A stretch of 64,000 nucleotides of DNA from Sideroxydans lithotrophicus (lineage in GTDB: Bacteria > Pseudomonadota > Gammaproteobacteria > Burkholderiales > Gallionellaceae), in assembly GCA_020723185.1 (NCBI GenBank), contig DYJI01000001.1, positions 414,356 through 478,355 of the forward strand, read 5' to 3'. The notes under the pieces are model-generated. The model was not told the DNA's origin and did not search any database. It worked only from the letters and a program-made list of their open reading frames with translations. Numbering within the stretch: position 1 is the first letter of the stretch; each line of letters opens with the position of its first letter. Shown in pieces: positions 1-64,000 of the stretch. The position numbers and the translations under genes are program-made.

Positions 1-983
1 ATCTGCACCCATTCCAGCGTGCATTCCTGTGCCAGGCGGCGCAGGTCGATGCGGGTGAAGCGGTCACTGCCCAGACCGGCGGGCTCGGTTCTGGCCAGCG
101 CGAGTAATTGGTTGACCAGCCGCGTGCCGTGACGGGTACTGGTGAGGATGTGGCGCAGGGCATGCTGTTTCTGCTCTGTGTCATTGGTGCGCAACGCCAG
201 TTCTGCCTGGGTCTTCAGGCCGGCGAATGGCGTACGCAACTGGTGAGCGGCATCGGCGACGAAGCGTTGTTGTGCCGCCATCACCTGGTTCAATCGTTCC
301 AGCAGATCGTTCACCGCGTCGATCAGCGGCCGTACTTCGGCCGGCGCCTTGCTGCCGTCCAGCTGGCTCAGGTCGTCGCGCTGCCGGCTGCTGACTTCGT
401 TGCGCAGCCGCTCCAGCGGCCGCAGTCCCTGCTTCAATCCGTACCACACCACGGCCAGCGCGATCAGCGTCAGCAGGAGTTGCGGGATCACGATGTTGGC
501 AAGGATGCCTCGTATCAATGCCTGGCGCTGCTGGGTGGTTTCCGCGACATGCAGTTGCAGGACCTGGCCGCTGGCATGGAAGGTCAGGCTGACCATGCGT
601 GTCTTCTGGCCTTCGCGTTCGCCGTTGCTGAACAGCGGACCGGCACGGCCGCGCCGATAGGACAGCGGGCGCAGGGTGTTACCGTTGCCGGCCAACTTGT
701 GTCCCTCGCTGTCGGTGACCGTGTACACCACGCGATCCGGCATGCCGGGGTCGGAGCCGTCCGGCAGTTCGGGTATCACGTCCAGGCGCGGCGTGCCGCG
801 GCTGAGGCCGAGTTGTGAGGCGATATCGTTGGCGCGCTGCAGCAGCACCAGGTCGTAGGGCTGGTTGGCGTAGTTGATGGTGGCGAAATAGCCGACGGCG
901 GTACTGACGATCCACAGCAGATACAGCGAGATGAGCAAGCGCTGCATGAGGTAGCTGCGCAAGGAACGGATCGGATTCTCCAT
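1..983 (-). CDS. Sensor histidine kinase, TctE/QseC type (partial, 3' end outside window)
   Basis: Reading the minus strand from the ATG at 983 gives an open frame of about 327 residues that runs off the left edge of the window. It has a first membrane segment (about residues 12-34), a periplasmic sensor region resembling the 2CSK_N type, a second membrane segment (about 160-183), a HAMP-like linker, and the HisKA box AHQLRTPFAGL with the phospho-accepting His at about 247. The HATPase domain is missing because the gene is cut by the window edge. It follows the response regulator gene after a 22-bp gap, so the two form an operon. In TctDE relatives such pairs control carboxylate uptake; a link to the adjacent symporter is inference only. 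Confidence 0.85.
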   Translation of the reverse strand, partial: MENPIRSLRSYLMQRLLISLYLLWIVSTAVGYFATINYANQPYDLVLLQRANDIASQLGLSRGTPRLDVIPELPDGSDPGMPDRVVYTVTDSEGHKLAGNGNTLRPLSYRRGRAGPLFSNGEREGQKTRMVSLTFHASGQVLQLHVAETTQQRQALIRGILANIVIPQLLLTLIALAVVWYGLKQGLRPLERLRNEVSSRQRDDLSQLDGSKAPAEVRPLIDAVNDLLERLNQVMAAQQRFVADAAHQLRTPFAGLKTQAELALRTNDTEQKQHALRHILTSTRHGTRLVNQLLALARTEPAGLGSDRFTRIDLRRLAQECTLEWVQ

Positions 984-1005
984 GTCTTTGCTTTAGCCGC
1001 TGCGC

Positions 1006-1689
1006 TCAGCTTGCCTGATTTTTCAAGTTGTCGATGACGTAACCCAGCCCGCGTATGGTGCGGATGGTGACACCCGCCGGTTCGACTTTCTTGCGCAAGC
1101 GGTGGATGTAGACTTCGATGGCGTTGTTGCTGGCCTCTTCGGAATAACTGTAGAGGCGTTCCAGCAACTGTTCCTTGCTCACCACCCAGCCGATGCGCAT
1201 CATCAACGCTTCGAGCACGCTCAGCTCGCGTGTCGTGAGCTCCAGCGGTGTGCCGTCTATCATGGTGCGCCGGGCCACGCTGTCGAAGGTGAGCCTGCCG
1301 CAGACATAGACCGGATTCATGCCGCACTGGCCGCGCCGGATCAGCGCGCGCACGCGCGCTTCCAGCTCGGGCAGGCTGAAAGGTTTGATCATGTAATCGT
1401 CTGCACCGAGATCCAGCCCCTTGACGCGGTCGCCCTCTTCATCGCGCGCGGTGAGGATGATGACCGGTACCTGGCGATTGTTGTCGCGCAGGCTGCGCAG
1501 CACACTGAAGCCGTCCAGCTTGGGCAGGCCGAGATCCAGGATGACCAGGTCGAACGGCTGTTCGCCGCTGAGGATGAGTTTGGCGGACTGTCCGTCCCTG
1601 ACACAATCGACGGCGTAACCGGCATGGCGCATGGAGTTGCACAGTCCGTCGGCCAGCACTTCATCGTCTTCAGCGATCAGGATGCGCAT
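1006..1689 (-). CDS. OmpR-family response regulator, TctD/QseB type
   Basis: The 227-residue product has a receiver domain (acidic pair D8-D9, phosphorylation site D52 in ILDLGLP, conserved Lys in MIKPF near 102) followed by a winged-helix DNA-binding domain (about 130-222) ending in the typical RTIRGLGYVI segment. It is transcribed ahead of the kinase gene and divergently from the DUF4212/symporter pair, leaving about 150 bp that must hold promoters for both directions. This layout suggests, but does not show, that the regulator controls the transporter. Confidence 0.92.
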   Translation of the reverse strand: MRILIAEDDEVLADGLCNSMRHAGYAVDCVRDGQSAKLILSGEQPFDLVILDLGLPKLDGFSVLRSLRDNNRQVPVIILTARDEEGDRVKGLDLGADDYMIKPFSLPELEARVRALIRRGQCGMNPVYVCGRLTFDSVARRTMIDGTPLELTTRELSVLEALMMRIGWVVSKEQLLERLYSYSEEASNNAIEVYIHRLRKKVEPAGVTIRTIRGLGYVIDNLKNQAS

Positions 1690-1843
1690 CGTGTGTCAGT
1701 CACGTGTAAGGGAATAGGGTTAAGTTCGTCGCGGGCAGGTATGCTTATGCCTTCGTCGCCTGCCGCTGGGCTGCATTCTATGTGCAAGCGGCGGTTTGTC
1801 CAAATGGCGGGTGCGACATCAGGGATCAGGATCAGGAACTCAC

Positions 1844-2104
1844 ATGCAGGCAGGCGAAAGACATCAACGCTACTGGCGCAGCAACCTGCGCATGACCGGC
1901 GCGCTGCTGGCGATCTGGTTCGTCGCCACTTTCGTGGTCAGCTGGTTTGCACGCGAGCTGCAGACGCTGACTGTACTGGGCTTCCCGTTGCCTTTCTACA
2001 TGGCGGCACAAGGCGCTCTGCTGATCTATCTGCTGCTGGTCGGTTTCTATGCCTGGCGCATGGGAAAACTGGACGAGAAGTACGGCGTAGGAGAAGACGC
2101 CTGA
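1844..2104 (+). CDS. DUF4212 small membrane subunit of a sodium:solute symporter
   Basis: This is an 86-residue protein with two hydrophobic segments (about 14-34 and 45-68) and the short conserved tail GKLDEKYG typical of DUF4212 proteins. These are nearly always encoded directly before a VC_2705-type sodium:solute symporter and are thought to be its small subunit. The stop codon overlaps the ATG of the symporter gene (TGATG), which implies translational coupling. I chose the ATG at 1844 because the frame continues upstream only through residues that do not fit the family. Confidence 0.88.
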   Translation: MQAGERHQRYWRSNLRMTGALLAIWFVATFVVSWFARELQTLTVLGFPLPFYMAAQGALLIYLLLVGFYAWRMGKLDEKYGVGEDA

Positions 2105-4182
2105 TGGCCGGACAGTCGCAATTCACCTCGCAGCTCAAGCGCTATTACTCCTTGTACACGGGCGGCGTCATCGGCTTCGTGGTGTTGCTGTCCATCCTCG
2201 AACAGATGGGCGTGCCCAACCAGACGCTGGGCTACATCTTCCTCGGTGTGACCGTATCGCTGTACGCGGGCATCGGCATCCTTTCCAAGACTTCGGATGT
2301 GTCGGAATACTATGTGGCCGGGCGCCGCGTACCGGCCTTGTTCAACGGCATGGCGACCGCTGCCGACTGGATGTCCGCCGCGAGTTTCATCGGCTTGGCG
2401 GGTACGCTGTATATCTCCGGCTACGACGGGCTAGCGTTCGTCATGGGATGGACCGGTGGCTATTGTCTGGTGGCGCTGTTCCTTGCGCCCTATCTGCGCA
2501 AGTTCGGCCAATATACCGTGCCGGATTTCCTGGGCGCGCGTTACGGCGGCGACGGCCCACGCATGATCGGCGTGTTCGCGGCCATCCTGTGCTCTTTCAC
2601 TTATGTCATCGCGCAGATCTACGGCTTGGGTCTCATCGTCAGCCGCTTCACCGGGCTGGATTTCGGTGTCGGCGTGTTCGTCGGTCTGGGCAGCATCCTG
2701 TTCTGCTCCTTCCTCGGCGGCATGCGCGCGGTGACCTGGACGCAGGTGTCGCAATACGTGATTCTTATCGTGGCTTACATGATTCCGGTGATCTGGCTGT
2801 CGGTGAAACATACCGGCAACCCCGTGCCGCAGATCGCCTACGGATATGTACTGGAACAAGTGACGGCACGCGAGCAGGTGCTGAACGATGCACAGACGCC
2901 GGAAGGCGCGCGCGAGGCGGAAGTGCGCGCCATCCTGCGGCAGCGGCAGGATGCGACCGAAGACAGGCTGCGCGCGCTGGAAGCGGGGGGCGAAGAATAT
3001 CTGGCTGCGGAGCGGGCGCGGCTGGGGGCGGAACTATCCGCACTGCGCTCGCGGCACGCGCCCGAGGCCGAGATCGAGATCGCACAGCGGGAGTTGGAGG
3101 CATTCCCGCAAGGGATTGCCGCCGCCAACAGCATCTGGCGTGCCGAAGCGGAGGCCGACCGTCTGAAATCGTCGCCTATCGTGGCCCACGCCGAGCCCTA
3201 TGCGGGGCCGGATGAAGAATCGCGCGACAAGAAGCGCAAGAACTTCCTGGCGCTGGTGTTCTGTCTGATGGTGGGTACGGCGGCCTTGCCACACATCCTG
3301 ATGCGCTTCTACACCACGACCTCTGTCAAGGAGGCGCGGCTGTCGGTGTTTTGGTCGCTGTTGTTCATCTCGCTGCTGTATCTCACCGCGCCCGCTCTGG
3401 CAGTGCTGGCCAAATACGATGTGTACACCTTGCTGGTGGGATCCAGCTTCTCCGAGCTGCCGAGCTGGGTGTCGGCCTGGGAAGCGGTGGACAGGGCGTT
3501 GATGAACGTGAGCGACATCAACAAGGACGGCATCGTGCAGCTGGCAGAAGTCACCATAGGCGGCGACCTGATCGTGCTGGCCACGCCGGAGATCGCCGGG
3601 CTGCCCTATGTGGTCACTGCACTGGTGGCGGCGGGCGGCCTTGCAGCGGCCTTGTCGACGGCCGACGGTTTGATGCTGACCATCGCCAACGCGCTGTCGC
3701 ACGACGTGTACTACAAGATGATAGACCCGAAGGCGCCCACCGGCCGGCGTCTGGCCATCTCCAAGGGGCTGCTGCTGCTGGTGGCAGTGTGCGCGGCCTA
3801 TGTCACTGCACTCAAGCCGGGTGACATCCTGTTCATGGTGGGCGCGGCGTTCTCGCTGGCCGGCTCGGCCTTTTTTCCGGCGCTGGTGCTGGGCATATTC
3901 TGGAAGCGGGCCAACAAGGTCGGTGCTATCGCTGGCATGATCAGCGGGCTGAGCGTGTGCATGCTCTATATGTACATCACCTATCCGTTCTTCGGCGTGA
4001 ACGCCCCGCTGTGGTGGGAGATCAATCCCATCTCGGCAGGCATCTTCGGCATCCCGGTAGGCTTCGTCGGCGTCATCATCGGCAGCGTATTGAGCCGTCC
4101 GCCGGCAGCCAAGGTGCAGGCGCTGGTGGACTACGTGCGTTACCCGAACATGGCAGGTGACGAAGGTCGGGGCACCTCCTGA
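2104..4182 (+). CDS. Sodium:solute symporter, VC_2705 subfamily (acetate/carboxylate type)
   Basis: The 692-residue polytopic membrane protein belongs to the SSS family: MTAAD/SAASFIG-like core helices near residues 85-105, a GGMRAVTWTQ motif near 205, and a long series of hydrophobic helices to the C-terminus. A hydrophilic, charged, alanine- and glutamate-rich segment of about 120 residues (roughly 245-365, coiled-coil-like) splits the transporter, as is characteristic of this subfamily. The frame is open far upstream of 2104 because it runs antisense to the regulator gene, but the start overlapping the DUF4212 stop is the natural one. Substrate is likely acetate or another small carboxylate; this cannot be fixed from sequence alone. 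Confidence 0.9.
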   Translation: MAGQSQFTSQLKRYYSLYTGGVIGFVVLLSILEQMGVPNQTLGYIFLGVTVSLYAGIGILSKTSDVSEYYVAGRRVPALFNGMATAADWMSAASFIGLAGTLYISGYDGLAFVMGWTGGYCLVALFLAPYLRKFGQYTVPDFLGARYGGDGPRMIGVFAAILCSFTYVIAQIYGLGLIVSRFTGLDFGVGVFVGLGSILFCSFLGGMRAVTWTQVSQYVILIVAYMIPVIWLSVKHTGNPVPQIAYGYVLEQVTAREQVLNDAQTPEGAREAEVRAILRQRQDATEDRLRALEAGGEEYLAAERARLGAELSALRSRHAPEAEIEIAQRELEAFPQGIAAANSIWRAEAEADRLKSSPIVAHAEPYAGPDEESRDKKRKNFLALVFCLMVGTAALPHILMRFYTTTSVKEARLSVFWSLLFISLLYLTAPALAVLAKYDVYTLLVGSSFSELPSWVSAWEAVDRALMNVSDINKDGIVQLAEVTIGGDLIVLATPEIAGLPYVVTALVAAGGLAAALSTADGLMLTIANALSHDVYYKMIDPKAPTGRRLAISKGLLLLVAVCAAYVTALKPGDILFMVGAAFSLAGSAFFPALVLGIFWKRANKVGAIAGMISGLSVCMLYMYITYPFFGVNAPLWWEINPISAGIFGIPVGFVGVIIGSVLSRPPAAKVQALVDYVRYPNMAGDEGRGTS

Positions 4183-4189
4183 GCCGGTA

Positions 4190-4501
4190 ATGGAAGATCC
4201 GCTCCTGCTATTGATCGTGCTGCTGAAGGCGCTAGTGGAGATCGCCGCGTTATCGCTGTTGGCGCAGGGCGTGCTGCGAGTACTGGCCGGCCGCAGCTAT
4301 AAAGAGAATCCAGTCTATCGTCTGTTTCAGGTGATCGCCTCACCGGCTATCGCGCTGGCCAGCAAGGTGACGCCGCGCTTCATCGCCCCGCAGTATCTGG
4401 GGCTGGTCGCCGTGCTGCTGTTGTTCTGGATGTGGCTGGCACTGGTCTATGCCAAAGCCCATGTCTGTCACGCCGGGAAACTGGCCTGTTTCGCCGGATA
4501 G
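4190..4501 (+). CDS. Small hypothetical membrane protein
   Basis: About 103 residues from the ATG at 4190, with two long hydrophobic stretches (about residues 5-25 and 65-90) separated by a polar loop containing RSYKENPVYRLFQ. I do not recognise a named family. It starts 7 bp after the symporter stop, so it may be co-transcribed. A GTG at 4157 inside the symporter gene is an alternative start but would add non-hydrophobic residues without apparent purpose. The composition matches neighbouring genes, which supports real coding. Confidence 0.6.
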   Translation: MEDPLLLLIVLLKALVEIAALSLLAQGVLRVLAGRSYKENPVYRLFQVIASPAIALASKVTPRFIAPQYLGLVAVLLLFWMWLALVYAKAHVCHAGKLACFAG

Positions 4502-4550
4502 CGGTTGGACTGTGCGGGCAAAAGCCGCTATCCTTCGCGCCCTCAAACAA

Positions 4551-4627
4551 GCGCCCGTAGCTCAGCTGGATAGAGTATTGGTTTCCGAAGCCAAGGGTCG
4601 TGGGTTCGACTCCCGCCGGGCGCGCCA
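4551..4627 (+). tRNA. tRNA-Arg (anticodon CCG)
   Basis: A 77-nt cloverleaf: acceptor stem GCGCCCG pairs with CGGGCGC, discriminator G, and CCA encoded at 4625-4627. The anticodon arm has a 5-bp stem around loop TTCCGAA, giving anticodon CCG at 4585-4587, and the T loop is GTTCGAC. The acceptor stem and D arm are those known for proteobacterial tRNA-Arg(CCG). No direct repeat of its 3' end was noticed nearby, so I see no sign that it serves as an integration site here. Confidence 0.95.
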
Positions 4628-4681
4628 GAATTACGTTGCAAAGTCCAATGTTGCGGTCGCGCTGCGGCCGGGAGGCAAGTC

Positions 4682-4900
4682 ATGGCACGTCTGATATTCC
4701 TAGTGGTCGCCATCGCGTTGGTGTACTGGCTGCTGCGCCGCTTTCGTCGGCCATCCTCCGAATCCGGGGATGCCGCGCAGACGGAAGATATGGTGAGTTG
4801 CGCGCGATGCGGATTGAATCTGCCCAAGAGTGAAGCCATCGCCTCGGGCGACGATTATTTTTGTTGCGAGGCGCACCGGCGCGAATCGAAGCCGGAATGA
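4682..4900 (+). CDS. PP0621-family small zinc-ribbon-like membrane protein
   Basis: This 72-residue protein has an N-terminal membrane anchor (about residues 3-18), an arginine-rich step, and a soluble tail with two cysteine pairs (CARC near 40 and CC near 62) plus a nearby His. That layout is typical of the uncharacterised PP0621 family, which is usually encoded immediately before pilS. Its stop codon overlaps the pilS start (ATGA), indicating translational coupling. A metal-binding role is plausible from the cysteines, but the function is unknown. Confidence 0.82.
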   Translation: MARLIFLVVAIALVYWLLRRFRRPSSESGDAAQTEDMVSCARCGLNLPKSEAIASGDDYFCCEAHRRESKPE

Positions 4901-6534
4901 AGCGTATGCGGGACGCCGCGAATCCCGAGGTCTCGCTGTTCGCGGCGTGGCGTCCGCCGACCGCGCTGACGCCTGACAGTCTCTGGCGCTCCCTTGCCCT
5001 GTTCAATCTGTATCGCCTGATCCTGGGCGGTGTGCTGGTATTCACTTCCGCGCTGTTCGGTGCGGCGCTGTCGCTGACACAGTCCGGGCAGACGGCATTC
5101 TTCTGGGTCAGTGCCACCTTCACCACGCTGGTTCTGGTTTCGGTGCTGGCCGTGGTGTGGCGCAAGCCGCAGCCGGGCTGGCAATTGGCTTTCCAGCTAT
5201 GCGTCGATATCGCATGTATCGGCACGCTGAGTTATATCGGCGGCGGTGTGCAGAGCAACCTGCCCATGCTGTTGCTTGTGTCGCTGGCTTTCGCCGGCAT
5301 GATCAGCCATGGCCGCATCACACTGCTGTATGCGGCGCTGGCCAGTATCACTTTGCTGCTCAGTCACGCTTATGCGGTGTTGACCCGCGATGCGTCGGAG
5401 GCGCTGTTCTTTCAGACCGGCATCCTGAGTACTTCGTATTTTGCGGTGGCTTGGCTGGCGCACGCGATGTCGAAATATGCTTTGGAGAGCGAACGCCTGG
5501 CGGCGCGGCGCGGCGAGGATCTGTCCAGCATGGCCGAGGCGAACCGGCTGATGATCCAGGGTATGCCGGACGGAATGCTGGTGGTGGATGAGCGCGGCCA
5601 TGTGCGGCAGGCCAATCCCGCTGCCGGTCGCCTGCTGGGGTATGGGTTCACCACGGAGCATCTGGTCGAGCTGGGTGAATGTTCGCCCCTGCTGGAGGCC
5701 ATGTATGCCGCGTGGAGACAGAATCGCGCCTTGGGCGGCGAGGCACTGCAGCTGCCGCGCACCAACCGTACCGTGAGGGTGCATTTCATGGAGATCGGCG
5801 GGGCAAGCTTCTGGGGTGCTGTGATCGTGCTCGAGGATATACAGCGCATCCAGGCGCAGGCGCAGCAGGTGAAGCTGGCGGCATTGGGCAGGCTGACCGC
5901 GAACATCGCGCATGAAGTGCGTAATCCGTTGTCCTCGATCAGCTATGCCACCGAATTGCTGCAGGAAAGTCCGCGCGATCCGGCGCAGACGCGCCTGCTG
6001 CAGATCATCTTGGATAACACCTCGCGCTTGAACCGTATCGTACAGGACGTGATGCAGATCAACCGGCGCGATCGCTCGCAAATGGAAAAGATCGATGTGC
6101 CGACGGCGTTGTCGGTATTCATCGACAACCTGGCGCAGGTGGAGCAGGTGCCACGGGAAATATTTGAGTTGGAGGTGCCCGCTGGGAGTATGGTCAGTTT
6201 CGATCGCGGTCATTTCGAGCAAGTGCTGTGGAACCTGTGCCGCAATGCTTTGCGATATAGTCGCAAGCAGACCGGCAGCGTGCGGCTGCGGTGGCTGCAG
6301 GATGGCGAAGGGCGGCAGCTGCTCGAAGTCGAGGATGATGGGCCGGGTGTGGCGGAGGCGGAGGTGCAGAACCTGTTCGAACCGTTCTACACCACGGACA
6401 GTCGCGGCACCGGGCTGGGACTGTATATCGCGCGCGAGTTATGTGAGGCGAACGATGCCGTGATCGGATATCGGCACGGTGCCGGGGGCGGGGCATGTTT
6501 CAGCATCGCTTTCGGACGTGGCGGGGAGGCATAA
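4897..6534 (+). CDS. pilS: PilS-type sensor histidine kinase
   Basis: The 545-residue kinase has about six N-terminal membrane helices (about 30-195), a PAS-like segment (about 215-320), the HisKA box IAHEVRNPLSSI with His at about 339, and an HATPase domain with NALRYS, DDGPGV and GTGLGL motifs. Multi-helix membrane input plus direct pairing with an NtrC-type regulator matches PilS, which controls type IV pilin transcription in pseudomonads. The ATG at 4897 overlaps the preceding stop codon and was chosen over one at 4861. No pilA gene lies in the window. Confidence 0.88.
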   Translation: MKRMRDAANPEVSLFAAWRPPTALTPDSLWRSLALFNLYRLILGGVLVFTSALFGAALSLTQSGQTAFFWVSATFTTLVLVSVLAVVWRKPQPGWQLAFQLCVDIACIGTLSYIGGGVQSNLPMLLLVSLAFAGMISHGRITLLYAALASITLLLSHAYAVLTRDASEALFFQTGILSTSYFAVAWLAHAMSKYALESERLAARRGEDLSSMAEANRLMIQGMPDGMLVVDERGHVRQANPAAGRLLGYGFTTEHLVELGECSPLLEAMYAAWRQNRALGGEALQLPRTNRTVRVHFMEIGGASFWGAVIVLEDIQRIQAQAQQVKLAALGRLTANIAHEVRNPLSSISYATELLQESPRDPAQTRLLQIILDNTSRLNRIVQDVMQINRRDRSQMEKIDVPTALSVFIDNLAQVEQVPREIFELEVPAGSMVSFDRGHFEQVLWNLCRNALRYSRKQTGSVRLRWLQDGEGRQLLEVEDDGPGVAEAEVQNLFEPFYTTDSRGTGLGLYIARELCEANDAVIGYRHGAGGGACFSIAFGRGGEA

Positions 6535-6543
6535 GGGAAAGGC

Positions 6544-7890
6544 ATGGAAGCGGGGATACCGAACGTACTGATCGTGGACGATGAGCCCGACATCCTGGAG
6601 TTGCTGGAGCTGGCGTTGACCCGCATGGGGCTGGATGTGACCAGGGCGAGCGGATTGGGCGAAGCGAAAGCACGTCTGCTCGAACGTCGCTTTGCGATGT
6701 GTCTGACCGATATGCGCATGGCCGACGGAACGGGGCTGGACGTGGTGCGGCACATCGCCGAAAGCAGTCTCGATCTGCCCGTCGCGGTGATCACGGCACA
6801 CGGCAACACGGAGAATGCCGTGGCGGCGCTCAAGGCAGGTGCCTTCGATTATCTTTCCAAGCCGGTGTCGCTGGAGCAGTTGCGAGCACTGGTGAATTCC
6901 GCGCTCCGCTTGCCTGCCTGTGCCGGGCGGGCGGAAGGGGCTCAGCCCGCACTGCTGGGCGAGGCACCGGCCATGCGGCAGGCGCGCGACCTGATCGCGC
7001 GTGTCGCGCGCAGTCAGGCACCGGTGCATATCAGCGGCGAGTCGGGCAGCGGCAAGGAGATGGCGGCGCGACTGATCGTGGCGCAGAGCGCCCGATGTGG
7101 GCAGCCTTTCATCGCGGTCAACTGCGGTGCGATCCCCGAGAATCTGATGGAGAGCGAGTTCTTCGGCTACCGCAAGGGCGCATTCACCGGCGCAGACAAG
7201 GACCGGGACGGGTTCTTCCAGGCAGCGAACCAGGGCACGCTCCTGCTCGACGAGGTGGCCGAGTTGCCGCTGGCGATGCAGGTCAAGCTGTTACGTGCCA
7301 TCCAGGAAAAACGGGTGCGCCGCGTGGGCGCGACCGAAGAAGAGGCGGTGGATGTACGGATCCTGAGTGCGACGCACCGTGATCTGGCCGCATGCGTGCG
7401 TGACGGCAGTTTCCGGCAGGACCTTTACTATCGCTTGAATGTGATCGCATTGCGTATGCCGGCCTTGCGCGAGATGCATGAAGATATCCCGCAGATCGCA
7501 CAGCAATTGCTGCAGCGGATCGGCGGTGCGGCAGGCGCAAAGTTCTCGCCCGCTGCCCTGAAACTACTGTCTTCATACGACTTCCCGGGCAACGTGCGGG
7601 AGCTGGAGAATGTGATCGAGCGTGCGCTGGCCTTGTGCGCAGAGGGAGTCATCCAGCCGGATGACCTGCAGTTGCGACCCATGGGTGGCGAGCAGCAGGC
7701 TGTTGCAACGGGTGGCAAGTACCCGCTGACCGACTATCTCGATCGTGTGGAGCGCGAAGCGATACTGGAAGCCTTGCAGCAGACGCATTTCAATCGCACC
7801 GCTGCCGCCAAGATACTGGGTGTTACCTTCCGCGCCTTGCGCTACCGCATGGACAGGCTGTCCATCACTGACCGGGACAAGCAGCAATGA
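6544..7890 (+). CDS. pilR: PilR-type sigma-54 response regulator
   Basis: The 448-residue protein has a receiver domain (VDDEPD at 11-16, phosphorylation site D56 in TDMRMADG), an AAA+ sigma-54 activation domain (Walker A GESGSGKE near 167, GAFTGA loop near 215, Walker B LLLDEVAELP) and a Fis-type helix-turn-helix at the C-terminus (NRTAAAKILGVTFRALRYRMDRL). It follows pilS by 9 bp and overlaps ampD by 4 bp. PilR with sigma-54 drives pilin transcription in related bacteria. Confidence 0.9.
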   Translation: MEAGIPNVLIVDDEPDILELLELALTRMGLDVTRASGLGEAKARLLERRFAMCLTDMRMADGTGLDVVRHIAESSLDLPVAVITAHGNTENAVAALKAGAFDYLSKPVSLEQLRALVNSALRLPACAGRAEGAQPALLGEAPAMRQARDLIARVARSQAPVHISGESGSGKEMAARLIVAQSARCGQPFIAVNCGAIPENLMESEFFGYRKGAFTGADKDRDGFFQAANQGTLLLDEVAELPLAMQVKLLRAIQEKRVRRVGATEEEAVDVRILSATHRDLAACVRDGSFRQDLYYRLNVIALRMPALREMHEDIPQIAQQLLQRIGGAAGAKFSPAALKLLSSYDFPGNVRELENVIERALALCAEGVIQPDDLQLRPMGGEQQAVATGGKYPLTDYLDRVEREAILEALQQTHFNRTAAAKILGVTFRALRYRMDRLSITDRDKQQ

Positions 7891-8435
7891 AGTTCGGTCC
7901 GGGTGGCTGGCTGAGCGGGGTCAGGCGTATCGCGTCGCCGAACTTCGACGCACGGCCGGCGCGGACGCCGGTCAGCCTGCTGGTCATCCACAGCATCAGC
8001 CTGCCTCCGGATGAATTCGGCGGGCCGGGCGTGCGACATTTGTTCACCAACACACTGGATTGCAGCGCGCATCCTTATTATGCGCAGCTGCAAGGTTTGC
8101 GTGTGTCGGCCCATTTCCTGATCGGGCGTGACGGTGCTATCACCCAGTTCGTCCCCTGTGGCAGTCGGGCGTGGCATGCGGGTGTGTCGGCGTGGCATGG
8201 GCGCGAGCGCTGCAATGACTTTTCCATCGGTATCGAGCTGGAGGGGTGCGACAGGCTGCCCTTCGAGCCTGCGCAGTATGCGGCCCTGGCCCGGCTGACG
8301 CGTCGATTGCGACGGAATTATCCGATACGGCACATCGTCGGCCATGCCGATATCGCGCCCGGCCGCAAAACCGACCCAGGTCCACTGTTCGATTGGGGGC
8401 ATTATTTCAGGCTGCTCGATCGCTCATCCGCGTAA
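7887..8435 (+). CDS. ampD: 1,6-anhydro-N-acetylmuramyl-L-alanine amidase AmpD
   Basis: This 182-residue cytoplasmic amidase cleaves the lactyl-amide bond of anhydromuropeptides during cell-wall recycling. Zinc ligands of the family are visible: His35 in LVIHS, and the His and Asp of GHADIAPGRKTDPG near 150-163, with the catalytic Lys in the same motif; a conserved Glu occurs in SIGIELEG. Length matches AmpD, with no signal peptide. The start overlaps the pilR stop by 4 bp (ATGA), so it is probably co-transcribed with pilSR. Confidence 0.93.
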   Translation: MKFGPGGWLSGVRRIASPNFDARPARTPVSLLVIHSISLPPDEFGGPGVRHLFTNTLDCSAHPYYAQLQGLRVSAHFLIGRDGAITQFVPCGSRAWHAGVSAWHGRERCNDFSIGIELEGCDRLPFEPAQYAALARLTRRLRRNYPIRHIVGHADIAPGRKTDPGPLFDWGHYFRLLDRSSA

Positions 8436-8481
8436 CGGCGGGAGATGGCCGGAATCGAAAATATATAGGCCAAATTTCTGC

Positions 8482-8547
8482 TTGCATTAATTCCCTCAGC
8501 TACTAGAATTAGCCCCAATTCGCAGGTTGGACCACTAGATATAGTGT
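8482..8547 (+). promoter_or_regulatory. nrdA promoter with two NrdR-like boxes
   Basis: A sigma-70-like promoter is visible as TTGCAT (8482-8487) and TAGAAT (8504-8509) with a 16-bp spacer. Two partly palindromic elements resembling NrdR boxes follow: CTAGAATTAG (8503-8512), overlapping the -10, and CACTAGATATAGTG (8533-8546). Their centres are 32 bp apart, about three helical turns, the spacing known for tandem NrdR boxes. NrdR represses ribonucleotide reductase genes when dATP is high, which fits the nrdA start 64 bp downstream. Confidence 0.72.
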
Positions 8548-8611
8548 TTTTCTGTGTAAAGCTGATCCGGCGCAAGGCCGGGCGACATCTGCAAATAAAA
8601 GGGGAGAATAC

Positions 8612-11482
8612 ATGCTGCAAGCTTCTGAAACCGTATCGCCATCCGTGTCATCCAACATGTTCGCTACTCGTGAGTCCGAGTCGGTTTCCGGTGCTTCCGG
8701 CGTGATGCTGGATCAATACAAGATCATTCGCCGCAATGGTTCCGTTGTGACTTTCGAGCCGTCCAAGATATCCATCGCCCTGACCAAGGCCTTCATCGCC
8801 GTGAACGGCGGACAGGGCGCGGCGTCGGCGCGTGTGCGCGAGTTGGTGGAGCAGTTGACCGGCAGTGTGGTGGGTGCGCTGGCGCGCCGACAGCCGCATG
8901 GCGGCACCTTCCATATCGAAGACATCCAGGATCAGGTCGAGCTGTCTCTGATGCGTTCGGGCGAACATGACGTGGCTCGTGCCTATGTGCTGTACCGCGA
9001 GCGTCGCAATCAGGAGCGCGCCAAGAACAAGGCGGAATCAGCGGATGCTGCACCTTCCTTGAGCGTGATCGAAAGCGGTATGAAGCGCCCGCTGGATGTG
9101 CAGGCGCTATCGGCCATCATCGAGGCAGCCTGCGCGGGGCTGGGGGAGGCGGTAGATGCCGCCAAGATACTCAAGAGCACCCTGAACGACCTGTACGACG
9201 GCGTGGCCATCGAAGAGGTACGCAAGTGCACCATCCTGTCCGCGCGAGCTTTGATCGAGCAGGATCCGGCCTACAGTTTTGTGACGGCGCGTCTGCTGCT
9301 GAACAACATCTGCTGCGAGATCCTTGGGGAGTCGGTGACGCAAGCCGAGATGGCGACACGTTACGCCGAATATTTCCCCAAGTTCATCAAGCGCGGCATC
9401 GCGGCCGAATTGCTGGACGAGGAATTGGGTCGTTTCGACCTGCCGCGCCTGGCGGCGGCGCTGGACGCCGATCGCGACCTGCAATTCAACTACCTCGGCC
9501 TGCAGACCTTGTATGACCGCTATTTCCTGCATATCGAAGACCAGCGTATCGAGCTGCCGCAAGCCTTCTTCATGCGCGTGGCGATGGGACTGTCCCTGAA
9601 TGAAGTGGATCGCGAAGCGCGCGCCATCGAATTCTATCGCCTGCTGTCCAGCTTCGATTTCATGAGTTCGACACCGACACTGTTCAATTCCGGCACGCGC
9701 CGTTCGCAGTTGTCTTCCTGCTACCTGACCACGGTGGCCGACGATCTGGACGGTATCTACGAAGGCTTGAAGGAGAACGCGCTGTTGTCCAAATTCGCCG
9801 GCGGTCTGGGTAACGACTGGAGCAATGTGCGCGCGCTGGGATCGCACATCAAGGGTACCAACGGCAGATCGCAAGGTGTCGTGCCGTTCCTGAAGGTGGT
9901 GAACGATACCGCTGTGGCGGTGAACCAGGGTGGCAAACGCAAGGGGGCTGTCTGTGCCTACCTGGAGACCTGGCATCTCGATATCGAGGAATTCCTCGAC
10001 CTGCGCAAGAACACCGGCGATGATCGTCGCCGTACACATGACATGAACACTTCCAACTGGATCCCGGACCTGTTCATGAAGCGCGTGATGGAAGGTGGCG
10101 AGTGGACGCTGTTCTCTCCCTCGACCTGCCCGGACCTGCACGACAAGTTCGGTGCCGAGTTCGAGAAGGCTTATCTTGGCTATGAGGCGAAGGTCGCCAG
10201 CGGCGAGATCAAGCTGTTCCGCAAGCTGCCGGCGCAGAGCCTGTGGCGCAAGATGCTGACCATGTTGTTCGAGACCGGACACCCATGGGTCACGTTCAAG
10301 GATCCGTGCAATATCCGCTCGCCGCAGCAACATGTGGGCGTGGTGCACAGTTCCAACCTGTGTACCGAAATCACGCTGAACACCTCGGCCGACGAGATTG
10401 CCGTGTGCAACCTGGGTTCGGTCAATCTTGCCGCGCATCTGACCGCAGACGGTCAGATCGACCATGCCAAGCTGCAGCGCACGGTGCACACCGCCATGCG
10501 CATGCTGGATAACGTGATCGATATCAACTACTACGCTGTTGCCAAGGCGCGCAATTCAAACCTGAAGCATCGTCCGGTCGGTCTGGGCATCATGGGCTTC
10601 CAGGATTGCCTGCATAGCCTGCGTATCCCGTATTCATCGGAAGCCGCCGTCGAGTTCGCGGACCGTTCGATGGAAGCGGTCTGCTACTACGCCTACTGGG
10701 CCTCCACCGAACTGGCCGAGGAGCGCGGTCGCTATGCCTCGTATCGCGGCAGCTTGTGGGACAAGGGCATCCTGCCGCATGACAGTCTGGGTCTGTTGCG
10801 CGAAGCGCGCGGCGGGTATGTCGAGGTCGACACCTCGGTCACCATGGACTGGGATGCGCTGCGTGCCCGCATCCGCCAGTTTGGCATGCGCAACTCGAAT
10901 TGCGTGGCGATCGCGCCGACCGCTACCATCTCCAACATCATCGGCGTATCGGCCTGCATCGAGCCGACCTACCAGAACATCTTCGTCAAATCGAACCTGT
11001 CCGGCGAGTTCACGGTCATCAACGAGCATCTGGTCGCCGATCTGAAGCAGCTGGGGCTGTGGGATGAGGTGATGGTGGCCGATCTCAAGTATTTCGACGG
11101 CAGTCTGACCAAGATCGACCGCATCCCGGCCGACCTGCGCAACCTGTATGCCACCGCGTTCGAGGTGGAACCGAAGTGGTTGATCGAAGCGGCTTCACGC
11201 CGCCAGAAGTGGATAGACCAAGCGCAATCGCTGAATATCTATATGTCCGGCGTATCCGGCCGCAAGCTGGATGAGACTTACAAGCTGGCTTGGGTGCGCG
11301 GCCTGAAGACCACCTACTACCTGCGCACCCTGGGCGCCACCTCTGCCGAGAAATCCACGTCCCGCGCCGGGTCGCTGAACGCGGTATCAAGCGGCGGCGC
11401 AGGCGAAATGTCGGCGGCTCCCGCGATCGAAGAGACGAAGTTCTGTTCGATCGACAATCCCGAGTGTGAAGCTTGCCAGTAA
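8612..11482 (+). CDS. nrdA: Class Ia ribonucleoside-diphosphate reductase, alpha subunit
   Basis: The 956-residue catalytic subunit reduces ribonucleoside diphosphates to deoxyribonucleotides. It has an ATP-cone near residues 37-130 (IIRRNGSVVTFEPSKI), the active-site cysteines in QLSSCYLTT and NSNCVAIAP, the substrate-binding NLCTEI segment, and the redox-relay tail ending PECEACQ. The last residues carry the paired cysteines needed for re-reduction. A purine-rich ribosome binding site (AAGGGGAGA) precedes the ATG. It is followed by nrdB after 105 bp and preceded by apparent NrdR boxes. Confidence 0.96.
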   Translation: MLQASETVSPSVSSNMFATRESESVSGASGVMLDQYKIIRRNGSVVTFEPSKISIALTKAFIAVNGGQGAASARVRELVEQLTGSVVGALARRQPHGGTFHIEDIQDQVELSLMRSGEHDVARAYVLYRERRNQERAKNKAESADAAPSLSVIESGMKRPLDVQALSAIIEAACAGLGEAVDAAKILKSTLNDLYDGVAIEEVRKCTILSARALIEQDPAYSFVTARLLLNNICCEILGESVTQAEMATRYAEYFPKFIKRGIAAELLDEELGRFDLPRLAAALDADRDLQFNYLGLQTLYDRYFLHIEDQRIELPQAFFMRVAMGLSLNEVDREARAIEFYRLLSSFDFMSSTPTLFNSGTRRSQLSSCYLTTVADDLDGIYEGLKENALLSKFAGGLGNDWSNVRALGSHIKGTNGRSQGVVPFLKVVNDTAVAVNQGGKRKGAVCAYLETWHLDIEEFLDLRKNTGDDRRRTHDMNTSNWIPDLFMKRVMEGGEWTLFSPSTCPDLHDKFGAEFEKAYLGYEAKVASGEIKLFRKLPAQSLWRKMLTMLFETGHPWVTFKDPCNIRSPQQHVGVVHSSNLCTEITLNTSADEIAVCNLGSVNLAAHLTADGQIDHAKLQRTVHTAMRMLDNVIDINYYAVAKARNSNLKHRPVGLGIMGFQDCLHSLRIPYSSEAAVEFADRSMEAVCYYAYWASTELAEERGRYASYRGSLWDKGILPHDSLGLLREARGGYVEVDTSVTMDWDALRARIRQFGMRNSNCVAIAPTATISNIIGVSACIEPTYQNIFVKSNLSGEFTVINEHLVADLKQLGLWDEVMVADLKYFDGSLTKIDRIPADLRNLYATAFEVEPKWLIEAASRRQKWIDQAQSLNIYMSGVSGRKLDETYKLAWVRGLKTTYYLRTLGATSAEKSTSRAGSLNAVSSGGAGEMSAAPAIEETKFCSIDNPECEACQ

Positions 11483-11503
11483 GGGCGGCAGCCTGAAATG
11501 CGT

Positions 11504-11528
11504 CCGGATCGGCGTTCTGCCGGTCCGG
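11504..11528 (+). other. Intercistronic hairpin between nrdA and nrdB
   Basis: Arms CCGGATCGGC and GCCGGTCCGG can form a 10-bp stem (one G-U pair in RNA) with a 5-nt loop. No run of T follows, so it is unlikely to stop transcription outright. It may protect or process the mRNA and set the ratio of the two subunits; that role is inference. Confidence 0.5.
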
Positions 11529-11587
11529 GCGAACAGTGAGAATCCCCCGGCGCCCAGCGCTGCGGATACAAGAAGAAAGGACTATGC

Positions 11588-12727
11588 ATGCTGAATTTCG
11601 AAGACGATGTGATGCCGACAGCCGCACCCGCAGCGGTGCGCATGGGGGCGCTGGGGGCTGGAAAAGCTGTTGTCGCAGAGCATGATTACACCATCGCCTC
11701 GGTGTCGACCGGCCGCATCCGCGTGGAAGACAAGCGCCTGATCAATGGCAAGGCGGACGTGAACCAGTTGGTGCCGTTCAAATACAACTGGGCTTGGGAG
11801 AAATACAACGCGGGCAACGCGAACCACTGGCTGCCGCAAGAGATCAACATGTCTGCCGACATCGCGCTGTGGAAGAACCCGAACGGGCTGACCGAGGACG
11901 AGCGCCGCCTGGTCATGCGCAACCTGGGTTTCTTCTCAACCGCCGACAGCCTGGCTGCCAATAACATCGTGCTGGGAACCTATCGCCACATCACCGCGCC
12001 GGAGTGCCGGCAGTATCTGCTGCGGCAGGCCTACGACGAAGCGATCCACACCCATGCCTACCAGTACATCGTGGAAAGTCTGGGCATGGACGAAGGTGAA
12101 GTGTTCAACATGTATCACGAGGTGAAGAGTATCCGCGACAAGGACGAGTTCCTGCTGCCCTTCATCGATACGCTGACCAACCCCGAGTTCAAGACCGGCA
12201 CGCCCGAGAACGACCAGAAGCTGCTGGAATCGCTGATCGTGTTCGCCTGCATCATGGAAGGCCTGTTCTTCTATGTCGGTTTCGTGCAGGTGCTGGCGCT
12301 GGGCCGTCAGAACAAGATGACCGGTGCGGCCGAGCAGTTCCAGTACATCCTGCGCGACGAGTCGTTGCATCTGAACTTCGGCGTGGACATGGCCAACCAG
12401 ATCAAGCTGGAGAACCCGCACCTGTGGACGGTCGAGTTCAAGGAGCGCCTGAAGGGGCACTTCACCAAGGCGGTCGAGCTGGAATACCGCTATGCCGAAG
12501 ACACCATGCCGCGCGGCGTGCTGGGTCTGAATGCAGCCATGTTCAAGGAATACCTGCGCTTCATCGCCAACCGGCGCTGCCAGCAGATTGGCATCGATGC
12601 GCTCTATCCGGGCGCGACCAACCCGTTCCCGTGGATGGCCGAGATGATCGATCTCAAGAAAGAGAAGAATTTCTTCGAGACGCGAGTGACCGAGTATCAG
12701 ACAGGCGGCGCTCTTTCATGGGATTGA
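11588..12727 (+). CDS. nrdB: Class Ia ribonucleoside-diphosphate reductase, beta subunit
   Basis: The 379-residue beta subunit houses the diiron-tyrosyl radical cofactor. Helices bearing metal ligands are visible: the [13 protein letters not shown] segment (ligand Glu/His and the probable radical Tyr), a Glu in the CIMEGLFFY helix, and RDESLHLNF with Glu and His. The start used follows a GAAAGG ribosome binding site; an ATG 4 bp upstream is out of frame. The left end of the putative Tn7-like element begins 12 bp after its stop codon, which makes the 3' end of this gene a candidate attachment site. Confidence 0.96.
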
Positions 12728-12739
12728 TCGGGATGTTTT

Positions 12740-12899
12740 CGTTGACGGACACATAACGCTTCCTTTTGGACAGAAAACGCTTCCTTTTGTGACGCGTAAT
12801 CCTTCCTTGCTTTATAAGGCGTTGACGGACACATAACGCTTCCTTTTGGACAGAAAACGCTTCCTTTTGTGACGCGTAATCCTTCCTTGCTTTATAAGG
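12740..12899 (+). repeat. Left transposon end: perfect 80-bp tandem duplication with six ~21-bp TnsB-like repeats
   Basis: 12740-12819 and 12820-12899 are identical. Each copy starts CGTTGACG and holds three abutting repeats: GACACATAACGCTTCCTTTT-type (12748-12768), GACAGAAAACGCTTCC-type (12769-12790) and GACGCGTAATCCTTCCTTGC (12791-12810), repeated at +80. Repeat lengths of 20-22 bp and head-to-tail packing resemble the overlapping TnsB sites of a Tn7 right end. An entire end duplicated in tandem is unusual and could arise from a second insertion or unequal recombination. Confidence 0.8.
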
Positions 12900-12910
12900 G
12901 GAGCAACACC

Positions 12911-12942
12911 AAGGCCCGCCAACTTTGTTGGCGGGCCTTTTA
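12911..12942 (+). terminator. Rho-independent terminator just inside the left end
   Basis: AAGGCCCGCCAAC and GTTGGCGGGCCTT form a perfect 13-bp stem around a 3-nt TTT loop, followed by a short T-rich stretch. It would stop read-through from nrdAB into the element, or out of it. Such insulation is common at transposon borders. Confidence 0.8.
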
Positions 12943-13100
12943 TCTTTGTGGCCGGGCGTGGCACAAGGGATTCAAGCTGGCGTTTGGGGCAGATGAGCGC
13001 GCCAAGGAAAGACTTAGAGAGATATCAATATATCGTCCAAAACAAGTTACAAAGGTTAGTATTCGCTCCAGCACTGACTGACAATAATAACTAGTTCGAT

Positions 13101-14579
13101 ATGGAATTGAAGGGAAGGGGCATTGTGAATCTGGATGAGGCGAATTTCCGCGCCCATAACGAAGCGGAACAATCCAATAGCGACGAAAAATCCGTAGGTG
13201 CTACAGGATTCAACCCATATCCGGAGCATACGACGCAAACGCTTGCAGATATGATTTCTCGCTACGAACGGACGGGAAGAGCGCAAAACGTTTCGTTTAG
13301 AGATCTTGTTCCGTGGGTCAAGATGGGTGAGCGAGCCACACACTACATTCACTCTTACCCTGCGAAGCTGCTCCCGCAGATTGCTCATTTCTTTCTTTCA
13401 GCGCAGAGCCTCTCCAAGGAGGGAGATATCGTGCTGGATCCCTTCGGAGGATCAGGGACCGTTGCACTAGAGGCAATATTGGCAGGCCGGAAAGCGTATT
13501 ATGCTGATGCAAACCCTTTAGCTCGCTTGATTGCAGGTGTCAAAACTCGTTGTGTACAAACTGAGGCAATTATCCAAGCTGCCGACCGAGTTGAACGGCG
13601 ATATAGTAATGCTCGCATACCGACGGGTTCCGCCCCTTCTGTTGTTAATCTCGAATACTGGTACGAACCTGAAGTTATAAAAAGTTTGTGCCGCATTAAA
13701 GATGCCATCGAAGTCGAAACTGATTGCGCGATAAAGAACTTTTTGCGCGTTTCTTTTTCCTCAGTTTGTCGAAAAGTCAGTCTTGCTGATCCTCGCTTGT
13801 CAGTACCAGTCCGCATTAAGACTTCTACTACACATGCCCCTGATGGTTTTCCGGACGTCTGGAAAGGGTTTTATAGCCAGGTTTCCAATAACTTGCGGCG
13901 AATGCAGAATCTTTTGCAGATGGTGAATGGATTCGATAGTGCGTTCTATGTGGGTGATAATGCGAGGTCTTTGAGGGCACCGACTGCAAACTTTGACCTG
14001 TCTCCCGAAGCGCTTGGCGACAAAAGTGTCGACTTAATCATTACATCTCCACCATACGCAGGGGCTCAAAAGTATATACGAGCCTCCAGTCTTAGTCTTG
14101 GTTGGCTGGGTTTGGCAAACAAAGACGGATTGAAGCCGCTTGAAAATGCATCCATTGGCCGTGAACATTTTCCGACTTCGTCCCATAGGGAGTGTCCACA
14201 GACCGGCCTTGATGTGGCGGATCGGATAATTAAAAGGATCTTCAAAGTAAACCCGCTCAGAAGCGTGATTGTCGCTACGTATATTATCGAAATGGATGCG
14301 GCGATTAAAGAAATGACACGTGTACTTAGGCCTGGTGGACATTTGGTTCTAGTGATTGGAAACAATGAAGTCTGCGGGCTTCCGTTCAAATCGTCTGAAT
14401 ATCTAGCTCTTATATGTGAAAAATATGGGCTATCTCTGAAGCTCAAGTTAATTGATGAGATTAAATCGCGCGGTCTTATGACAAAGCGAAATAAGACGGC
14501 TAGCGTGATTACCCGGGAGTGGGTGCTTCTGTTCGAGAAAAAGGCAGCAAAGCAACGCAAAAGGGTCGATAGGCACTAG
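13101..14579 (+). CDS. DNA methyltransferase (amino-methylating, TSPPY type) of a putative conflict operon
   Basis: The 492-residue protein has an SAM-binding motif DPFGGSGT (113-120) and the catalytic motif TSPPY (315-319), typical of N4-cytosine or N6-adenine amino-methyltransferases. Motif I precedes motif IV by about 195 residues, leaving room for a target-recognition region between them. A second possible start is the GTG at 13125, which has the better ribosome binding site (GGGAAGGGG). Base composition is much more AT-rich than nrdAB. It is the first gene of a tight four-gene block with a PRTase-fold protein, an ATPase and an unknown protein, which suggests self-protection or marking in a defence system. 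No restriction nuclease domain is evident in the block. Confidence 0.82.
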   Translation: MELKGRGIVNLDEANFRAHNEAEQSNSDEKSVGATGFNPYPEHTTQTLADMISRYERTGRAQNVSFRDLVPWVKMGERATHYIHSYPAKLLPQIAHFFLSAQSLSKEGDIVLDPFGGSGTVALEAILAGRKAYYADANPLARLIAGVKTRCVQTEAIIQAADRVERRYSNARIPTGSAPSVVNLEYWYEPEVIKSLCRIKDAIEVETDCAIKNFLRVSFSSVCRKVSLADPRLSVPVRIKTSTTHAPDGFPDVWKGFYSQVSNNLRRMQNLLQMVNGFDSAFYVGDNARSLRAPTANFDLSPEALGDKSVDLIITSPPYAGAQKYIRASSLSLGWLGLANKDGLKPLENASIGREHFPTSSHRECPQTGLDVADRIIKRIFKVNPLRSVIVATYIIEMDAAIKEMTRVLRPGGHLVLVIGNNEVCGLPFKSSEYLALICEKYGLSLKLKLIDEIKSRGLMTKRNKTASVITREWVLLFEKKAAKQRKRVDRH

Positions 14580-14582
14580 TTT

Positions 14583-15608
14583 ATGTCAGAGTCGTTTGAG
14601 AATTTGAAGAAACGCATACTCATACTTAATGAAAAAGTATGGGAGGGTCGACTGACATGGCCCTCTATAGAGGAGTGGCTCGAAAATTTTACAGGGAAGG
14701 TGACGGACAAAGACGCTGAGCGGTTACATGCGGTATTTTGGCTATCTCAATTTATGTATTTTGGCGGGAGAGAAATTCGCGTTTTGCTTAAATCGATGTA
14801 CCGGGATTTATACCTGTATCCAATAATTCAAGAAGTGCGTTCTAGGCTTTCGCCAACTGCGACTGAAAGCGAAATAGAGTTGGCAGTTCGCGATGAATTG
14901 AAGCACACAAGGTTCATTGGAGTTGGCAATCCATCCGAAAGCGGTGTCCATTTGCTGTATTACTTTCGCCAAGAGAATGGGTTATCGAAGAAGCTATTTA
15001 TAGATTCTGTACAAATATTCACCAGATCTTCGGATCGATCGGCTTCGTGGCCAAAGAAGACGTTCAAAATAATCGCTGACTTAGTAAGAGGCCGCACGAG
15101 ACGGCTACGGAGTCCCGAAGTGCGACGCTATGTGTTCTTGGATGACATCTGTGGCTCAGGGGATACCGCAATCGACTATTCTGATGAGATCCTAACGGAG
15201 TTGATGAGGCTTAACCCCACGGCAAAAGTTTCGTATTACAGCCTATTTGCAACGAAGATAGGACTGCAAAAGGTTGAGCAGGGCTCGTTATTTGGTGAGA
15301 ACTGTGGCGCAGTTTACGAACTAGATTCCAGTTATCGATGCCTGTCAGACGCATCTAGGTATTTGAAGATCCTTCCAAAGGATATCGATCGTGATTTAGC
15401 CGTGCAGCTAGTGAAGCACTATGGGATGCTATTAAATCCAGATTATGCATCTGGCTATAAAGATAGTCAGATGCTTATGGGATTTCACCATAACACTCCG
15501 GATAACACAGTTGGGATTATTTGGAACGACAGTCTAAACGGCCGCGCTGCCATACCATGGAAACCCGTGTTTAAACGCTATCCGAAGATATACGGAGAAA
15601 GTGTATGA
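14583..15608 (+). CDS. Phosphoribosyltransferase-fold protein (PRTase-CE-like)
   Basis: The 341-residue protein contains YVFLDDICGSGDTA (about 183-196). This matches the PRPP-binding signature of phosphoribosyltransferases: hydrophobic strand, two acidic residues, then a glycine/serine/threonine loop. The N-terminal half is helical and unlike purine-salvage enzymes, and the gene is not in a nucleotide pathway. PRTase-fold proteins have been predicted in prokaryotic conflict systems beside P-loop ATPases (the PRTase-CE type), and the next gene is such an ATPase. Start is 3 bp after the methyltransferase stop; the end overlaps the next gene by 4 bp. Activity and substrate are unknown. Confidence 0.65.
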   Translation: MSESFENLKKRILILNEKVWEGRLTWPSIEEWLENFTGKVTDKDAERLHAVFWLSQFMYFGGREIRVLLKSMYRDLYLYPIIQEVRSRLSPTATESEIELAVRDELKHTRFIGVGNPSESGVHLLYYFRQENGLSKKLFIDSVQIFTRSSDRSASWPKKTFKIIADLVRGRTRRLRSPEVRRYVFLDDICGSGDTAIDYSDEILTELMRLNPTAKVSYYSLFATKIGLQKVEQGSLFGENCGAVYELDSSYRCLSDASRYLKILPKDIDRDLAVQLVKHYGMLLNPDYASGYKDSQMLMGFHHNTPDNTVGIIWNDSLNGRAAIPWKPVFKRYPKIYGESV

Positions 15609-17653
15609 ATACCACACGCATAAGTGGCAACCCCTTCGATCTGACAAAGGCGAGTGACTTTTCGGATGAGCAAATTCAGCAATTCTGGGTTGATTTGGCT
15701 GGGCCAGGGGGGCTTGAAGATCTGTTTAAGCCTAGGCTGATGATGCCTATGCTGTTGTTGGGAGGCAAGGGGAGCGGCAAAACGCACCTCATGAGGTATT
15801 TTTCGTCCGCAGTTCAGAAGTTGCGCTTCAATGGAAGTTTACTGAGTGCGGCACAACAAGAAAAGCACATTGGCATATATGTGCGAGCCGACGGTTTGAA
15901 TGTAGGTCGATTTGATGGAAAGGGGCAAAGTGATGATGCTTGGGCCGCCGTCTTTAGCTACTACTTTGAGCTATGGTTAGCGACACATCTCTTGAAACAT
16001 GTTCAAGATTGTCTGACTGAACGCGCTGATACCATAGATCAAAGAAAGCTAGTTGCAGGGGCAAGAAGCCTATTTACTTCCGATTTGCCATCGTCAATTG
16101 AAACGATAGCGGCGCTTATCGATTATCTGGCCGAGCTTCGCCGGCACGTTGACCACATTGTTGCGAACTGCGCTATTCATCAGAGTTTGAGGGATATTGA
16201 TATCTGTATCTCTCCAGGAGCCTTGGTTTACAAGCTTCCAGTGCTGCTTAATTCGTGCACAGATATTTTTAAGGATGTGCTGTTCGTTTTCATGATCGAT
16301 GAAATAGAGAACTTCACCGTTACTCAGCAGAAGTTTCTAAACTCGCTCATTCGATATCGAGAAGGTCCTGTTTCAATTAAGATTGGTGCACGGTTGTACG
16401 GTCTTCACACGAAGAAGACACTTGGTGCTGGGGAGGAGATTAAGCAAAATTCCGAATATGAGAAAGTGGAGCTTGACGCGTGGCTCCGCGAGCACGTAAA
16501 AGGCTACAAAGGGCTGGCGGAGGCCTTAATTCTAAAACGGCTCCAACAATTTCATTTTGCTCCCGCCGGAGGAGATGCTTCAAATTGGCTTAGGAATCAG
16601 TTTGAGGAACTCGATTCCAAAAATAACTACAGAGTTCCAACACTCGCACTAGTAAAGAAGTACGATGAAAAAGGTGAGCTGCGGCCGTATTTCAAAAAAT
16701 TGAAAGAAATTATTTGCAGCCTAGAAGATCGGGGTGCAGAGGCACCGATTCAAACAATTGCCGACAACATTATCCAACTGCTTCAACTGCCAAACGATCC
16801 ATTGCTTGAAAAAGTAAACCTGTATCTCTTGTATAAAGAATGGCGTAACACATCAAATTTGGTCGCATCGGCGACTGCGATTGCAGAGCAGGCAAGAAAC
16901 TTTCTTGAAAATGGGAAAGAAGCGGCCCCAAAATATTTTGACTCCTTGGATCATTTCAAGTCGGATCTGCTGGCTCAAATTTATCAAGACTGTAATAAGC
17001 AGCACGTCGTATACGCGGGTCTCGATACATTAATACACCTCTCACAAGGTGTCCCTCGAAATCTTCTTGGGATACTTAAACAAATATTTCGTCGTTCACA
17101 CTTTGCAGGTGAGCGTCCGTTTTCGGAGGCTGGGAAAATTTCAATTTCCTCTCAAGGGGAAGGTATTCGCGATGCAGCAGCGTGGTTCTGGGATGATGCG
17201 CAGCCGGATAGGCACGGATCAGAGGTTAGGGCGGCAATTGAGTCATTGGCAAAGCTGTTTCGGGGTGTCCGCTATAGCCTCAAGCCAGCAGAGTGTGATT
17301 TGGCAACGTTTTCAGTAAATCCAAAAGTTGGATCCGAGATGGCTCGGGACGTTCTAGCGCATGCGGAAAACTGGTCTTACCTTGTCCGTGTTCGAGATGG
17401 TGGGGTCAGCCGTAATGACAGCAACTCAATTGACGATAAATTCCAACTTAGTCCAATGCTGGTAGCTCGTTGGGAAGTGTCTGAGCACAGGCGTGGTGCA
17501 ATCGAGCTTCAGGAGAATCTTTTTAATGCATTATTTGATCCGGTATGCCGCCCTCAACTGAATACACTCTTGGCCGAACGGCTAAAGGGAATGGAGGAGC
17601 CGTACATTAAGGGGAGTATTGGCGCCAGTAGCTTTCAAAACAAACTATTCTAA
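15605..17653 (+). CDS. Large P-loop ATPase of the putative conflict operon
   Basis: This 682-residue protein has a Walker A motif GGKGSGKT (53-60) close to the N-terminus and a Walker B strand VFMIDEIEN near residue 230, followed by an Arg-rich sensor-like region. The rest is helical and not recognised. The layout recalls AAA+/STAND-type switch ATPases that act as sensors or regulators in defence systems. Its ATG overlaps the preceding stop codon and the next gene starts 13 bp after its end, so the products probably act together. The specific subfamily cannot be assigned by eye. Confidence 0.72.
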   Translation: MNTTRISGNPFDLTKASDFSDEQIQQFWVDLAGPGGLEDLFKPRLMMPMLLLGGKGSGKTHLMRYFSSAVQKLRFNGSLLSAAQQEKHIGIYVRADGLNVGRFDGKGQSDDAWAAVFSYYFELWLATHLLKHVQDCLTERADTIDQRKLVAGARSLFTSDLPSSIETIAALIDYLAELRRHVDHIVANCAIHQSLRDIDICISPGALVYKLPVLLNSCTDIFKDVLFVFMIDEIENFTVTQQKFLNSLIRYREGPVSIKIGARLYGLHTKKTLGAGEEIKQNSEYEKVELDAWLREHVKGYKGLAEALILKRLQQFHFAPAGGDASNWLRNQFEELDSKNNYRVPTLALVKKYDEKGELRPYFKKLKEIICSLEDRGAEAPIQTIADNIIQLLQLPNDPLLEKVNLYLLYKEWRNTSNLVASATAIAEQARNFLENGKEAAPKYFDSLDHFKSDLLAQIYQDCNKQHVVYAGLDTLIHLSQGVPRNLLGILKQIFRRSHFAGERPFSEAGKISISSQGEGIRDAAAWFWDDAQPDRHGSEVRAAIESLAKLFRGVRYSLKPAECDLATFSVNPKVGSEMARDVLAHAENWSYLVRVRDGGVSRNDSNSIDDKFQLSPMLVARWEVSEHRRGAIELQENLFNALFDPVCRPQLNTLLAERLKGMEEPYIKGSIGASSFQNKLF

Positions 17654-17666
17654 GTTGAAGAAAGTA

Positions 17667-18617
17667 ATGAATCTTCGGTATCTATTAAATCGGAAGTGCA
17701 TATTAACTTTCGCTAAGCCCGCTAGCCGCTCGTGGGACATCTTTATATCCGCATACAACGGCGCGGAACGAGTGCAGCAAGTATTTGAGCAAATAGTGGC
17801 AGGCAGGAAATTTTGGGTAGTGCTACCAGAATACGGTTACACAAATGATGAATTGCCAAAGCAGCCAGAAGTGATTTCCTTTACGGGAGGCAATGAGGCA
17901 GACGTAATCATAGGACTAATAAAAGAACGTATCGGTATAGATGCCCTCAGAGGGAAGGCAATCTGCATAGACATCACTGGCTTTATGCGACCGCACATTC
18001 TTTTCCTTGTCCAGTACCTACAGACAGCAGGCATAACATCATTCGACATGATTTATACAGAGCCGGAGCAGTATGGGCGCAAGGAAGATACCGATTTCTC
18101 ACAAGACGTGTGCATGGTGCGCCAAGTTTCCGGATTTGAGGGCACTCATAATGATGACATTGCAGACGACATATTAATCGTAGGTGTTGGATACGATGAC
18201 CAGCTTATTTCTAGAGTCGTAAATGAGAAAGATGGCGCAAAACTTTTTCAACTGCGAAGCTTACCTTCCTTGAGCGCTGATATGTACCAAGAAAGTATCC
18301 TGCGGCTTGATAAGACCCCTCTAGCGGACAACCCCGATATGGAAGATCGGGTGTTTTTTGCTCCAGCAAATGATCCGTTTGTGGTAGCAACGGAACTGTC
18401 CGATAAACTGCAGCATCTTCGTGCTCGGAATTCGGTCGGCAATATTTACCTTAGCCCACTCGCCACAAAGCCGCAAGCTCTTGGGTTCGCTATTTTTTTT
18501 ATATCAGAGCTAAAGGCCGAGCCGGCTAGCATCATATTCCCCTTCTCTACATCTTACTCAAAAGAGACAAGTGCAGGGGTTGGGCGAACTTGGTGTTACG
18601 AGATTCGATTAGCCTGA
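17667..18617 (+). CDS. Unrecognised protein, fourth gene of the conflict operon
   Basis: About 316 residues from the ATG at 17667, which has a GAAGAAAG ribosome binding site; an in-frame start at 17619 would overlap the ATPase gene. The sequence alternates strands and helices: AICIDITGFMRPHILFLVQY near 95-115, ILIVGVGYDD near 175, and a C-terminal FPFSTSYSKET segment. This suggests a Rossmann-like alpha/beta fold, but I recognise no catalytic motif. Its position as the last gene of the operon makes it a candidate effector or adaptor. Confidence 0.6.
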   Translation: MNLRYLLNRKCILTFAKPASRSWDIFISAYNGAERVQQVFEQIVAGRKFWVVLPEYGYTNDELPKQPEVISFTGGNEADVIIGLIKERIGIDALRGKAICIDITGFMRPHILFLVQYLQTAGITSFDMIYTEPEQYGRKEDTDFSQDVCMVRQVSGFEGTHNDDIADDILIVGVGYDDQLISRVVNEKDGAKLFQLRSLPSLSADMYQESILRLDKTPLADNPDMEDRVFFAPANDPFVVATELSDKLQHLRARNSVGNIYLSPLATKPQALGFAIFFISELKAEPASIIFPFSTSYSKETSAGVGRTWCYEIRLA

Positions 18618-18822
18618 GCCCTTGCTGTCAATCTTAGTTAGGAATCGGTATATAAGCCGTGCTAACTACTGGGTCGTTCTTTTCGCATTGAAGACTTGAT
18701 GCATTATCCCGATTTAGGCATATAGGCGCTGGGGATGACTGATGATAGTCTTCGGCAATGTCTGCCTTGCCTTCAATAGGTATAAGAACTTCGCAGTAGC
18801 ACTCAAACAGAAAAAACAAAAA

Positions 18823-20970
18823 ATGTCCCAACTCCAGCACATCGAAGCTATCGAAAAACGCCTGTGGAAAGCCGCTGACACTTTGCGCTCCAACTCGGAA
18901 CTGGCCAGCAACGAATACTTCATGCCCGTGATGGGCCTGATCTTTCTGCGCCACGCCTACAGCCGCTATCTAGGCGTTAAGGATGAGATCGTCAAAACCT
19001 TGCCTAGCCGTGGCGGTAAAACCCGCGACTTGACCAAGGAAGATTTTTCCCAGAAGGGCGCGATCTTCCTTAACGCCGCCGCCCAGTTCGACCATCTGGT
19101 AACCCTCAGCGATGCCGACGACCGCGCCGAGGCAATCATCACTGCGATGGAGTCGATCGAGAAAGACTATACAGGCCTTACTGGTCAGCTGCCCAAGGAG
19201 GAGTATCGCAATATTCCCAATGACGTACTGGGCCAATTGTTGCGCACCCTCAACCCTGATGAACTGAAGAAGGCAGACGGCGACATCTTTGGTCGCATCT
19301 ATGAATACTTCCTCACTCAATTCGCCGATGTGGGTGCGCATGATGGCGGAGAGTTTTTCACACCTGTCTCTCTGGTACAGTTGATTGTCAACATTATCGA
19401 GCCCAGCCACGGCAAGGTGCTCGACCCCGCTTGCGGCTCCGGGGGCATGTTTGTGCAGAGCGCGCACTTTGTAGAACACCAGCACAAGAACCCCGGCACC
19501 GAGCTCACTTTCTACGGCCACGAAAAAAACAAAACTACCACCCGTCTGGCCAAGATGAATCTTCGCGTTCACGGTCTGGAAGGCAACATCGCAGGTGGCG
19601 TACTGACTTATTACGACGATCCGCACGATGGTTTGTGGAGCAATGTCGATTTCGTCATGGCCAATCCGCCGTTCAACATCGACGAGGTAGACGCCGGCAA
19701 GATCAAAACCGACCGCCGGCTGCCCTTCGGCCTACCCGGAGTCAATAAAGGTGGCAAGGTCTCCAACGGCAACTACCTGTGGATTTCCTACTTCTACAGC
19801 TACCTGAATGAAAAAGGCCGCGCCGGATTCGTTATGTCCTCCCAGGCCTCAAGCGCCGGGGGCGGCGAGGCGGCGGTGCGCCAGGCATTGGTCGAGACCG
19901 GCCACGTGGATGCGATGGTGGACATCCGTTCCAACTTCTTCTACACCCGCACCGTGCCGTGCCAGTTATGGTTCCTCAACAAGGACAAACCCAAGGCACA
20001 TAAAGACAAGGTGCTGATGCTCGACGCCCGCCAGGTCTACCGCAAGGTTACGCGCAAAATTTACGATTTCAGCCCCGAGCAACTGGCCAACCTCACCAGT
20101 ATCGTCTGGCTCTACCGTGGTGAACGCGAGCGGTTTATCGAACTGGTGCAAAGCCACATCCAGAATTGCCTAGACCACGCTTGGTATGCCTACGTCATGG
20201 ATGTGGAGCAAGACGGCGAGACGCTCGAAGTCCGCCCCATGGACGATTGCATCGGGGTGCTGCAAGAGATCGAGCAGGCCATCACCCCGTTCTATGAAAA
20301 ACAGGGCGACGAGCAGCGGGCACATCTGAAGGAGTTCAGCGCCGTCCTATCTACGCTCAGTGAAGACAGCATTGCCTTCGACAAGGCCATCGACAAGGCT
20401 GTTGCCAAGTGGGAAAAGGGGGGCTTCGACAACGCTGAACAGCTCAACAAACTGATCGAGCAAGGCGGCATGGTTGAGCAATCGGCCGAGACCGCTCGCG
20501 ACCTGATCAAACAACTGGACCTCACCTGCAAGCTTGCCGGCCGCCTGATTGATGCTGCGGAAAAAGAACTCGCCGCTAAAGACGATGAAAGCTGGGACAG
20601 CAAACACATCAGCTCCGGCCGCGACAGCCTGAAAAAACAGGCCGAGGCCACCCGCGTCGAGGCAGTGGAACAGCTCAAGCAGCTGCGCTACTTCTATAAA
20701 CAGGCTCACTGGCTGTTAAGCCGCTTCCCCGATGCCGAGCTGGTGGATGTGGAAGGGCTGGTCAAGTTGGTGGACATCAAGGAAATCAAGGCCAACGACT
20801 GGAGCCTCACTCCTGGTCGCTACGTCGGTGTCGCCCCGGAAGAAGAGGATGATGACTTCGACTTCGAAGAGACCCTGCGCGATATCCATGTCGAGCTGCA
20901 AGGCCTGAATGAAGAGGCGGTGGCGTTGGCGGAGAAGATTGCCCAGAACTTTCGGGAGTTGGGGGTATGA
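18823..20970 (+). CDS. hsdM: Type I restriction-modification methyltransferase subunit HsdM
   Basis: The 715-residue product starts with the HsdM N-terminal helical domain (MSQLQHIEAIEKRLW), followed by the N6-adenine methyltransferase domain. The SAM motif is DPACGSGGMF (about 205-214) and the catalytic motif is NPPFN (near 285). The C-terminal 250 residues are rich in charged helices, probably coiled coil, and make it longer than classic HsdM. An in-frame ATG at 18742 exists, but the family start is at 18823. hsdM, hsdS and hsdR overlap by 4 bp each. Composition is more GC-rich than the operon upstream, so this is a separate acquisition. Confidence 0.95.
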   Translation: MSQLQHIEAIEKRLWKAADTLRSNSELASNEYFMPVMGLIFLRHAYSRYLGVKDEIVKTLPSRGGKTRDLTKEDFSQKGAIFLNAAAQFDHLVTLSDADDRAEAIITAMESIEKDYTGLTGQLPKEEYRNIPNDVLGQLLRTLNPDELKKADGDIFGRIYEYFLTQFADVGAHDGGEFFTPVSLVQLIVNIIEPSHGKVLDPACGSGGMFVQSAHFVEHQHKNPGTELTFYGHEKNKTTTRLAKMNLRVHGLEGNIAGGVLTYYDDPHDGLWSNVDFVMANPPFNIDEVDAGKIKTDRRLPFGLPGVNKGGKVSNGNYLWISYFYSYLNEKGRAGFVMSSQASSAGGGEAAVRQALVETGHVDAMVDIRSNFFYTRTVPCQLWFLNKDKPKAHKDKVLMLDARQVYRKVTRKIYDFSPEQLANLTSIVWLYRGERERFIELVQSHIQNCLDHAWYAYVMDVEQDGETLEVRPMDDCIGVLQEIEQAITPFYEKQGDEQRAHLKEFSAVLSTLSEDSIAFDKAIDKAVAKWEKGGFDNAEQLNKLIEQGGMVEQSAETARDLIKQLDLTCKLAGRLIDAAEKELAAKDDESWDSKHISSGRDSLKKQAEATRVEAVEQLKQLRYFYKQAHWLLSRFPDAELVDVEGLVKLVDIKEIKANDWSLTPGRYVGVAPEEEDDDFDFEETLRDIHVELQGLNEEAVALAEKIAQNFRELGV

Positions 20971-22154
20971 GTTGGGAAGTGGTTACATTAGATGAGGTTT
21001 GCTCTACTCAATATGGATACACTGCTTCAGCAACGGAAGATGCAGTTGGCCCCAAGTTTTTACGAATTACAGATATTGTTCCAGATGCGATCGATTGGCG
21101 AAGTGTTCCGTATTGCCAAATTGATGAAAGTAGTTACAAAAAATACAAACTAAATGTAGGTGACATAGTAATTGCAAGAACAGGCAATACGACAGGATAT
21201 GCAAAACTAATTCGTGAACAAGAAAATGCCGTTTTTGCATCCTACTTAGTCAGGTTAAAGCTAGACTTGGCGAAGTGTGTTCCAGGATTTGTTGGGAGAC
21301 TAATAGAGTCGAGCCACTACAAACAGTACGTGAATAGCGTTAAGGGTGGTGCCGCGCAAGGGAATGCAAATGCAAGGACTTTGACACTATTTAAGTTTCG
21401 GCTGCCACCAACAGATGTGCAGGAAAGAATTGCTGAGATACTTGAATACTACGACGACCTAATCGAAAACAACCGCCGCCGCATTCAGTTGATGGAAGAG
21501 TCCGCTCGTTTGCTTTACAAGGAGTGGTTCGTGCAGATGCGCTTCCCAGGTCATGAGCATGTCAAAATTATTGATGGTGTGCCGGAGGGATGGGAAAGGA
21601 AGAATCTCGATGAACTGTGTTATCAAGTCAAGGTGAGCATTGATCCATCTGAAGTTGAAGAAGGTACACCTTACATTGGCTTGGAACATATTCCGAGGCG
21701 TTCTATTACCCTGTCTGAGTGGGAAACTGCTGAGAAAGTGACTAGCGGGAAATATTCGTATCAGGAAGGCGACATCATTTTTGGGAAAATCAGGCCCTAT
21801 TTTCACAAAGTTGGTTTTGCGCTTACGAGTGGCATTACCTCTTCCGATGCAATTGTTATCAGACCACATCAGGCTAAGCATTACGCTTATCTTTTGATGT
21901 TAATTTCAAGCGATCAATTTGTTGCTTTGGCATCCCAGACAGTGAAAGAGGGTTCGAAGATGCCACGCGCTGATTGGACGTTCTTATCTCAACAATACTT
22001 TTTAGTTCCGAGCGGTTCTCTGCTGGAAGTTTTTCAAGAGCAAATTGCAACAATTGTTAAACAGCTAAAGGTTCTATCCTTTCAGAATAAGCAGCTCGCC
22101 CAAGCCCGCGACATCCTCCTCCCACGCCTGTTGAATGGAGAGCTGGCTGTATGA
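20967..22154 (+). CDS. hsdS: Type I restriction specificity subunit HsdS
   Basis: The 395-residue protein has two target-recognition domains (about 1-150 and 200-340), each followed by a conserved helical region (QERIAEILEYYDDLIENNRR near 150-175 and QLAQARDILLPRLLNG at the end). HsdS defines the bipartite DNA target and bridges the methylase and nuclease subunits. AT content is clearly higher here than in hsdM and hsdR, common for specificity genes that swap recognition domains. The target sequence cannot be read from the protein. Confidence 0.93.
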   Translation: MSWEVVTLDEVCSTQYGYTASATEDAVGPKFLRITDIVPDAIDWRSVPYCQIDESSYKKYKLNVGDIVIARTGNTTGYAKLIREQENAVFASYLVRLKLDLAKCVPGFVGRLIESSHYKQYVNSVKGGAAQGNANARTLTLFKFRLPPTDVQERIAEILEYYDDLIENNRRRIQLMEESARLLYKEWFVQMRFPGHEHVKIIDGVPEGWERKNLDELCYQVKVSIDPSEVEEGTPYIGLEHIPRRSITLSEWETAEKVTSGKYSYQEGDIIFGKIRPYFHKVGFALTSGITSSDAIVIRPHQAKHYAYLLMLISSDQFVALASQTVKEGSKMPRADWTFLSQQYFLVPSGSLLEVFQEQIATIVKQLKVLSFQNKQLAQARDILLPRLLNGELAV

Positions 22155-25100
22155 ACACCATGACGGAAGACGCCCTGGTGCAGCAAACCACTGCGGACTA
22201 TCTACTCCGCAATTTGCACTGGAATGATTCCGTCTACGCCATGGATGAGACGCTGGGCAAGGAGGGCACGCTCGGGCGCGAGAGCGAGAAGGAGCTTGTG
22301 TTGGGCCGCTACCTGGGTGAGGCGTTGATGCGTCTGAACCCCGGCTTGCCTACAGAAGCATATCGCGACGCGATGCGCCAGATCATGGATGTGAATCTGG
22401 CTCTGTCACTACTCTCCATTAATCAGGAGAAGGACAAACTCTACAAGAGCGGGGTTCTGGCGAGCTACCGCGACGACAATGGCGAACGCCAGCGCAAGAC
22501 GCTGCGCATCTTCGATTTCGACAAGCCGGACAACAACCATTTTCTGATCGTGCGCGAGCTGTGGGTGAAGGGCGACATCTACCGCCGCCGTGCCGATCTG
22601 GTGGGTTTTGTGAATGGCATCCCGCTGCTGTTCATGGAGGTGAAAAACCTGCACAAGGATGTGAAGGCAGCCTTTGAGCAGAATTTCTGCGACTACAAAG
22701 ACACCGTGCCCCATCTGTTCCACCACAACGCCTTTGTCATTCTCGGCAACGGCGTGGAGGCCAAGCTCGGTTCGCTCTCGTCCAGATATGAACACTTCAA
22801 CGACTGGAAACGGCTCGAAGAGGATGAGCCTGGCGTGGTGGATATGGAGACGCTGCTCAAGGGGGTGTGCAGCAAGGCCAATCTGCTCGACTTATTTGAG
22901 AACTACACAATCTTCGATGACTCAAGCGGCAGGCTGATCAAAATCGTCGCCCGCAATCACCAGTACCTCGGCGTGAACCGCGCCATCGAGGCGGTGAAAA
23001 ATCGTGAAAACCTGGAAGGCAAGCTGGGGGTGTTCTGGCATACCCAGGGCTCGGGCAAATCATATTCCATCGCCTTCTTCGCCAAGAAGGTGCATCGCAA
23101 GCTGGGCGGTAACTTCACCTTTCTGGTGCTCACCGACCGTGAAGATCTGGATACGCAAATCTACAAGACATTTGCCGGGGTCGGGCTGGTGGATAACGAC
23201 CGCGATCCTTGCCGCGCAGCCAGCGGCAGACATCTGGATGAGTTGCTGGGCCAGCACAAAGCCTTTGTCTTTTCGCTGATCCAGAAATTCAATGATAAGG
23301 ATATGACCGGTTCGGAGCGTGACGACATCATCGTTATCACTGACGAGGCCCACCGCACTCAGTACGGCGATCTGTCACTCAACATGCGCAATGCCCTGCC
23401 CAATGCCAGCTACATGGGCTTTACCGGCACGCCTTTGCTGAAAGACGACGAGATCACCCGCAAGGTGTTCGGGGAATACGTCTCCACCTATGATTTCCAG
23501 CGGGCGGTAGAGGATAAGGCCACCGTGCCTTTGTACTACGATGCCCGTGGCGAGAAACTGCATTTTAGCTATGAGGGTGAAGAGTATTCGGTGGCCGACC
23601 CAAAGGGGCTGAATGAGAAGATCGCCGAAAAGATCGAAGAGTTTGATATTCAAGATGTGGATGTGCAGCAGCGGCTGGAACGTGAGCTAAAGCGCGATTA
23701 CCACATCATCACCTCCACCAGCCGCCTAGAGCAGATCGCTGCCGATTTTGTCGAGCATTATGTGACGGGATGGGAGAGCGGCAAGGCGATGATGGTCTGT
23801 ATCGACAAGCTCACCTGTGTGCGCATGCATGACCTGATTATGGTGAAGTGGCGCGAGAAGCAACTGCAACTGGACAAGCGCCTGCGCACAGAGCGTGTGG
23901 ACGAGCAGGAGATGATTTTCCGCGAGCGCCAGGTGCGCTGGATGGATGAGACCAAAATCGCAGTGGTGGTGAGTGAAGAGCAGGGCGAGGTGGCGAGGTT
24001 CGAAAGATGGCATCTGGACATCACACCGCACCGCAAGCTGTTGAAGGATGGCTTCAAGGGCGAAGACGGCAAGCGTATCGATCTCGAAGAAGCCTTCAAG
24101 AAAGAGGATCACCCCTTCCGTGTCGCCATCGTCTGCGCCATGTGGCTCACCGGCTTTGATGTGCCGACGCTTTCGACCTTGTATCTGGACAAGCCGCTCA
24201 AGGCCCACACCCTGATGCAGGCGATCGCACGCGCCAACCGCGTGGCTGAGGGCAAGAACAATGGTCTGATCGTTGACTACTGCGGCATCCTGAAAAACCT
24301 GCGCAAGGCACTGGCCGATTTCGCAGGGGCAGGAGACGATGGACGCCTAGGGGGAGATAACCCGCAAGACCCGACACGCCCCAAAGAAGAGCTGCTGGCT
24401 GAGTTGGGCGAGGCGATCATGATGGTAAAGACCTTCTTGTCGGATCGCGGCTTTTCAACAAGCACAATTACTGGGGCCGAGGGCTTTGGTCGCAATGCCG
24501 CCATCATGCAAGCCAAAGAGGCGATCAATGAAGACGACCAGACCCGCAAGCAGTTCGAGGTGATGGCGCGGGAGGTATTCAAGAAGTTCAAGGCCTGCAT
24601 CAACATCCGCCCGCAGATCAACGACTTCCGTATCGACCGCGATGTGATCAACATCATCTACAAGGCCTTGCAGAAGGACAGGGAGAGCGCGGACATCAGC
24701 CAGATCATGATGGAACTGCACAAGCTGGTGGATAACTCTGTCGAAGTAACGAGATCAGAGGTGGGTGAAAGCAAGGTGTACGACATCAGCCAGATCGACT
24801 TTGAGCGCCTGCGCCAGGAGTTCGCCCGCATTGCCAACAAGAAGACCACAGTGGTCAACCTGCGCGATGCCTTGGCAGCACGCTTGGCCCAACTGATGCA
24901 GCAAAACCCGCTGCGTACCGATTTCCAGAAGCACTTTGAAGAGATCGTGGACGGCTACAACAGCGAAAAGGATCGAGTCACTATCGAACGTACCTTTGAA
25001 GCCCTACTGAAGTTTCACAATGAACTGACAGAGGAAGAATCTCGCGCCATGAGTGAAAATCTCAGCGACGAGACGCTGGTGTTTTTCGATATGCTGAAAA

Positions 25101-25381
25101 AACCCACGCTATCCAGAAAAGAGATCGACCGCATCAAAAAGGTGGCGGTCGATCTGCTCGATACCCTGAAAAAAGAGAAGCTCAACATCGACAACTGGCG
25201 CGAAAAAGAGAGCACCCGCGATGCGGTGCGGCAGCGTATCTATGATTATCTCTACGATGACAGAACAGGCCTTCCGGTAGACAGCTACGAGGAAGATGAG
25301 ATCAAAGGCATTACAGAACTGCTGTTTAACCACGTTTACCGGGTTTACCCAAAGGTTCCTTCGCCGATATATTTTAATTAG
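22151..25381 (+). CDS. hsdR: Type I restriction endonuclease subunit HsdR
   Basis: The 1076-residue motor-nuclease has an N-terminal PD-(D/E)XK nuclease (RADLVGFVNGIPLLFMEVKN, about 147-166), then SF2 helicase motifs: Walker A TQGSGKS near 300, TDEAHR near 395, and GFTGTP near 420. The C-terminus has helical assembly segments. It cleaves unmethylated DNA after translocation, in complex with HsdM and HsdS. It appears full length with no frameshift. Its start overlaps the hsdS stop (ATGA). Confidence 0.95.
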   Translation: MNTMTEDALVQQTTADYLLRNLHWNDSVYAMDETLGKEGTLGRESEKELVLGRYLGEALMRLNPGLPTEAYRDAMRQIMDVNLALSLLSINQEKDKLYKSGVLASYRDDNGERQRKTLRIFDFDKPDNNHFLIVRELWVKGDIYRRRADLVGFVNGIPLLFMEVKNLHKDVKAAFEQNFCDYKDTVPHLFHHNAFVILGNGVEAKLGSLSSRYEHFNDWKRLEEDEPGVVDMETLLKGVCSKANLLDLFENYTIFDDSSGRLIKIVARNHQYLGVNRAIEAVKNRENLEGKLGVFWHTQGSGKSYSIAFFAKKVHRKLGGNFTFLVLTDREDLDTQIYKTFAGVGLVDNDRDPCRAASGRHLDELLGQHKAFVFSLIQKFNDKDMTGSERDDIIVITDEAHRTQYGDLSLNMRNALPNASYMGFTGTPLLKDDEITRKVFGEYVSTYDFQRAVEDKATVPLYYDARGEKLHFSYEGEEYSVADPKGLNEKIAEKIEEFDIQDVDVQQRLERELKRDYHIITSTSRLEQIAADFVEHYVTGWESGKAMMVCIDKLTCVRMHDLIMVKWREKQLQLDKRLRTERVDEQEMIFRERQVRWMDETKIAVVVSEEQGEVARFERWHLDITPHRKLLKDGFKGEDGKRIDLEEAFKKEDHPFRVAIVCAMWLTGFDVPTLSTLYLDKPLKAHTLMQAIARANRVAEGKNNGLIVDYCGILKNLRKALADFAGAGDDGRLGGDNPQDPTRPKEELLAELGEAIMMVKTFLSDRGFSTSTITGAEGFGRNAAIMQAKEAINEDDQTRKQFEVMAREVFKKFKACINIRPQINDFRIDRDVINIIYKALQKDRESADISQIMMELHKLVDNSVEVTRSEVGESKVYDISQIDFERLRQEFARIANKKTTVVNLRDALAARLAQLMQQNPLRTDFQKHFEEIVDGYNSEKDRVTIERTFEALLKFHNELTEEESRAMSENLSDETLVFFDMLKKPTLSRKEIDRIKKVAVDLLDTLKKEKLNIDNWREKESTRDAVRQRIYDYLYDDRTGLPVDSYEEDEIKGITELLFNHVYRVYPKVPSPIYFN

Positions 25382-26082
25382 GCCGAAAGGATTCTAGTTT
25401 TCTCATCCCTGCTGTGTTGTCGATCTAATATCTATTGTGAGCCATCAAGTTGCTCCTTTAGGAAAGGCCGGCTAATTGCATTCAGAGGTTGGATAGCGAA
25501 GATTTCAAAGTCCAGCTCGATTCCGTGTACAGGTTGGAATCGGCCTCTCATATGCAACCTAACTAAACTCCAATTGGTTGAACTTAGCACATGGTGGATA
25601 CGCCAGCTTCAGACTGACAACGGACGCTCAGGCTTCGCGGCCCACCGACAGCAGCTCGGCCGTAGCTGCCGGTGGCATCTAGATTCGCCAACGGCCTGTA
25701 TGTAATCAACACCCGCCATAGGCACTGGGGAAATACCTAACGGCTGCTTTCTCGAAACAAGACTGCGTGCCTTTAACCCACTTCCATCCTTAGCGAATTG
25801 CTGCAATGTGGCAGTCCAATCACGATTGCGCACTTCAGAAGTGTGAGTCTTCTTCGTATTTATATTCATCAGGATTGACACAAATCATTCCTTCGGTTTT
25901 TCAAAACCGCTACTTCCGTTATTGGCAGACTTTACTGACGTGCGCTTTGTGATGGGTGGAAGCAAACTTTCCACTCTCTTCGTATCTATGCCTGTCCGAT
26001 TGGCAGGACTTCAAAATGCTTACTCGCCGTGGATGTTCGCTAACTCTCTAATTAAATGAATAAACTCTAATTACCTTCGGAG
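25382..26082. other. Gene-free junction between restriction operon and hydrogenase island
   Basis: About 700 bp without a convincing gene. A 90-codon minus-strand frame at 25609-25881 has no family features and no clear ribosome binding site. The segment 25645-25685 holds a GC-rich inverted-looking sequence (CCGACAG...GGCCG...GCTGCCGGTGG), and a similar arrangement occurs after tatC near 52946-52976. The right part (25,880-26,080) is AT-rich and is probably the upstream activation region of the hupS promoter. Confidence 0.5.
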
Positions 26083-26098
26083 TGGCACAGAACTTGTT
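26083..26098 (+). promoter_or_regulatory. Sigma-54-like promoter of hupSLC
   Basis: TGGCACAGAACTTGTT fits the sigma-54 consensus TGGCAC-N5-TTGCW with a single deviation (GT instead of GC at -12). The hupS start is about 88 bp downstream. The island encodes an NtrC-family activator (hoxA), and hydrogenase operons in related bacteria are sigma-54 dependent, which supports this call. Confidence 0.7.
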
Positions 26099-26185
26099 CT
26101 ATCAAGAGCGCAAGGATGATTTTCCGTCAGGGGCGGACGGTTGATTGTGAGAGTGATTGCCTATGCTGATAAAGGGAGAAGAGAA

Positions 26186-27274
26186 ATGTCGATCGAAACA
26201 TTTTATGAGGTGATGCGGAGGCAGGGTATTTCGCGCCGTAGTTTTTTGAAGTTTTGTAGTTTGACAGCCGCATCTTTGGGGCTGGCACCGTCGTTTGCGC
26301 CCAAGATCGCGCATGCGATGGAAACCAAGCCGCGTACGCCAGTCATTTGGTTACATGGTCTGGAATGTACCTGTTGTTCAGAATCCTTCATTCGTTCGGC
26401 GCATCCATTAGCAAAAGATGTGGTGCTGTCGATGCTCTCGTTAGATTACGACGATACCTTGATGGTTGCAGCGGGTCATCAAGCTGAGGAGATCCTTGCC
26501 GAGATCAGAAAGAAATACAAAGGCAACTTCATCTTGGCGGTGGAAGGCAATCCACCTTTGAATGAAGATGGGATGTTCTGTATCCATGGTGGACGTCCTT
26601 TTGTTGAAGTGCTGAAAGAAACTGCTGCTGATGCTAAAGCAATCATCTCGTGGGGTGCCTGTGCTTCTTGGGGGTGTGTGCAAGCGGCCAAGCCGAATCC
26701 GACTCGTGCCACACCAGTACATAAAGTTATTACTGATAAACCCATCATCAAAGTACCAGGATGTCCACCTATCGCTGAAGTGATGACGGCAGTGGTCACC
26801 TACATGTTGACCTTTGATCGCATCCCCGAGTTGGATCGCCAAGGTCGTCCGAAGATGTTCTACGGGCAGCGTATCCACGATAAATGTTATCGCCGTCCAC
26901 ACTTTGATGCGGGCCAGTTCGTCGAAGAGTGGGATGACGAAGCCGCACGCAAAGGATATTGCCTCTACAAGATGGGTTGTAAAGGGCCGACCACCTACAA
27001 CGCTTGTTCTACGGTGCGTTGGAATGGAGGCGTTTCTTTCCCGATTCAGTCTGGTCATGGATGTATTGGATGTTCAGAGGATGGGTTCTGGGATAAGGGT
27101 GGATTCTATGATCGCGTCACAGACATCAAGCAGTTTGGCGTGGAGTCCAATGCCGATACGATCGGCGCAACGGTGGCAGGCGTGGCTGGAGCAGCAGTTG
27201 TTGCCCATGCCGCAGTAAGTGCCTTGAGTCGTGCGCGTAGCGGTTCGAATGATCAGAACAATGGAGGCAAGTAA
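26186..27274 (+). CDS. hupS: Uptake [NiFe]-hydrogenase small subunit, oxygen-tolerant type
   Basis: The 362-residue electron-transfer subunit starts with a Tat signal (SRRSFLKF, R17-R18) and a probable cleavage site after AHA near 44. The proximal cluster region has CTCC (C61, C63, C64) and GACASWGC (C159, C164). C63 and C164 are the two extra cysteines known from membrane-bound group 1d hydrogenases, which hold an oxygen-tolerant [4Fe-3S] cluster. A hydrophobic C-terminal helix (about 318-345) would anchor it in the membrane next to cytochrome b. I chose the ATG at 26186, behind GGGAGAAGAG, over one at 26141. It forms an operon with hupL (2-bp gap). Confidence 0.96.
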
Positions 27275-27276
27275 TC

Positions 27277-29076
27277 ATGTCAGTTTATGAAACTCAGGGC
27301 TTTAAGCTCGACAACAGTGGCAAGCGCGTCGTCGTCGATCCGGTATGTCGTATCGAAGGTCACCTACGTGTCGAAGTGAACTTGGACAGCAACAATGTGA
27401 TTCGCAACGCTGTATCCACTGGCACCATGTGGCGCGGTCTGGAAGTGATCTTAAAAGGCCGTGATCCACGTGATGCATGGGCATTCACCGAGCGTATCTG
27501 CGGTGTGTGTACCGGTACTCATGCATTGACATCAGTGCGTGCCGTCGAGGATGCATTGGCGATTCAGATTCCAGAGAACGCCAACACCATTCGCAACATC
27601 ATGCAGTTGAATCTGCAAATCCACGATCACTTGGTGCACTTCTATCACCTGCACGCTTTGGACTGGGTGGATGTGGTTTCTGCACTCAAAGCTGATCCTA
27701 AGCGGACTTCAGAGTTGGCGCAGAGCATCTCGTCTTGGCCGCTGTCCTCGCCCGGTTATTTCCGCGACGTGCAGAATCGTCTGAAGAAATTCGTCGAATC
27801 GGGTCAGTTGGGTCCGTTCAGCAATGGTTACTGGGGGAGTCCCGCCTACAAGTTGCCTCCAGAGGCGAACTTAATGGCGGTCACACACTACCTCGAAGCG
27901 TTGGATTTTCAGAAGGAGATCGTCAAGATTGTCACCATCTTTGGTGGCAAGAACCCGCACCCGAACTGGTTGGTGGGCGGCGTTCCCTGTGCGATCAATA
28001 TCAACGACACCGGTGCTGTGGGCGCAATCAATATGGAGCGCCTGAATCAGGTGAAGAGCATCATCGATCGCACCAAGGAGTTCATTGATCAGGTATACAT
28101 CCCAGATATATTGGCGATTGGATCCTTTTACAAAGGATGGACATACGGCGGCGGATTGTCGTCCAAAAACTTCATGTCTTACGGCGATATCCCGCAACGT
28201 GCCAACGATTATACGAAGTCGAATTTATTGTTGCCGTCTGGCGTAGTCATCAATGGCGATTTAAGCAAAGTGCAAGAAGTCGATCTGCGCAATCCCGATG
28301 AGGTCCAAGAGTTTGTTTCTCATTCTTGGTACAAGTATGCGGACGAGAGCAAAGGGCTACACCCTTGGGATGGTGTCACTGAGCCGGATTATTCGCCTGA
28401 AGGACCGAACTTCAAGGGGACGCGCACTAAGATCGAGAACCTTGATGAGAGCTCCAAATATTCTTGGATCAAGGCGCCGCGCTGGAAAGGCCACGCGATG
28501 GAAGTTGGGCCGTTGTCTCGCATGGTGTTGGGTTACATCCAGCCTAAGCAGTATCCAATCATCAAGGATACTGTCGATAGTGCCTTACGCAAACTCGATC
28601 TGCCCGTGACTGCCTTGTTCTCTACCTTGGGGCGTACGGCCGCACGGGGTCTCGAGGCTGGATACTGTGCCGATTTGCAAGTACAGCAATTCGATAAGTT
28701 GATGGCGAACCTGAAGGCGGGCGATACCTCTACCGCCAATGTCGAAAAGTGGGATCCGTCCACTTGGCCCAAAGAGGCCAAGGGCGTGGGCTTCACCGAA
28801 GCGCCTCGGGGCGCTTTGGGGCACTGGCTCAAGATCAAGGACACCAAGATCGACAACTACCAGTGTGTCGTACCAACCACTTGGAACGGCAGTCCTCGCG
28901 ATGCTAAAGGGCAGATCGGTGCATTCGAAGCTTCATTGATGAATACACCAGTGGCAAAGGCCGACCAACCTTTGGAAATCTTGCGCACGATCCATAGTTT
29001 CGACCCCTGTCTAGCATGCTCGACGCATGTGATGTCACCAGACGGGCAAGAGCTGAGCAAGGTCACTGTCCGCTAA
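27277..29076 (+). CDS. hupL: Uptake [NiFe]-hydrogenase large subunit
   Basis: The 599-residue catalytic subunit carries the Ni-Fe site: N-terminal [10 protein letters not shown] (C75, C78) and C-terminal DPCLACSTH (C578, C581, H584). A 15-residue tail after that His would be removed by the HupD protease once nickel is inserted. It has no signal peptide and would be exported piggy-back with HupS through Tat. Full length and close to membrane-bound hydrogenases of knallgas bacteria. It starts 2 bp after hupS, and the cytochrome b gene follows 20 bp later. Confidence 0.97.
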
Positions 29077-29096
29077 CGTGAAAATAGGAGGCTGTC

Positions 29097-29804
29097 ATGA
29101 CTGTCAAAACACAAGACGATGAGTATTCGGCGCTAACCGCTGCCGGAAATACGGTATACGTCTATGAAGCACCTGTGCGACTGTGGCATTGGTTGAATGC
29201 GTTGAGTATCGTCATATTGGCGGTAACGGGATATTTCATTGCGAGCCCGCCGCCAAGTGTCGCGGGTGAGGCAAGCGAGAATTTCCTGATGGGATACATT
29301 CGCTTCGTTCACTTTGCGACGGCTTATGTCTTTACCATCGCATTCTTGGTGAGAATCTACTGGGCATTCGTGGGGAACCACCATGCACGGCAGATGTTCA
29401 AGCTACCCGTTACAGATCCCGCATGGTGGAGTGGGATATGGCAGGAGTTGCGCTGGTACCTGTTCATCGTCAAATTGCCTAGAAAATATATTGGCCATAA
29501 CCCGCTGGCGCACTTGATGATGTTTTTCTCGATCACCTTGGGGGCGATCTTTATGATTGCAACTGGATTCGCGCTTTATGGCGAAGGTGCGCAAGAAGGG
29601 CATTGGTCGCACATGATATTCACTAGCTGGGTGATACCACTGTTTGGTCAGAGTCAGGATGTTCACACTTGGCATCACATGATCGCTTGGACCTTCGTGT
29701 GGTTCGTGATGATTCATGTCTATGCGGCGATACGTGAAGACATCATGTCGCGTCAAAGCATGATTAGCGCGATGATTAGCGGCGAACGTACCTTTCGTGA
29801 GTAG
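29097..29804 (+). CDS. hupC: Ni/Fe-hydrogenase b-type cytochrome subunit
   Basis: The 235-residue membrane protein has four hydrophobic helices with His residues suited to two b-type hemes (RLWHWLNA near 28-35, RFVHFATAY near 69-77, HTWHHMIAW near 194-202). It takes electrons from HupS and passes them to quinone. An AGGAGG-type ribosome binding site precedes the ATG. It is the last gene before a strong terminator, giving a hupSLC transcription unit. The same gene is named hupZ or hoxZ elsewhere. Confidence 0.95.
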   Translation: MTVKTQDDEYSALTAAGNTVYVYEAPVRLWHWLNALSIVILAVTGYFIASPPPSVAGEASENFLMGYIRFVHFATAYVFTIAFLVRIYWAFVGNHHARQMFKLPVTDPAWWSGIWQELRWYLFIVKLPRKYIGHNPLAHLMMFFSITLGAIFMIATGFALYGEGAQEGHWSHMIFTSWVIPLFGQSQDVHTWHHMIAWTFVWFVMIHVYAAIREDIMSRQSMISAMISGERTFRE

Positions 29805-29807
29805 CAG

Positions 29808-30170
29808 TTGAGCTTGTTTGCGACACTCCCCTCTGAAGTGATTCAGATGTCGCAGCGAGTTCAATTGAACGCGGGCAGATGCCCGCGTTTTTTTTGGTCC
29901 GCGCATCGTGTACCCATTCATCCGGGGCGATTCTTGGATACGCGATATCTTCAGCCGGGCAATATCTCGCAAGAAGCGTTGGCGTTGGGTATCTCACGAC
30001 GCCGCATCAATGAATTGGTGCGCGCTAAGCGCGCTGTCACCCCCGATACTGCAGTTCGCCTTGCACTGCATTTTGGTTCGGATGTGGCGTTCTGGCTGGA
30101 GATGCAATTTGCTTGGGACTTGTATCAGGCTAGGCAGCTGTACTTCAAAAAGGCAAGAAACCTTCCGTAA
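29808..30170 (+). CDS. HigA-like XRE antitoxin-type protein, orphan, 5' end uncertain
   Basis: From residue about 35 on, the product matches HigA-family antidotes: VPIHPG at the start of the domain, an XRE helix-turn-helix (SQEALALGISRRRINELVRAKRAVTPDTAVRLALHFG), then FWLEMQFAWDL. No HigB toxin gene is next to it. The upstream part is odd. The frame opens with a TTG at 29808 or an ATG at 29847, and a perfect transcription terminator (29868-29895) lies inside it; no good start exists between the terminator and VPIHPG. The gene may have lost its native 5' end by fusion to the end of the hupC unit, or it may start at 29847. It could still act as a DNA-binding regulator of the hup genes. Confidence 0.5.
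   Translation: MSLFATLPSEVIQMSQRVQLNAGRCPRFFWSAHRVPIHPGRFLDTRYLQPGNISQEALALGISRRRINELVRAKRAVTPDTAVRLALHFGSDVAFWLEMQFAWDLYQARQLYFKKARNLP
29868..29895 (+). terminator. Rho-independent terminator after hupSLC
   Basis: AACGCGGGC and GCCCGCGTT form a perfect 9-bp stem with a 4-nt AGAT loop, followed by a run of eight T (counting the last two stem bases). It ends the hupSLC transcript, so hupD and later genes need their own promoter; a sigma-54-like site is present at 30182-30197. Confidence 0.88.
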
Positions 30171-30181
30171 TCGACATTTAC

Positions 30182-30197
30182 TGGCAACCAGATTGCC
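30182..30197 (+). promoter_or_regulatory. Sigma-54-like promoter of the hupD-hyp operon
   Basis: TGGCAACCAGATTGCC has GG and GC at the exact sigma-54 spacing and the TGGCA and TTGC cores. It lies between the hupSLC terminator and hupD, directly after the HigA-like frame, which is where a second promoter is required. Confidence 0.68.
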
Positions 30198-30320
30198 GGT
30201 CGTTGTTGTGCGCAGTGTCTCGATAATTTTCAACCAATTGATTAATAGAGGATATGCGTCTTTATGCCTGTGGCACGAGACATGCTGTGTTACGGGTGTA
30301 GTTACACATGGGGGTGTGAA

Positions 30321-30932
30321 TTGAAAAATACGAAATTGTTAGTACTGGGCATCGGAAATATCTTGTGGGCCGACGAGGGCTTCGGTGTTCGATGTGTCGA
30401 GGCGCTGAATGCGGCTTACCAATTCGGTGACGATGTGACCGTGTTGGATGGAGGGACGCAGGGGCTTTATCTACTGCCATTTTTGGAAGATGCGCGCTAT
30501 CTGATCGTCTTTGATGCGGTCGACTACAGCAAACAACCTGGCGAGATGGTCATTGCGCGAGACGATGAAGTGCCCCGATTCATGGGGGTGAAAAAGATGA
30601 GTTTGCATCAGACGGGGTTTCAGGAAGTCATCTCGTGTGCGTCATTGGCAGGCCGCTTGCCAGAATCCATGATGCTCATCGGGGTGCAACCTGAGCAACT
30701 GGAAGATTTTGGAGGCAGTCTGCGCGATATCGTCAAAGCGCAGATACCGCGTGCGCTTGAAGTCGCGTTGGAGCAGGCCAAGCAATGGGGGGTAACGTAT
30801 ACGCCACGCACGACTAGCTTGGTCGAAGCGCATCGGCAAGTCCTGCAAATGGATAACTACGAAGCAGGCCGTCCGTCGGCTGAATTGGCATGCCGCATCG
30901 GCGATGATCGCTTCATGAGAGAGCAAGCCTGA
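30321..30932 (+). CDS. hupD: Hydrogenase maturation endopeptidase
   Basis: This is the HyaD/HupD/HybD-type nickel-dependent protease that trims the C-terminal tail of HupL. Motifs visible are LVLGIGNILWADEGFGVRC at the N-terminus (nickel-sensing acidic residue in the DEGFG segment), a central VFDAVDY, and MSLHQTGFQEV with the His ligand. I prefer the TTG at 30321 because the family begins right there; ATG codons at 30264 and 30282 would add a cysteine-rich extension unknown to the family. It leads a long operon that runs at least to hypX. Confidence 0.9.
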   Translation: MKNTKLLVLGIGNILWADEGFGVRCVEALNAAYQFGDDVTVLDGGTQGLYLLPFLEDARYLIVFDAVDYSKQPGEMVIARDDEVPRFMGVKKMSLHQTGFQEVISCASLAGRLPESMMLIGVQPEQLEDFGGSLRDIVKAQIPRALEVALEQAKQWGVTYTPRTTSLVEAHRQVLQMDNYEAGRPSAELACRIGDDRFMREQA

Positions 30933-30934
30933 TT

Positions 30935-31243
30935 ATGTGTTTAGGCATACCGATGCGGGTGATTGAGGCGCATGAGAATTCAGCCCTGTGCGAAGGGCGT
31001 AATGGTCAGCAGTTAATCGACACCATGTTGCTTGGGCCGGTTGAAGATGGGCAATGGTTGCTGACTTTTCTGGGGGCGGGACGCGAGGTGATCGATGCCG
31101 AAAGGGCGGCATTGGTGGATGCAGCGCTTGATGGATTGCAGGTGGTAGCGGATGGGGGGGAGATCAACCTTGATCTCTTTTTTGCGGATCTGGTGAATCG
31201 GGAGCCGACTCTGCCGGAATTTTTAAGGAAGGATAAGGGATGA
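30935..31243 (+). CDS. hupF: HypC/HupF-family hydrogenase maturation chaperone
   Basis: The 102-residue product begins MCLGIPMRV, with the essential Cys2 of HypC-family chaperones, and has a longer C-terminal tail than HypC, as in HupF/HoxL. HupF-type proteins protect the large subunit under oxygen and help transfer the Fe(CN)2CO group. A second family member, the true HypC, is encoded at 38120. It starts 2 bp after hupD and overlaps hupG by 4 bp. Confidence 0.9.
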   Translation: MCLGIPMRVIEAHENSALCEGRNGQQLIDTMLLGPVEDGQWLLTFLGAGREVIDAERAALVDAALDGLQVVADGGEINLDLFFADLVNREPTLPEFLRKDKG

Positions 31244-31722
31244 GTGAGACGATTGAATTCTCCGCGATACGTGCGGAAGAGATGAAAGAAAGCTTTAATA
31301 AGTTGCTAGATCGCTTGCGCGCGGAAAGCAATATCACCTTGCTCGACGAGGGAGGCTTGGAGTCCTTTGTCATGGCCGGCGGTGATGGCATGGTGCTGTT
31401 TACGCAAGAGCCGGATCAGCAACCTGAGACGTGGGATGTGGCGGTCATCTTGCCTGAGGTGCTCAAGTTAACCGGCGACCGTTTGCGTGCAGCGATTATT
31501 GCTCCCGATTTGGCGCGTAAAGAGAAAGCGCGTTATGGCATCACGCGCTGGCCGTCACTGGTCTTTGTGCGCGATGGGGGGTATGTTGGCGTGATAGATG
31601 GCATGCGCAACTGGGATGAATACACGCACGAGATCGCGGAGATGTTGAAAAAGCCTATTGGGCGAGCACCTTCAATCGGTATTCCCGTGGTATCCACTGC
31701 CGAGCCATCCGCTTGTCATTAA
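31240..31722 (+). CDS. hupG: Hydrogenase assembly chaperone HupG/HyaE (thioredoxin-fold)
   Basis: The 160-residue protein has a thioredoxin-like fold pattern (DVAVILPEVLKLTGDRLRAAIIAP, then RYGITRWPSLVFVRDG with the cis-Pro segment) but no CXXC pair, as in HyaE/HoxO proteins. These bind the Tat signal of the small subunit and hold it back until maturation is complete. It overlaps hupF by 4 bp and is followed by hupH. Confidence 0.88.
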   Translation: MSETIEFSAIRAEEMKESFNKLLDRLRAESNITLLDEGGLESFVMAGGDGMVLFTQEPDQQPETWDVAVILPEVLKLTGDRLRAAIIAPDLARKEKARYGITRWPSLVFVRDGGYVGVIDGMRNWDEYTHEIAEMLKKPIGRAPSIGIPVVSTAEPSACH

Positions 31723-31744
31723 TCCAAATCAGGAGCGCTATATA

Positions 31745-32614
31745 ATGAAAGACTTTCCAATCCCCGTCGTCGCCTACGGTCCCGGCTCGCAGCCTGAAGA
31801 CGAAGAGCTGCAATTTATGGAACTCCCCAGTTCCATGACGATGTTCGAGTTGCCGAGCCTGAATGTGGAAGCCGACCCCGTGGTGGTGGCTGCGGCTTGT
31901 AAGATCGTGGAGACTTTGCGCGATGCGATGCAAGCGACCCCGCTGAGTTCTACACAGATACCCATGATCGAATTCAGCGACAAATCCCCTGATGTCGTGC
32001 GTTTGCTTAACCAGACGATGGGCGAAGGCGAAGTGAGTATCGCAGTGCGAGGCTCGGGGCAATTCCGTATACAAGAAACGGTATTTGCCAGCGTGTGGCG
32101 CGTGAATGAGTACGCTGCTGACGCTCGTCTCATCGGCGACACGCTCATGGCCTGTGCGATCCCTCCTATGGTGACGCGTTGGGCGAAAGAAGATGTCGTA
32201 TCCGATTGTCCGCTACCAGAAAAGTCACCCGGCATCATGAATGCACTATCGGTGTTGTCCGAAATCGTGGATAAATCCAAAGCATATAAAGTGGGTGATG
32301 AGACGCATGTGGTCAACCTTACCTTGTTGCCGATGTCGCCTGAAGATATGGATTGCGTCACCTCGATACTGGCGGTGGGCGCGGTGACCATCCTTTCGCG
32401 CGGGTATGGCAATTGCCGCATCTCAAGTACGAAGTTGGCGAACGTGTGGTGGGTGCAATATTTCAACAGTATGGATACCTTGATCCTGAACACCATTGAG
32501 GTCGGTGATGTGCCGGAAGTGGCGCAAGCCTCTCAGGAAGATTACGAGGACAGCATCGAGCGTTTGGGTGAATGGTTGATGGTCATGCAAGAACCCGAAA
32601 AGATGGAATCTTGA
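31745..32614 (+). CDS. hupH: Hydrogenase expression/maturation protein HupH/HoxQ
   Basis: 289 residues from the ATG at 31745. The sequence contains the typical HupH segments PVVAYGPGSQPEDE near the start, GEGEVSIAVRG near 100 and a C-terminal WWVQYFNSMDTLILNTIEVG. HupH/HyaF proteins assist small-subunit maturation and incorporation of Fe-S clusters; the mechanism is not fully known. An in-frame start at 31658 would overlap hupG and is unlikely. Confidence 0.9.
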   Translation: MKDFPIPVVAYGPGSQPEDEELQFMELPSSMTMFELPSLNVEADPVVVAAACKIVETLRDAMQATPLSSTQIPMIEFSDKSPDVVRLLNQTMGEGEVSIAVRGSGQFRIQETVFASVWRVNEYAADARLIGDTLMACAIPPMVTRWAKEDVVSDCPLPEKSPGIMNALSVLSEIVDKSKAYKVGDETHVVNLTLLPMSPEDMDCVTSILAVGAVTILSRGYGNCRISSTKLANVWWVQYFNSMDTLILNTIEVGDVPEVAQASQEDYEDSIERLGEWLMVMQEPEKMES

Positions 32615-32615
32615 T

Positions 32616-32834
32616 ATGAGCCTATTCGAAGGATCATTCATGGGGGACGCCAGTAAGCTATCCGATGATGACGTGCGGATGGAATGCGGTATATGTTGGG
32701 AAGTGTACGACCCGGCAATCGGGGATCAAGTGTGGCAAATCGATCCGGGGACGCCCTTCTCAAAATTGCCGGATCACTGGACTTGCCCGAACTGCGATGC
32801 AGCTAAACACAAGTTCATGGTGTACAAAGAATGA
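32616..32834 (+). CDS. hupI: Rubredoxin HupI/HoxR
   Basis: The 72-residue rubredoxin has two cysteine pairs (ECGICWEVYDP and WTCPNCDAAK) that bind one iron. In membrane-bound hydrogenase operons this rubredoxin is needed for correct cluster assembly under oxygen. It begins right after the hupH stop and overlaps hupJ by 4 bp. Confidence 0.95.
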   Translation: MSLFEGSFMGDASKLSDDDVRMECGICWEVYDPAIGDQVWQIDPGTPFSKLPDHWTCPNCDAAKHKFMVYKE

Positions 32835-33349
32835 TCTCCGCAGCCGACAAGCTGCAAGCGGTGTTTAGCCATATCGCGGATACGCGCATGGCAGGGCTAC
32901 CCATTTGTAATCCTGAGTTGCGAGTTCAAGTGGTAGGGTGTCGTGAGTGGCAGGGATATTGGCTGAGCGTATTGATCACCCCTTGGATGATCAACTTGAT
33001 CCTCATGGCGGGAGAAGAAGCACAGCTTGCGACGCTGTCGCTTGATCAGAAAGTGACATGGGAATTCCCTTCGGGCAGATATGAATTCATGGGGTTGAAC
33101 GAGCCGGAACTAGGCGCATGCCACATCTGTTCCTTGATTTCGCCAGTCATGCACATCGAAAGCCACGCAGACGCAGTCAGCATCGCCGAGGCGGCGATGC
33201 TGGAGTTGTTTGTGGCGGAGAGATCGGATGCGCAACGAGATGCCGATAACAAGGCGATGTTCGAAGCTGCGCGCATGCAGGGGGAGCCTATCAAAGACAA
33301 GCAGTTATCTCGCCGCGATTTTTTACGCGGATCATTCTTGGGGACGTGA
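32831..33349 (+). CDS. hupJ: [NiFe]-hydrogenase assembly chaperone, HybE/HupJ family
   Basis: The 172-residue protein has the HybE-family core (LVITPWMINLILM-like segment near 50-60, KVTWEFPSGRYEF near 75, and MHIESHADAVSIAEAAMLELF near 107-127). It is thought to bind the Tat-signal-bearing small subunit and prevent premature export. The C-terminus ends SRRDFLRGSFLGT, which resembles a twin-arginine motif placed at the wrong end of the protein. It overlaps hupI by 4 bp. Confidence 0.9.
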   Translation: MISAADKLQAVFSHIADTRMAGLPICNPELRVQVVGCREWQGYWLSVLITPWMINLILMAGEEAQLATLSLDQKVTWEFPSGRYEFMGLNEPELGACHICSLISPVMHIESHADAVSIAEAAMLELFVAERSDAQRDADNKAMFEAARMQGEPIKDKQLSRRDFLRGSFLGT

Positions 33350-33350
33350 C

Positions 33351-34433
33351 TTGTTGGATACAGGCAAGTTGTCGCTTGGTGTGGCGTGGGATGGTGGTGC
33401 AGTGCGCTCAACTGAGATACGCTCCACGCGAAGATTAGCGGCACAATTGTTTGTGGGGAAGAATCAAGCCCAAGTGGTACAGCTTGCTTCATTATTGTTC
33501 GGCGTGTGCGGTCAGGCGCAAACCGCAGCAGCTAAGGGGGCTTTGCAGGCGGCAAGAGGGGATGCATCACCCCTCGATGCGGCGATTCACGAAGCGGTCA
33601 CCTGCGAGGCCATGCAAGAACATCTTTGGAGATTGATGCTCGATTGGCCAAAGTGCTTAAGTTTGCCGCAGGCGGAACAAACGTTTGTCATGCGTCATGC
33701 TTTGTTACGCAAGATCGCAAATGGTGAAAGTGAAATGAGCGACTTTCGTCATATTTTGGAGCGTGAGGAATTGGGGCTCACCATTGAATCTTGGAGTCAG
33801 ATCGAGCGCTATGCTGTGTTGCAGGAATGGTGGAGCAAGACCGATAGTTCATTGGCGCGTGTATTGAGAACGCTGGCGGCGCAGTCAGATGTAAAGCAAG
33901 ACTCGATTCCGGCAAGGCTAGTGCCAGCGTGGACGGGCGAAGAGGTAATAGGTGCATGTGCAGGAAGATGGAGCAATGAATTTGCGCTACGCCCAGACTA
34001 CCGAGGCGTGGCGATGGAAACAGGGGCGTGGTCCTATTATGCGGATAGCCCGCTATTGGCCGATGTGTGGGCGCAAACCCGATCCAAGCCATTGATGAGG
34101 CTGCTCGCACGGGTGATGGATCTGGTTGCAATGGCCCGCGAGGTCGACCAGCCAAGGTTGGATAGTGCAAGTGATGAAGCGGGTGTGGGTGTATCAGTCG
34201 TACGCACCGCGAGAGGATTGTTGATGCATCATGTACGCTTGGCTGAAGCACGCGTGGCGGAATACGTGATCGTGGCGCCGACTGAATGGAATTTTCATGC
34301 AGAGGGTGCTTTCACTCAGGGTTTGAAGGGGTTGCTTGAGCAGGACAAAACGCGGTTGTTGCAATTGGCGCATATCGAGGTTCTCTCACTTGATCCTTGT
34401 GTGGCCTACGAGGTGGAGATACACGATGCATGA
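33351..34433 (+). CDS. hupK: HupK/HoxV, large-subunit-like scaffold protein
   Basis: About 360 residues. The C-terminal half resembles a [NiFe]-hydrogenase large subunit: VIVAPTEWNFHAEGAFTQGL near 305-325 and SLDPCVAYEVEIHDA at the end, where DPC remains but the second Ni-binding Cys and terminal His are lost. HupK/HoxV is a scaffold on which the Fe(CN)2CO unit is assembled before transfer to HupL. The start is probably a TTG at 33351 or 33354 just after the hupJ stop. The frame is also open upstream inside hupJ, but those residues do not fit. The 3' end overlaps hypA. Confidence 0.85.
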   Translation: MLDTGKLSLGVAWDGGAVRSTEIRSTRRLAAQLFVGKNQAQVVQLASLLFGVCGQAQTAAAKGALQAARGDASPLDAAIHEAVTCEAMQEHLWRLMLDWPKCLSLPQAEQTFVMRHALLRKIANGESEMSDFRHILEREELGLTIESWSQIERYAVLQEWWSKTDSSLARVLRTLAAQSDVKQDSIPARLVPAWTGEEVIGACAGRWSNEFALRPDYRGVAMETGAWSYYADSPLLADVWAQTRSKPLMRLLARVMDLVAMAREVDQPRLDSASDEAGVGVSVVRTARGLLMHHVRLAEARVAEYVIVAPTEWNFHAEGAFTQGLKGLLEQDKTRLLQLAHIEVLSLDPCVAYEVEIHDA

Positions 34434-34767
34434 GATGTCATTGGCGGAAGGCGTGCTGCAACTGATTGAGGATTCGTCAAAGAAAGAGCATTTCAGTCAC
34501 GTCAAAACAGTGTGGCTGGAGATCGGGGAGTTGGCAGGTGTTGAAGTCGAGGCAATGAGATTCTGTTTCGATGCGGTGGTGAGAGATAGCATCGCGCATG
34601 ATGCGAAGTTGGTGGTCATCGAAACGCCGGGGCAAGCTTGGTGTCTGCATTGTGCCGAGGTGGTGCATGTAAATGCATTGTTCGATGCGTGCCCTAAGTG
34701 TGGCAGTCATCAAGTCCAAGTGACGGGTGGCAATGAGATGCGAGTCAAAGAACTCGACGTTGAATAG
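34426..34767 (+). CDS. hypA: Hydrogenase nickel incorporation protein HypA
   Basis: The 113-residue metallochaperone begins MHEMSLAEG, with His2 as the nickel ligand, and has a zinc site formed by CLHC and CPKC (near 72-92). It works with HypB to insert nickel into the large subunit. Its start lies 8 bp before the hupK stop codon. Confidence 0.96.
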   Translation: MHEMSLAEGVLQLIEDSSKKEHFSHVKTVWLEIGELAGVEVEAMRFCFDAVVRDSIAHDAKLVVIETPGQAWCLHCAEVVHVNALFDACPKCGSHQVQVTGGNEMRVKELDVE

Positions 34768-34776
34768 GAGGAAGCG

Positions 34777-35802
34777 ATGTGTAACGTATGCGGTTGCGGA
34801 ACAGGTGAAACGACCATTGGCGGAAAAGCGGTGGTTAACGACGAACATGGCCATGAGCACGGTGCACATTTTCATGTGCATGCCGACGGTACCTCTCACG
34901 ATCACGACCATACTCATGACCATGAGCACAGCCACTCGCATGAGTCGACGCAAGGTGAGCACAGGCACTACCACCTACATGAAGCGGGTTCTGCGCATGA
35001 GCATTTCCATACGCACCATGACCATACTCATGACCATCAACATGCTTATGGTCACACCCATGAAGCGACCGTTCATTACGGACTGGGTCCCGCCGGTGCC
35101 CATGCACCCGGTATGAGTCAGTCGCGCATGGTGAAGATCGAGCAGGACATCCTGTCCAAGAACGATGGGTATGCGAATGAGAATCGCGGCTATCTGGCCG
35201 AGCATGGCATCTTCGCGCTCAACCTCGTATCCAGTCCAGGTTCGGGTAAGACCACCCTGCTGGTGAAGAGCATCAGTGCCTTGAATGGGAGTGTTCCCCT
35301 CGCTGTTATCGAAGGCGACCAACAGACCGATAACGATGCCGCCCGCATTCGTGCCACCGGCGCGCCCGCATTGCAGATCAATACGGGCAAGGGTTGCCAT
35401 CTGGATGCGTTCATGGTGGGCAAGGCGATGCAGCAACTCGGCTTGCAGGACGATAGTTTGTTGTTGATCGAGAACGTCGGCAATCTAGTGTGCCCAGCCA
35501 GCTTCGATCTGGGCGAAGCACATAAGGTCGCCATCCTTTCGGTGACCGAAGGGGAAGATAAACCGCTCAAATATCCCGATATGTTCCGCGCGTCCGATCT
35601 GATGCTGCTGAATAAATGTGATCTTCTACCGTATCTCACATTCGATGCGGATCTGGCCATCGCCAACGCGCGTCGAGTGAATCCTGATATCAAGGTGATC
35701 CGCATCTCAGCCACCAGCAGTGAAGGTATGGATGAATGGCTGGACTGGATCAAGGCCGGTTGCAGCAAGGCGATAGATAGAAAATCAATCGACAGCTACT
35801 AG
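34777..35802 (+). CDS. hypB: Hydrogenase nickel incorporation GTPase HypB
   Basis: The 341-residue GTPase has the N-terminal nickel site MCNVCGCG, a histidine-rich stretch (about 22-100) suited to nickel storage, and a SIMIBI GTPase domain with [11 protein letters not shown] near 148-158, a metal-binding KGCHLDA segment, and NKCD near 272. The long His-rich region makes it a combined store and delivery protein. It is preceded by an AGGAGG-type ribosome binding site. Confidence 0.96.
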
Positions 35803-35814
35803 GATGGACTGAGC

Positions 35815-38118
35815 ATGATCCACGCACAGATCAGAGTGTCAGGCCAAGTCCAAGGGGTGGGTTTCCGTCCCTTTGTGTACAAGCTGGCGCATGAACTCGG
35901 GTTGGCGGGCTGGGTGCGTAACGATAGCGAAGGCGTAGAGATATCTGTTGAAGGAGAGCATCTCCAAGTGATGCGTCTGCTCGAGCGTTTGCAAAGCGAT
36001 CAACCTGCCTTGGCGCGCGTCGAAAACATCACTCACGATTTTGCACAATCGACCTCTGGCATGGCGGGGTTCAACATCACCGCGAGCCAATCCGGCAAGG
36101 TGCAGACAGGTGTCACTCCCGACATGGGAATCTGCGCGGACTGCCTGTCGGAGTTGTTCGATCCGGCTGACCGTCGTTATCGCCATCCCTTCATCAACTG
36201 CATCCACTGCGGTCCTCGCTACACATTGATTGCGCATCTTCCTTATGACCGTGCGCACACCAGCATGGCGAAATTTGTGCAATGTCCTCAATGCCAAGCT
36301 GAATACGATACGCCGACTACACGCCGCTTCCATGCGCAACCGAATGCTTGCCCCGAGTGCGGGCCGCAGTTGTCTTTGTTTGATGCGCAGTGGAATAGGA
36401 TCGACAGTGACGATCCTATCGCTCATGTTGCCGACCATATTCGTGCCGGGAAAGTGATTGCGCTCAAAGGAGTCGGTGGTTTCCATTTAGTTTGCGATGC
36501 GCGCAACGCTGAGGCTGTGGCCAGATTACGCAATGGAAAACAGCGTGAAGAAAAGCCGCTTGCGGTGATGGTGTTGAATCGCTCCTCCGCTACACACTAC
36601 GCGGCATTCACAGCGCACGAAGGCGCGCTGATGGAGATCAGCGAGCGTCCTATCGTGCTGCTGCGTCAAACGGAAACGTGCGAGTCGGAGTTGCAGGGAA
36701 TCGCGCCGGGACTCTCAAGCATCGGCGTGATGTTGCCCTACACACCGCTGCATTATCTGCTGTTCCATGAGTTGCTCGGTCGACCAACAGGCACAGATTG
36801 GTTGCAACAAGAAGCGCCGTTGGCATTGGTGATGACCAGCGCCAATCCAAGTGGTGAACCGCTGGTGAAAGATGAAGCAGAAGCGCGCGAATCGCTCGCG
36901 GAATTGGCGGATGCCTTTCTTACGCATGATCGGGAGATATTGCATCGTTGTGACGATAGCGTCATGAAGTGGCAAAACAACACGCCCACCTTTATCCGCC
37001 GTGCCCGTGGTTATACTCCGCGTCGTATCGTGCTGCCGTTCACAGGCCCCTCGGTGCTGGCGTGTGGAGCCTGGCTGAAGAACACCGTTTGCCTGACCCG
37101 TGGCAATGAGGCTTTTGTGTCGCAACATATCGGTGACCTCGGCCACCCCGCCACGCGCGCCATGTTGGACGAGACCGTGAATTACCTGAGCGACATCCTC
37201 GATGTTCACCCACAGGCAGTGGCGCACGACCTGCATCCCGATTTATATAGCACCCAGTTTGCCCAAGATTACGCGGCACAAAATGATCTGCCTCTGATCG
37301 GCGTACAGCATCACCATGCCCATATCGCTGCAGTCTGTGCCGAGCATCGCGTGCGAGTTCCAGTGTTGGGATTGGCGCTGGATGGAGTGGGTTTGGGTAC
37401 AGATGGTAGTGCATGGGGCGGCGAGTTGTTGCGTGTCGAAGAGGGTCAGTGCGAACGCTTGGGACATCTAGCGCCATTGAGCCTCCCCGGTGGTGACCGT
37501 GCTGCACGTGAACCCTGGCGCATGGCAGCAAGCGTGCTGTTCGATCTACAACGGGGAGATGAGATCACTCATCGATTTACTTCGCAGGCAGGTGCGCAGA
37601 CGATACAGGGTATGTTGGAGCGCAAGCTGAATTGCCCACCGACCAGCAGCATGGGGCGCTACTTCGATGCGGTAGCAGGTTTGCTTGGTGTGAGTGAGAT
37701 GCAGAGGTATGAAGGTCAGGCAGCGATGGAGCTAGAAGCCTTAGCGCAACGGCATGGCCGAGTTGCCGCTGTGCCAGATGGTTACATCCTCAGCCAAGAC
37801 GGCGTGCTGAGCTTCCTTCCACTATTCGCATTGCTGGCTGATAGCGAAGACGCAATGCGTGGCGCGGCGTTGTTCCATGCCACGCTGGTTGCAGGACTGA
37901 GCGCATGGGTGCAACGCGCCACTCAGTTGACGGGCATCCGCACTGTCGCTTTGGCTGGAGGCTGCTTCCTCAATGACATATTGACGTGTGGATTGACCGA
38001 CAGTCTTGCATCGCACGGCATTCGCGTACTGACTGCGCAACAGTTGCCGCCAAACGATGGTGCGATCTCCCTAGGTCAGGCGAGTGTCGCGCTGCAACGA
38101 ATCATAAAAGGAGTTTGA
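35815..38118 (+). CDS. hypF: Carbamoyltransferase HypF
   Basis: The 767-residue enzyme makes the carbamoyl group that becomes the cyanide ligands, loading it on HypE. Domains in order: acylphosphatase (about 1-90, VSGQVQGVGFRPFVYKL), two zinc fingers (CADC/CIHC and CPQC/CPEC, about 105-185), YrdC-like (about 195-380), and a Kae1-like C-terminal domain with the QHHHAHIAAV metal motif near 500. Full length. The hypFCDE genes are nearly contiguous. Confidence 0.96.
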   Translation: MIHAQIRVSGQVQGVGFRPFVYKLAHELGLAGWVRNDSEGVEISVEGEHLQVMRLLERLQSDQPALARVENITHDFAQSTSGMAGFNITASQSGKVQTGVTPDMGICADCLSELFDPADRRYRHPFINCIHCGPRYTLIAHLPYDRAHTSMAKFVQCPQCQAEYDTPTTRRFHAQPNACPECGPQLSLFDAQWNRIDSDDPIAHVADHIRAGKVIALKGVGGFHLVCDARNAEAVARLRNGKQREEKPLAVMVLNRSSATHYAAFTAHEGALMEISERPIVLLRQTETCESELQGIAPGLSSIGVMLPYTPLHYLLFHELLGRPTGTDWLQQEAPLALVMTSANPSGEPLVKDEAEARESLAELADAFLTHDREILHRCDDSVMKWQNNTPTFIRRARGYTPRRIVLPFTGPSVLACGAWLKNTVCLTRGNEAFVSQHIGDLGHPATRAMLDETVNYLSDILDVHPQAVAHDLHPDLYSTQFAQDYAAQNDLPLIGVQHHHAHIAAVCAEHRVRVPVLGLALDGVGLGTDGSAWGGELLRVEEGQCERLGHLAPLSLPGGDRAAREPWRMAASVLFDLQRGDEITHRFTSQAGAQTIQGMLERKLNCPPTSSMGRYFDAVAGLLGVSEMQRYEGQAAMELEALAQRHGRVAAVPDGYILSQDGVLSFLPLFALLADSEDAMRGAALFHATLVAGLSAWVQRATQLTGIRTVALAGGCFLNDILTCGLTDSLASHGIRVLTAQQLPPNDGAISLGQASVALQRIIKGV

Positions 38119-38119
38119 T

Positions 38120-38374
38120 ATGTGTCTAGCCATTCCCGCTCGCATCGAAGAGCTGACGACTCCCGGCAACGCCATCGTCAATCTTGGCGGTGTGCGCAAA
38201 GAAATCTCACTGGCGCTGGTGGATGATGCCGCTATTGGAGAATACGTCATCGTGCATGTCGGCTACGCATTACAGAAGGTGGACGAGCAAGAAGCCATAC
38301 GCACGCTGGAGATGTTCGCCGAGATGGGGCAGTTGGATGAACTGCATGCAGAATTGAATGGGACAGTATCATGA
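38120..38374 (+). CDS. hypC: Hydrogenase maturation chaperone HypC
   Basis: The 84-residue protein begins MCLAIPARI with essential Cys2. With HypD it carries the Fe(CN)2CO group to the large subunit. It starts 1 bp after hypF and overlaps hypD by 4 bp. It is shorter than the paralogue at 30935, so the two are probably specialised. Confidence 0.95.
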   Translation: MCLAIPARIEELTTPGNAIVNLGGVRKEISLALVDDAAIGEYVIVHVGYALQKVDEQEAIRTLEMFAEMGQLDELHAELNGTVS

Positions 38375-39510
38375 AATACATCGACGAATTCCGCGATGGC
38401 GAACTGGCCAAGAACATCGTCGCCAACATTCGGCGTGAAGCGGCCACCGACAAGAACTATAGCTTCATGGAATTTTGCGGCGGCCATACTCACGCCATCT
38501 CCCGTTACGGTATCGCCGATCTGCTTCCCGCCAATGTGCGCATGATTCACGGCCCAGGTTGCCCGGTGTGTGTGCTGCCCATCGGTCGCGTCGATCAGGC
38601 AATACGCCTCGCACTGGAGTTGAATGTCATCGTTTGCACCTATGCCGACACGATGCGTGTGCCCGCTTCCGACAATCTTTCACTGATGCGCGCCAAGGCA
38701 CGCGGCGGCGATGTGCGCATGATCTATTCGCCGCAAGACGCATTGAAGATCGCGCGCGACAATCCTCTGCGCGAAGTGGTGTTCTTCGCCATTGGCTTCG
38801 AGACCACTACGCCGCCCACCGCATTGATCATCAAGCAAGCCAAGGACGAGGGCGTCACCAATTTCAGCGTGCTGTGTAATCACGTGCTAACACCCGCAGC
38901 GATCACGCACATTCTGCAATCGCCTGAAGTGCGTCAGTACGGCACCGTGCCGCTTGATGGATTCATTGGTCCGGCACATGTGAGTGTGGTGATTGGCAGT
39001 CAGCCGTACGAGCATTTTTCGAGCGAGTATCGCAAGCCGGTAGTGATTGCTGGATTCGAGCCCTTGGATGTATTGCAGGCAATTCTCATGCTGATTCGCC
39101 AGATCAATGATGGACGTGCAGAAGTGGAAAATGAATTCACCCGCGCCGTCACGCGCGAGGGCAATCTAAAGGCACAAGCCATGGTGTCGGAAGTGTTGGA
39201 ATTGCGGCGCAGCTTCGAGTGGCGCGGTCTGGGTGAAGTGCCCTATTCAGCGTTAAAGATTCGCTCTGCTTACGCCCTTTATGATGCCGAAACGCGCTAC
39301 GGTATCGGCTACAAGCCGGTGGCCGACAACAAGGCCTGCGAATGTGGGGCAATCTTGCGCGGTGTGAAGAAACCGCAGGACTGTAAAGTGTTCGGCACGG
39401 TGTGCACGCCGGAGAATCCCTTGGGGTCGTGCATGGTGTCGTCGGAAGGTGCGTGTGCTGCACACTACAGTTATGGACGATTCAAGGACATCGAGGTGGT
39501 CTCGGTATGA
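38371..39510 (+). CDS. hypD: Hydrogenase maturation iron-sulfur protein HypD
   Basis: The 379-residue protein has FCGGHTHAISRYG near 32-44, GPGCPVCVLP near 58-67, GFETTTPPTA near 145, and a C-terminal cluster-binding cysteine set (ACECGAILRGVKKPQDCKVFG and CTPENPLGSCMVSSEGACAA). It assembles the Fe(CN)2CO centre with HypC, using cyanide from HypE. The stop codon overlaps the hypE start. Confidence 0.96.
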   Translation: MKYIDEFRDGELAKNIVANIRREAATDKNYSFMEFCGGHTHAISRYGIADLLPANVRMIHGPGCPVCVLPIGRVDQAIRLALELNVIVCTYADTMRVPASDNLSLMRAKARGGDVRMIYSPQDALKIARDNPLREVVFFAIGFETTTPPTALIIKQAKDEGVTNFSVLCNHVLTPAAITHILQSPEVRQYGTVPLDGFIGPAHVSVVIGSQPYEHFSSEYRKPVVIAGFEPLDVLQAILMLIRQINDGRAEVENEFTRAVTREGNLKAQAMVSEVLELRRSFEWRGLGEVPYSALKIRSAYALYDAETRYGIGYKPVADNKACECGAILRGVKKPQDCKVFGTVCTPENPLGSCMVSSEGACAAHYSYGRFKDIEVVSV

Positions 39511-40559
39511 ATGGAGAAGTGAAAAAAGGTTACGTGCGCGGTCTGGACATCAAGAATGGCCGTGTGGATATGAGTCACGGTTCCGGTGGACGGGCGATGG
39601 CGCAGTTGATCGAAGAGTTGTTTGCGAGCGCCTTCGATAATGAGTATTTGCGCCAAGGTAATGACGGCGCATTGTTGCCGGCGGCAGGTGGACGTCTGGT
39701 GATGGCGACCGATGCGCATGTGGTGTCGCCCCTGTTCTTTCCTGGTGGCGATATCGGCTGTTTGTCGGTACACGGCACGATCAACGATGTGGCAGTGATG
39801 GGAGCGAAGCCGCTTTACCTCGCCGCATCCTTCATTCTGGAAGAAGGATTTCCGTTGGTCGATCTACAGCGCATCGTACAGTCGATGGCGGCGGCAGCGC
39901 GCGATGCAGGCGTGCCGGTGGTGACAGGCGACACAAAAGTCGTCGAGCAGGGCAAAGCCGACGGCGTGTTCATCACCACCACCGGTGTGGGCGTGGTGAT
40001 GGATGGCGTGGATTTGACCGGTGCCAATGTGCGTCCCGGCGATGTCATTCTGATTTCCGGCAGCATGGGTGATCACGGCATGGCGATCATGAGCCGCCGC
40101 GAGAATCTGGACTTTGATGTGCCCATCGAATCGGATACTGCTGCCTTGCACCATCTGATCGCGGCCATGCTGGAATCGGGTGCGGACATCCGCTGCCTGC
40201 GTGATCCAACGCGCGGCGGACTGGCCACGACCTTGAACGAGATCGCCAAACAATCCAGGGTCGGATTGACCATCAACGAGGAGGCCATCCCAGTGAAGCC
40301 GGTGGTGGCTGCCGCGTGTGAATTCCTCGGCCTCGATCCTTTGTATGTCGCCAACGAAGGCAAGCTCATCGCTATATGCGCCGCATCCGATGCCGAGCGT
40401 CTGCTGGCCGTCATGCGCGCACATCCGCTGGCGGGGGATGCGGCCATCATCGGTGCGGCGCATGTCGACCCTCATCATTTCGTGCAGATGAAGACTTCTT
40501 TTGGCGGTCGCCGCAATGTGGACTGGCTGGCTGGCGAACAACTGCCCCGAATCTGCTGA
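39507..40559 (+). CDS. hypE: Hydrogenase maturation protein HypE
   Basis: The 350-residue PurM/SelD-like protein ends in PRIC; the terminal Cys is carbamoylated by HypF and dehydrated to thiocyanate. The ATP-binding segment (SHGSGGRAMAQLIEELF) is near the N-terminus and the conserved DPTRGGLATTLNEIA is near 231. I chose the ATG overlapping the hypD stop; an in-frame upstream start at 39402 would lie inside hypD. Confidence 0.96.
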   Translation: MNGEVKKGYVRGLDIKNGRVDMSHGSGGRAMAQLIEELFASAFDNEYLRQGNDGALLPAAGGRLVMATDAHVVSPLFFPGGDIGCLSVHGTINDVAVMGAKPLYLAASFILEEGFPLVDLQRIVQSMAAAARDAGVPVVTGDTKVVEQGKADGVFITTTGVGVVMDGVDLTGANVRPGDVILISGSMGDHGMAIMSRRENLDFDVPIESDTAALHHLIAAMLESGADIRCLRDPTRGGLATTLNEIAKQSRVGLTINEEAIPVKPVVAAACEFLGLDPLYVANEGKLIAICAASDAERLLAVMRAHPLAGDAAIIGAAHVDPHHFVQMKTSFGGRRNVDWLAGEQLPRIC

Positions 40560-42262
40560 TGCGCATCCTGCTCCTGACCCACTCATTCAACAGTCTCTCC
40601 CAGCGTCTGTGGCTGGAATTGAAGGCGTGCGGTCATGCTGTCAGCGTAGAACTCGACATCGCCGATTCGGTCGCGGAAGAAGCGGTTGCGTTGTGGCAGC
40701 CGGATGTGATCGTTGCGCCGTTTCTGAAGCGCGCCATCCCCGAGTCGATCTGGTCGCGTCTTGTATGCCTGATCGTGCATCCCGGCATCGTGGGGGATCG
40801 CGGTCCGTCTTCACTCGACTGGGCGATACAGGAGGGCGTAAGTGAGTGGGGTGTGACGGTGTTACAGGCCAATGCAGTGATGGATGGCGGTGACATTTGG
40901 GCTACGCATACTTTCCCGCTACGAACGGCAAAAAAATCCAGCATCTATCGCAGCGAAGTGGCCGATGCTGCGGTACGCGCTGTGTTGGAAGCACTGGCGC
41001 ATTATCCTGATTATCTGCACGGTGACTGGAAGCCCACTCCGCCGAACGATTTCAAAACAGCTGTGCGCGGCAGCGAACGCCCCTCCATCCAACAGGCACA
41101 GCGCGCCATCGATTGGCAGTATGACGATACGGCCACCGTGCTGCGCAAACTCAACGCGGCCGATGGTTGCCCGGGCCTGAAGGACAGGTTGTTTGGTCAG
41201 CCCTGCCATCTGTTCGATGCCCACGCTGCGATGGAATATCGCGGTGCGGCGGGTGAGGTAATCGCTCGTAGTGGCGATGCCGTGCTACGCGCCACCACCG
41301 ACGGTGCGGTCTGGATCGGCCATGTGCGCCGCCTCGAGCACGATTCCGGATTCAAACTGCCTGCGGTCGTCGCCTTTGCTGCTGAAGCTGCAGCCTTGAC
41401 GGAATTGTCGTTTGCCGCAGACGAGATACGCTACGAAGAACACGGCAGTGTTGGTTTCCTACACTTTGATTTCTACAACGGTGCGATGTCCACGGAGCAA
41501 TGCCAGCGGCTGCGGCAGGCCTATCGGGATGCATGCAAGCGGTCGACGCGAGTGCTGGTGTTGATGGGGGGCGTAGATTTCTGGTCTAACGGTATCCACC
41601 TCAATCGCATCGAAGCAGCAGCGAGTCCCGCTGACGAATCCATGCGCAACATTGAGGCGATGGACGATCTGGCGCTGGAGATTTTGCGCACGACCGATAA
41701 GCTGACTGTGGCAGTGATGCAGGGCAATGCGGGTGCGGGGGGTTGCTTTTTGGCACTGGCAGCCGATCAGGTGTGGGCGCGGCGGGCGGTGGTGCTCAAT
41801 CCGCACTACAAGAACATGGGCAATCTGTATGGTTCCGAATACTGGACTTACCTGTTGCCCGCCCGTGTCGGTAAGGAGCGGGCGCAGGCGATCATGCAGA
41901 ATAGGCTACCGATCTCGGCGGTTGATGCGGCCCGAGAAGGGCTGATCGACGCCTGTTTCTACGATGCACGGGACGCTTTTCTCACACGGGTAAGACGCAT
42001 GGCGCTTGAGTTGTCGATCTCGCCAAACTACACGCAGCAGCTTGCCGACAAATGCGCACGCCGTGCCTGCGACGAGGCGAAGAAACCGCTGGCTGAGTAT
42101 CGGGCAGCAGAACTTAATGAGATGCGACGCAACTTTTATGGCTTTGATCCTAGTTATCATTACGCACGCCATCATTTCGTGTACAAGATTTCGCATGCTT
42201 TCACGCCACGCCATCTGGCAGTGCATCGTGAATTGCCCTTGTCCGTTAAAGAGTTCGCCTGA
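40559..42262 (+). CDS. hypX: HypX/HoxX, CO-ligand synthesis protein
   Basis: The 567-residue two-domain protein has an N-terminal formyltransferase-like half (HPGIVGDRGPSSLDWAI near 75-90) and a C-terminal enoyl-CoA hydratase/isomerase-like half (GGVDFWSNGIHLNRIE near 335, AGAGGCFLALAADQVWAR near 390). In knallgas bacteria HypX makes the CO ligand of the active site from formyl-tetrahydrofolate under aerobic conditions. Its presence agrees with an oxygen-tolerant enzyme made in air. Start overlaps the hypE stop (TGATG). Confidence 0.93.
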   Translation: MRILLLTHSFNSLSQRLWLELKACGHAVSVELDIADSVAEEAVALWQPDVIVAPFLKRAIPESIWSRLVCLIVHPGIVGDRGPSSLDWAIQEGVSEWGVTVLQANAVMDGGDIWATHTFPLRTAKKSSIYRSEVADAAVRAVLEALAHYPDYLHGDWKPTPPNDFKTAVRGSERPSIQQAQRAIDWQYDDTATVLRKLNAADGCPGLKDRLFGQPCHLFDAHAAMEYRGAAGEVIARSGDAVLRATTDGAVWIGHVRRLEHDSGFKLPAVVAFAAEAAALTELSFAADEIRYEEHGSVGFLHFDFYNGAMSTEQCQRLRQAYRDACKRSTRVLVLMGGVDFWSNGIHLNRIEAAASPADESMRNIEAMDDLALEILRTTDKLTVAVMQGNAGAGGCFLALAADQVWARRAVVLNPHYKNMGNLYGSEYWTYLLPARVGKERAQAIMQNRLPISAVDAAREGLIDACFYDARDAFLTRVRRMALELSISPNYTQQLADKCARRACDEAKKPLAEYRAAELNEMRRNFYGFDPSYHYARHHFVYKISHAFTPRHLAVHRELPLSVKEFA

Positions 42263-42309
42263 TGGGACAACGACTACTACGTCAGGTTTTATAAGGAGGC
42301 CACTGATAT

Positions 42310-43758
42310 ATGGCGACACTACCTACACTACTGGTCATCGATGATGAAGTGCGTTCGCAGGAAGCGATACGCCGTACGCTGGATGAAGAATTCAATGTGC
42401 TGACGGTATCAAGCGCAGAAGAAGGACGTGCGGTGATGGAGCGTGAGCGCGTCAATGTAGTGCTATGTGACCATCGCATGCCAGGTGTGACGGGCATAGA
42501 CTTTCTCAAGGAGGTGCGCGAAAGTTGGCCAGACACCGTGCGTATGATCATCTCTGGCTATGCCGATGTGGAGGACATCATCGCGGGCATCAATGACGCG
42601 GGTATCTATCAATACATCCTCAAACCCTGGCATCCGGATTCGCTGCTGCTCAATGTACGCGGTGCCGCGCAGTTATACGATATGCAGCAGCAGAGCAGCA
42701 ATATGGATCTCGAGTTGCGAACAGCGCAGCCTGTCCTGCAGCGGCGCGTGGCGGCCAAGCATGAGAAATTGCGCAGTCATTATGAGTTCGCACGTATCGT
42801 GCGTTCGGCGGCGAGCCCTTTGAATCAAGTGATTGATCTGGCAGCACGAGTCGCGGACTGTGACATCGCGGTGCATATTTCTGGCGAATCCGGATCGGGG
42901 AAAGAGTTGATGGGGCGTGCCATCCATTACTCCAGTCCGCGTGCAACGAAAGCTTTTGTCATCGAGAACTGTGGGGCGATGTCGGATCAGTTGTTGGAAT
43001 CCGAACTATTCGGTCACAAGCGCGGCAGTTTTACGGGGGCATATGAAGACCGCATCGGGCTGTTCGAGCAAGCGGATGGCGGGACCATCTTCCTAGACGA
43101 GGTGGGGGATACTTCACCTTCGTTCCAAGTTAAATTATTACGTGTGTTACAGGAAGGTGAGATTCGCCCTGTCGGTTGTTCGCGTTCGCGCAAGGTTGAT
43201 GTGCGAGTGCTGTCAGCCACCAATCGCGATTTGGAAGAAGAGGTGCGTAAAGGACGTTTCCGTGAAGACTTGTTTTATCGTTTGACGCAGTTCGTGTTGC
43301 CCATGCCGCCGCTACGCGAGCGCAAGATGGACAATGCGCTCATTGCGTTTGCTTTGTTAAGTGATGCTGCACCAGCCATGGGCAAGGAGATATTGGGATT
43401 CACCCCCGAGGCCTTAGAATGTCTGAGCAACTATCAATGGCCAGGCAATGTGCGCGAGATGCAGAACGAGATTCTGCGTGCGATTTTGCTGTGCGATGGT
43501 GACTACATCGGAGCACATCTGTTCTCGCCTAAAGTGCTACGCGCTGCGCCAGAAGAGCAACAGCAAGATATGGGCATCCTCGCTGGGCTGGATGGAAGCC
43601 TCAAAGACAGGATGGAAGCACTGGAAGCGCGTGTGTTGAATGAATGCCTGATTCGCCATCGTTGGAATAAGACGAGAGCAGCGACCGAGTTGGGTTTGTC
43701 GCGTGTTGGGTTGCGGAGTAAATTGGCACGCTATGGCATGGAGAAGAAAAGTGAATGA
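42310..43758 (+). CDS. hoxA: NtrC-family H2-responsive activator HoxA/HupR
   Basis: The 482-residue regulator has a receiver domain (D11-D12, D54 in LCDHRMPG), an AAA+ domain with GESGSGKE near 196, the sigma-54 contact loop as GSFTGA (Ser for the usual Ala) near 238, and IFLDEVGDTSP, plus a Fis-type helix-turn-helix at the end (NKTRAATELGLSRVGLRSKLARYG). HoxA/HupR proteins activate hydrogenase genes in their unphosphorylated form. A GGAGG site precedes the ATG. The four sigma-54-like promoters in the island are its expected targets. Confidence 0.94.
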   Translation: MATLPTLLVIDDEVRSQEAIRRTLDEEFNVLTVSSAEEGRAVMERERVNVVLCDHRMPGVTGIDFLKEVRESWPDTVRMIISGYADVEDIIAGINDAGIYQYILKPWHPDSLLLNVRGAAQLYDMQQQSSNMDLELRTAQPVLQRRVAAKHEKLRSHYEFARIVRSAASPLNQVIDLAARVADCDIAVHISGESGSGKELMGRAIHYSSPRATKAFVIENCGAMSDQLLESELFGHKRGSFTGAYEDRIGLFEQADGGTIFLDEVGDTSPSFQVKLLRVLQEGEIRPVGCSRSRKVDVRVLSATNRDLEEEVRKGRFREDLFYRLTQFVLPMPPLRERKMDNALIAFALLSDAAPAMGKEILGFTPEALECLSNYQWPGNVREMQNEILRAILLCDGDYIGAHLFSPKVLRAAPEEQQQDMGILAGLDGSLKDRMEALEARVLNECLIRHRWNKTRAATELGLSRVGLRSKLARYGMEKKSE

Positions 43759-44773
43759 ACTGGCAGTCCGCAAAGAATCACTCAATCTGCTGTGGCTGCA
43801 GTCGGGTGGTTGTGGAGGTTGCACGCTGTCCCTGTTAAATGCCGATTGCCGTAATCTTTTCGACACCCTCAAAGCGATAGGCATCAATCTGTTGTGGCAT
43901 CCCTCCTTGTCAGAGCAGAGCGCAAACGAAGCGCGTGAAATCTTCGAAGCCTGTGCAAGTGGTGCGACCCGATTGGACATATTGTGTCTTGAAGGGGCGG
44001 TGCTAAAAGGCCCGAATGGGAGCGGCGGCTTTCATCGCATGACTCACGGCGAATCAATGATGAACCTGGTCGAGCGCTTGGCAAAAGTAGCGGGACATAC
44101 CGTAGCCGTGGGCAGTTGCGCGGCATTTGGTGGCATCACGGCGGGCGGCGGGAATCACACGGAAGCGTGTGGCTTGCAATATGAAGACGACACCCAAGGT
44201 GGGTTGTTGGGCGAAGATTACCGTGCTCAAGCTGGATTGCCGGTGGTCAATATCGCTGGGTGTCCTACCCATCCCAACTGGGTCATCGAAACGCTTTCGG
44301 CTTTGGCATCTGGGGATATGCGGGACAAAGATTTGGATGTGTTCCATCGACCTCGGCTCTATGCAGACCATCTGGTGCATCATGGTTGTACGCGAAATGA
44401 ATATTACGAATTCAAAGCAAGTGCGCTTAAACCCTCTGACTTAGGGTGTCTGATGGAACACATGGGATGTAAAGGTACGCAAGTCCATGCTGATTGCAAC
44501 ATCCGCCTGTGGAACGGTGAGGGTTCGTGTACGCGTGGCGGGTATGCCTGCATCGCTTGCACCGAACCCGGTTTTGAGGAGCCGGGCCATGCATTTGGAA
44601 TAACTCCCAAGATCGCAGGCATCCCCATAGGCTTACCGACGGATATGCCCAAGGCGTGGTTCGTAGCGTTGGCCTCCTTATCTAAATCAGCAACGCCAAA
44701 ACGCGTCAAAGAGAATGCCGTGTCCGACCATCAAGTGATCACGCCTGCCACCAAAAGGTTGCGTCCAAAATGA
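43751..44773 (+). CDS. hupU: Regulatory (H2-sensing) hydrogenase small subunit HupU/HoxB
   Basis: About 340 residues from a GTG at 43751, which overlaps the hoxA stop. It has the proximal cluster motif SGGCGGCTLSLL and GSCAAFGG. It lacks both a Tat signal and the two extra cysteines seen in HupS, as expected for a cytoplasmic H2 sensor. Further cysteine motifs near the C-terminus (CNIRLWNGEGSC, CIACTEPGF) hold the medial and distal clusters. It pairs with HupV and signals to HupT. Confidence 0.93.
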   Translation: MNELAVRKESLNLLWLQSGGCGGCTLSLLNADCRNLFDTLKAIGINLLWHPSLSEQSANEAREIFEACASGATRLDILCLEGAVLKGPNGSGGFHRMTHGESMMNLVERLAKVAGHTVAVGSCAAFGGITAGGGNHTEACGLQYEDDTQGGLLGEDYRAQAGLPVVNIAGCPTHPNWVIETLSALASGDMRDKDLDVFHRPRLYADHLVHHGCTRNEYYEFKASALKPSDLGCLMEHMGCKGTQVHADCNIRLWNGEGSCTRGGYACIACTEPGFEEPGHAFGITPKIAGIPIGLPTDMPKAWFVALASLSKSATPKRVKENAVSDHQVITPATKRLRPK

Positions 44774-44793
44774 AAAAAGTCTCAAAAACAATT

Positions 44794-44871
44794 CACCACA
44801 GAGATACAGATACACAGAGGGAAAATGGAGCACGCTTTTGCATTGCTCTGTGTATCTGTGTCTCTGTGGTG
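44794..44871. repeat. 26-bp inverted repeat between hupU and hupV
   Basis: Arms at 44794-44819 and 44846-44871 are complementary over 26 bp with one mismatch; each is built from a CACAGAGA-like unit (CACCACAGAG, ATACACAGAG). The 26-bp loop holds GGAGCACGC. Similar CACCACAGAGACACAGAG palindromes are widespread intergenic repeats in many bacteria. It sits directly before the hupV ribosome binding site and may modulate the HupU:HupV ratio. Confidence 0.85.
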
Positions 44872-44882
44872 GAGGGGGGGGC

Positions 44883-46331
44883 ATGAGTCGCAGAATTATT
44901 GGCCCCTTCAATCGTGTCGAAGGCGATCTGGAAGTCACCCTCGAGATCGAATCTGGACGCGTTCGCGCTGCTTATGTGAACTCCCCCATGTATCGAGGTT
45001 TTGAGCAAATTTTGGCAGGTAAACACCCGCTCGATGCCTTGGTCTATGTGCCACGTATCTGCGGCATCTGTTCTGTGGCGCAATCAGCTGCGGCGGCGCA
45101 GGCCTTAGCGCAAAGCATGGGGATACAAGCGCCGCAGAATGGGATTTTGGCAGCCAACCTGACCTTGGCAGCAGAGAATCTGGCGGATCATCTCAGTCAC
45201 TTTTATCTTTTCTTCATGCCGGATTTCGCGCGCGAGGGCTATCGTGGGCGTGCTTGGTTCGCAGATGCAGAAAGCAGATTCAAGTCAGTATCGGGATCGG
45301 CCACGGCGGATGTATTGCCAGTGCGTGCCAAATTCATGAACACGATGGGGTATCTGGCAGGACGTTGGCCGCATACGCTGGCTTTACAACCTGGTGGCTC
45401 CTCGCGTCCTTTGGAGGAAGCGGAGCGATTGCGCTTGAAGATATTGCTGGCGGAGTTTCGAACATTTTTGGAACGGACGCTGTTCGGTGATCGCTTGGAG
45501 TCAGTGGCAGCATTGCATTCTGAAGCGGCGCTCTTCGCTTGGATGGAGTCACGCTCACTAGGTGCCGACTTCCCGAGATTCTTGAGCATCGCGCGCGATC
45601 TGGAAATGCACACCATGGGGCGCGCTACAGATCGCTTCATGAGCTTCGGAGCGTATTCAGATGGAGAGCAGCATGTATTTAAATCGGGCGTGTGGCAGGA
45701 TGGACAGTTGCAGGTGTTGGACACGAACGCTATCCGTGAGGATGTAACGAGCAGTTGGATGGCGGGCAACGACGCACTGTCACCAGATGAGGGTTTAACC
45801 GTGCCACAGCCAGATAAAGAGGGGGCGTATTCGTGGTGTAAAGCGCCAAGACTTTCTGGGCAGGTGGTGGAGACGGGTGCTTTGGCTAGGCAGATGGTGG
45901 CGGGGCATCCTTTGGTGCGCGACTTGGTTGCGCGACACGGGGCCAGTGTCATGGCGCGTGTCGTGGCGCGTCTGTTGGAATTCACTTTGGTGTTGCCTGT
46001 CATGGAATCTTGGTTGCGTCAGATTCAGCCGGGCGCTGCATTTTGTTTGCCAGCAACCGAGATCGAAGATGCACGGGGTGTCGGTTTGATCGAAGCAGCA
46101 AGAGGTAGTCTGGGGCATTGGCTGGATGTGCGTAACGGCAAGATACATAATTACCAGATCATCGCACCGACCACTTGGAACTTCTCACCCCGCGACGCGG
46201 CAGGTGAACCCGGCGCGCTGGAACAAGCGCTGGTCGGGCTGGTCGCGCAAGAGGGAAGTGATGCCGCACCGTTGGCGGTGCAGCATGTGGTGCGCTCGTT
46301 CGATCCGTGCATGGTGTGCACGGTGCATTGA
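44883..46331 (+). CDS. hupV: Regulatory hydrogenase large subunit HupV/HoxC
   Basis: The 482-residue protein has the N-terminal nickel motif RICGICSVAQSAA near 57-69 and ends exactly at FDPCMVCTVH, with no cleavable tail. The missing tail is diagnostic for regulatory hydrogenases, which mature without the protease. Together with HupU it senses H2. The ATG follows a G-rich stretch that acts as the ribosome binding site; an in-frame start at 44838 would lie inside the palindromic repeat. Confidence 0.95.
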   Translation: MSRRIIGPFNRVEGDLEVTLEIESGRVRAAYVNSPMYRGFEQILAGKHPLDALVYVPRICGICSVAQSAAAAQALAQSMGIQAPQNGILAANLTLAAENLADHLSHFYLFFMPDFAREGYRGRAWFADAESRFKSVSGSATADVLPVRAKFMNTMGYLAGRWPHTLALQPGGSSRPLEEAERLRLKILLAEFRTFLERTLFGDRLESVAALHSEAALFAWMESRSLGADFPRFLSIARDLEMHTMGRATDRFMSFGAYSDGEQHVFKSGVWQDGQLQVLDTNAIREDVTSSWMAGNDALSPDEGLTVPQPDKEGAYSWCKAPRLSGQVVETGALARQMVAGHPLVRDLVARHGASVMARVVARLLEFTLVLPVMESWLRQIQPGAAFCLPATEIEDARGVGLIEAARGSLGHWLDVRNGKIHNYQIIAPTTWNFSPRDAAGEPGALEQALVGLVAQEGSDAAPLAVQHVVRSFDPCMVCTVH

Positions 46332-46340
46332 GGAGGAGAT

Positions 46341-46784
46341 ATGGAACGCTTCACCATCTCATTAGATGAACGACTCGCTAGCGAATTCGATCGCTTGATA
46401 AAGGAGCGTGGCTATCTGAATCGTTCAGAAGCTGTGCGTGATATGTTGCGTGGAAAGTTGGACACGCTGCGGTTGCAAGAGAAGCAGGCACCATTCTGTG
46501 TCGCGAGCCTTTCCTATGTATACAACCATCATGAACGTGATCTGTCGGAACGACTCACCGAGCTTCAGCACCAACACCACGACTTGGTCGTTGCATCGAC
46601 GCATGTACATCTGGACCATGAGAATTGTCTGGAGACGGTGATGTTGCGCGGCAAGACCGAGGTCGTGCGCCGCTTCGCTGACGCCTTGATCGCTGAAAGA
46701 GGTGTGCGACATGGGCAGGTCAATCTCGTACCCGTCGATGTTGAAGCAGGGCATGGACATGTCCATAGCCATCCGAAAACCTAG
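46341..46784 (+). CDS. nikR: Nickel-responsive regulator NikR
   Basis: The 147-residue ribbon-helix-helix repressor begins MERFTISLDERLASEFDRLI and has an ACT-like metal domain with the nickel ligands in STHVHLDHENCLE (about H88, H90, C96) plus an upstream His in the HQHH segment (about 77-80). The extra C-terminal His-rich tail (GHGHVHSHPKT) may bind more nickel. NikR represses nickel uptake when nickel is plentiful, here most likely the permease and TonB receptor downstream. Confidence 0.92.
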   Translation: MERFTISLDERLASEFDRLIKERGYLNRSEAVRDMLRGKLDTLRLQEKQAPFCVASLSYVYNHHERDLSERLTELQHQHHDLVVASTHVHLDHENCLETVMLRGKTEVVRRFADALIAERGVRHGQVNLVPVDVEAGHGHVHSHPKT

Positions 46785-46796
46785 CAGCCCCATTCG

Positions 46797-48143
46797 ATGA
46801 GCCTACGTGATAATCAATCCCCCGTTCGATTACCCTCACCCGAGGTGATGGAGCCCTTCTCCGAGTCTGCATGGATAGATGTCGTGCGCTCGATGGATGA
46901 GGTTTACAACGAGCTGTTGCAATACGAGGTGGTGCTGGAGCAGAAGAACACTGAACTGGAGGAATCTCAACAATTCATTTTCAGCATCCTGACCTCGATG
47001 TCTGACCTTTTGGTCGTATGTGATCGTAATGCGGTGATCGAGGAAGTGAATCATTCACTGCTCGCTTTTACGGGTAAGACAGAGAGTGAGTTGAAGGGGG
47101 CCAAGCTGGGTTCGTTATTCGCGGAGGTGAGCGGGTGTGAGGCCGCTAAGCGTGTGATTGCCAGTCTCACCACGGCCCCAGCGAATGATGTCGAGTTGCA
47201 GTTTCTCACTAAAGAAGGAAGTGCTACTCCCGTGGCGCTCAATTTCACGCCGAGATTGTCCAGCGTGGGGAAATTGTTGGGCGTGGTCATCACAGGACGA
47301 CCTGTGGGTGAATTGAGGCGTGCCTATCACAAGCTGCGTGAGGCACATGAGGAGCTTAAGCGTACGCAGCAACAATTGCTGCAATCCGAGAAGATGGCTT
47401 CACTCGGCAAGTTGGTGGCGGGTGTGGCGCATGAATTGAATAATCCAATCAGCTTCGTGCTAGGCAATGTGCATGCGATGCAGCGCTACACGCCGCGTAT
47501 GAAGCGATATCTGGATGCGGTGCATGACCATGCACCCCAAGCGACACTCGACAAACTCAGAACCGAATTACGTATAGACCGAATGTTGGATGACCTTGAT
47601 CCGCTGTTGTCTGGTGCGGTCGAAGGGGCGGAGCGAACGCGCGATATCGTCGATGGTTTGAAGCGATTCTCTGCCTCAGATCGTAATGAGAACGTCGAGT
47701 TCAATCTGGCTGAAACGATAGAACGTTCGGTACATTGGGTGACGCGTGCGACCCCTGCGAATTTCCGTGTGAAGATGGAAATGCCCAAGGAGATTCTAAT
47801 TGCGGGCTCGCCTGGGCAGATCCAGCAGGTCATCATCAATCTGGTACAGAACGCATCAGATGCGACCGAAGGAATTCCTGAGCCCACATTGATCATTGAA
47901 GCAGAACTGGGCGATGAGATCGTCATTCAGTTTCGCGATAACGGACTGGGGATATCCGAGCATGCGTTGAGCAAGATATTCGATCCTTTTTACACCACCA
48001 AACCAGTTGGAAAAGGAACAGGGTTGGGGCTGTCTATCAGCTACGGCATCATCGAGCGGCACGGCGGTAAGTTGGAGGTGAGTAATGCTCCCGAGGGAGG
48101 GGCTGAGTTTCGATTGCATTTGCCTCGCTCAGTTGGACGTTAA
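46797..48143 (+). CDS. hupT: Hydrogen-signalling histidine kinase HupT/HoxJ
   Basis: The 448-residue soluble kinase has an N-terminal coiled coil, a PAS domain (about 50-175), the HisKA box VAGVAHELNNPISF (His about 212) and an HATPase domain (NLVQNASDA, DNGLGI, GKGTGLGLSI). It lacks membrane segments, as for HupT/HoxJ, which bind the H2 sensor HupUV and control HoxA/HupR. In these circuits H2 stops phosphorylation of the activator. It follows nikR by 12 bp. Confidence 0.92.
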   Translation: MSLRDNQSPVRLPSPEVMEPFSESAWIDVVRSMDEVYNELLQYEVVLEQKNTELEESQQFIFSILTSMSDLLVVCDRNAVIEEVNHSLLAFTGKTESELKGAKLGSLFAEVSGCEAAKRVIASLTTAPANDVELQFLTKEGSATPVALNFTPRLSSVGKLLGVVITGRPVGELRRAYHKLREAHEELKRTQQQLLQSEKMASLGKLVAGVAHELNNPISFVLGNVHAMQRYTPRMKRYLDAVHDHAPQATLDKLRTELRIDRMLDDLDPLLSGAVEGAERTRDIVDGLKRFSASDRNENVEFNLAETIERSVHWVTRATPANFRVKMEMPKEILIAGSPGQIQQVIINLVQNASDATEGIPEPTLIIEAELGDEIVIQFRDNGLGISEHALSKIFDPFYTTKPVGKGTGLGLSISYGIIERHGGKLEVSNAPEGGAEFRLHLPRSVGR

Positions 48144-48270
48144 AGCGGTAAGTATTTAACCAGTTATCTGCGTCAAACCACACCGCTGGACGCGCCGTCA
48201 ATTCAATCTCTCCAATCTATTCTAATGATATTCAGGTAGTTATATAGCCGAAGGGGGGAGTACGCTTATT

Positions 48271-48286
48271 TGGCATAAATCTTGTT
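48271..48286 (+). promoter_or_regulatory. Sigma-54-like promoter of the nickel permease
   Basis: TGGCATAAATCTTGTT closely parallels the hupS site (TGGCACAGAACTTGTT) with the same spacing and the same GT in place of GC at -12. It ends 34 bp before the permease ATG. This would tie nickel uptake to H2 availability. Confidence 0.6.
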
Positions 48287-48320
48287 AAGAAGATATGGGA
48301 AATCATCTTACGGGGGTGTT

Positions 48321-49136
48321 ATGGAATCGCTAAATAGCAGTATCTATCCTTTAGTTGCACTGGCCTTTGTATTGGGAATGAAGCACGGCATGGATGCTGA
48401 TCATCTCGCTACCATTGACGGCTTGACTCGGTTCAATGCCGCAGCAGGACGTCCAAGGCTTGCGCGACTGTGCGGTTTCCTGTTCTCACTTGGCCATGGT
48501 GCGGTGGTCTGTATCGTTGCAGTCGTTACGGGTCTGCTGTTCCAGCAGGGCATCGTCCCTCAATGGATGGATGATGTCGGTGCTTGGGTATCGGCATTCT
48601 TTCTTATCTTGCTGGGCGCACTCAATTTGTATGCGGTGTTCACCACCCCTTCGCATGAAATGGTGCAGATGGTCGGCATCAAAGGGCGCTGGCTAGGAAA
48701 TCTTAAATGCGCAGGACATCCCTTCCTGATTGCATTGGTGGGTTCATTGTTTGCATTCTCATTCGATACGCTATCTCAGGCAGCCCTGTTCTCGGCGACT
48801 GCGACACAGTATGGAGGTGTGTCGCATGCATTTTTATTGGCAGTATGTTTCATGCTGGGCATGATGCTCACTGATGCCGCCAACGGGCTGTGGATCTCGC
48901 ACCTATTGCAACGAGCAGATGCCACAGCGCGTACTGCCTCACGCGTGATGGGGGTGACGGTCGCACTATTGAGCCTCTCGGTCGCGATACTGGGTCTGTC
49001 ACGCCGCTTTTTCCCAGAAGCTTCCGCTTGGCAGGATGGGCGCGAGTTGTTCATCGGAGCTTCCATCATTTTTATCATCGCTTGTAGTTTTCTATTTGCT
49101 CGCTATTCCCAGCAGCGCGTTTCTGCTCCAGCCTGA
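48321..49136 (+). CDS. NiCoT-family nickel permease (HoxN/HupN-like)
   Basis: The 271-residue inner-membrane protein has the diagnostic NiCoT signature HGMDADHLATID (about 25-36) in the second helix and about seven hydrophobic segments. HoxN-type permeases bring Ni2+ into the cytoplasm with high affinity for hydrogenase maturation. I chose the ATG at 48321; an upstream start at 48282 would overlap the promoter-like sequence. A TonB-dependent receptor gene follows 45 bp later, probably in the same unit. Confidence 0.92.
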   Translation: MESLNSSIYPLVALAFVLGMKHGMDADHLATIDGLTRFNAAAGRPRLARLCGFLFSLGHGAVVCIVAVVTGLLFQQGIVPQWMDDVGAWVSAFFLILLGALNLYAVFTTPSHEMVQMVGIKGRWLGNLKCAGHPFLIALVGSLFAFSFDTLSQAALFSATATQYGGVSHAFLLAVCFMLGMMLTDAANGLWISHLLQRADATARTASRVMGVTVALLSLSVAILGLSRRFFPEASAWQDGRELFIGASIIFIIACSFLFARYSQQRVSAPA

Positions 49137-49181
49137 TTTCCTTTGTATTCGTTTGTTGTTAATTGATTTCGGGGGGGGGTT

Positions 49182-51260
49182 ATGAAGAAAAACTATTTCG
49201 TCTTAACGCTATTTCTGCTATTGGCACAACGCGCCTTTGCAGCAGGGGTGCCGACTCTGGACGAAGTATCTGTCACCGCCAAAGCAACTGACCAACTCGG
49301 CGTTGCGTCCACCTCCAGCGAAGGCACGGTGACTGCCGAACAATTGGAGAATCGACCACTGTTGCGTCCCGCCGAAGTGCTGGAAGTCGTGCCCGGCCTC
49401 ATCATCAGCCAACATTCGGGCGACGGTAAAGCCAACCAGTATTATTTGCGCGGTTTCAACTTGGATCATGGCACAGATTTCTCCACCTCGTTGATGGGCA
49501 TGCCGGTGAACATGCCTACGCATGCACACGGGCAGGGTTACACCGACCTGAACTTCCTGATTCCTGAACTGGTGGAGCGCGTGCAGTACCGCAAAGGGAC
49601 TTACTATGCGGGTGACGGCGATTTTTCGGCGGCGGGCTCGGCGCGCATCGACTATGTGCGCAAGCTGGATGCGCCCTATGCACAGGTGACGCAGGGCGAT
49701 GGAGGATTCTCGCGCCTACTGGCGGCAGCCTCACCGAAAGTCAACGAGGGTAATCTGCTGATTGCGGCCGAGGGCTACCACAACGACGGGCCGTGGACGG
49801 TACCGGAACATCTGCGCAAGGATAATCTGTTGGTGCGTTACGGCCAGGGGCAACGCGACGAAGGTTGGGTGGTGTCTCTGCTGGGCTATGACGCGAAGTG
49901 GACTGCGACCGACCAGATCGCGGAACGTGCGATGGCGACGGTGGGGCGCTATGGGAGTCTCGATTCCAGTACAGGCGGAGACACGCACCGCTACAGCTTG
50001 TCCGGCGAGTGGGCGGATGTGGAGGCCAACGGTGCCAGCCGCGCCAACGTCTACCTAATCGACTACGCGCTGAACCTGTGGTCCAACTTCACCTACGCCA
50101 CAGATACCGTGCATGGCGACCAGTTCCTGCAGGCCGACAAGCGCACCATCATCGGTGCGAAAGCGTCGCACAACTGGCTGCAGGAGATGCACGGCACACC
50201 GGTCATCACCACCATCGGCACCGATGTACGCCACGACGACATCGGCGTTGGACTGTTTTCAACGCAGAACCGACAGAAGTGGGGGACGGTGCGCGACGAC
50301 AAGGTCAAGCAGACCAGCGTGTCGCTGTGGGGGGAAACGCAGATACAGTGGGGCGAGAAGTTCCGCTCCATCCTTGGCATGCGCGGCGACAGTTATCAAT
50401 TCGACGTGAACAGTGATACCGCAGCCAATGCAGGCAAAAAAAATGATGCCATCGTCTCGCCCAAACTGTCGCTGGTGTTTGGCCCTTGGGATAAGACGGA
50501 GTATTACCTGAATGCGGGGCGCGGCTTCCACAGCAACGATGCGCGCGGCACCACCATCCGCGTCAACCCCGATCCGCGCCCCGGCGCCCGGCCGGGCTGC
50601 TCAGGTGGGGCGGGTGAATGTTCCGGTGATTCCGTCGATCCGGTTCGCCCTCTGGTTCCCGCCACTGGGTATGAGGTTGGCGTGCGAAGTGCCGTGCTGC
50701 CGGGGTTGCAGACTTCCCTCACGCTCTGGCGACTAGATATCGATTCGGAACTGGTCTTCGTCGGCGATGCGGGCACAACCAGTGCTTCGCGCCCCAGCCG
50801 ACGTCATGGCGTGGAATGGGCGAACTACTGGAATCCGGTTGCGTGGTTGCTCATCGATGGTGATGTGTCCTTGTCCAGTGCGCGCTTCACCGATGGCGAC
50901 CCGACGGGTGACCGAATTCCCGGTGCGATTGAACATGCCACTTCTATCGGTGTGATTTTGCAAGACAGCGCCCCGTGGTCTGCAGGTTTGCGCCTTCGCT
51001 ATTTCGGCCCGCGTCCGCTGATCGAGGACAACAGCGTGCGCTCAAAGTCATCCACGCTGGTCAACATGCTGGTCGGCTACCGTATCACGCAGCGGGTTAG
51101 ATTGAACATGGAAGTGCTGAATCTGCTCGACACGCAAGTGAGCGATATCGATTATTACTATGAGTCTCAACTTCACAGCGAAACAACATCCGTAGCAGAC
51201 ATCCATACCCATCCGGCTGAACCAAGAACCTTGCGGGCAAGTGTGAACGTGAAGTTCTAG
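49182..51260 (+). CDS. TonB-dependent outer-membrane receptor, probably for nickel
   Basis: The 692-residue protein has a signal peptide (about 1-20, cleaved after AFA), a TonB-box-like DEVSVTA, a plug domain (ENRPLLRPAEVLEVVPGLIISQHSG, then YYLRGFNLDHGTDF) and a 22-strand-type beta-barrel ending in Phe (ASVNVKF). A His-rich loop (MPTHAHGQG) near 108-114 could bind metal. The position after the nickel permease and NikR suggests nickel or a nickel chelate as ligand; this is inference from context, not from a ligand motif. Confidence 0.88.
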   Translation: MKKNYFVLTLFLLLAQRAFAAGVPTLDEVSVTAKATDQLGVASTSSEGTVTAEQLENRPLLRPAEVLEVVPGLIISQHSGDGKANQYYLRGFNLDHGTDFSTSLMGMPVNMPTHAHGQGYTDLNFLIPELVERVQYRKGTYYAGDGDFSAAGSARIDYVRKLDAPYAQVTQGDGGFSRLLAAASPKVNEGNLLIAAEGYHNDGPWTVPEHLRKDNLLVRYGQGQRDEGWVVSLLGYDAKWTATDQIAERAMATVGRYGSLDSSTGGDTHRYSLSGEWADVEANGASRANVYLIDYALNLWSNFTYATDTVHGDQFLQADKRTIIGAKASHNWLQEMHGTPVITTIGTDVRHDDIGVGLFSTQNRQKWGTVRDDKVKQTSVSLWGETQIQWGEKFRSILGMRGDSYQFDVNSDTAANAGKKNDAIVSPKLSLVFGPWDKTEYYLNAGRGFHSNDARGTTIRVNPDPRPGARPGCSGGAGECSGDSVDPVRPLVPATGYEVGVRSAVLPGLQTSLTLWRLDIDSELVFVGDAGTTSASRPSRRHGVEWANYWNPVAWLLIDGDVSLSSARFTDGDPTGDRIPGAIEHATSIGVILQDSAPWSAGLRLRYFGPRPLIEDNSVRSKSSTLVNMLVGYRITQRVRLNMEVLNLLDTQVSDIDYYYESQLHSETTSVADIHTHPAEPRTLRASVNVKF

Positions 51261-51375
51261 TAGTGGAAAGCTACTTTCTACTCCTGCAATCAAAGCGGAT
51301 GGTGGGTGAGTGATGAGCGGAGCAGGAAGTCACGCAACCCCCTTATTGCACCGCAAGAAACGCAATTATTCAAAT

Positions 51376-51391
51376 CGGCACAAAGGTTGCT
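51376..51391 (+). promoter_or_regulatory. Sigma-54-like promoter of tatABC
   Basis: CGGCACAAAGGTTGCT matches the sigma-54 consensus TGGCAC-N5-TTGCW except for its first base and has exact GG/GC spacing. It lies 64 bp before the chosen tatA start. If real, Tat export capacity rises together with hydrogenase synthesis. Confidence 0.65.
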
Positions 51392-51454
51392 GTCATTGTG
51401 TGTTGATTCGGTTCGAATGATGCGGAATTGTTTAAATCTAAATAGGAGATGAAG

Positions 51455-51673
51455 ATGGGCTCGATGAGTATTTGGCACTGGATGATTGTTTTGTTAGTGG
51501 TGGTGCTGGTCTTTGGCACCAAGAAGCTACGCAACGTAGGGAGCGATCTGGGCGGGGCAGTGAAAGGATTTAAGGAAGGCATGCGATCTGAAGAAGATGC
51601 TACGAAGCAAATCGTCGAATCTGGCCAAACAGTTGAAGGCGAAGTGAAAGCTAAGTCGCACAGCATTGCTTAA
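51455..51673 (+). CDS. tatA: Twin-arginine translocase subunit TatA
   Basis: The 72-residue protein has one N-terminal membrane helix ([16 protein letters not shown]), the [14 protein letters not shown] hinge and an amphipathic helix, then a short acidic tail. It forms the pore-forming element of the Tat export system. The ATG at 51455 is spaced well from AGGAG; the ATG at 51449 is too close to it. It is the first gene of a tatABC set placed next to a Tat substrate (HupS). Confidence 0.93.
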
Positions 51674-51711
51674 ATTTGATGAAGAAAATAAATTGAGGAG
51701 GGGCTTGCTGC

Positions 51712-52071
51712 ATGTTTGATTTTGGCTTTTCCGAAATTGTGGTCATCATGTTGGTCGCACTGGTGGTGATCGGGCCGGAGCGTCTACCCAAGGTGGCCCG
51801 TACGCTTGGTCATCTGTGGGGACGCGCGCAACGTGTCGTCTATAGCGTCAAGCAAGATATCAACACGAGTGTCGAGTTGGAGGAATTGCGCAAAGTACAA
51901 AGCGAGGTCAAATCAGAGGCCGATGCATTACAACTCGCGATGCAGCAGACAAGTAACGATATTGATCAGGAAGTGAGACAGGTCGAACATGACCTGGCGC
52001 AGCCCGTTCATGATGCGAAGCTGATCGACGCGACCGCACATGGCAACATTGTTCCCGCTAATCAAGCATGA
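51712..52071 (+). CDS. tatB: Twin-arginine translocase subunit TatB
   Basis: The 119-residue protein has the membrane helix DFGFSEIVVIMLVALVVIGPERLPKVARTLG at its N-terminus (with the conserved Glu and GPERLP motif), followed by a long amphipathic and charged helix. With TatC it recognises twin-arginine signals. A GAGGAGG site precedes the ATG, and the gene overlaps tatC by 4 bp. Confidence 0.94.
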   Translation: MFDFGFSEIVVIMLVALVVIGPERLPKVARTLGHLWGRAQRVVYSVKQDINTSVELEELRKVQSEVKSEADALQLAMQQTSNDIDQEVRQVEHDLAQPVHDAKLIDATAHGNIVPANQA

Positions 52072-52799
52072 GTTCACAGCAAGCCCTCATCGCGCATCTG
52101 ATCGAACTGCGTGTGCGCCTGACGCATGCAATGGTTTGTTACATGTTGGTGTTCATCTGCCTGTTTCCGTGGGCGTCGGACATGTACGCCGTGTTGGCGC
52201 AACCGCTGCTCGCGAAGTTGCCCCAAGGCGGGCAGATGATCGCTACCGATGTCACCACCCCATTCTTCGTTCCCATCAAGTTAGCAATGATGGCCGCCTT
52301 CTTAATTGCCCTGCCCTACATTCTTTTGCAAATGTGGAAGTTCGTCGCACCTGGTTTGTATGCGCATGAAAAACGCTTCCTGCTCCCAATCATCATTGCC
52401 AGCGTGCTGTTGTTCCTAGCGGGCATGGCCTTCGTCTATTTCGCTGTGCTTCCCGCCGTGTTTGGCTTCATCACCGCATCCGCCCCCATTGGAGTGGCTG
52501 TGATGACCGACATCGACAAGTATTTGAGCTTCGTGCTGGGCATGTTTATGGCATTTGGCGTGGCATTCCAAGTGCCAATCGCGGTGGTCGTGATGGTGCA
52601 CTTAGGCTGGGTGACGACTGAGAAGTTGCGTGAGAGTCGCCCCTACGTCATCGTGGGGGCTTTTGTCGTGGGTGCAGTACTTACGCCGCCTGATGTTATC
52701 TCGCAATTCATGCTGGCGATGCCCATGTGGCTGCTTTTTGAGGTCGGCGTATTCGTGTCGGACAGAATGTATCTGCCTGTGCAGAAGGTTGCTTCGTGA
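52068..52799 (+). CDS. tatC: Twin-arginine translocase subunit TatC
   Basis: The 243-residue protein has six hydrophobic segments and the TatC signatures LIELRVRLTHAM near the N-terminus, APGLYAHEKRFLLP near 95 and a conserved GVAFQVPIAVV near 165. It binds the signal peptide of folded substrates. The set is complete, so the island brings its own export machine for the folded, cluster-bearing hydrogenase. Confidence 0.95.
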   Translation: MSSQQALIAHLIELRVRLTHAMVCYMLVFICLFPWASDMYAVLAQPLLAKLPQGGQMIATDVTTPFFVPIKLAMMAAFLIALPYILLQMWKFVAPGLYAHEKRFLLPIIIASVLLFLAGMAFVYFAVLPAVFGFITASAPIGVAVMTDIDKYLSFVLGMFMAFGVAFQVPIAVVVMVHLGWVTTEKLRESRPYVIVGAFVVGAVLTPPDVISQFMLAMPMWLLFEVGVFVSDRMYLPVQKVAS

Positions 52800-53181
52800 A
52801 AGCAATATTTGCTTGACGTTCAGTTCGGCCGTGAAGACAACCTATGATGAGCAAATATTAATTGGAGTCGAAGAATGTTCTGCATGACTTCAGTGACTAT
52901 GACCGGTGACCATTCCACAGCGGTCGTTGGCCCATCTGAATGCCGCCGACAGTTATGGCCGACCTGCTGTCGGTGGATTCCCAGACTGGGATGACCGCTA
53001 CCGCTGCTTTGCCGCACCTGGTCCTTCGCATCCAACCCTATATGGCACGCAACAGATTGCTGAGCTTCTTACTGAGCAACCAAGTTTTGCACAATACGGC
53101 TTAGTTCGACGGTGCCGTTGAAACCATGTTTCCAACAACAGAATGCAAATAGCCGAAAGACCTTCAGGCGAATTAGCCCAA
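52800..53181. other. Gene-free junction after tatC
   Basis: About 380 bp with no convincing gene. Short plus-strand frames (for example 52906-53121) have no family features. The stretch 52946-52976 (CCGACAG...GGCCG...GCTGTCGGTGG) resembles 25645-25685 on the other side of the hydrogenase island. It looks like decayed intergenic repeat DNA at a cargo junction. Confidence 0.45.
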
Positions 53182-53901
53182 TCAGTAAGTTTTCTTTAGA
53201 TACGGCGGCATTACTACTGGAAGTGACTCTGGTTGTTCATTTTGGAGAGTCGTGTCCAAAGGCCCGCTTTGAGCATTAGTCTTCATGTCTATCCTGCGAA
53301 GCGGGATTCTGTTCGGGTTCGCCTTGAATAGGCGATCAATTACTTCCAATCCAACCTTTGCTTCCTTTTCAAATTCAATTAGTGCAGAGCTACCGCTCCG
53401 TCTATTTCTTACGTCCCTCATGAGGGTATCTATCGCTTCTGCCAGATGAGTTACCTCATCCCAGAATACAAAGTCACAAAGCGTATCTTTCTGCTCTTGG
53501 TGGTCATTGAATTGCCTCAATACCTCCATTTGAGCCATTAATACAGGCTCTGAAAGGCTCTTTTGGGGATCGGGCTTTCTGGTTACAGCTAATTTAACTT
53601 CATCCCACAAGCGCCTTGATAGCGGCTTATTTGTAAATGGATCTTTAGCAATCCCGTTTAGTCCAAGTATTTCCCTTTTGTATGAATTTGAAATTGGGGC
53701 AGTTGCAAACGCGAATTTGTACGACACCGATCGGTCGCCCGTACATTCAAGAAGGTAGCTTTCAACGACGTTGCTTTGATAGACAAAGTCGTAGAATGCG
53801 CCGTATTGCTGTGCATCTTCAAAATTACCGTATGTGGATTCAGCAAATGCTGGAATATGCATATTCAAAGAGATGAACATAAATATACAAAGTGCTCTCA
53901 T
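53182..53901 (-). CDS. Secreted hypothetical protein, partner of the HNH-type protein
   Basis: The 239-residue product has a signal peptide (about 1-20, cleavage after AFA). Its mature part is mostly helical and charged with several Cys residues (for example near 53 and 142), ending in a proline-containing tail. I do not recognise a family. Its start overlaps the stop codon of the upstream gene by 4 bp (ATGA at 53898-53901), so the two are co-translated and likely act together in the periplasm. Possible roles are inhibitor, adaptor or structural partner of the nuclease; the sequence does not decide. Confidence 0.6.
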   Translation of the reverse strand: MRALCIFMFISLNMHIPAFAESTYGNFEDAQQYGAFYDFVYQSNVVESYLLECTGDRSVSYKFAFATAPISNSYKREILGLNGIAKDPFTNKPLSRRLWDEVKLAVTRKPDPQKSLSEPVLMAQMEVLRQFNDHQEQKDTLCDFVFWDEVTHLAEAIDTLMRDVRNRRSGSSALIEFEKEAKVGLEVIDRLFKANPNRIPLRRIDMKTNAQSGPLDTTLQNEQPESLPVVMPPYLKKTY

Positions 53902-54647
53902 TTATCCCCCTCAAGCACAGAGCTGAAATACTCAGCACGCTTCTTCATTTGTGCATCTTGTGATGGAGACGAAAGCCAGTCAGCGGCCCAACCTGCAGCC
54001 ATGACTGCTTCAATTGCGAGACCTATTCCTATTGCATAACCAACTGCACGTTTTCCGACATATACAACGGTCTTCTCACCGACTTTCCGGTAAGTCAGTC
54101 TATTTCGGATCGATACATTTATAGACGCGAGGGGAATACGAATGTGCTTTGATCCACTTGTGGCATAAAACAAAAAACGATCTGAAAGCAGTTGTGATTT
54201 TGTTTTAATTCGATACTCGCTCATGATCACTTCGGCATCACGAGTAACTTGTCTGGCAATTGCGTCGCTTCGTGTTTTAGCAAATACCCCTGGCTGCAAA
54301 TATCCCTTTGCTCTATTCGTCTGCCAATAGGTAAACCGAAGGTTTCTGGGATCATTGGCAAGGCGCTTCAGATCATCTCCACAAACACCGCTATCCCATG
54401 CTTGCCTGAGTGACACAAGGTGATCAACTTCCATTTCCTCGCAGGCAATCTCACGGTCAAGCTCATAAGCATCGCGCACCATTTGTCCTGGGGTGCAGTA
54501 AAACCCACGAGTTTTATAAGATGGCCTGCTGAATTTCCCTTCGCAGATAGATGCAAATACGTCCGCGCTATAGGTAAGGCTGACGAGTGCACTTATAAGC
54601 ATTAAAAATGTGCACTTCATGAATACAAGTGAATGTCTATGACTCAT
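53898..54647 (-). CDS. Secreted HNH-type nuclease-like protein (DUF1524/GmrSD-like) with a membrane segment
   Basis: The 249-residue protein has a signal peptide (from M1 or, more typically, from M10 at 54620). Its HNH-like core comprises EEMEVDHLVSLRQAW (D75, H76), LANDPRNLRF (N98) and TNRAKGY near 110-116, the pattern of DUF1524-type HNH nucleases. A hydrophobic segment near 211-228 could anchor it in the inner membrane with the nuclease domain outside. A periplasmic, membrane-tethered nuclease could degrade incoming phage or competing DNA. The AT-rich composition fits the accessory cargo. Confidence 0.65.
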   Translation of the reverse strand: MSHRHSLVFMKCTFLMLISALVSLTYSADVFASICEGKFSRPSYKTRGFYCTPGQMVRDAYELDREIACEEMEVDHLVSLRQAWDSGVCGDDLKRLANDPRNLRFTYWQTNRAKGYLQPGVFAKTRSDAIARQVTRDAEVIMSEYRIKTKSQLLSDRFLFYATSGSKHIRIPLASINVSIRNRLTYRKVGEKTVVYVGKRAVGYAIGIGLAIEAVMAAGWAADWLSSPSQDAQMKKRAEYFSSVLEGDK

Positions 54648-54710
54648 GGAATGGATATCAGTATTGAGTGAGCTGATGGGCTCAGTATAAGCCGGTGAGA
54701 TTCATTCAAT

Positions 54711-55712
54711 TTAGGTAATCCTGAAGGGGGCTACTCGATCTCCTGGGCACATCCCGAAGTTGGGAAAGCCATGGACCTTTGTCGCACTGTAGACTGCAAA
54801 CGACTTCATTCTTCTAATGACCTCAGTAGTTTTTGCAGGATCCATTTCTTCTGACTTCAATGGCTCGTACTTATGGAAGAAGTATTTTTTGTAGCTTTCT
54901 ATAAAGCCATTCCAGTTTCTGCTATTCCCACTATAAATCTCGTGCGCGATCGCCCGGGAGGCTAAGTATGCTGAGTAATCCTTCCCATGCCTCGTAAACA
55001 TATAGGCACTGCTAGTATAGATTTTTTTAATAGGATAACTGTCTCGTCTGATTCCCTTAAACGCCAGGAGTTTTATAACATCGATAGCAATGGAGGGCGT
55101 TTTTTCAAACCACGGATACGCAAATGCTGACGAAGAATAGGTATCTATCGCCACATGAACATAGCAGCCAGGAATCAGCTGGAAAATCGGGAAGCAATCC
55201 TGAACAAGGATCTCGCCTGGATAACTTCCTATCTTGTAACGTTCTCTAAGACAGGGATCATTCCTGTGTATCTGTTCAAGCAGCCTGTCTGAAACTGGCC
55301 ACCCATCAAGAATATGGTGCTTTTCCAGCCGGTAGAGTCGCTTGCTCACGGTTCCAAGGTTGTTCGAATTCAGAATCTTCTGAACCGTGGGGGGGGAAAG
55401 CGAGAATCCTTTCTTTAATAGCAGCTCCGCTATCTTTGAGCATCCATCATCAGGATGGCGTATAGCCAGATCTATAACTAGGCCAGCTATATCTTGCGGG
55501 GTCTTGTTTGGATTATTTGGGGCTCTTTTCTTTGAAGTCAGGCCTGCATGCGGGTTTTCTTTATGCTTTCGTAGCCAGGCGTAATACGAAGCACGGCTCA
55601 CTTCGTGCTGCAGGCAAGCCTGAGAAACATTGCCGCTTGTCTCAATGGCCCTTAAAACCTCCAGTTTCTGGCTGGAGGCCAAGTGTTTTTTTATCCCCTT
55701 AATTTTAGCCAT
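54711..55712 (-). CDS. Integrase-core (IS481/IS3-like) transposase-related protein with altered DDE triad
   Basis: The 333-residue protein has a helix-turn-helix region (about 16-48, VSQACLQHEVSRASYYAWLRKH), a second HTH (about 85-118) and an RNase-H-like integrase core (about 160-285). The first Asp (D172 in LVQDCF) and the Glu (E272 in NWNGFIESYKK) are in place, but where the second catalytic Asp is expected (SDNG in relatives) the sequence reads YTSSAYMF (232-239). It may be catalytically dead. I saw no terminal inverted repeats around it. It is divergent from the xre gene beside the tns operon and could be a repurposed DNA-binding protein. Confidence 0.65.
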   Translation of the reverse strand: MAKIKGIKKHLASSQKLEVLRAIETSGNVSQACLQHEVSRASYYAWLRKHKENPHAGLTSKKRAPNNPNKTPQDIAGLVIDLAIRHPDDGCSKIAELLLKKGFSLSPPTVQKILNSNNLGTVSKRLYRLEKHHILDGWPVSDRLLEQIHRNDPCLRERYKIGSYPGEILVQDCFPIFQLIPGCYVHVAIDTYSSSAFAYPWFEKTPSIAIDVIKLLAFKGIRRDSYPIKKIYTSSAYMFTRHGKDYSAYLASRAIAHEIYSGNSRNWNGFIESYKKYFFHKYEPLKSEEMDPAKTTEVIRRMKSFAVYSATKVHGFPNFGMCPGDRVAPFRIT

Positions 55713-55861
55713 AGTGAGAGTCTATCCGTTACGGGCGGGAAAAGCCGCGCTCATTGAAATTTATAGGAAGTTCAGTTTCACGACTGTCTATTAATAATAT
55801 TAATTAATCACATGCTGCGAGCAAATGCACAGTTGCAAATACCAATAAAAACAGATAGTTA

Positions 55862-55908
55862 TTGACATTCAACGAAAAATTCATATACTTCGTCTCATAT
55901 TGCTGAGA
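55862..55908 (+). promoter_or_regulatory. xre promoter with palindromic operator-like element
   Basis: TTGACA (55862-55867) and TATACT (55884-55889) are near-consensus sigma-70 elements with a 16-bp spacer. Right after the -10 lies an inverted repeat TCTCA-N6-TGAGA (55893-55897 and 55904-55908), well placed for autorepression by the Xre protein encoded from 55920. Confidence 0.65.
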
Positions 55909-55919
55909 TGGGTTAAGAA

Positions 55920-56360
55920 ATGAGTCCGTTTGCAAAATGGTTAAGAGGGTTTCGGAAGGCAAGAGGGCTCAAGCAAAAGGATCTGGCAGAGAAGCTGGGA
56001 TATGAGCAGAGTTACTTGTCTTCATTGGAGACCGGGCTCAAAGGACCGCCGACGAAGGAGCTCGTTGGAAAACTGGTGAATAAATTTGAATTAACTGACT
56101 TTGAAGCAGAACGGATTCACAGGGCAGCAACCATGTCAGATAGAAAGCTGATGATTCCTGTGGATGCCGAAGAACAGGTTTACTGGCTGGTTCACGAGAT
56201 GCGGCAACGAATAACCACTTTGCTGCCGAGCCAGATTTCCATGATGACGGAAATTCTAGGTATGCCTGAGAGGTTGACTGAGGAAGCAAAGGGCCTGGCC
56301 ATCAAGAATGCAGGCAAGGCAAAAATGAAACGAAAAGTGGAGGAACACAACATGAAATAA
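55920..56360 (+). CDS. Xre-family helix-turn-helix regulator of the tns module
   Basis: The 146-residue protein has an N-terminal XRE domain (about 5-62: FRKARGLKQKDLAEKLGYEQSYLSSLETG) and a helical C-terminal region probably for dimerisation. Xre regulators beside tnsABC operons are common in Tn7-like elements, where they keep transposition low. A palindrome overlapping its own promoter is a likely operator. The gap to tnsA (about 215 bp) holds a weak hairpin (GGCAA...TTGCC) just after its stop. Confidence 0.85.
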   Translation: MSPFAKWLRGFRKARGLKQKDLAEKLGYEQSYLSSLETGLKGPPTKELVGKLVNKFELTDFEAERIHRAATMSDRKLMIPVDAEEQVYWLVHEMRQRITTLLPSQISMMTEILGMPERLTEEAKGLAIKNAGKAKMKRKVEEHNMK

Positions 56361-56574
56361 AAAAGGCAAACCTTACGGCTTGCCCTCCTTATAGGAAGCT
56401 GATGACAGCCCCCCGATTCGCACTCGTATTGTCATCTCCCTTCCTACTGGTCGTCAAGCCCATTTATCCAAATCACCAAAATTGAGCGGGATTTCCTCGG
56501 CTCCAGGGCGGCTTTATTCCTGAATTTGGTGATATCGAGATCAGGAGGCCGTGATCGGCCGGAAAGGAAGAGGC

Positions 56575-57471
56575 ATGTCAATTCATGCAGAGCAAGACAA
56601 CTTGAAATTTGCATCAGGAATAGGTGCAAGCAATTTTCAGCAAAGCATCAACCAAGACATTTGGTTGAAACACAAACACCAGAAATCTGCTGGGCATTCT
56701 ATATATATAGATAGGGAGCTCAGTGCTCGTAGCCTGCTTTATGCGGATCAACTTCCGACATTCGCGGAAATGGCAGTACGGCGGAGCCTGTTCGAACAGG
56801 TAGACCTCGCCTTTTCAAAAGAACCAACGTTGAGTGGGGTAATAGACGGTTGCCGTGAGATCAAGCTCGGGAAACGTGGTGGAGGCCGAGCAAGCTATTT
56901 TCCAAGCAAGAAGAACGCGAAGTCAGGTCTACCTGCAGTAGCGATTCCTGTCGAGAGTCGAGCGGAATCTGCGTTCGCCCTCGAATTGGAGCGTAATCCT
57001 TCCGTTCAGGCATTCAGGACGCAAGCTCTTGCACTGGACATACCAGGATCAAACCATCCGATCTATCCGGACTTCCTGTATGTCGATACGGGTGGCAGGC
57101 TGCATGTTCGAGAAGTAAAGGCGAACAAGGAGTATCTGAGCAGTGAGTTCCGCGAGCGCATCGAAGTGATTACTGGGATTCTACATAAAGAAGGAATCAG
57201 CTATGCCGTCGTTGATTTGAATGACATGCCGAGCGGAATGAAGTCAGCAAATCTGTTCTGGCTGCACAAGCAATATGACCGAATCCCTCACATGGATGAA
57301 ATCAAGGCGTTCTTTGCGCTCGATTTTGAGCGTTCAACTTATGGCGAGCTTCAGGAGCTCTGCAGGAGCAACGGACTTCCAGCCTCGCTCGTTCCCTACC
57401 TGCTGATGTGCGAATGGCTACAGACAAATTGGAAGTGCCGAATCGACAACCTGATGGAGGTGTGGAAATGA
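56575..57471 (+). CDS. tnsA: Tn7-like transposition endonuclease TnsA
   Basis: The 298-residue protein cleaves the 5' ends of the transposon. The restriction-endonuclease-like catalytic residues are visible: E131 in ESRAESAFA, D166 in YPDFLYV and K182 in VREVKAN. The C-terminal domain (about 205-298) is the winged-helix part that contacts TnsC. The ATG at 56575 has a GGAAAGGAAG ribosome binding site; a GTG at 56551 is too close to its AGGAGG. Presence of TnsA implies cut-and-paste rather than replicative transposition. It overlaps tnsB by 4 bp. Confidence 0.92.
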   Translation: MSIHAEQDNLKFASGIGASNFQQSINQDIWLKHKHQKSAGHSIYIDRELSARSLLYADQLPTFAEMAVRRSLFEQVDLAFSKEPTLSGVIDGCREIKLGKRGGGRASYFPSKKNAKSGLPAVAIPVESRAESAFALELERNPSVQAFRTQALALDIPGSNHPIYPDFLYVDTGGRLHVREVKANKEYLSSEFRERIEVITGILHKEGISYAVVDLNDMPSGMKSANLFWLHKQYDRIPHMDEIKAFFALDFERSTYGELQELCRSNGLPASLVPYLLMCEWLQTNWKCRIDNLMEVWK

Positions 57472-59492
57472 ATGATGTTTCAATTTGCAACCCGAAAGTA
57501 GGGATGCGTTTTGAAATGCGCGGCTCTGAGTTCGAGGTTTGCTTTGCGCAGTTCGGATTGCTCAGATACGCATCGGTAAAAGGAGGGACCCCATACAGGC
57601 TTAAGATTAATAAGTTTCATGACTATCAGGAACGCAAGGAAATAAAGATTCTGAAGCCCGAGTTGTATAAGGGTGACCAGGTACAAGGTTGCGATGATGG
57701 TGGTTATGCACCAGCAAGTCTTTCCCAGAAGGAGCTGACTGAAGGAATGCGTCGGATTCGCTACGCGGAAGCTGCAACTTCTGAGTTGGTTCATCCAAAC
57801 TCCTACAAGGAAATCGAGAACTGGCTTCCTAGCTGTGCAGCTCGAATCAAGGACGTGAATCCACCTGTTCCTCGGTCAGTTTCTTCGTGGGTAAAGACCT
57901 ATCGTGAAAAAGGGCGAGATGCTTTGTTTGCGCCAGAACGGAAGCGTGGAAATAGAACGCTAAAGTTCTCTCCAGAGATTCATATTCTTATGCTGGAAGC
58001 GATCGATGAATATCTGAATAAGAAGGAGCGTCGGGATGCTAAGGATGTTCTTGCTCATATTGCTGGAAGGTTGGCCGAGCAGGATTTGCTCGACAAGGAT
58101 GGAGAAAAGGTTCCCATCCCACATGAGAGAACAATCAGGCGCTACCTCGAGAAGCTCGATCCGTACCTCCTAATCAGGCTTAAGCAGGGACCGTTGGCTG
58201 CTGAGAAAGCGGTAAGGGCTGCCGGAAAAGTAATCACGTCTCCAGGGCCAATGCATCTGGTGCAGATCGATACACACTTTCTGAAAGTCTTTGTGGTCGA
58301 TCCTGAAACAGGCGAGGTCCTTGGGAAGCCTTATCTGGTCTGCGCTTTCGATGTCAGGACACGTTGCATCGTTGGGGTCTATATCAGTTTGATGCCAGCA
58401 TCGGCAGCGACCACATTGGGTGTGGTGAAAGACATGCTGACCCGCCCAAATTCTGGCCTGCCTGGAGGCATCCCGGTTTATTTGATCCCAGACAACGGCG
58501 TTGAATTCAAGAACGCGGCGGTCGTTAGGTTGTGCGCCAGCCTGTCTATCCATTTTGAACCGGCTCAAGTTCGTGATCCAAATGGCAAGGCGCACGTTGA
58601 GCGCTTCTTCAGCACGTTATCGAACTACCTTATTCAAAAACTTCCAGGTAGAACTTTTACAGATATCAATACAAGAGGTGATTACAAGTCTGAGAAGGAA
58701 GCAACAGCCACGCTTGAGGATATCGAAAAGTATGTCCGTTTCTGGATTGAGGAGGAGTATCACCAGCGCATACATAGTGGCACATCGCGTGCTCCGATCA
58801 TGCACTGGCAGGAAGAGACATCTGCTGTCCCACGCCAAGGACTGACGCCAACCGATGTTGATGTGCTTGCGCGTACGCCCTATCAGGTCAAGATCAATCG
58901 CGGGCGAGTGCGCGTTGAGAAGCTTGAGTTCTGCAGCCAAGCCCTGAAAAAGCTGGAAGCAGAACACAAAGGTTCTGTAACGGTTCTCCTGAACGAACTC
59001 GACCTGTCATATGTATATGTCCAGGATCCGTATGAAAAGGGCAATTTCATCCAGGCAGATTCTGTCGACCCTGAGTACACCAAGGGGCTGACGCTTTCCG
59101 AACACAAAGAAGTCCAAGTCCTCAAGATGAAGATGGCCAAGGAAGATCTTGATGCGCTAGGCAAGAACGCAAACCTGTTGGCTCGGTGGCAATTGATGCA
59201 GATGGTCCAGAAAGATTCGAAAGCGGCTCGCAAGAAGATCGCAAAACTGACGAACGGTGCAGGTCGAAAGAGCTTCGGGAAGCAGGAGAGCTTACCCATC
59301 CTCGATGAAACTCCACCACCTTCAATGGTCAAGCAGGAAACGGAGAGACACCGTAAACCTGAGGATCCCCAAACCAGGCTGAGGGGTCGGGGTGTGGAAC
59401 CTGAAATTACAACGGATATCACTAGCAGAGATCCTGCGTTCAAAGCGAGCGCGGAGAGGGCGTTCAAATCAAAAATCTACAGAATGGAGTAA
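57468..59492 (+). CDS. tnsB: Tn7-like DDE transposase TnsB
   Basis: The 674-residue transposase has N-terminal DNA-binding HTH domains (about 90-230), the catalytic core with D268 (LVQIDTHF), D342 (IPDNGVEF) and E378 (KAHVERFFS; a D-D-35-E spacing), a Mu-transposase-like beta-barrel (about 470-560), and a C-terminal tail rich in charged and proline residues that would contact TnsC. It binds the ~22-bp end repeats and joins the 3' ends. All catalytic residues are present, so the element may be active. Confidence 0.95.
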   Translation: MNDVSICNPKVGMRFEMRGSEFEVCFAQFGLLRYASVKGGTPYRLKINKFHDYQERKEIKILKPELYKGDQVQGCDDGGYAPASLSQKELTEGMRRIRYAEAATSELVHPNSYKEIENWLPSCAARIKDVNPPVPRSVSSWVKTYREKGRDALFAPERKRGNRTLKFSPEIHILMLEAIDEYLNKKERRDAKDVLAHIAGRLAEQDLLDKDGEKVPIPHERTIRRYLEKLDPYLLIRLKQGPLAAEKAVRAAGKVITSPGPMHLVQIDTHFLKVFVVDPETGEVLGKPYLVCAFDVRTRCIVGVYISLMPASAATTLGVVKDMLTRPNSGLPGGIPVYLIPDNGVEFKNAAVVRLCASLSIHFEPAQVRDPNGKAHVERFFSTLSNYLIQKLPGRTFTDINTRGDYKSEKEATATLEDIEKYVRFWIEEEYHQRIHSGTSRAPIMHWQEETSAVPRQGLTPTDVDVLARTPYQVKINRGRVRVEKLEFCSQALKKLEAEHKGSVTVLLNELDLSYVYVQDPYEKGNFIQADSVDPEYTKGLTLSEHKEVQVLKMKMAKEDLDALGKNANLLARWQLMQMVQKDSKAARKKIAKLTNGAGRKSFGKQESLPILDETPPPSMVKQETERHRKPEDPQTRLRGRGVEPEITTDITSRDPAFKASAERAFKSKIYRME

Positions 59493-59495
59493 CAA

Positions 59496-60497
59496 ATGAA
59501 AACGAATACACAATCCAATGAAGTTTTTTCTAGCCAATCAGAGCAGCAGGCATACGAGGTCGTAGCCGAAATCGACAAGATACGTGTAGGACACCAGTTC
59601 TATAACGGAGCGTTGAATGACATAAATGACTGCCTGAAAGCCTCCGCATTTTCTAGGGAGCCGGTGAACTGTATGTTGCTAGGCAATGGGGGGATGGGGA
59701 AGACTTCTGTCGCAGAAATGATCATGAGTACGATGAAGCCGAAGATCATTCGAGAAAACGACATGGAGACGATAACTGTTCCGGCGTTTTACGCAAGCTT
59801 CAAGTCATCTACCAGCTTGAAATCGTTGCTGACAGAAATGCTTGGAAAACTTGGTGATCCGCACCCCACCATTGGTGATGAAGTCGACAAGGCACAGCGC
59901 TTTTACACATTGCTCGTCCAGTGTCACACAAGGATTATTTTCCTTGATGAGTTGCACGACATCGAGGGCTTTAAAAACTATAACTACAGAGCTATGCAAA
60001 AGTTCATCAAGGTTCTAAAGACAATCAGTAATGTGCGTGGGCCAGTAACCTGTGTGATGGGGATTCCGGAGTGTCATGACATATTTAAAGGGGATCAGGA
60101 AATGTCCCGGCGGTTTAAACGTCAGATTATCTTGCACAAACTCAGACCAGGAACAGAGGCGGCACCTGGGATGCTGAAAAACTTCGTCAGTGATGTTTAT
60201 GAAGCAATCATCGAATCCACTGAGATCAAGGGGTTTCCGAGCCTGTCATATTCAAGTGTATTGCAGATATACACTGCCACGGGCGGAAGTCCGGACTACA
60301 TCATGACTCTCATCAAAGAGTCGACTCTGCACGCCATGTTGAACGGTAGGGTACACGTTGAGATTGGGGATTATGCAAACACTTGGGCTAATGGTCTGCT
60401 GAATGGCGCAGATCTTGGCAAAAAAATCCAAGTGGGCTTCAACCCCTTCCTCGCTGAACAAGCAAGACTGGCTAGCATGTTCAGGGAGGGTTATTGA
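59496..60497 (+). CDS. tnsC: Tn7-like AAA+ regulator TnsC
   Basis: The 333-residue ATPase has Walker A GNGGMGKT (63-70), Walker B IIFLDELHD (D151, E152) and an Arg-rich segment near 207 (SRRFKRQIIL). It forms a filament on target DNA that links target choice by TniQ with the TnsAB transposase. It starts 3 bp after tnsB and its stop overlaps the tniQ ATG (TGATG). Confidence 0.94.
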   Translation: MKTNTQSNEVFSSQSEQQAYEVVAEIDKIRVGHQFYNGALNDINDCLKASAFSREPVNCMLLGNGGMGKTSVAEMIMSTMKPKIIRENDMETITVPAFYASFKSSTSLKSLLTEMLGKLGDPHPTIGDEVDKAQRFYTLLVQCHTRIIFLDELHDIEGFKNYNYRAMQKFIKVLKTISNVRGPVTCVMGIPECHDIFKGDQEMSRRFKRQIILHKLRPGTEAAPGMLKNFVSDVYEAIIESTEIKGFPSLSYSSVLQIYTATGGSPDYIMTLIKESTLHAMLNGRVHVEIGDYANTWANGLLNGADLGKKIQVGFNPFLAEQARLASMFREGY

Positions 60498-62617
60498 TGA
60501 CCGGTCACCTGGTTTCTCGCCCCATCCCGATTCCCGGTGAATCGTCCGCAAGCCTATTGATGCGTGCAGTCGAGGGGAATGGCTATCCGAGTCTGTCGGC
60601 GCTGATCTGGGCATTTTGGGGAAACAAAAGCGGCAAGGGTTGGGCTGAGGCTGCGCATACGGATCCCGCTCGGTATGCGGAAATCCTCTCCGCATTCGGT
60701 ATCAAGGTCCCGGAGGTTGACTCGATATGTTTCCGTAGGGAAGGCCCAACATCCGAAAGTGCGCGCGTCATGGATGGCATGTGCATCCATGAACAGATGT
60801 TTAGGGAGGATGGACGCTACTACTGTCCAAAGTGCCTTGAACAGCGTCCATATTGGCGGCGGAGCTGGTCCCTCAGGGCATATTCCGTGTGTACTGAGCA
60901 CAATATGTATTTGCTACGAGACTGTCCGACATGCGGTTCCGAATTGTCGGCGGGCCGCGGTGAGCTCGCTAAATGCAGCTGCGGGACCAACTTGAAGCAA
61001 GCGGCGAGCGATCCAGCTGACTCATCAGCAGTTGATTGGTGGTTGCAGATTCATCAGTCCTCTCTGGAGCTCTCTCAGCACGCAGATATCTTATACCTTG
61101 CACTTTCGGGGATGGATGGTGGCGAGAAGGATCCAATATCGGAGCACCGTAGGTTATGCACGGTTCGCTCCTGGATAGAGAACGGTGAGGTTGATGCGGC
61201 GGTCATGGAAATGGTAGGCAAGGAGTCGGCTCTTCATCCACGTCTGCTGCTGCTCCCTCTGTTGAGGAGAGCGGACATCCCTGAGATCGAAAGGTTTGCC
61301 AAGGCCATCCTGAAGCTATGGCAGTCACCAGACAATATGCCGGAATTCAAAGGGGAGGAAGTAATCGGCCGCCGCGATGCAGAACTCGCATTGGGGATTT
61401 CCACCGCCCAATTCAGGAAATTCTTGGAGACAACTCTATTGGACTTTCCAAATGGGGAGCGCCCTTCAAGAGGGCGGGTAAGCCAGGCGGCAGTAAACCG
61501 GCTGTTGTTCATTCTGAATTTAGGCAAGGTCGATGCAGCAGATGGCGTGACCCGGGAGCAGACAAAGAGCCTGGCATCCATGGTGATGAGTGTCCTGTGT
61601 GGCGATCTTGAAAGCGCAGGGTATGACGTGACAGCGGGGCTGAATACCTTGCGGTTGAAGCAGAAAGCGCAGGATCGGCAGCTGGAAACAGGAGCGTCTT
61701 TCGACTGGGTGGATACCAGTCAGGTAGCCGAGGTGCTAGGCACCTATCCAGAGGCGGTCCGGTTCCTGAGGATCAAAGGGTGGATTGCCTTCAGGGATCG
61801 GGACTTGGAGGGCAAGAAGAGGTTCATCGCGAATCGGCACGATGTTGAGCAATTCCACAAAGCCTATGTTCTGGGTGGGACGATAGCCTCACAGCTCGGC
61901 ATGAACCCAACAAACCTTTCTGAAAAACTCATGGCGCTAGGAGTGCAGCCTGTGGCTGGGCCGAAATTGGACGGTCTGTTGGTATATCTGTTCCGGCGGG
62001 TGGACATTGAAGGGATCGACATTGAGTCGCTGCGAACGATGGAACAGTACCCCACTAATGCAGGACGGAAGCGGAAAAACGGGGAGGCAGCGGATGGGCA
62101 AAGTCCCAATGGCGAGATGAATGCGGGCGCAGCAGCTGTCGCACTTGGGGTTGGGCTTTCTGACATCCATTCGTTAATACAGAAGGGATTTATTGAGCGC
62201 GTACCAAAGCTCAACAGGGAGATCATCGTGTCTGCAAAGTCTGTCCGCAGGCTTGAAAGGCAACTTCAGCGCGAAGACCTACTTCCCATAGATGAGGCTG
62301 CAAACCGCCTCGGCTTGACTAAGGAGATGCTGGAAAGCCGATGGATCAAGAGCGGCGTGCTCCACGCACTCGACTTTGGGATATGTCGCAAGATTGCGGC
62401 CAAAGAGCTGGAATACCTCGAGTCTATTCTTGGGGAACATGTCACCGCTGCCGAAGGCGGCCGGCTCCTGAAGATGCATCGATCTTACTTGCCGAACCTG
62501 GAAAGGAGGGGAGCCATTCTGTCCAAAAAGGTCGGAACTGGGCAGGGGGTGCGGCTGTATGCCCGGGCAGATGTGATCAACTTAAAGAGGGGATTTCTGA
62601 AACCAGCGAATCTCTAA
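60497..62617 (+). CDS. tniQ: TniQ/TnsD-like target-selection protein
   Basis: The 706-residue protein has the TniQ N-terminal domain (RPIPIPGESSASLLMRAVEGNG, about 9-29) and a zinc-binding region with C110/C113, C132/H135, C143/C146 and C160/C162. The long C-terminal part contains several MerR/excisionase-like helix-turn-helix units (for example DTSQVAEVLGTYPEAVRFLR, IDEAANRLGLTKEMLESRW and AEGGRLLKMHRSYLPNLERR). This size and architecture fit TnsD, which binds a fixed chromosomal site, rather than the short TniQ of CRISPR-guided elements. The likely target is the 3' end of nrdB. A TTG at 60494 precedes the ATG. Confidence 0.9.
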   Translation: MTGHLVSRPIPIPGESSASLLMRAVEGNGYPSLSALIWAFWGNKSGKGWAEAAHTDPARYAEILSAFGIKVPEVDSICFRREGPTSESARVMDGMCIHEQMFREDGRYYCPKCLEQRPYWRRSWSLRAYSVCTEHNMYLLRDCPTCGSELSAGRGELAKCSCGTNLKQAASDPADSSAVDWWLQIHQSSLELSQHADILYLALSGMDGGEKDPISEHRRLCTVRSWIENGEVDAAVMEMVGKESALHPRLLLLPLLRRADIPEIERFAKAILKLWQSPDNMPEFKGEEVIGRRDAELALGISTAQFRKFLETTLLDFPNGERPSRGRVSQAAVNRLLFILNLGKVDAADGVTREQTKSLASMVMSVLCGDLESAGYDVTAGLNTLRLKQKAQDRQLETGASFDWVDTSQVAEVLGTYPEAVRFLRIKGWIAFRDRDLEGKKRFIANRHDVEQFHKAYVLGGTIASQLGMNPTNLSEKLMALGVQPVAGPKLDGLLVYLFRRVDIEGIDIESLRTMEQYPTNAGRKRKNGEAADGQSPNGEMNAGAAAVALGVGLSDIHSLIQKGFIERVPKLNREIIVSAKSVRRLERQLQREDLLPIDEAANRLGLTKEMLESRWIKSGVLHALDFGICRKIAAKELEYLESILGEHVTAAEGGRLLKMHRSYLPNLERRGAILSKKVGTGQGVRLYARADVINLKRGFLKPANL

Positions 62618-62636
62618 CAGAAGAATCGGAATAAAA

Positions 62637-62996
62637 ATGACCAATGTTTATCGAAACACACTGTTCAAGCATTTGGCTTCGAATGCCAGCGACTGTCCAA
62701 TCGAATGGCTAGTGGATTTTGGGGCTAAGGAGATCAGACTCCGCGCCAGTTTCATCTCTCCGGCACTGATTATCGATTGCATACGGCATATGTCACAGGC
62801 AGATGAGCGTTTCAAGCTTGCCGGTATTACCGACCCTCTTCAAATCAGCAACAGTTTTCAAATTCAACTACAGCTTGTGCACGGGGATATGCCCGCCGTG
62901 CAGTTCAAATTGAACGTTTACAAACTTCAAACGGGTAGTCAAAGTCTGGACAGACTGGAAATCGAACTGACTCCAACAGAATTCCGCCTTAATTAG
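62637..62996 (+). CDS. Unrecognised small protein at the end of the tns operon
   Basis: The 119-residue protein has a mixed alpha/beta pattern: a polar N-terminus with two cysteines, then ALIIDCIRHMSQADERFKL near 45-63, and strands toward the C-terminus (FQIQLQLVHG, VQFKLNVYKL, RLEIELTPTEF). It starts 19 bp after tniQ and ends just before a strong terminator, so it is the last gene of the tns transcript. I know no family for it. Position suggests a role in transposition or its control; this is inference. Confidence 0.6.
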   Translation: MTNVYRNTLFKHLASNASDCPIEWLVDFGAKEIRLRASFISPALIIDCIRHMSQADERFKLAGITDPLQISNSFQIQLQLVHGDMPAVQFKLNVYKLQTGSQSLDRLEIELTPTEFRLN

Positions 62997-63022
62997 GCAG
63001 TCCGCGTTCAACGCGGGCAGTG

Positions 63023-63057
63023 AAAATGCCGTCCTCTTTGTCAGGGCGGCATTTTTT
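63023..63057 (+). terminator. Rho-independent terminator of the tns operon
   Basis: AAAATGCCGTCCT and AGGGCGGCATTTT form a 13-bp stem (one G-U pair) with a loop of about 7 nt, followed by a T run. It closes the xre-tns transcription unit about 100 bp before the right end repeats. Confidence 0.82.
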
Positions 63058-63158
63058 CGCCGAAAAAATGCCGGTAGTTTTGGCGAATATTGAAGGGTCT
63101 CGCCCATCTGAAGCGGGGAATATTGATTTTGAGGCCCATCAATTAAAGCCCAAAATTA

Positions 63159-63232
63159 GGCGAGGAAGGGTTATGTGTCATTAATGTCAACGAAGGAAGG
63201 ATAACGTGTCTTGGGAGGAAAGGCTGATTGTC
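63159..63232 (-). repeat. Right transposon end: three inverted TnsB-like repeats
   Basis: Read on the minus strand these are GACACATAACCCTTCCTCGC-type (63159-63179), GACACGTTATCCTTCCTTCG (63191-63210) and GACAATCAGCCTTTCC-type (63211-63232). They are inverted relative to the left-end repeats and share the GACAC-N4-CCTTCC core. CGTTGACA (63185-63192, minus strand) equals the left CGTTGACG terminus except for one base, yet two repeats lie outside it. So the end is either at 63192 with an outer remnant copy, or near 63233. Confidence 0.68.
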
Positions 63233-63308
63233 ACGGACCTTTCTAACCTGTTGTTTGCTGGGTATGGCTAGGGAAAGCTTATCTGACCGCCAACGGTTTT
63301 CCTGATGT

Positions 63309-63342
63309 GAAAAATTTTGCCCCGCGAGGGGCAAAATTTTTT
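63309..63342 (+). terminator. Strong bidirectional terminator outside the right end
   Basis: AAAATTTTGCCCC and GGGGCAAAATTTT form a perfect 13-bp stem around GCGA, followed by two more T. It lies outside the element and before the histone-like gene. It is a good candidate for the original nrdAB terminator, now separated from nrdB by the insertion. Confidence 0.82.
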
Positions 63343-63345
63343 AGA

Positions 63346-63838
63346 CCATCTAACGCGGTGTGCCCCGCTAGCAAAGAATTATCAAAAAAACAACGTTTGC
63401 TTATTGACATCAAACATATTTCGGATAAAGTTGCAACCGCAAGATGTAGTGAAAAAAATCCACCGAAACTACTAGTTATAGTAGTCAGGGGAAAAATAAG
63501 GGGGCTTCGCTTGCGCGAACTCGATATTCAGGCAGCAACTACATTTCCGGCTTCATCTTTTGCGCTGAATGCGCAATCGCAAAACGAGATTCTCCTCGGG
63601 GGCTTTCCTCCCTCAAAATTCACAGAACAAGATTTTCGGTCGACATTGGTGTCTGGTCGCGGCGCGGCGTATTCTGCAATTCGCATTGCGCGCGGTAACT
63701 GGGGGCATCAAATGCGATCCGTGATTGAAGGCGCATTGTGGAATGGCGCCGTAATGGCTTTGGTATTGCTGCCGTGCAGCATGCTGGAGGAGTAGTACGT
63801 GTTGTTCTTATTAACTTTCATATCTCAAGGAGGTTGAA
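63346..63838. other. Region before the histone-like gene, no convincing gene
   Basis: About 490 bp between the terminator and the histone-like gene. One 162-codon frame (63307-63795) starts inside the terminator hairpin and shows no family features, so I do not call it. A TTGACA at 63404-63409 could be a -35 element, but no well-spaced -10 is evident. AAGGAGG at 63828-63834 is the ribosome binding site of the next gene. Confidence 0.5.
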
Positions 63839-64000
63839 ATGGTAGCAGCAAAGAAAGCCAAACCAGCAGCGAAGAAGCCGGCAGCGAAGAAAGCCGTCGC
63901 CGCCAAGAAGCCCGCAGCTAAAAAGGTTGCAGCGAAGAAGCCGGTAGCGAAGAAAGCCGTCGCCGCCAAGAAGCCCGCAGCTAAAAAGGTTGCAGCGAAG
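63839..64000 (+). CDS. Histone H1-like lysine/alanine-rich protein (partial, runs off window)
   Basis: From the ATG at 63839, behind a perfect AAGGAGG, the 54 visible codons encode repeats of the type KKPAAKK and KKAVAAKKP, as in bacterial histone H1-like and AlgP-type proteins that bind and condense DNA. The repeat is also clear in DNA (units around GCAGCGAAGAAGCC), so copy number can vary by slippage. The 3' end is outside the window. Confidence 0.88.
   Translation, partial: MVAAKKAKPAAKKPAAKKAVAAKKPAAKKVAAKKPVAKKAVAAKKPAAKKVAAK

What the first reader, a model, noticed from the sequence alone, without database searches (positions are those of the whole stretch)
12740..63192. A ~50-kb Tn7-like transposon that appears to carry a whole aerobic hydrogen-oxidation system
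Inverted arrays of ~21-bp repeats near 12.75 and 63.2 kb share the core GACAC-N4-CCTTCC and near-identical 8-bp CGTTGAC(G/A) motifs, and bracket a tnsABC-tniQ operon plus hydrogenase, Hyp, Ni-uptake, H2-sensing, Tat and defence genes. Tn7-family elements are known for defence and resistance cargo; I know of none described with a complete oxygen-tolerant hydrogenase, its H2 sensor and its own Tat system. It would be a one-step route to lithotrophy.
Basis: partly seen in the sequence, partly recalled or inferred. Interest (0 to 1): 0.95.

Follow-up and report, generated by a model that had tools for sequence, protein, structure and literature searches.

The report
Hydrogenase-carrying Tn7-like transposon at nrdB
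A 50.6-kb Tn7-like transposon sits 12 bases after the gene nrdB in a bacterium likely related to the iron-oxidiser Sideroxydans, and it carries a gene set predicted to make and control an oxygen-tolerant hydrogen-using enzyme, so it would likely let that energy source spread between species in one jump.

Summary
Confirmed and sharpened. The six relatives nearest by NrdB show the empty site. It belongs to an nrdB-attached Tn7-like lineage: 12 of 17 genomes with related TnsB have a left end 7-13 bp after nrdB; in the 10 readable from nrdB to tnsB no hydrogenase lies between, and the three cargoes partly annotated look like defence. The window's element carries defence genes plus a 25-kb cluster: O2-tolerant-type hydrogenase, Hyp set, HoxX, H2 sensor, kinase, regulator, nickel uptake, then TatABC. 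In congeners the cluster is chromosomal without tns; the six nearest relatives lack it, and its LSU nests among more distant congeners, so horizontal gain is likely. "One-step route to lithotrophy" is too strong: the host has two other hydrogenase loci and another TatC; the element adds the O2-tolerant, H2-sensing arm. Mobility and H2 oxidation are inferred. Searches of held papers showed no nrdB-attached or hydrogenase-bearing Tn7-like element.

The parts
11588..12727 (+). nrdB, the attachment gene (its 3' end is the likely TniQ target); outside the element
   Evidence: Pfam Ribonuc_red_sm; left ends 7-13 bp after nrdB in 12 other genomes (counted by eye)
12735..12739 (.). 5-bp target duplication GTTTT, left copy
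12740..12819 (+). left end: terminus CGTTGACGG and three TnsB-site-like repeats (12748, 12769, 12791)
12820..12899 (+). exact tandem copy of the left end
12911..12943 (+). terminator-like hairpin followed by a T-run just inside the left end (read by eye)
   Evidence: sequence
13101..14579 (+). N4/N6 DNA methyltransferase
   Evidence: Pfam N6_N4_Mtase, PADLOC MTase_II
14583..15608 (+). PRTase-CE protein
   Evidence: Pfam PRTase-CE; PADLOC PRTase_III-A
15605..17653 (+). ORC-CDC6-like ATPase
   Evidence: Pfam ORC-CDC6-like
17619..18617 (+). CARF6-type protein
   Evidence: PADLOC CARF6, E 1.9e-103; no Pfam match
18742..25381 (+). type I restriction-modification hsdM, hsdS, hsdR
26141..27274 (+). 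hydrogenase small subunit: RRSFLK Tat signal, ECTCC and GMFC cysteines of O2-tolerant enzymes
27277..29076 (+). hydrogenase large subunit (HyaB/HoxG type)
29097..29804 (+). cytochrome b subunit
30264..34433 (+). maturation protease, HyaE, HupH/HyaF, HybE/HupJ, HupK-like
34336..40559 (+). hypA, hypB, hypF, hypC (38120-38374), hypD, hypE
40376..42262 (+). hoxX-like (formyl transferase + enoyl-CoA hydratase domains)
42310..43758 (+). hoxA-like sigma-54 response regulator
43703..46331 (+). sensor hydrogenase small and large subunits (HoxB/HoxC, HupU/V type)
46341..46784 (+). NikR
46797..48143 (+). hoxJ-like PAS histidine kinase
48282..51260 (+). NicO nickel transporter and TonB-dependent receptor
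51449..52799 (+). tatA (51449-51673), tatB (51712-52071), tatC (52068-52799)
53182..54647 (-). two genes without family match
54711..55712 (-). IS-type transposase-like gene (HTH_32 below cut-off, HTH_Tnp_1 just above)
55920..56360 (+). HTH regulator, with a homologue before tnsA/tnsB in L040, L041, L042, L050, L053 and L110
56551..57471 (+). tnsA (weak family match; E/D/ExK pattern conserved)
57408..59492 (+). tnsB DDE transposase
59496..60497 (+). tnsC AAA+ regulator
60494..62617 (+). tniQ/TnsD-like target selector, 707 aa
62637..62996 (+). small gene, no family
63160..63295 (-). right end: four TnsB-site-like repeats and terminus CGTTGGCGG
63296..63300 (.). 5-bp target duplication GTTTT, right copy

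Best explanation
Window 12740-63295 is a Tn7-like transposon that likely inserted itself 12 bp downstream of nrdB, with its own TnsABC and a TnsD-like TniQ predicted to recognise the nrdB 3' end, and it carries a gene set predicted to build an oxygen-tolerant, H2-sensing uptake hydrogenase. Shown by sequence: inverted ends with repeat arrays, 5-bp target duplication, empty sites in relatives, an open tns operon with conserved catalytic and metal-binding residues, other elements with like left ends at the same place after nrdB, and the hydrogenase cluster with its own regulators inside. Inferred: TniQ binds the conserved end of the nrdB coding sequence, TnsC bridges it to TnsA/TnsB, which cut out and paste the element so that nrdB stays intact; the sensor HoxBC and kinase HoxJ would control HoxA and hence sigma-54 transcription of the hydrogenase, which would feed H2 electrons through cytochrome b to the quinone pool. 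The cluster was likely captured from a chromosome of a distant congener of the G005/G011/G013/G014 kind, joined to a defence block, and brought into this lineage by the element.
For: Ends and duplication. Empty site: the six nearest congeners have both flanks in contact; none of 24 other congeneric nrdB loci read has the element. Transposase set. nrdB-attached family: a left end 7-13 bp after an nrdB stop in 12 of 17 distinct genomes with related TnsB, 10 of them with nrdB and tnsB on one contig. Horizontal gain of the cargo: the six relatives nearest by NrdB (94.5-97.6%) have at best the 58-60% paralog; the window's LSU nests in a clade with G005, G011, G013, G014 at 97/97 and 98/94 support; LSU GC3 63% against 82-86% in those and 83% in the host's nrdB and C8 LSU; GC of the element 0.45-0.60 against 0.59-0.63 upstream. 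O2-tolerant type: extra cysteines; the closest solved large subunits are Hydrogenase-1 and HoxG.
Against: No transposition has been seen. Of 11 elements readable from nrdB to tnsB (window plus 10) only the window's has a hydrogenase there, so repeated spread is not shown. This TnsB occurs in one of 34 genus genomes (six others have distant relatives of 27-31%) and one of 158 family genomes at E <= 1e-60. The identity evidence for transfer is mixed: LSU protein identity to the distant congeners (91-92%) is above NrdB (84-86%) and the C8 paralog (80.5-85%), but its nucleotide identity (80-81%) and third-position identity (57-59%) are not above theirs, and between G011 and G013 this LSU is also far more alike (94%) than NrdB (81.5%), so slow change of this LSU may explain part; GC3 of the G023 and G018 copies is 51-54%. 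Loss in the six near relatives is not excluded. Termini read CGT...ACG, not the TGT...ACA recalled for Tn7. TnsA matches known TnsA weakly (NCBIfam E 7e-7 and Pfam E 0.0034, both below cut-off; Tn7 TnsA E 0.019). The doubled left end is unexplained. Right ends of eight relatives: a duplication was found for one.
Confidence: 0.92

Rival explanations
1. A small Tn7-like element (tns operon plus ends) inserted beside an already present hydrogenase island, so that the hydrogenase is a neighbour and not cargo.
For: The same cluster is chromosomal, without a close tnsB, in eight congeners read and by scattered hits in G027.
Against: The GTTTT duplication brackets the whole 50.6 kb; no other ends were found near 55.8 kb; the nearest relatives have neither cluster nor element at nrdB; in the congeners the cluster lies elsewhere, and the genes that flank it in G030 are on C2 and C3 in this genome.
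Confidence: 0.04
2. A genomic island brought in by another vehicle (conjugative element, plasmid or phage) with a Tn7-like element as one of its parts.
For: The element has no transfer genes among the ORFs scanned, so some vehicle must carry it between cells; conjugative carriers of Tn7-like elements are known (recalled).
Against: No integrase, relaxase or phage gene among the ORFs scanned in 12.7-63.3 kb; the flanks on both sides are the host's own nrdB locus.
Confidence: 0.03
3. Relic: a dead element whose tns genes or ends no longer work, kept only as an island.
For: Doubled left end; an IS-type gene inside; a single tnsB in the genome.
Against: tnsA, tnsB, tnsC, tniQ are open, with conserved catalytic and metal-binding residues; perfect target duplication.
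Confidence: 0.2

Closest known systems
Tn7 and Tn7-like transposons with protein-guided (TnsD/TniQ) targeting
   Same: TnsA, TnsB, TnsC, TniQ/TnsD-like gene; 5-bp duplication; repeat arrays three left and four right (number recalled for Tn7); insertion just after a conserved gene
   Different: Attached to nrdB, a site not named in the main text of the two surveys searched (PMC8649781, PMC10293859); CGT termini; the cargo-side end faces the attachment gene and the tns operon runs outward to the far end (Tn7 orientation recalled); hydrogenase cargo
Type I-F3 CASTs of Shewanella with narGHJI cargo (PMC12452197, passages seen)
   Same: Tn7-like element carrying a whole respiratory operon; type I RM also found as cargo
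   Different: RNA-guided, other targets, nitrate reductase; 'hydrogenase' has 0 hits in its text
Hydrogenase island on plasmid pAM1A3 of Alteromonas macleodii (PMC4781885, passages seen)
   Same: complete NiFe hydrogenase cluster on a mobile carrier
   Different: plasmid / flexible island; no Tn7-like element in the passages seen
Chromosomal hya cluster of Sideroxydans sp. CL21 (PMC7784907, passages seen)
   Same: G023, whose contig length equals that of a CL21 record, has the cluster in the same gene order with SSU 93%, HypD 93%, LSU 70-73% identical; the paper reports hya and hyp genes upregulated in co-culture
   Different: no close tnsB in that genome, other place

Membership tests
Tn7-like transposons | DDE transposase TnsB related to known Tn7-family TnsB | tested here: met
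   profile matches PseCAST and Tn6677 TnsB (E about 1e-52), ShCAST TnsB (4e-16), Tn7 TnsB (3e-7); D268, D342, E378 (numbering of P0001) invariant in 22 sequences
Tn7-like transposons | TnsA endonuclease | tested here: met
   weak but consistent: NCBIfam TnsA_like_Actin E 7e-7 and Pfam TnsA N E 0.0034, both below cut-off; profile against structures gives TnsA chains first, E 0.013-0.019; E135/E139/E147, D174, E188-x-K190 invariant in 9 sequences
Tn7-like transposons | AAA+ TnsC and TniQ/TnsD-like selector | tested here: met
   TnsC E 2e-31 to VchTnsC; TniQ E 3e-23 to TniQ structures; zinc-ribbon cysteines invariant in 9 sequences
Tn7-like transposons | 5-bp target duplication and arrays of TnsB sites at both ends | tested here: met
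   that TnsB binds the repeats is inferred
Tn7-like transposons | TGT...ACA termini (recalled for Tn7) | tested here: not met
   CGT...ACG here; relatives' left termini read CGT or CAT. Taken as a subfamily trait, not as a defining feature
Tn7-like transposons | Targeted insertion after a fixed conserved gene | tested here: met
   left end after nrdB in 12 of 17 distinct genomes plus the window; not at nrdB in 5 of 17
Tn7-like transposons | Cut-and-paste transposition, target immunity | not testable with these tools
   needs an assay
CRISPR-associated transposon | Cas effector genes and CRISPR array in the element | tested here: not met
   no Cas effector among the scanned ORFs; PADLOC gives CARF6 and PRTase_III-A matches only; no CRISPR-like repeat family
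O2-tolerant membrane-bound uptake hydrogenase (group 1d-like) | two extra small-subunit cysteines near the proximal cluster, Tat signal, cytochrome b partner | tested here: met
   ECTCC, GMFC, RRSFLK; cytochrome b. The C8 enzyme of the host has ECTGC and GVYS instead. Cysteine rule and group name recalled
O2-tolerant membrane-bound uptake hydrogenase (group 1d-like) | H2 oxidation in air | not testable with these tools
   needs enzyme assay

The most novel reading that the evidence does not exclude
nrdB-attached Tn7-like transposons are vectors for aerobic hydrogen respiration among iron-oxidising Gallionellaceae: the same hydrogenase cluster rides on at least two diverged transposon backbones. 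The protein search lists the window's exact LSU on 4 contigs, the longest 697,036 bases, and a 72%-identical TnsB named for 'Sideroxydans sp.' whose longest contig is also 697,036 bases, which suggests identical cargo beside a different transposase.
Probability: 0.35. Interest if true: 0.88.

Novelty: new variant of a known kind. Interest (0 to 1): 0.78.

Why it matters
How energy metabolisms such as aerobic H2 oxidation hop between lineages is usually read from gene trees without a vehicle. Here the vehicle is in hand with exact ends, an empty site, a target gene and a likely donor clade, so it can be tested. It also adds nrdB, a very widespread gene (recalled), as a landing site for a Tn7-like lineage whose left ends were seen at nrdB in Acinetobacter, Chromobacterium, Chitiniphilus, Chitinibacter, Acidithiobacillus and others.

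Tried and rejected
Right end at 63192 (reader): moved to 63295 after finding the outermost repeat and the duplication. Element restricted to 55.8-63.3 kb: no ends found there. High-identity LSU fragments in G003 (97%) and G027 (96%): in G003 the fragment runs to the end of C20 and the rest starts C89, with the left-flank gene on C20, so one chromosomal copy broken by a contig border; in G027 the same is likely (C45, C78) but has a frame break. Plasmids: 4748 records, all below 60% identity. Viral contigs: none. Right ends of eight relatives by pattern plus exact duplication: in L040 TTCTG repeats one base beyond the pattern end; L043 and L046 gave the pattern without the duplication; the other five gave nothing. 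The last protein search, on NrdB, was meant to place the 697,036-base contig; no listed protein has that contig length. Papers: Tn7-like + nrdB 0; Tn7 + ribonucleotide reductase + TnsD 0; Tn7-like + hydrogenase 7; wider searches, and Sideroxydans searches. Of the papers listed I saw passages of nine, none describing a Tn7-like element with a hydrogenase; the rest I saw in listings only. Supplements, preprints and most subscription papers were not searched.
Full report
What was claimed. A Tn7-like transposon of about 50 kb (12740-63192) that carries a complete aerobic hydrogen-oxidation system.

Ends. The left repeats lie at 12748, 12769 and 12791, and the whole 80-bp left end is present twice in tandem (12740-12819 and 12820-12899). 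On the other side the motif occurs four times on the minus strand at 63160, 63191, 63213 and 63268. A matrix from the left sites alone ranks 63160 and 63191 directly after the six left sites among all positions on both strands (63213 and 63268 do not reach its top 16); a matrix from the right sites ranks four of six left sites next. The outermost bases are CGTTGACGG (left, from 12740) and CGTTGGCGG (right, complement, ending at 63295). Directly outside both lies GTTTT; only one place in the window has at least 7 of 9 terminus bases followed by GTTTT. The element is therefore 12740-63295, 50,556 bp, with a 5-bp target duplication, starting 12 bp after the nrdB stop codon. Three sites left and four right is what I recall of Tn7.

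Empty site. Of 61 genomes searched, 52 had an nrdB match and 30 loci were given, one of them the window's own. In the six congeners nearest by NrdB (L011-L016; 94.5-97.6%) nrdB is followed after a short spacer by a terminator and the leader of the histone-like gene, as in the window's two flanks; from the nrdB end to the start of the right-flank match is 24-106 bp, of which 9-83 bp correspond to unaligned right flank. In all 24 other congeneric loci read, the six included, the right flank follows within 1.13 kb, so none holds the element. Nine of the 61 genomes had no nrdB match, and G002, G003 and G017 gave fragments only; they say nothing here. In G026 and G005 a second copy of the nrdB 3' end follows the gene, which I did not explain.

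Transposition genes. TnsB (57408-59492) matches TnsB of PseCAST and Tn6677 (E about 1e-52), ShCAST and Tn7 among solved structures, with the D, D, E triad invariant over 22 sequences. TnsC matches VchTnsC (E 2e-31), TniQ matches TniQ structures (E 3e-23) and keeps its zinc-binding cysteines. TnsA is weak by family profile (below cut-offs) and against structures (E 0.013-0.019), but its E, D, E-x-K pattern is invariant in nine sequences. TnsB occurs once in the genome; in the genus six of 33 other genomes have only distant relatives of 27-31%; at E <= 1e-60 it is in 1 of 158 family genomes and 6 of 399 order genomes, this one included.

A family attached to nrdB. In 12 of the 17 a left end begins 7-13 bp after an nrdB stop codon (counted by eye), typically CGTCGAGCGACACATAAG; the end in G114, whose TnsB is only 27% identical, is the most different. 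In 10 of the 12 nrdB and tnsB lie on one contig; in L042 and L052 they are on different contigs. The five without a left end at nrdB are G438, G440, G442, G444 and G446; among these the TniQ match is partial (L045), absent (L051, L053), full length but only 23% (L047), or the contig ends before it (L049). That pattern is the basis for naming TniQ the nrdB selector; binding is untested. Cargo ORFs of three of the 12 were scanned (nine ORFs): CD-NTase, ThiF and SAVED proteins as in CBASS in Acinetobacter nosocomialis, OLD-like with SbcC- and SbcD-like proteins in Chitinibacter, OLD-like in a Neisseriaceae MAG, whose 1540-aa protein matched nothing above cut-off. The NiFe hydrogenase family occurs in 9 of the 17 genomes; in the 10 readable elements no match lies between nrdB and tnsB, and in L042 and L052 the matches are on other contigs, the element interiors not being assembled.

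Cargo. 13.1-18.6 kb: methyltransferase, PRTase-CE, ORC-CDC6-like, CARF6 protein; 18.7-25.4 kb: type I RM. 26.1-51.3 kb: small and large subunit, cytochrome b, protease, HyaE, HupH, HybE, HupK-like, HypABFCDE, HoxX, HoxA-like regulator, sensor subunits, NikR, HoxJ-like kinase, NicO, TonB receptor. 51.4-52.8 kb: TatA, TatB, TatC. The small subunit has the Tat signal RRSFLK and two extra cysteines (ECTCC, GMFC) that I recall as marks of O2-tolerant enzymes; the nearest solved large subunits are Hydrogenase-1 and HoxG.

Where the cargo came from. The cluster 26.08-49.14 kb occurs in gene order, as far as contigs allow, in eight congeners (G011, G005, G014, G013, G030, G003, G023, G018), and by scattered hits in G027; with a close TonB receptor to 51.2 kb in G005 and G027 (86-89%). 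None of these genomes has a close TnsB. Five share a right flank and G011/G030 a left flank; G013, G018 and G023 share another immediate context. The genes flanking it in G030 lie on contigs C2 and C3 in this genome. The six nearest relatives have at best the 58-60% paralog. In a tree of 44 large subunits (window, 7 congeners, 36 of the 120 proteins listed) the window's copy pairs with P0107 (97%) and falls inside a clade with G005, G013, G011 and G014 (98/94 and 97/97); G030, a close relative of G011 by NrdB, falls outside that clade, so the gene tree departs from NrdB in more than one place. Protein identity of the LSU to G011, G005, G014, G013 and G030 is 91-92%, against 80.5-85% for the C8 paralog between this genome and 12 distant congeners and 84-86% for NrdB; but at nucleotide level (80-81%; third positions 57-59%) it is no closer than those genes, and G011 against G013 shows the same excess (LSU 94%, NrdB 81.5%), so a slowly changing protein may explain part of it. 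GC3 of the LSU is 63% here, 82-86% in those five, 51-54% in G023 and G018. Gain from a distant congener or a donor near that clade is the simplest reading; loss in the six near relatives is not excluded. In the fetched stretches beside the congeners' clusters there was no TatC or CARF hit and only distant RM hits. This weighing was made more cautious on checking; the odds for the element itself, which do not rest on it, are unchanged.

What it adds to the host. The genome already holds a Tat-exported hydrogenase on C8 beside hypF, hypC, hypD and hypE, whose small subunit has ECTGC and GVYS, that is, without the extra cysteines; a hydrogenase-like gene on C6 with hypA and hypB; and another TatC on C12. 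The element thus likely adds oxygen tolerance and H2-responsive control. For the counterpart in Sideroxydans sp. CL21 a paper reports upregulation of hyaABC and hyp genes in co-culture and discusses H2 as electron donor (PMC7784907, passages); G023 has the contig length of a CL21 record. The Gallionellaceae pangenome paper reports HyaAB and HupUV only in iron oxidisers, and 'transposon' has no hit in its text (PMC10734462, passages). The genus name is inferred from such matches.

Literature. Benler et al. (PMC8649781, passages) report metabolic cargo in Tn7-like elements, few complete pathways, a P460 cytochrome in Nitrospira; the main text has no 'hydrogenase' and no 'nrd'. Faure et al. (PMC10293859, passages) has no 'nrd' or 'ribonucleo' in the main text. 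Supplements were not read. Shewanella CASTs carry narGHJI (PMC12452197, passages). A hydrogenase cluster on a plasmid is known (PMC4781885, passages). The T. kivui megatransposon carries an IS1182-like transposase and arose in a CO-adapted isolate (PMC12056078, passages). Acidithiobacillus ferrooxidans has two Tn7-like elements, with no hydrogenase named beside them in the passage seen (PMC2621215). So respiratory cargo in Tn7-like elements has precedent; an O2-tolerant hydrogenase with sensor was not met in what I searched. Author names are recalled.

Open points.

Noticed in passing
L018 (G026) and L035 (G005), just after nrdB: A second copy of the end of nrdB follows the gene within about 150 bp in two congeners; perhaps a trace of another element at the same site.
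   Followed up: no
window 12740-12899: The left end is an exact 80-bp tandem duplication; the second copy is preceded by TAAGG, not by the GTTTT duplication.
   Followed up: partly
window 13101-18617: MTase, PRTase-CE, ORC-CDC6-like and CARF6 genes in one run: looks like a CARF-linked conflict system without a CRISPR array.
   Followed up: no
window 44794-44871: Near-perfect 26-bp inverted repeat (96%) with 26 bases between the arms, at the border of the sensor genes hoxB and hoxC.
   Followed up: no
L138 (G445, Acidithiobacillus ferrivorans): Two nrdB genes in one genome, one of them (C101) followed by a left end of this family.
   Followed up: partly
window 34903-35042: Imperfect repeat in hypB (CACGACCATACTCATGACCAT), which would code for histidine-rich stretches.
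   Followed up: no
G020:C10, also G004, G007, G022: One search shows sensor-like and HupK-like hits on G020:C10 without a close LSU, and weak HupK-like hits in G004, G007 and G022, these three on the contig that also holds the G030 right-flank gene; partial clusters may exist there.
   Followed up: no
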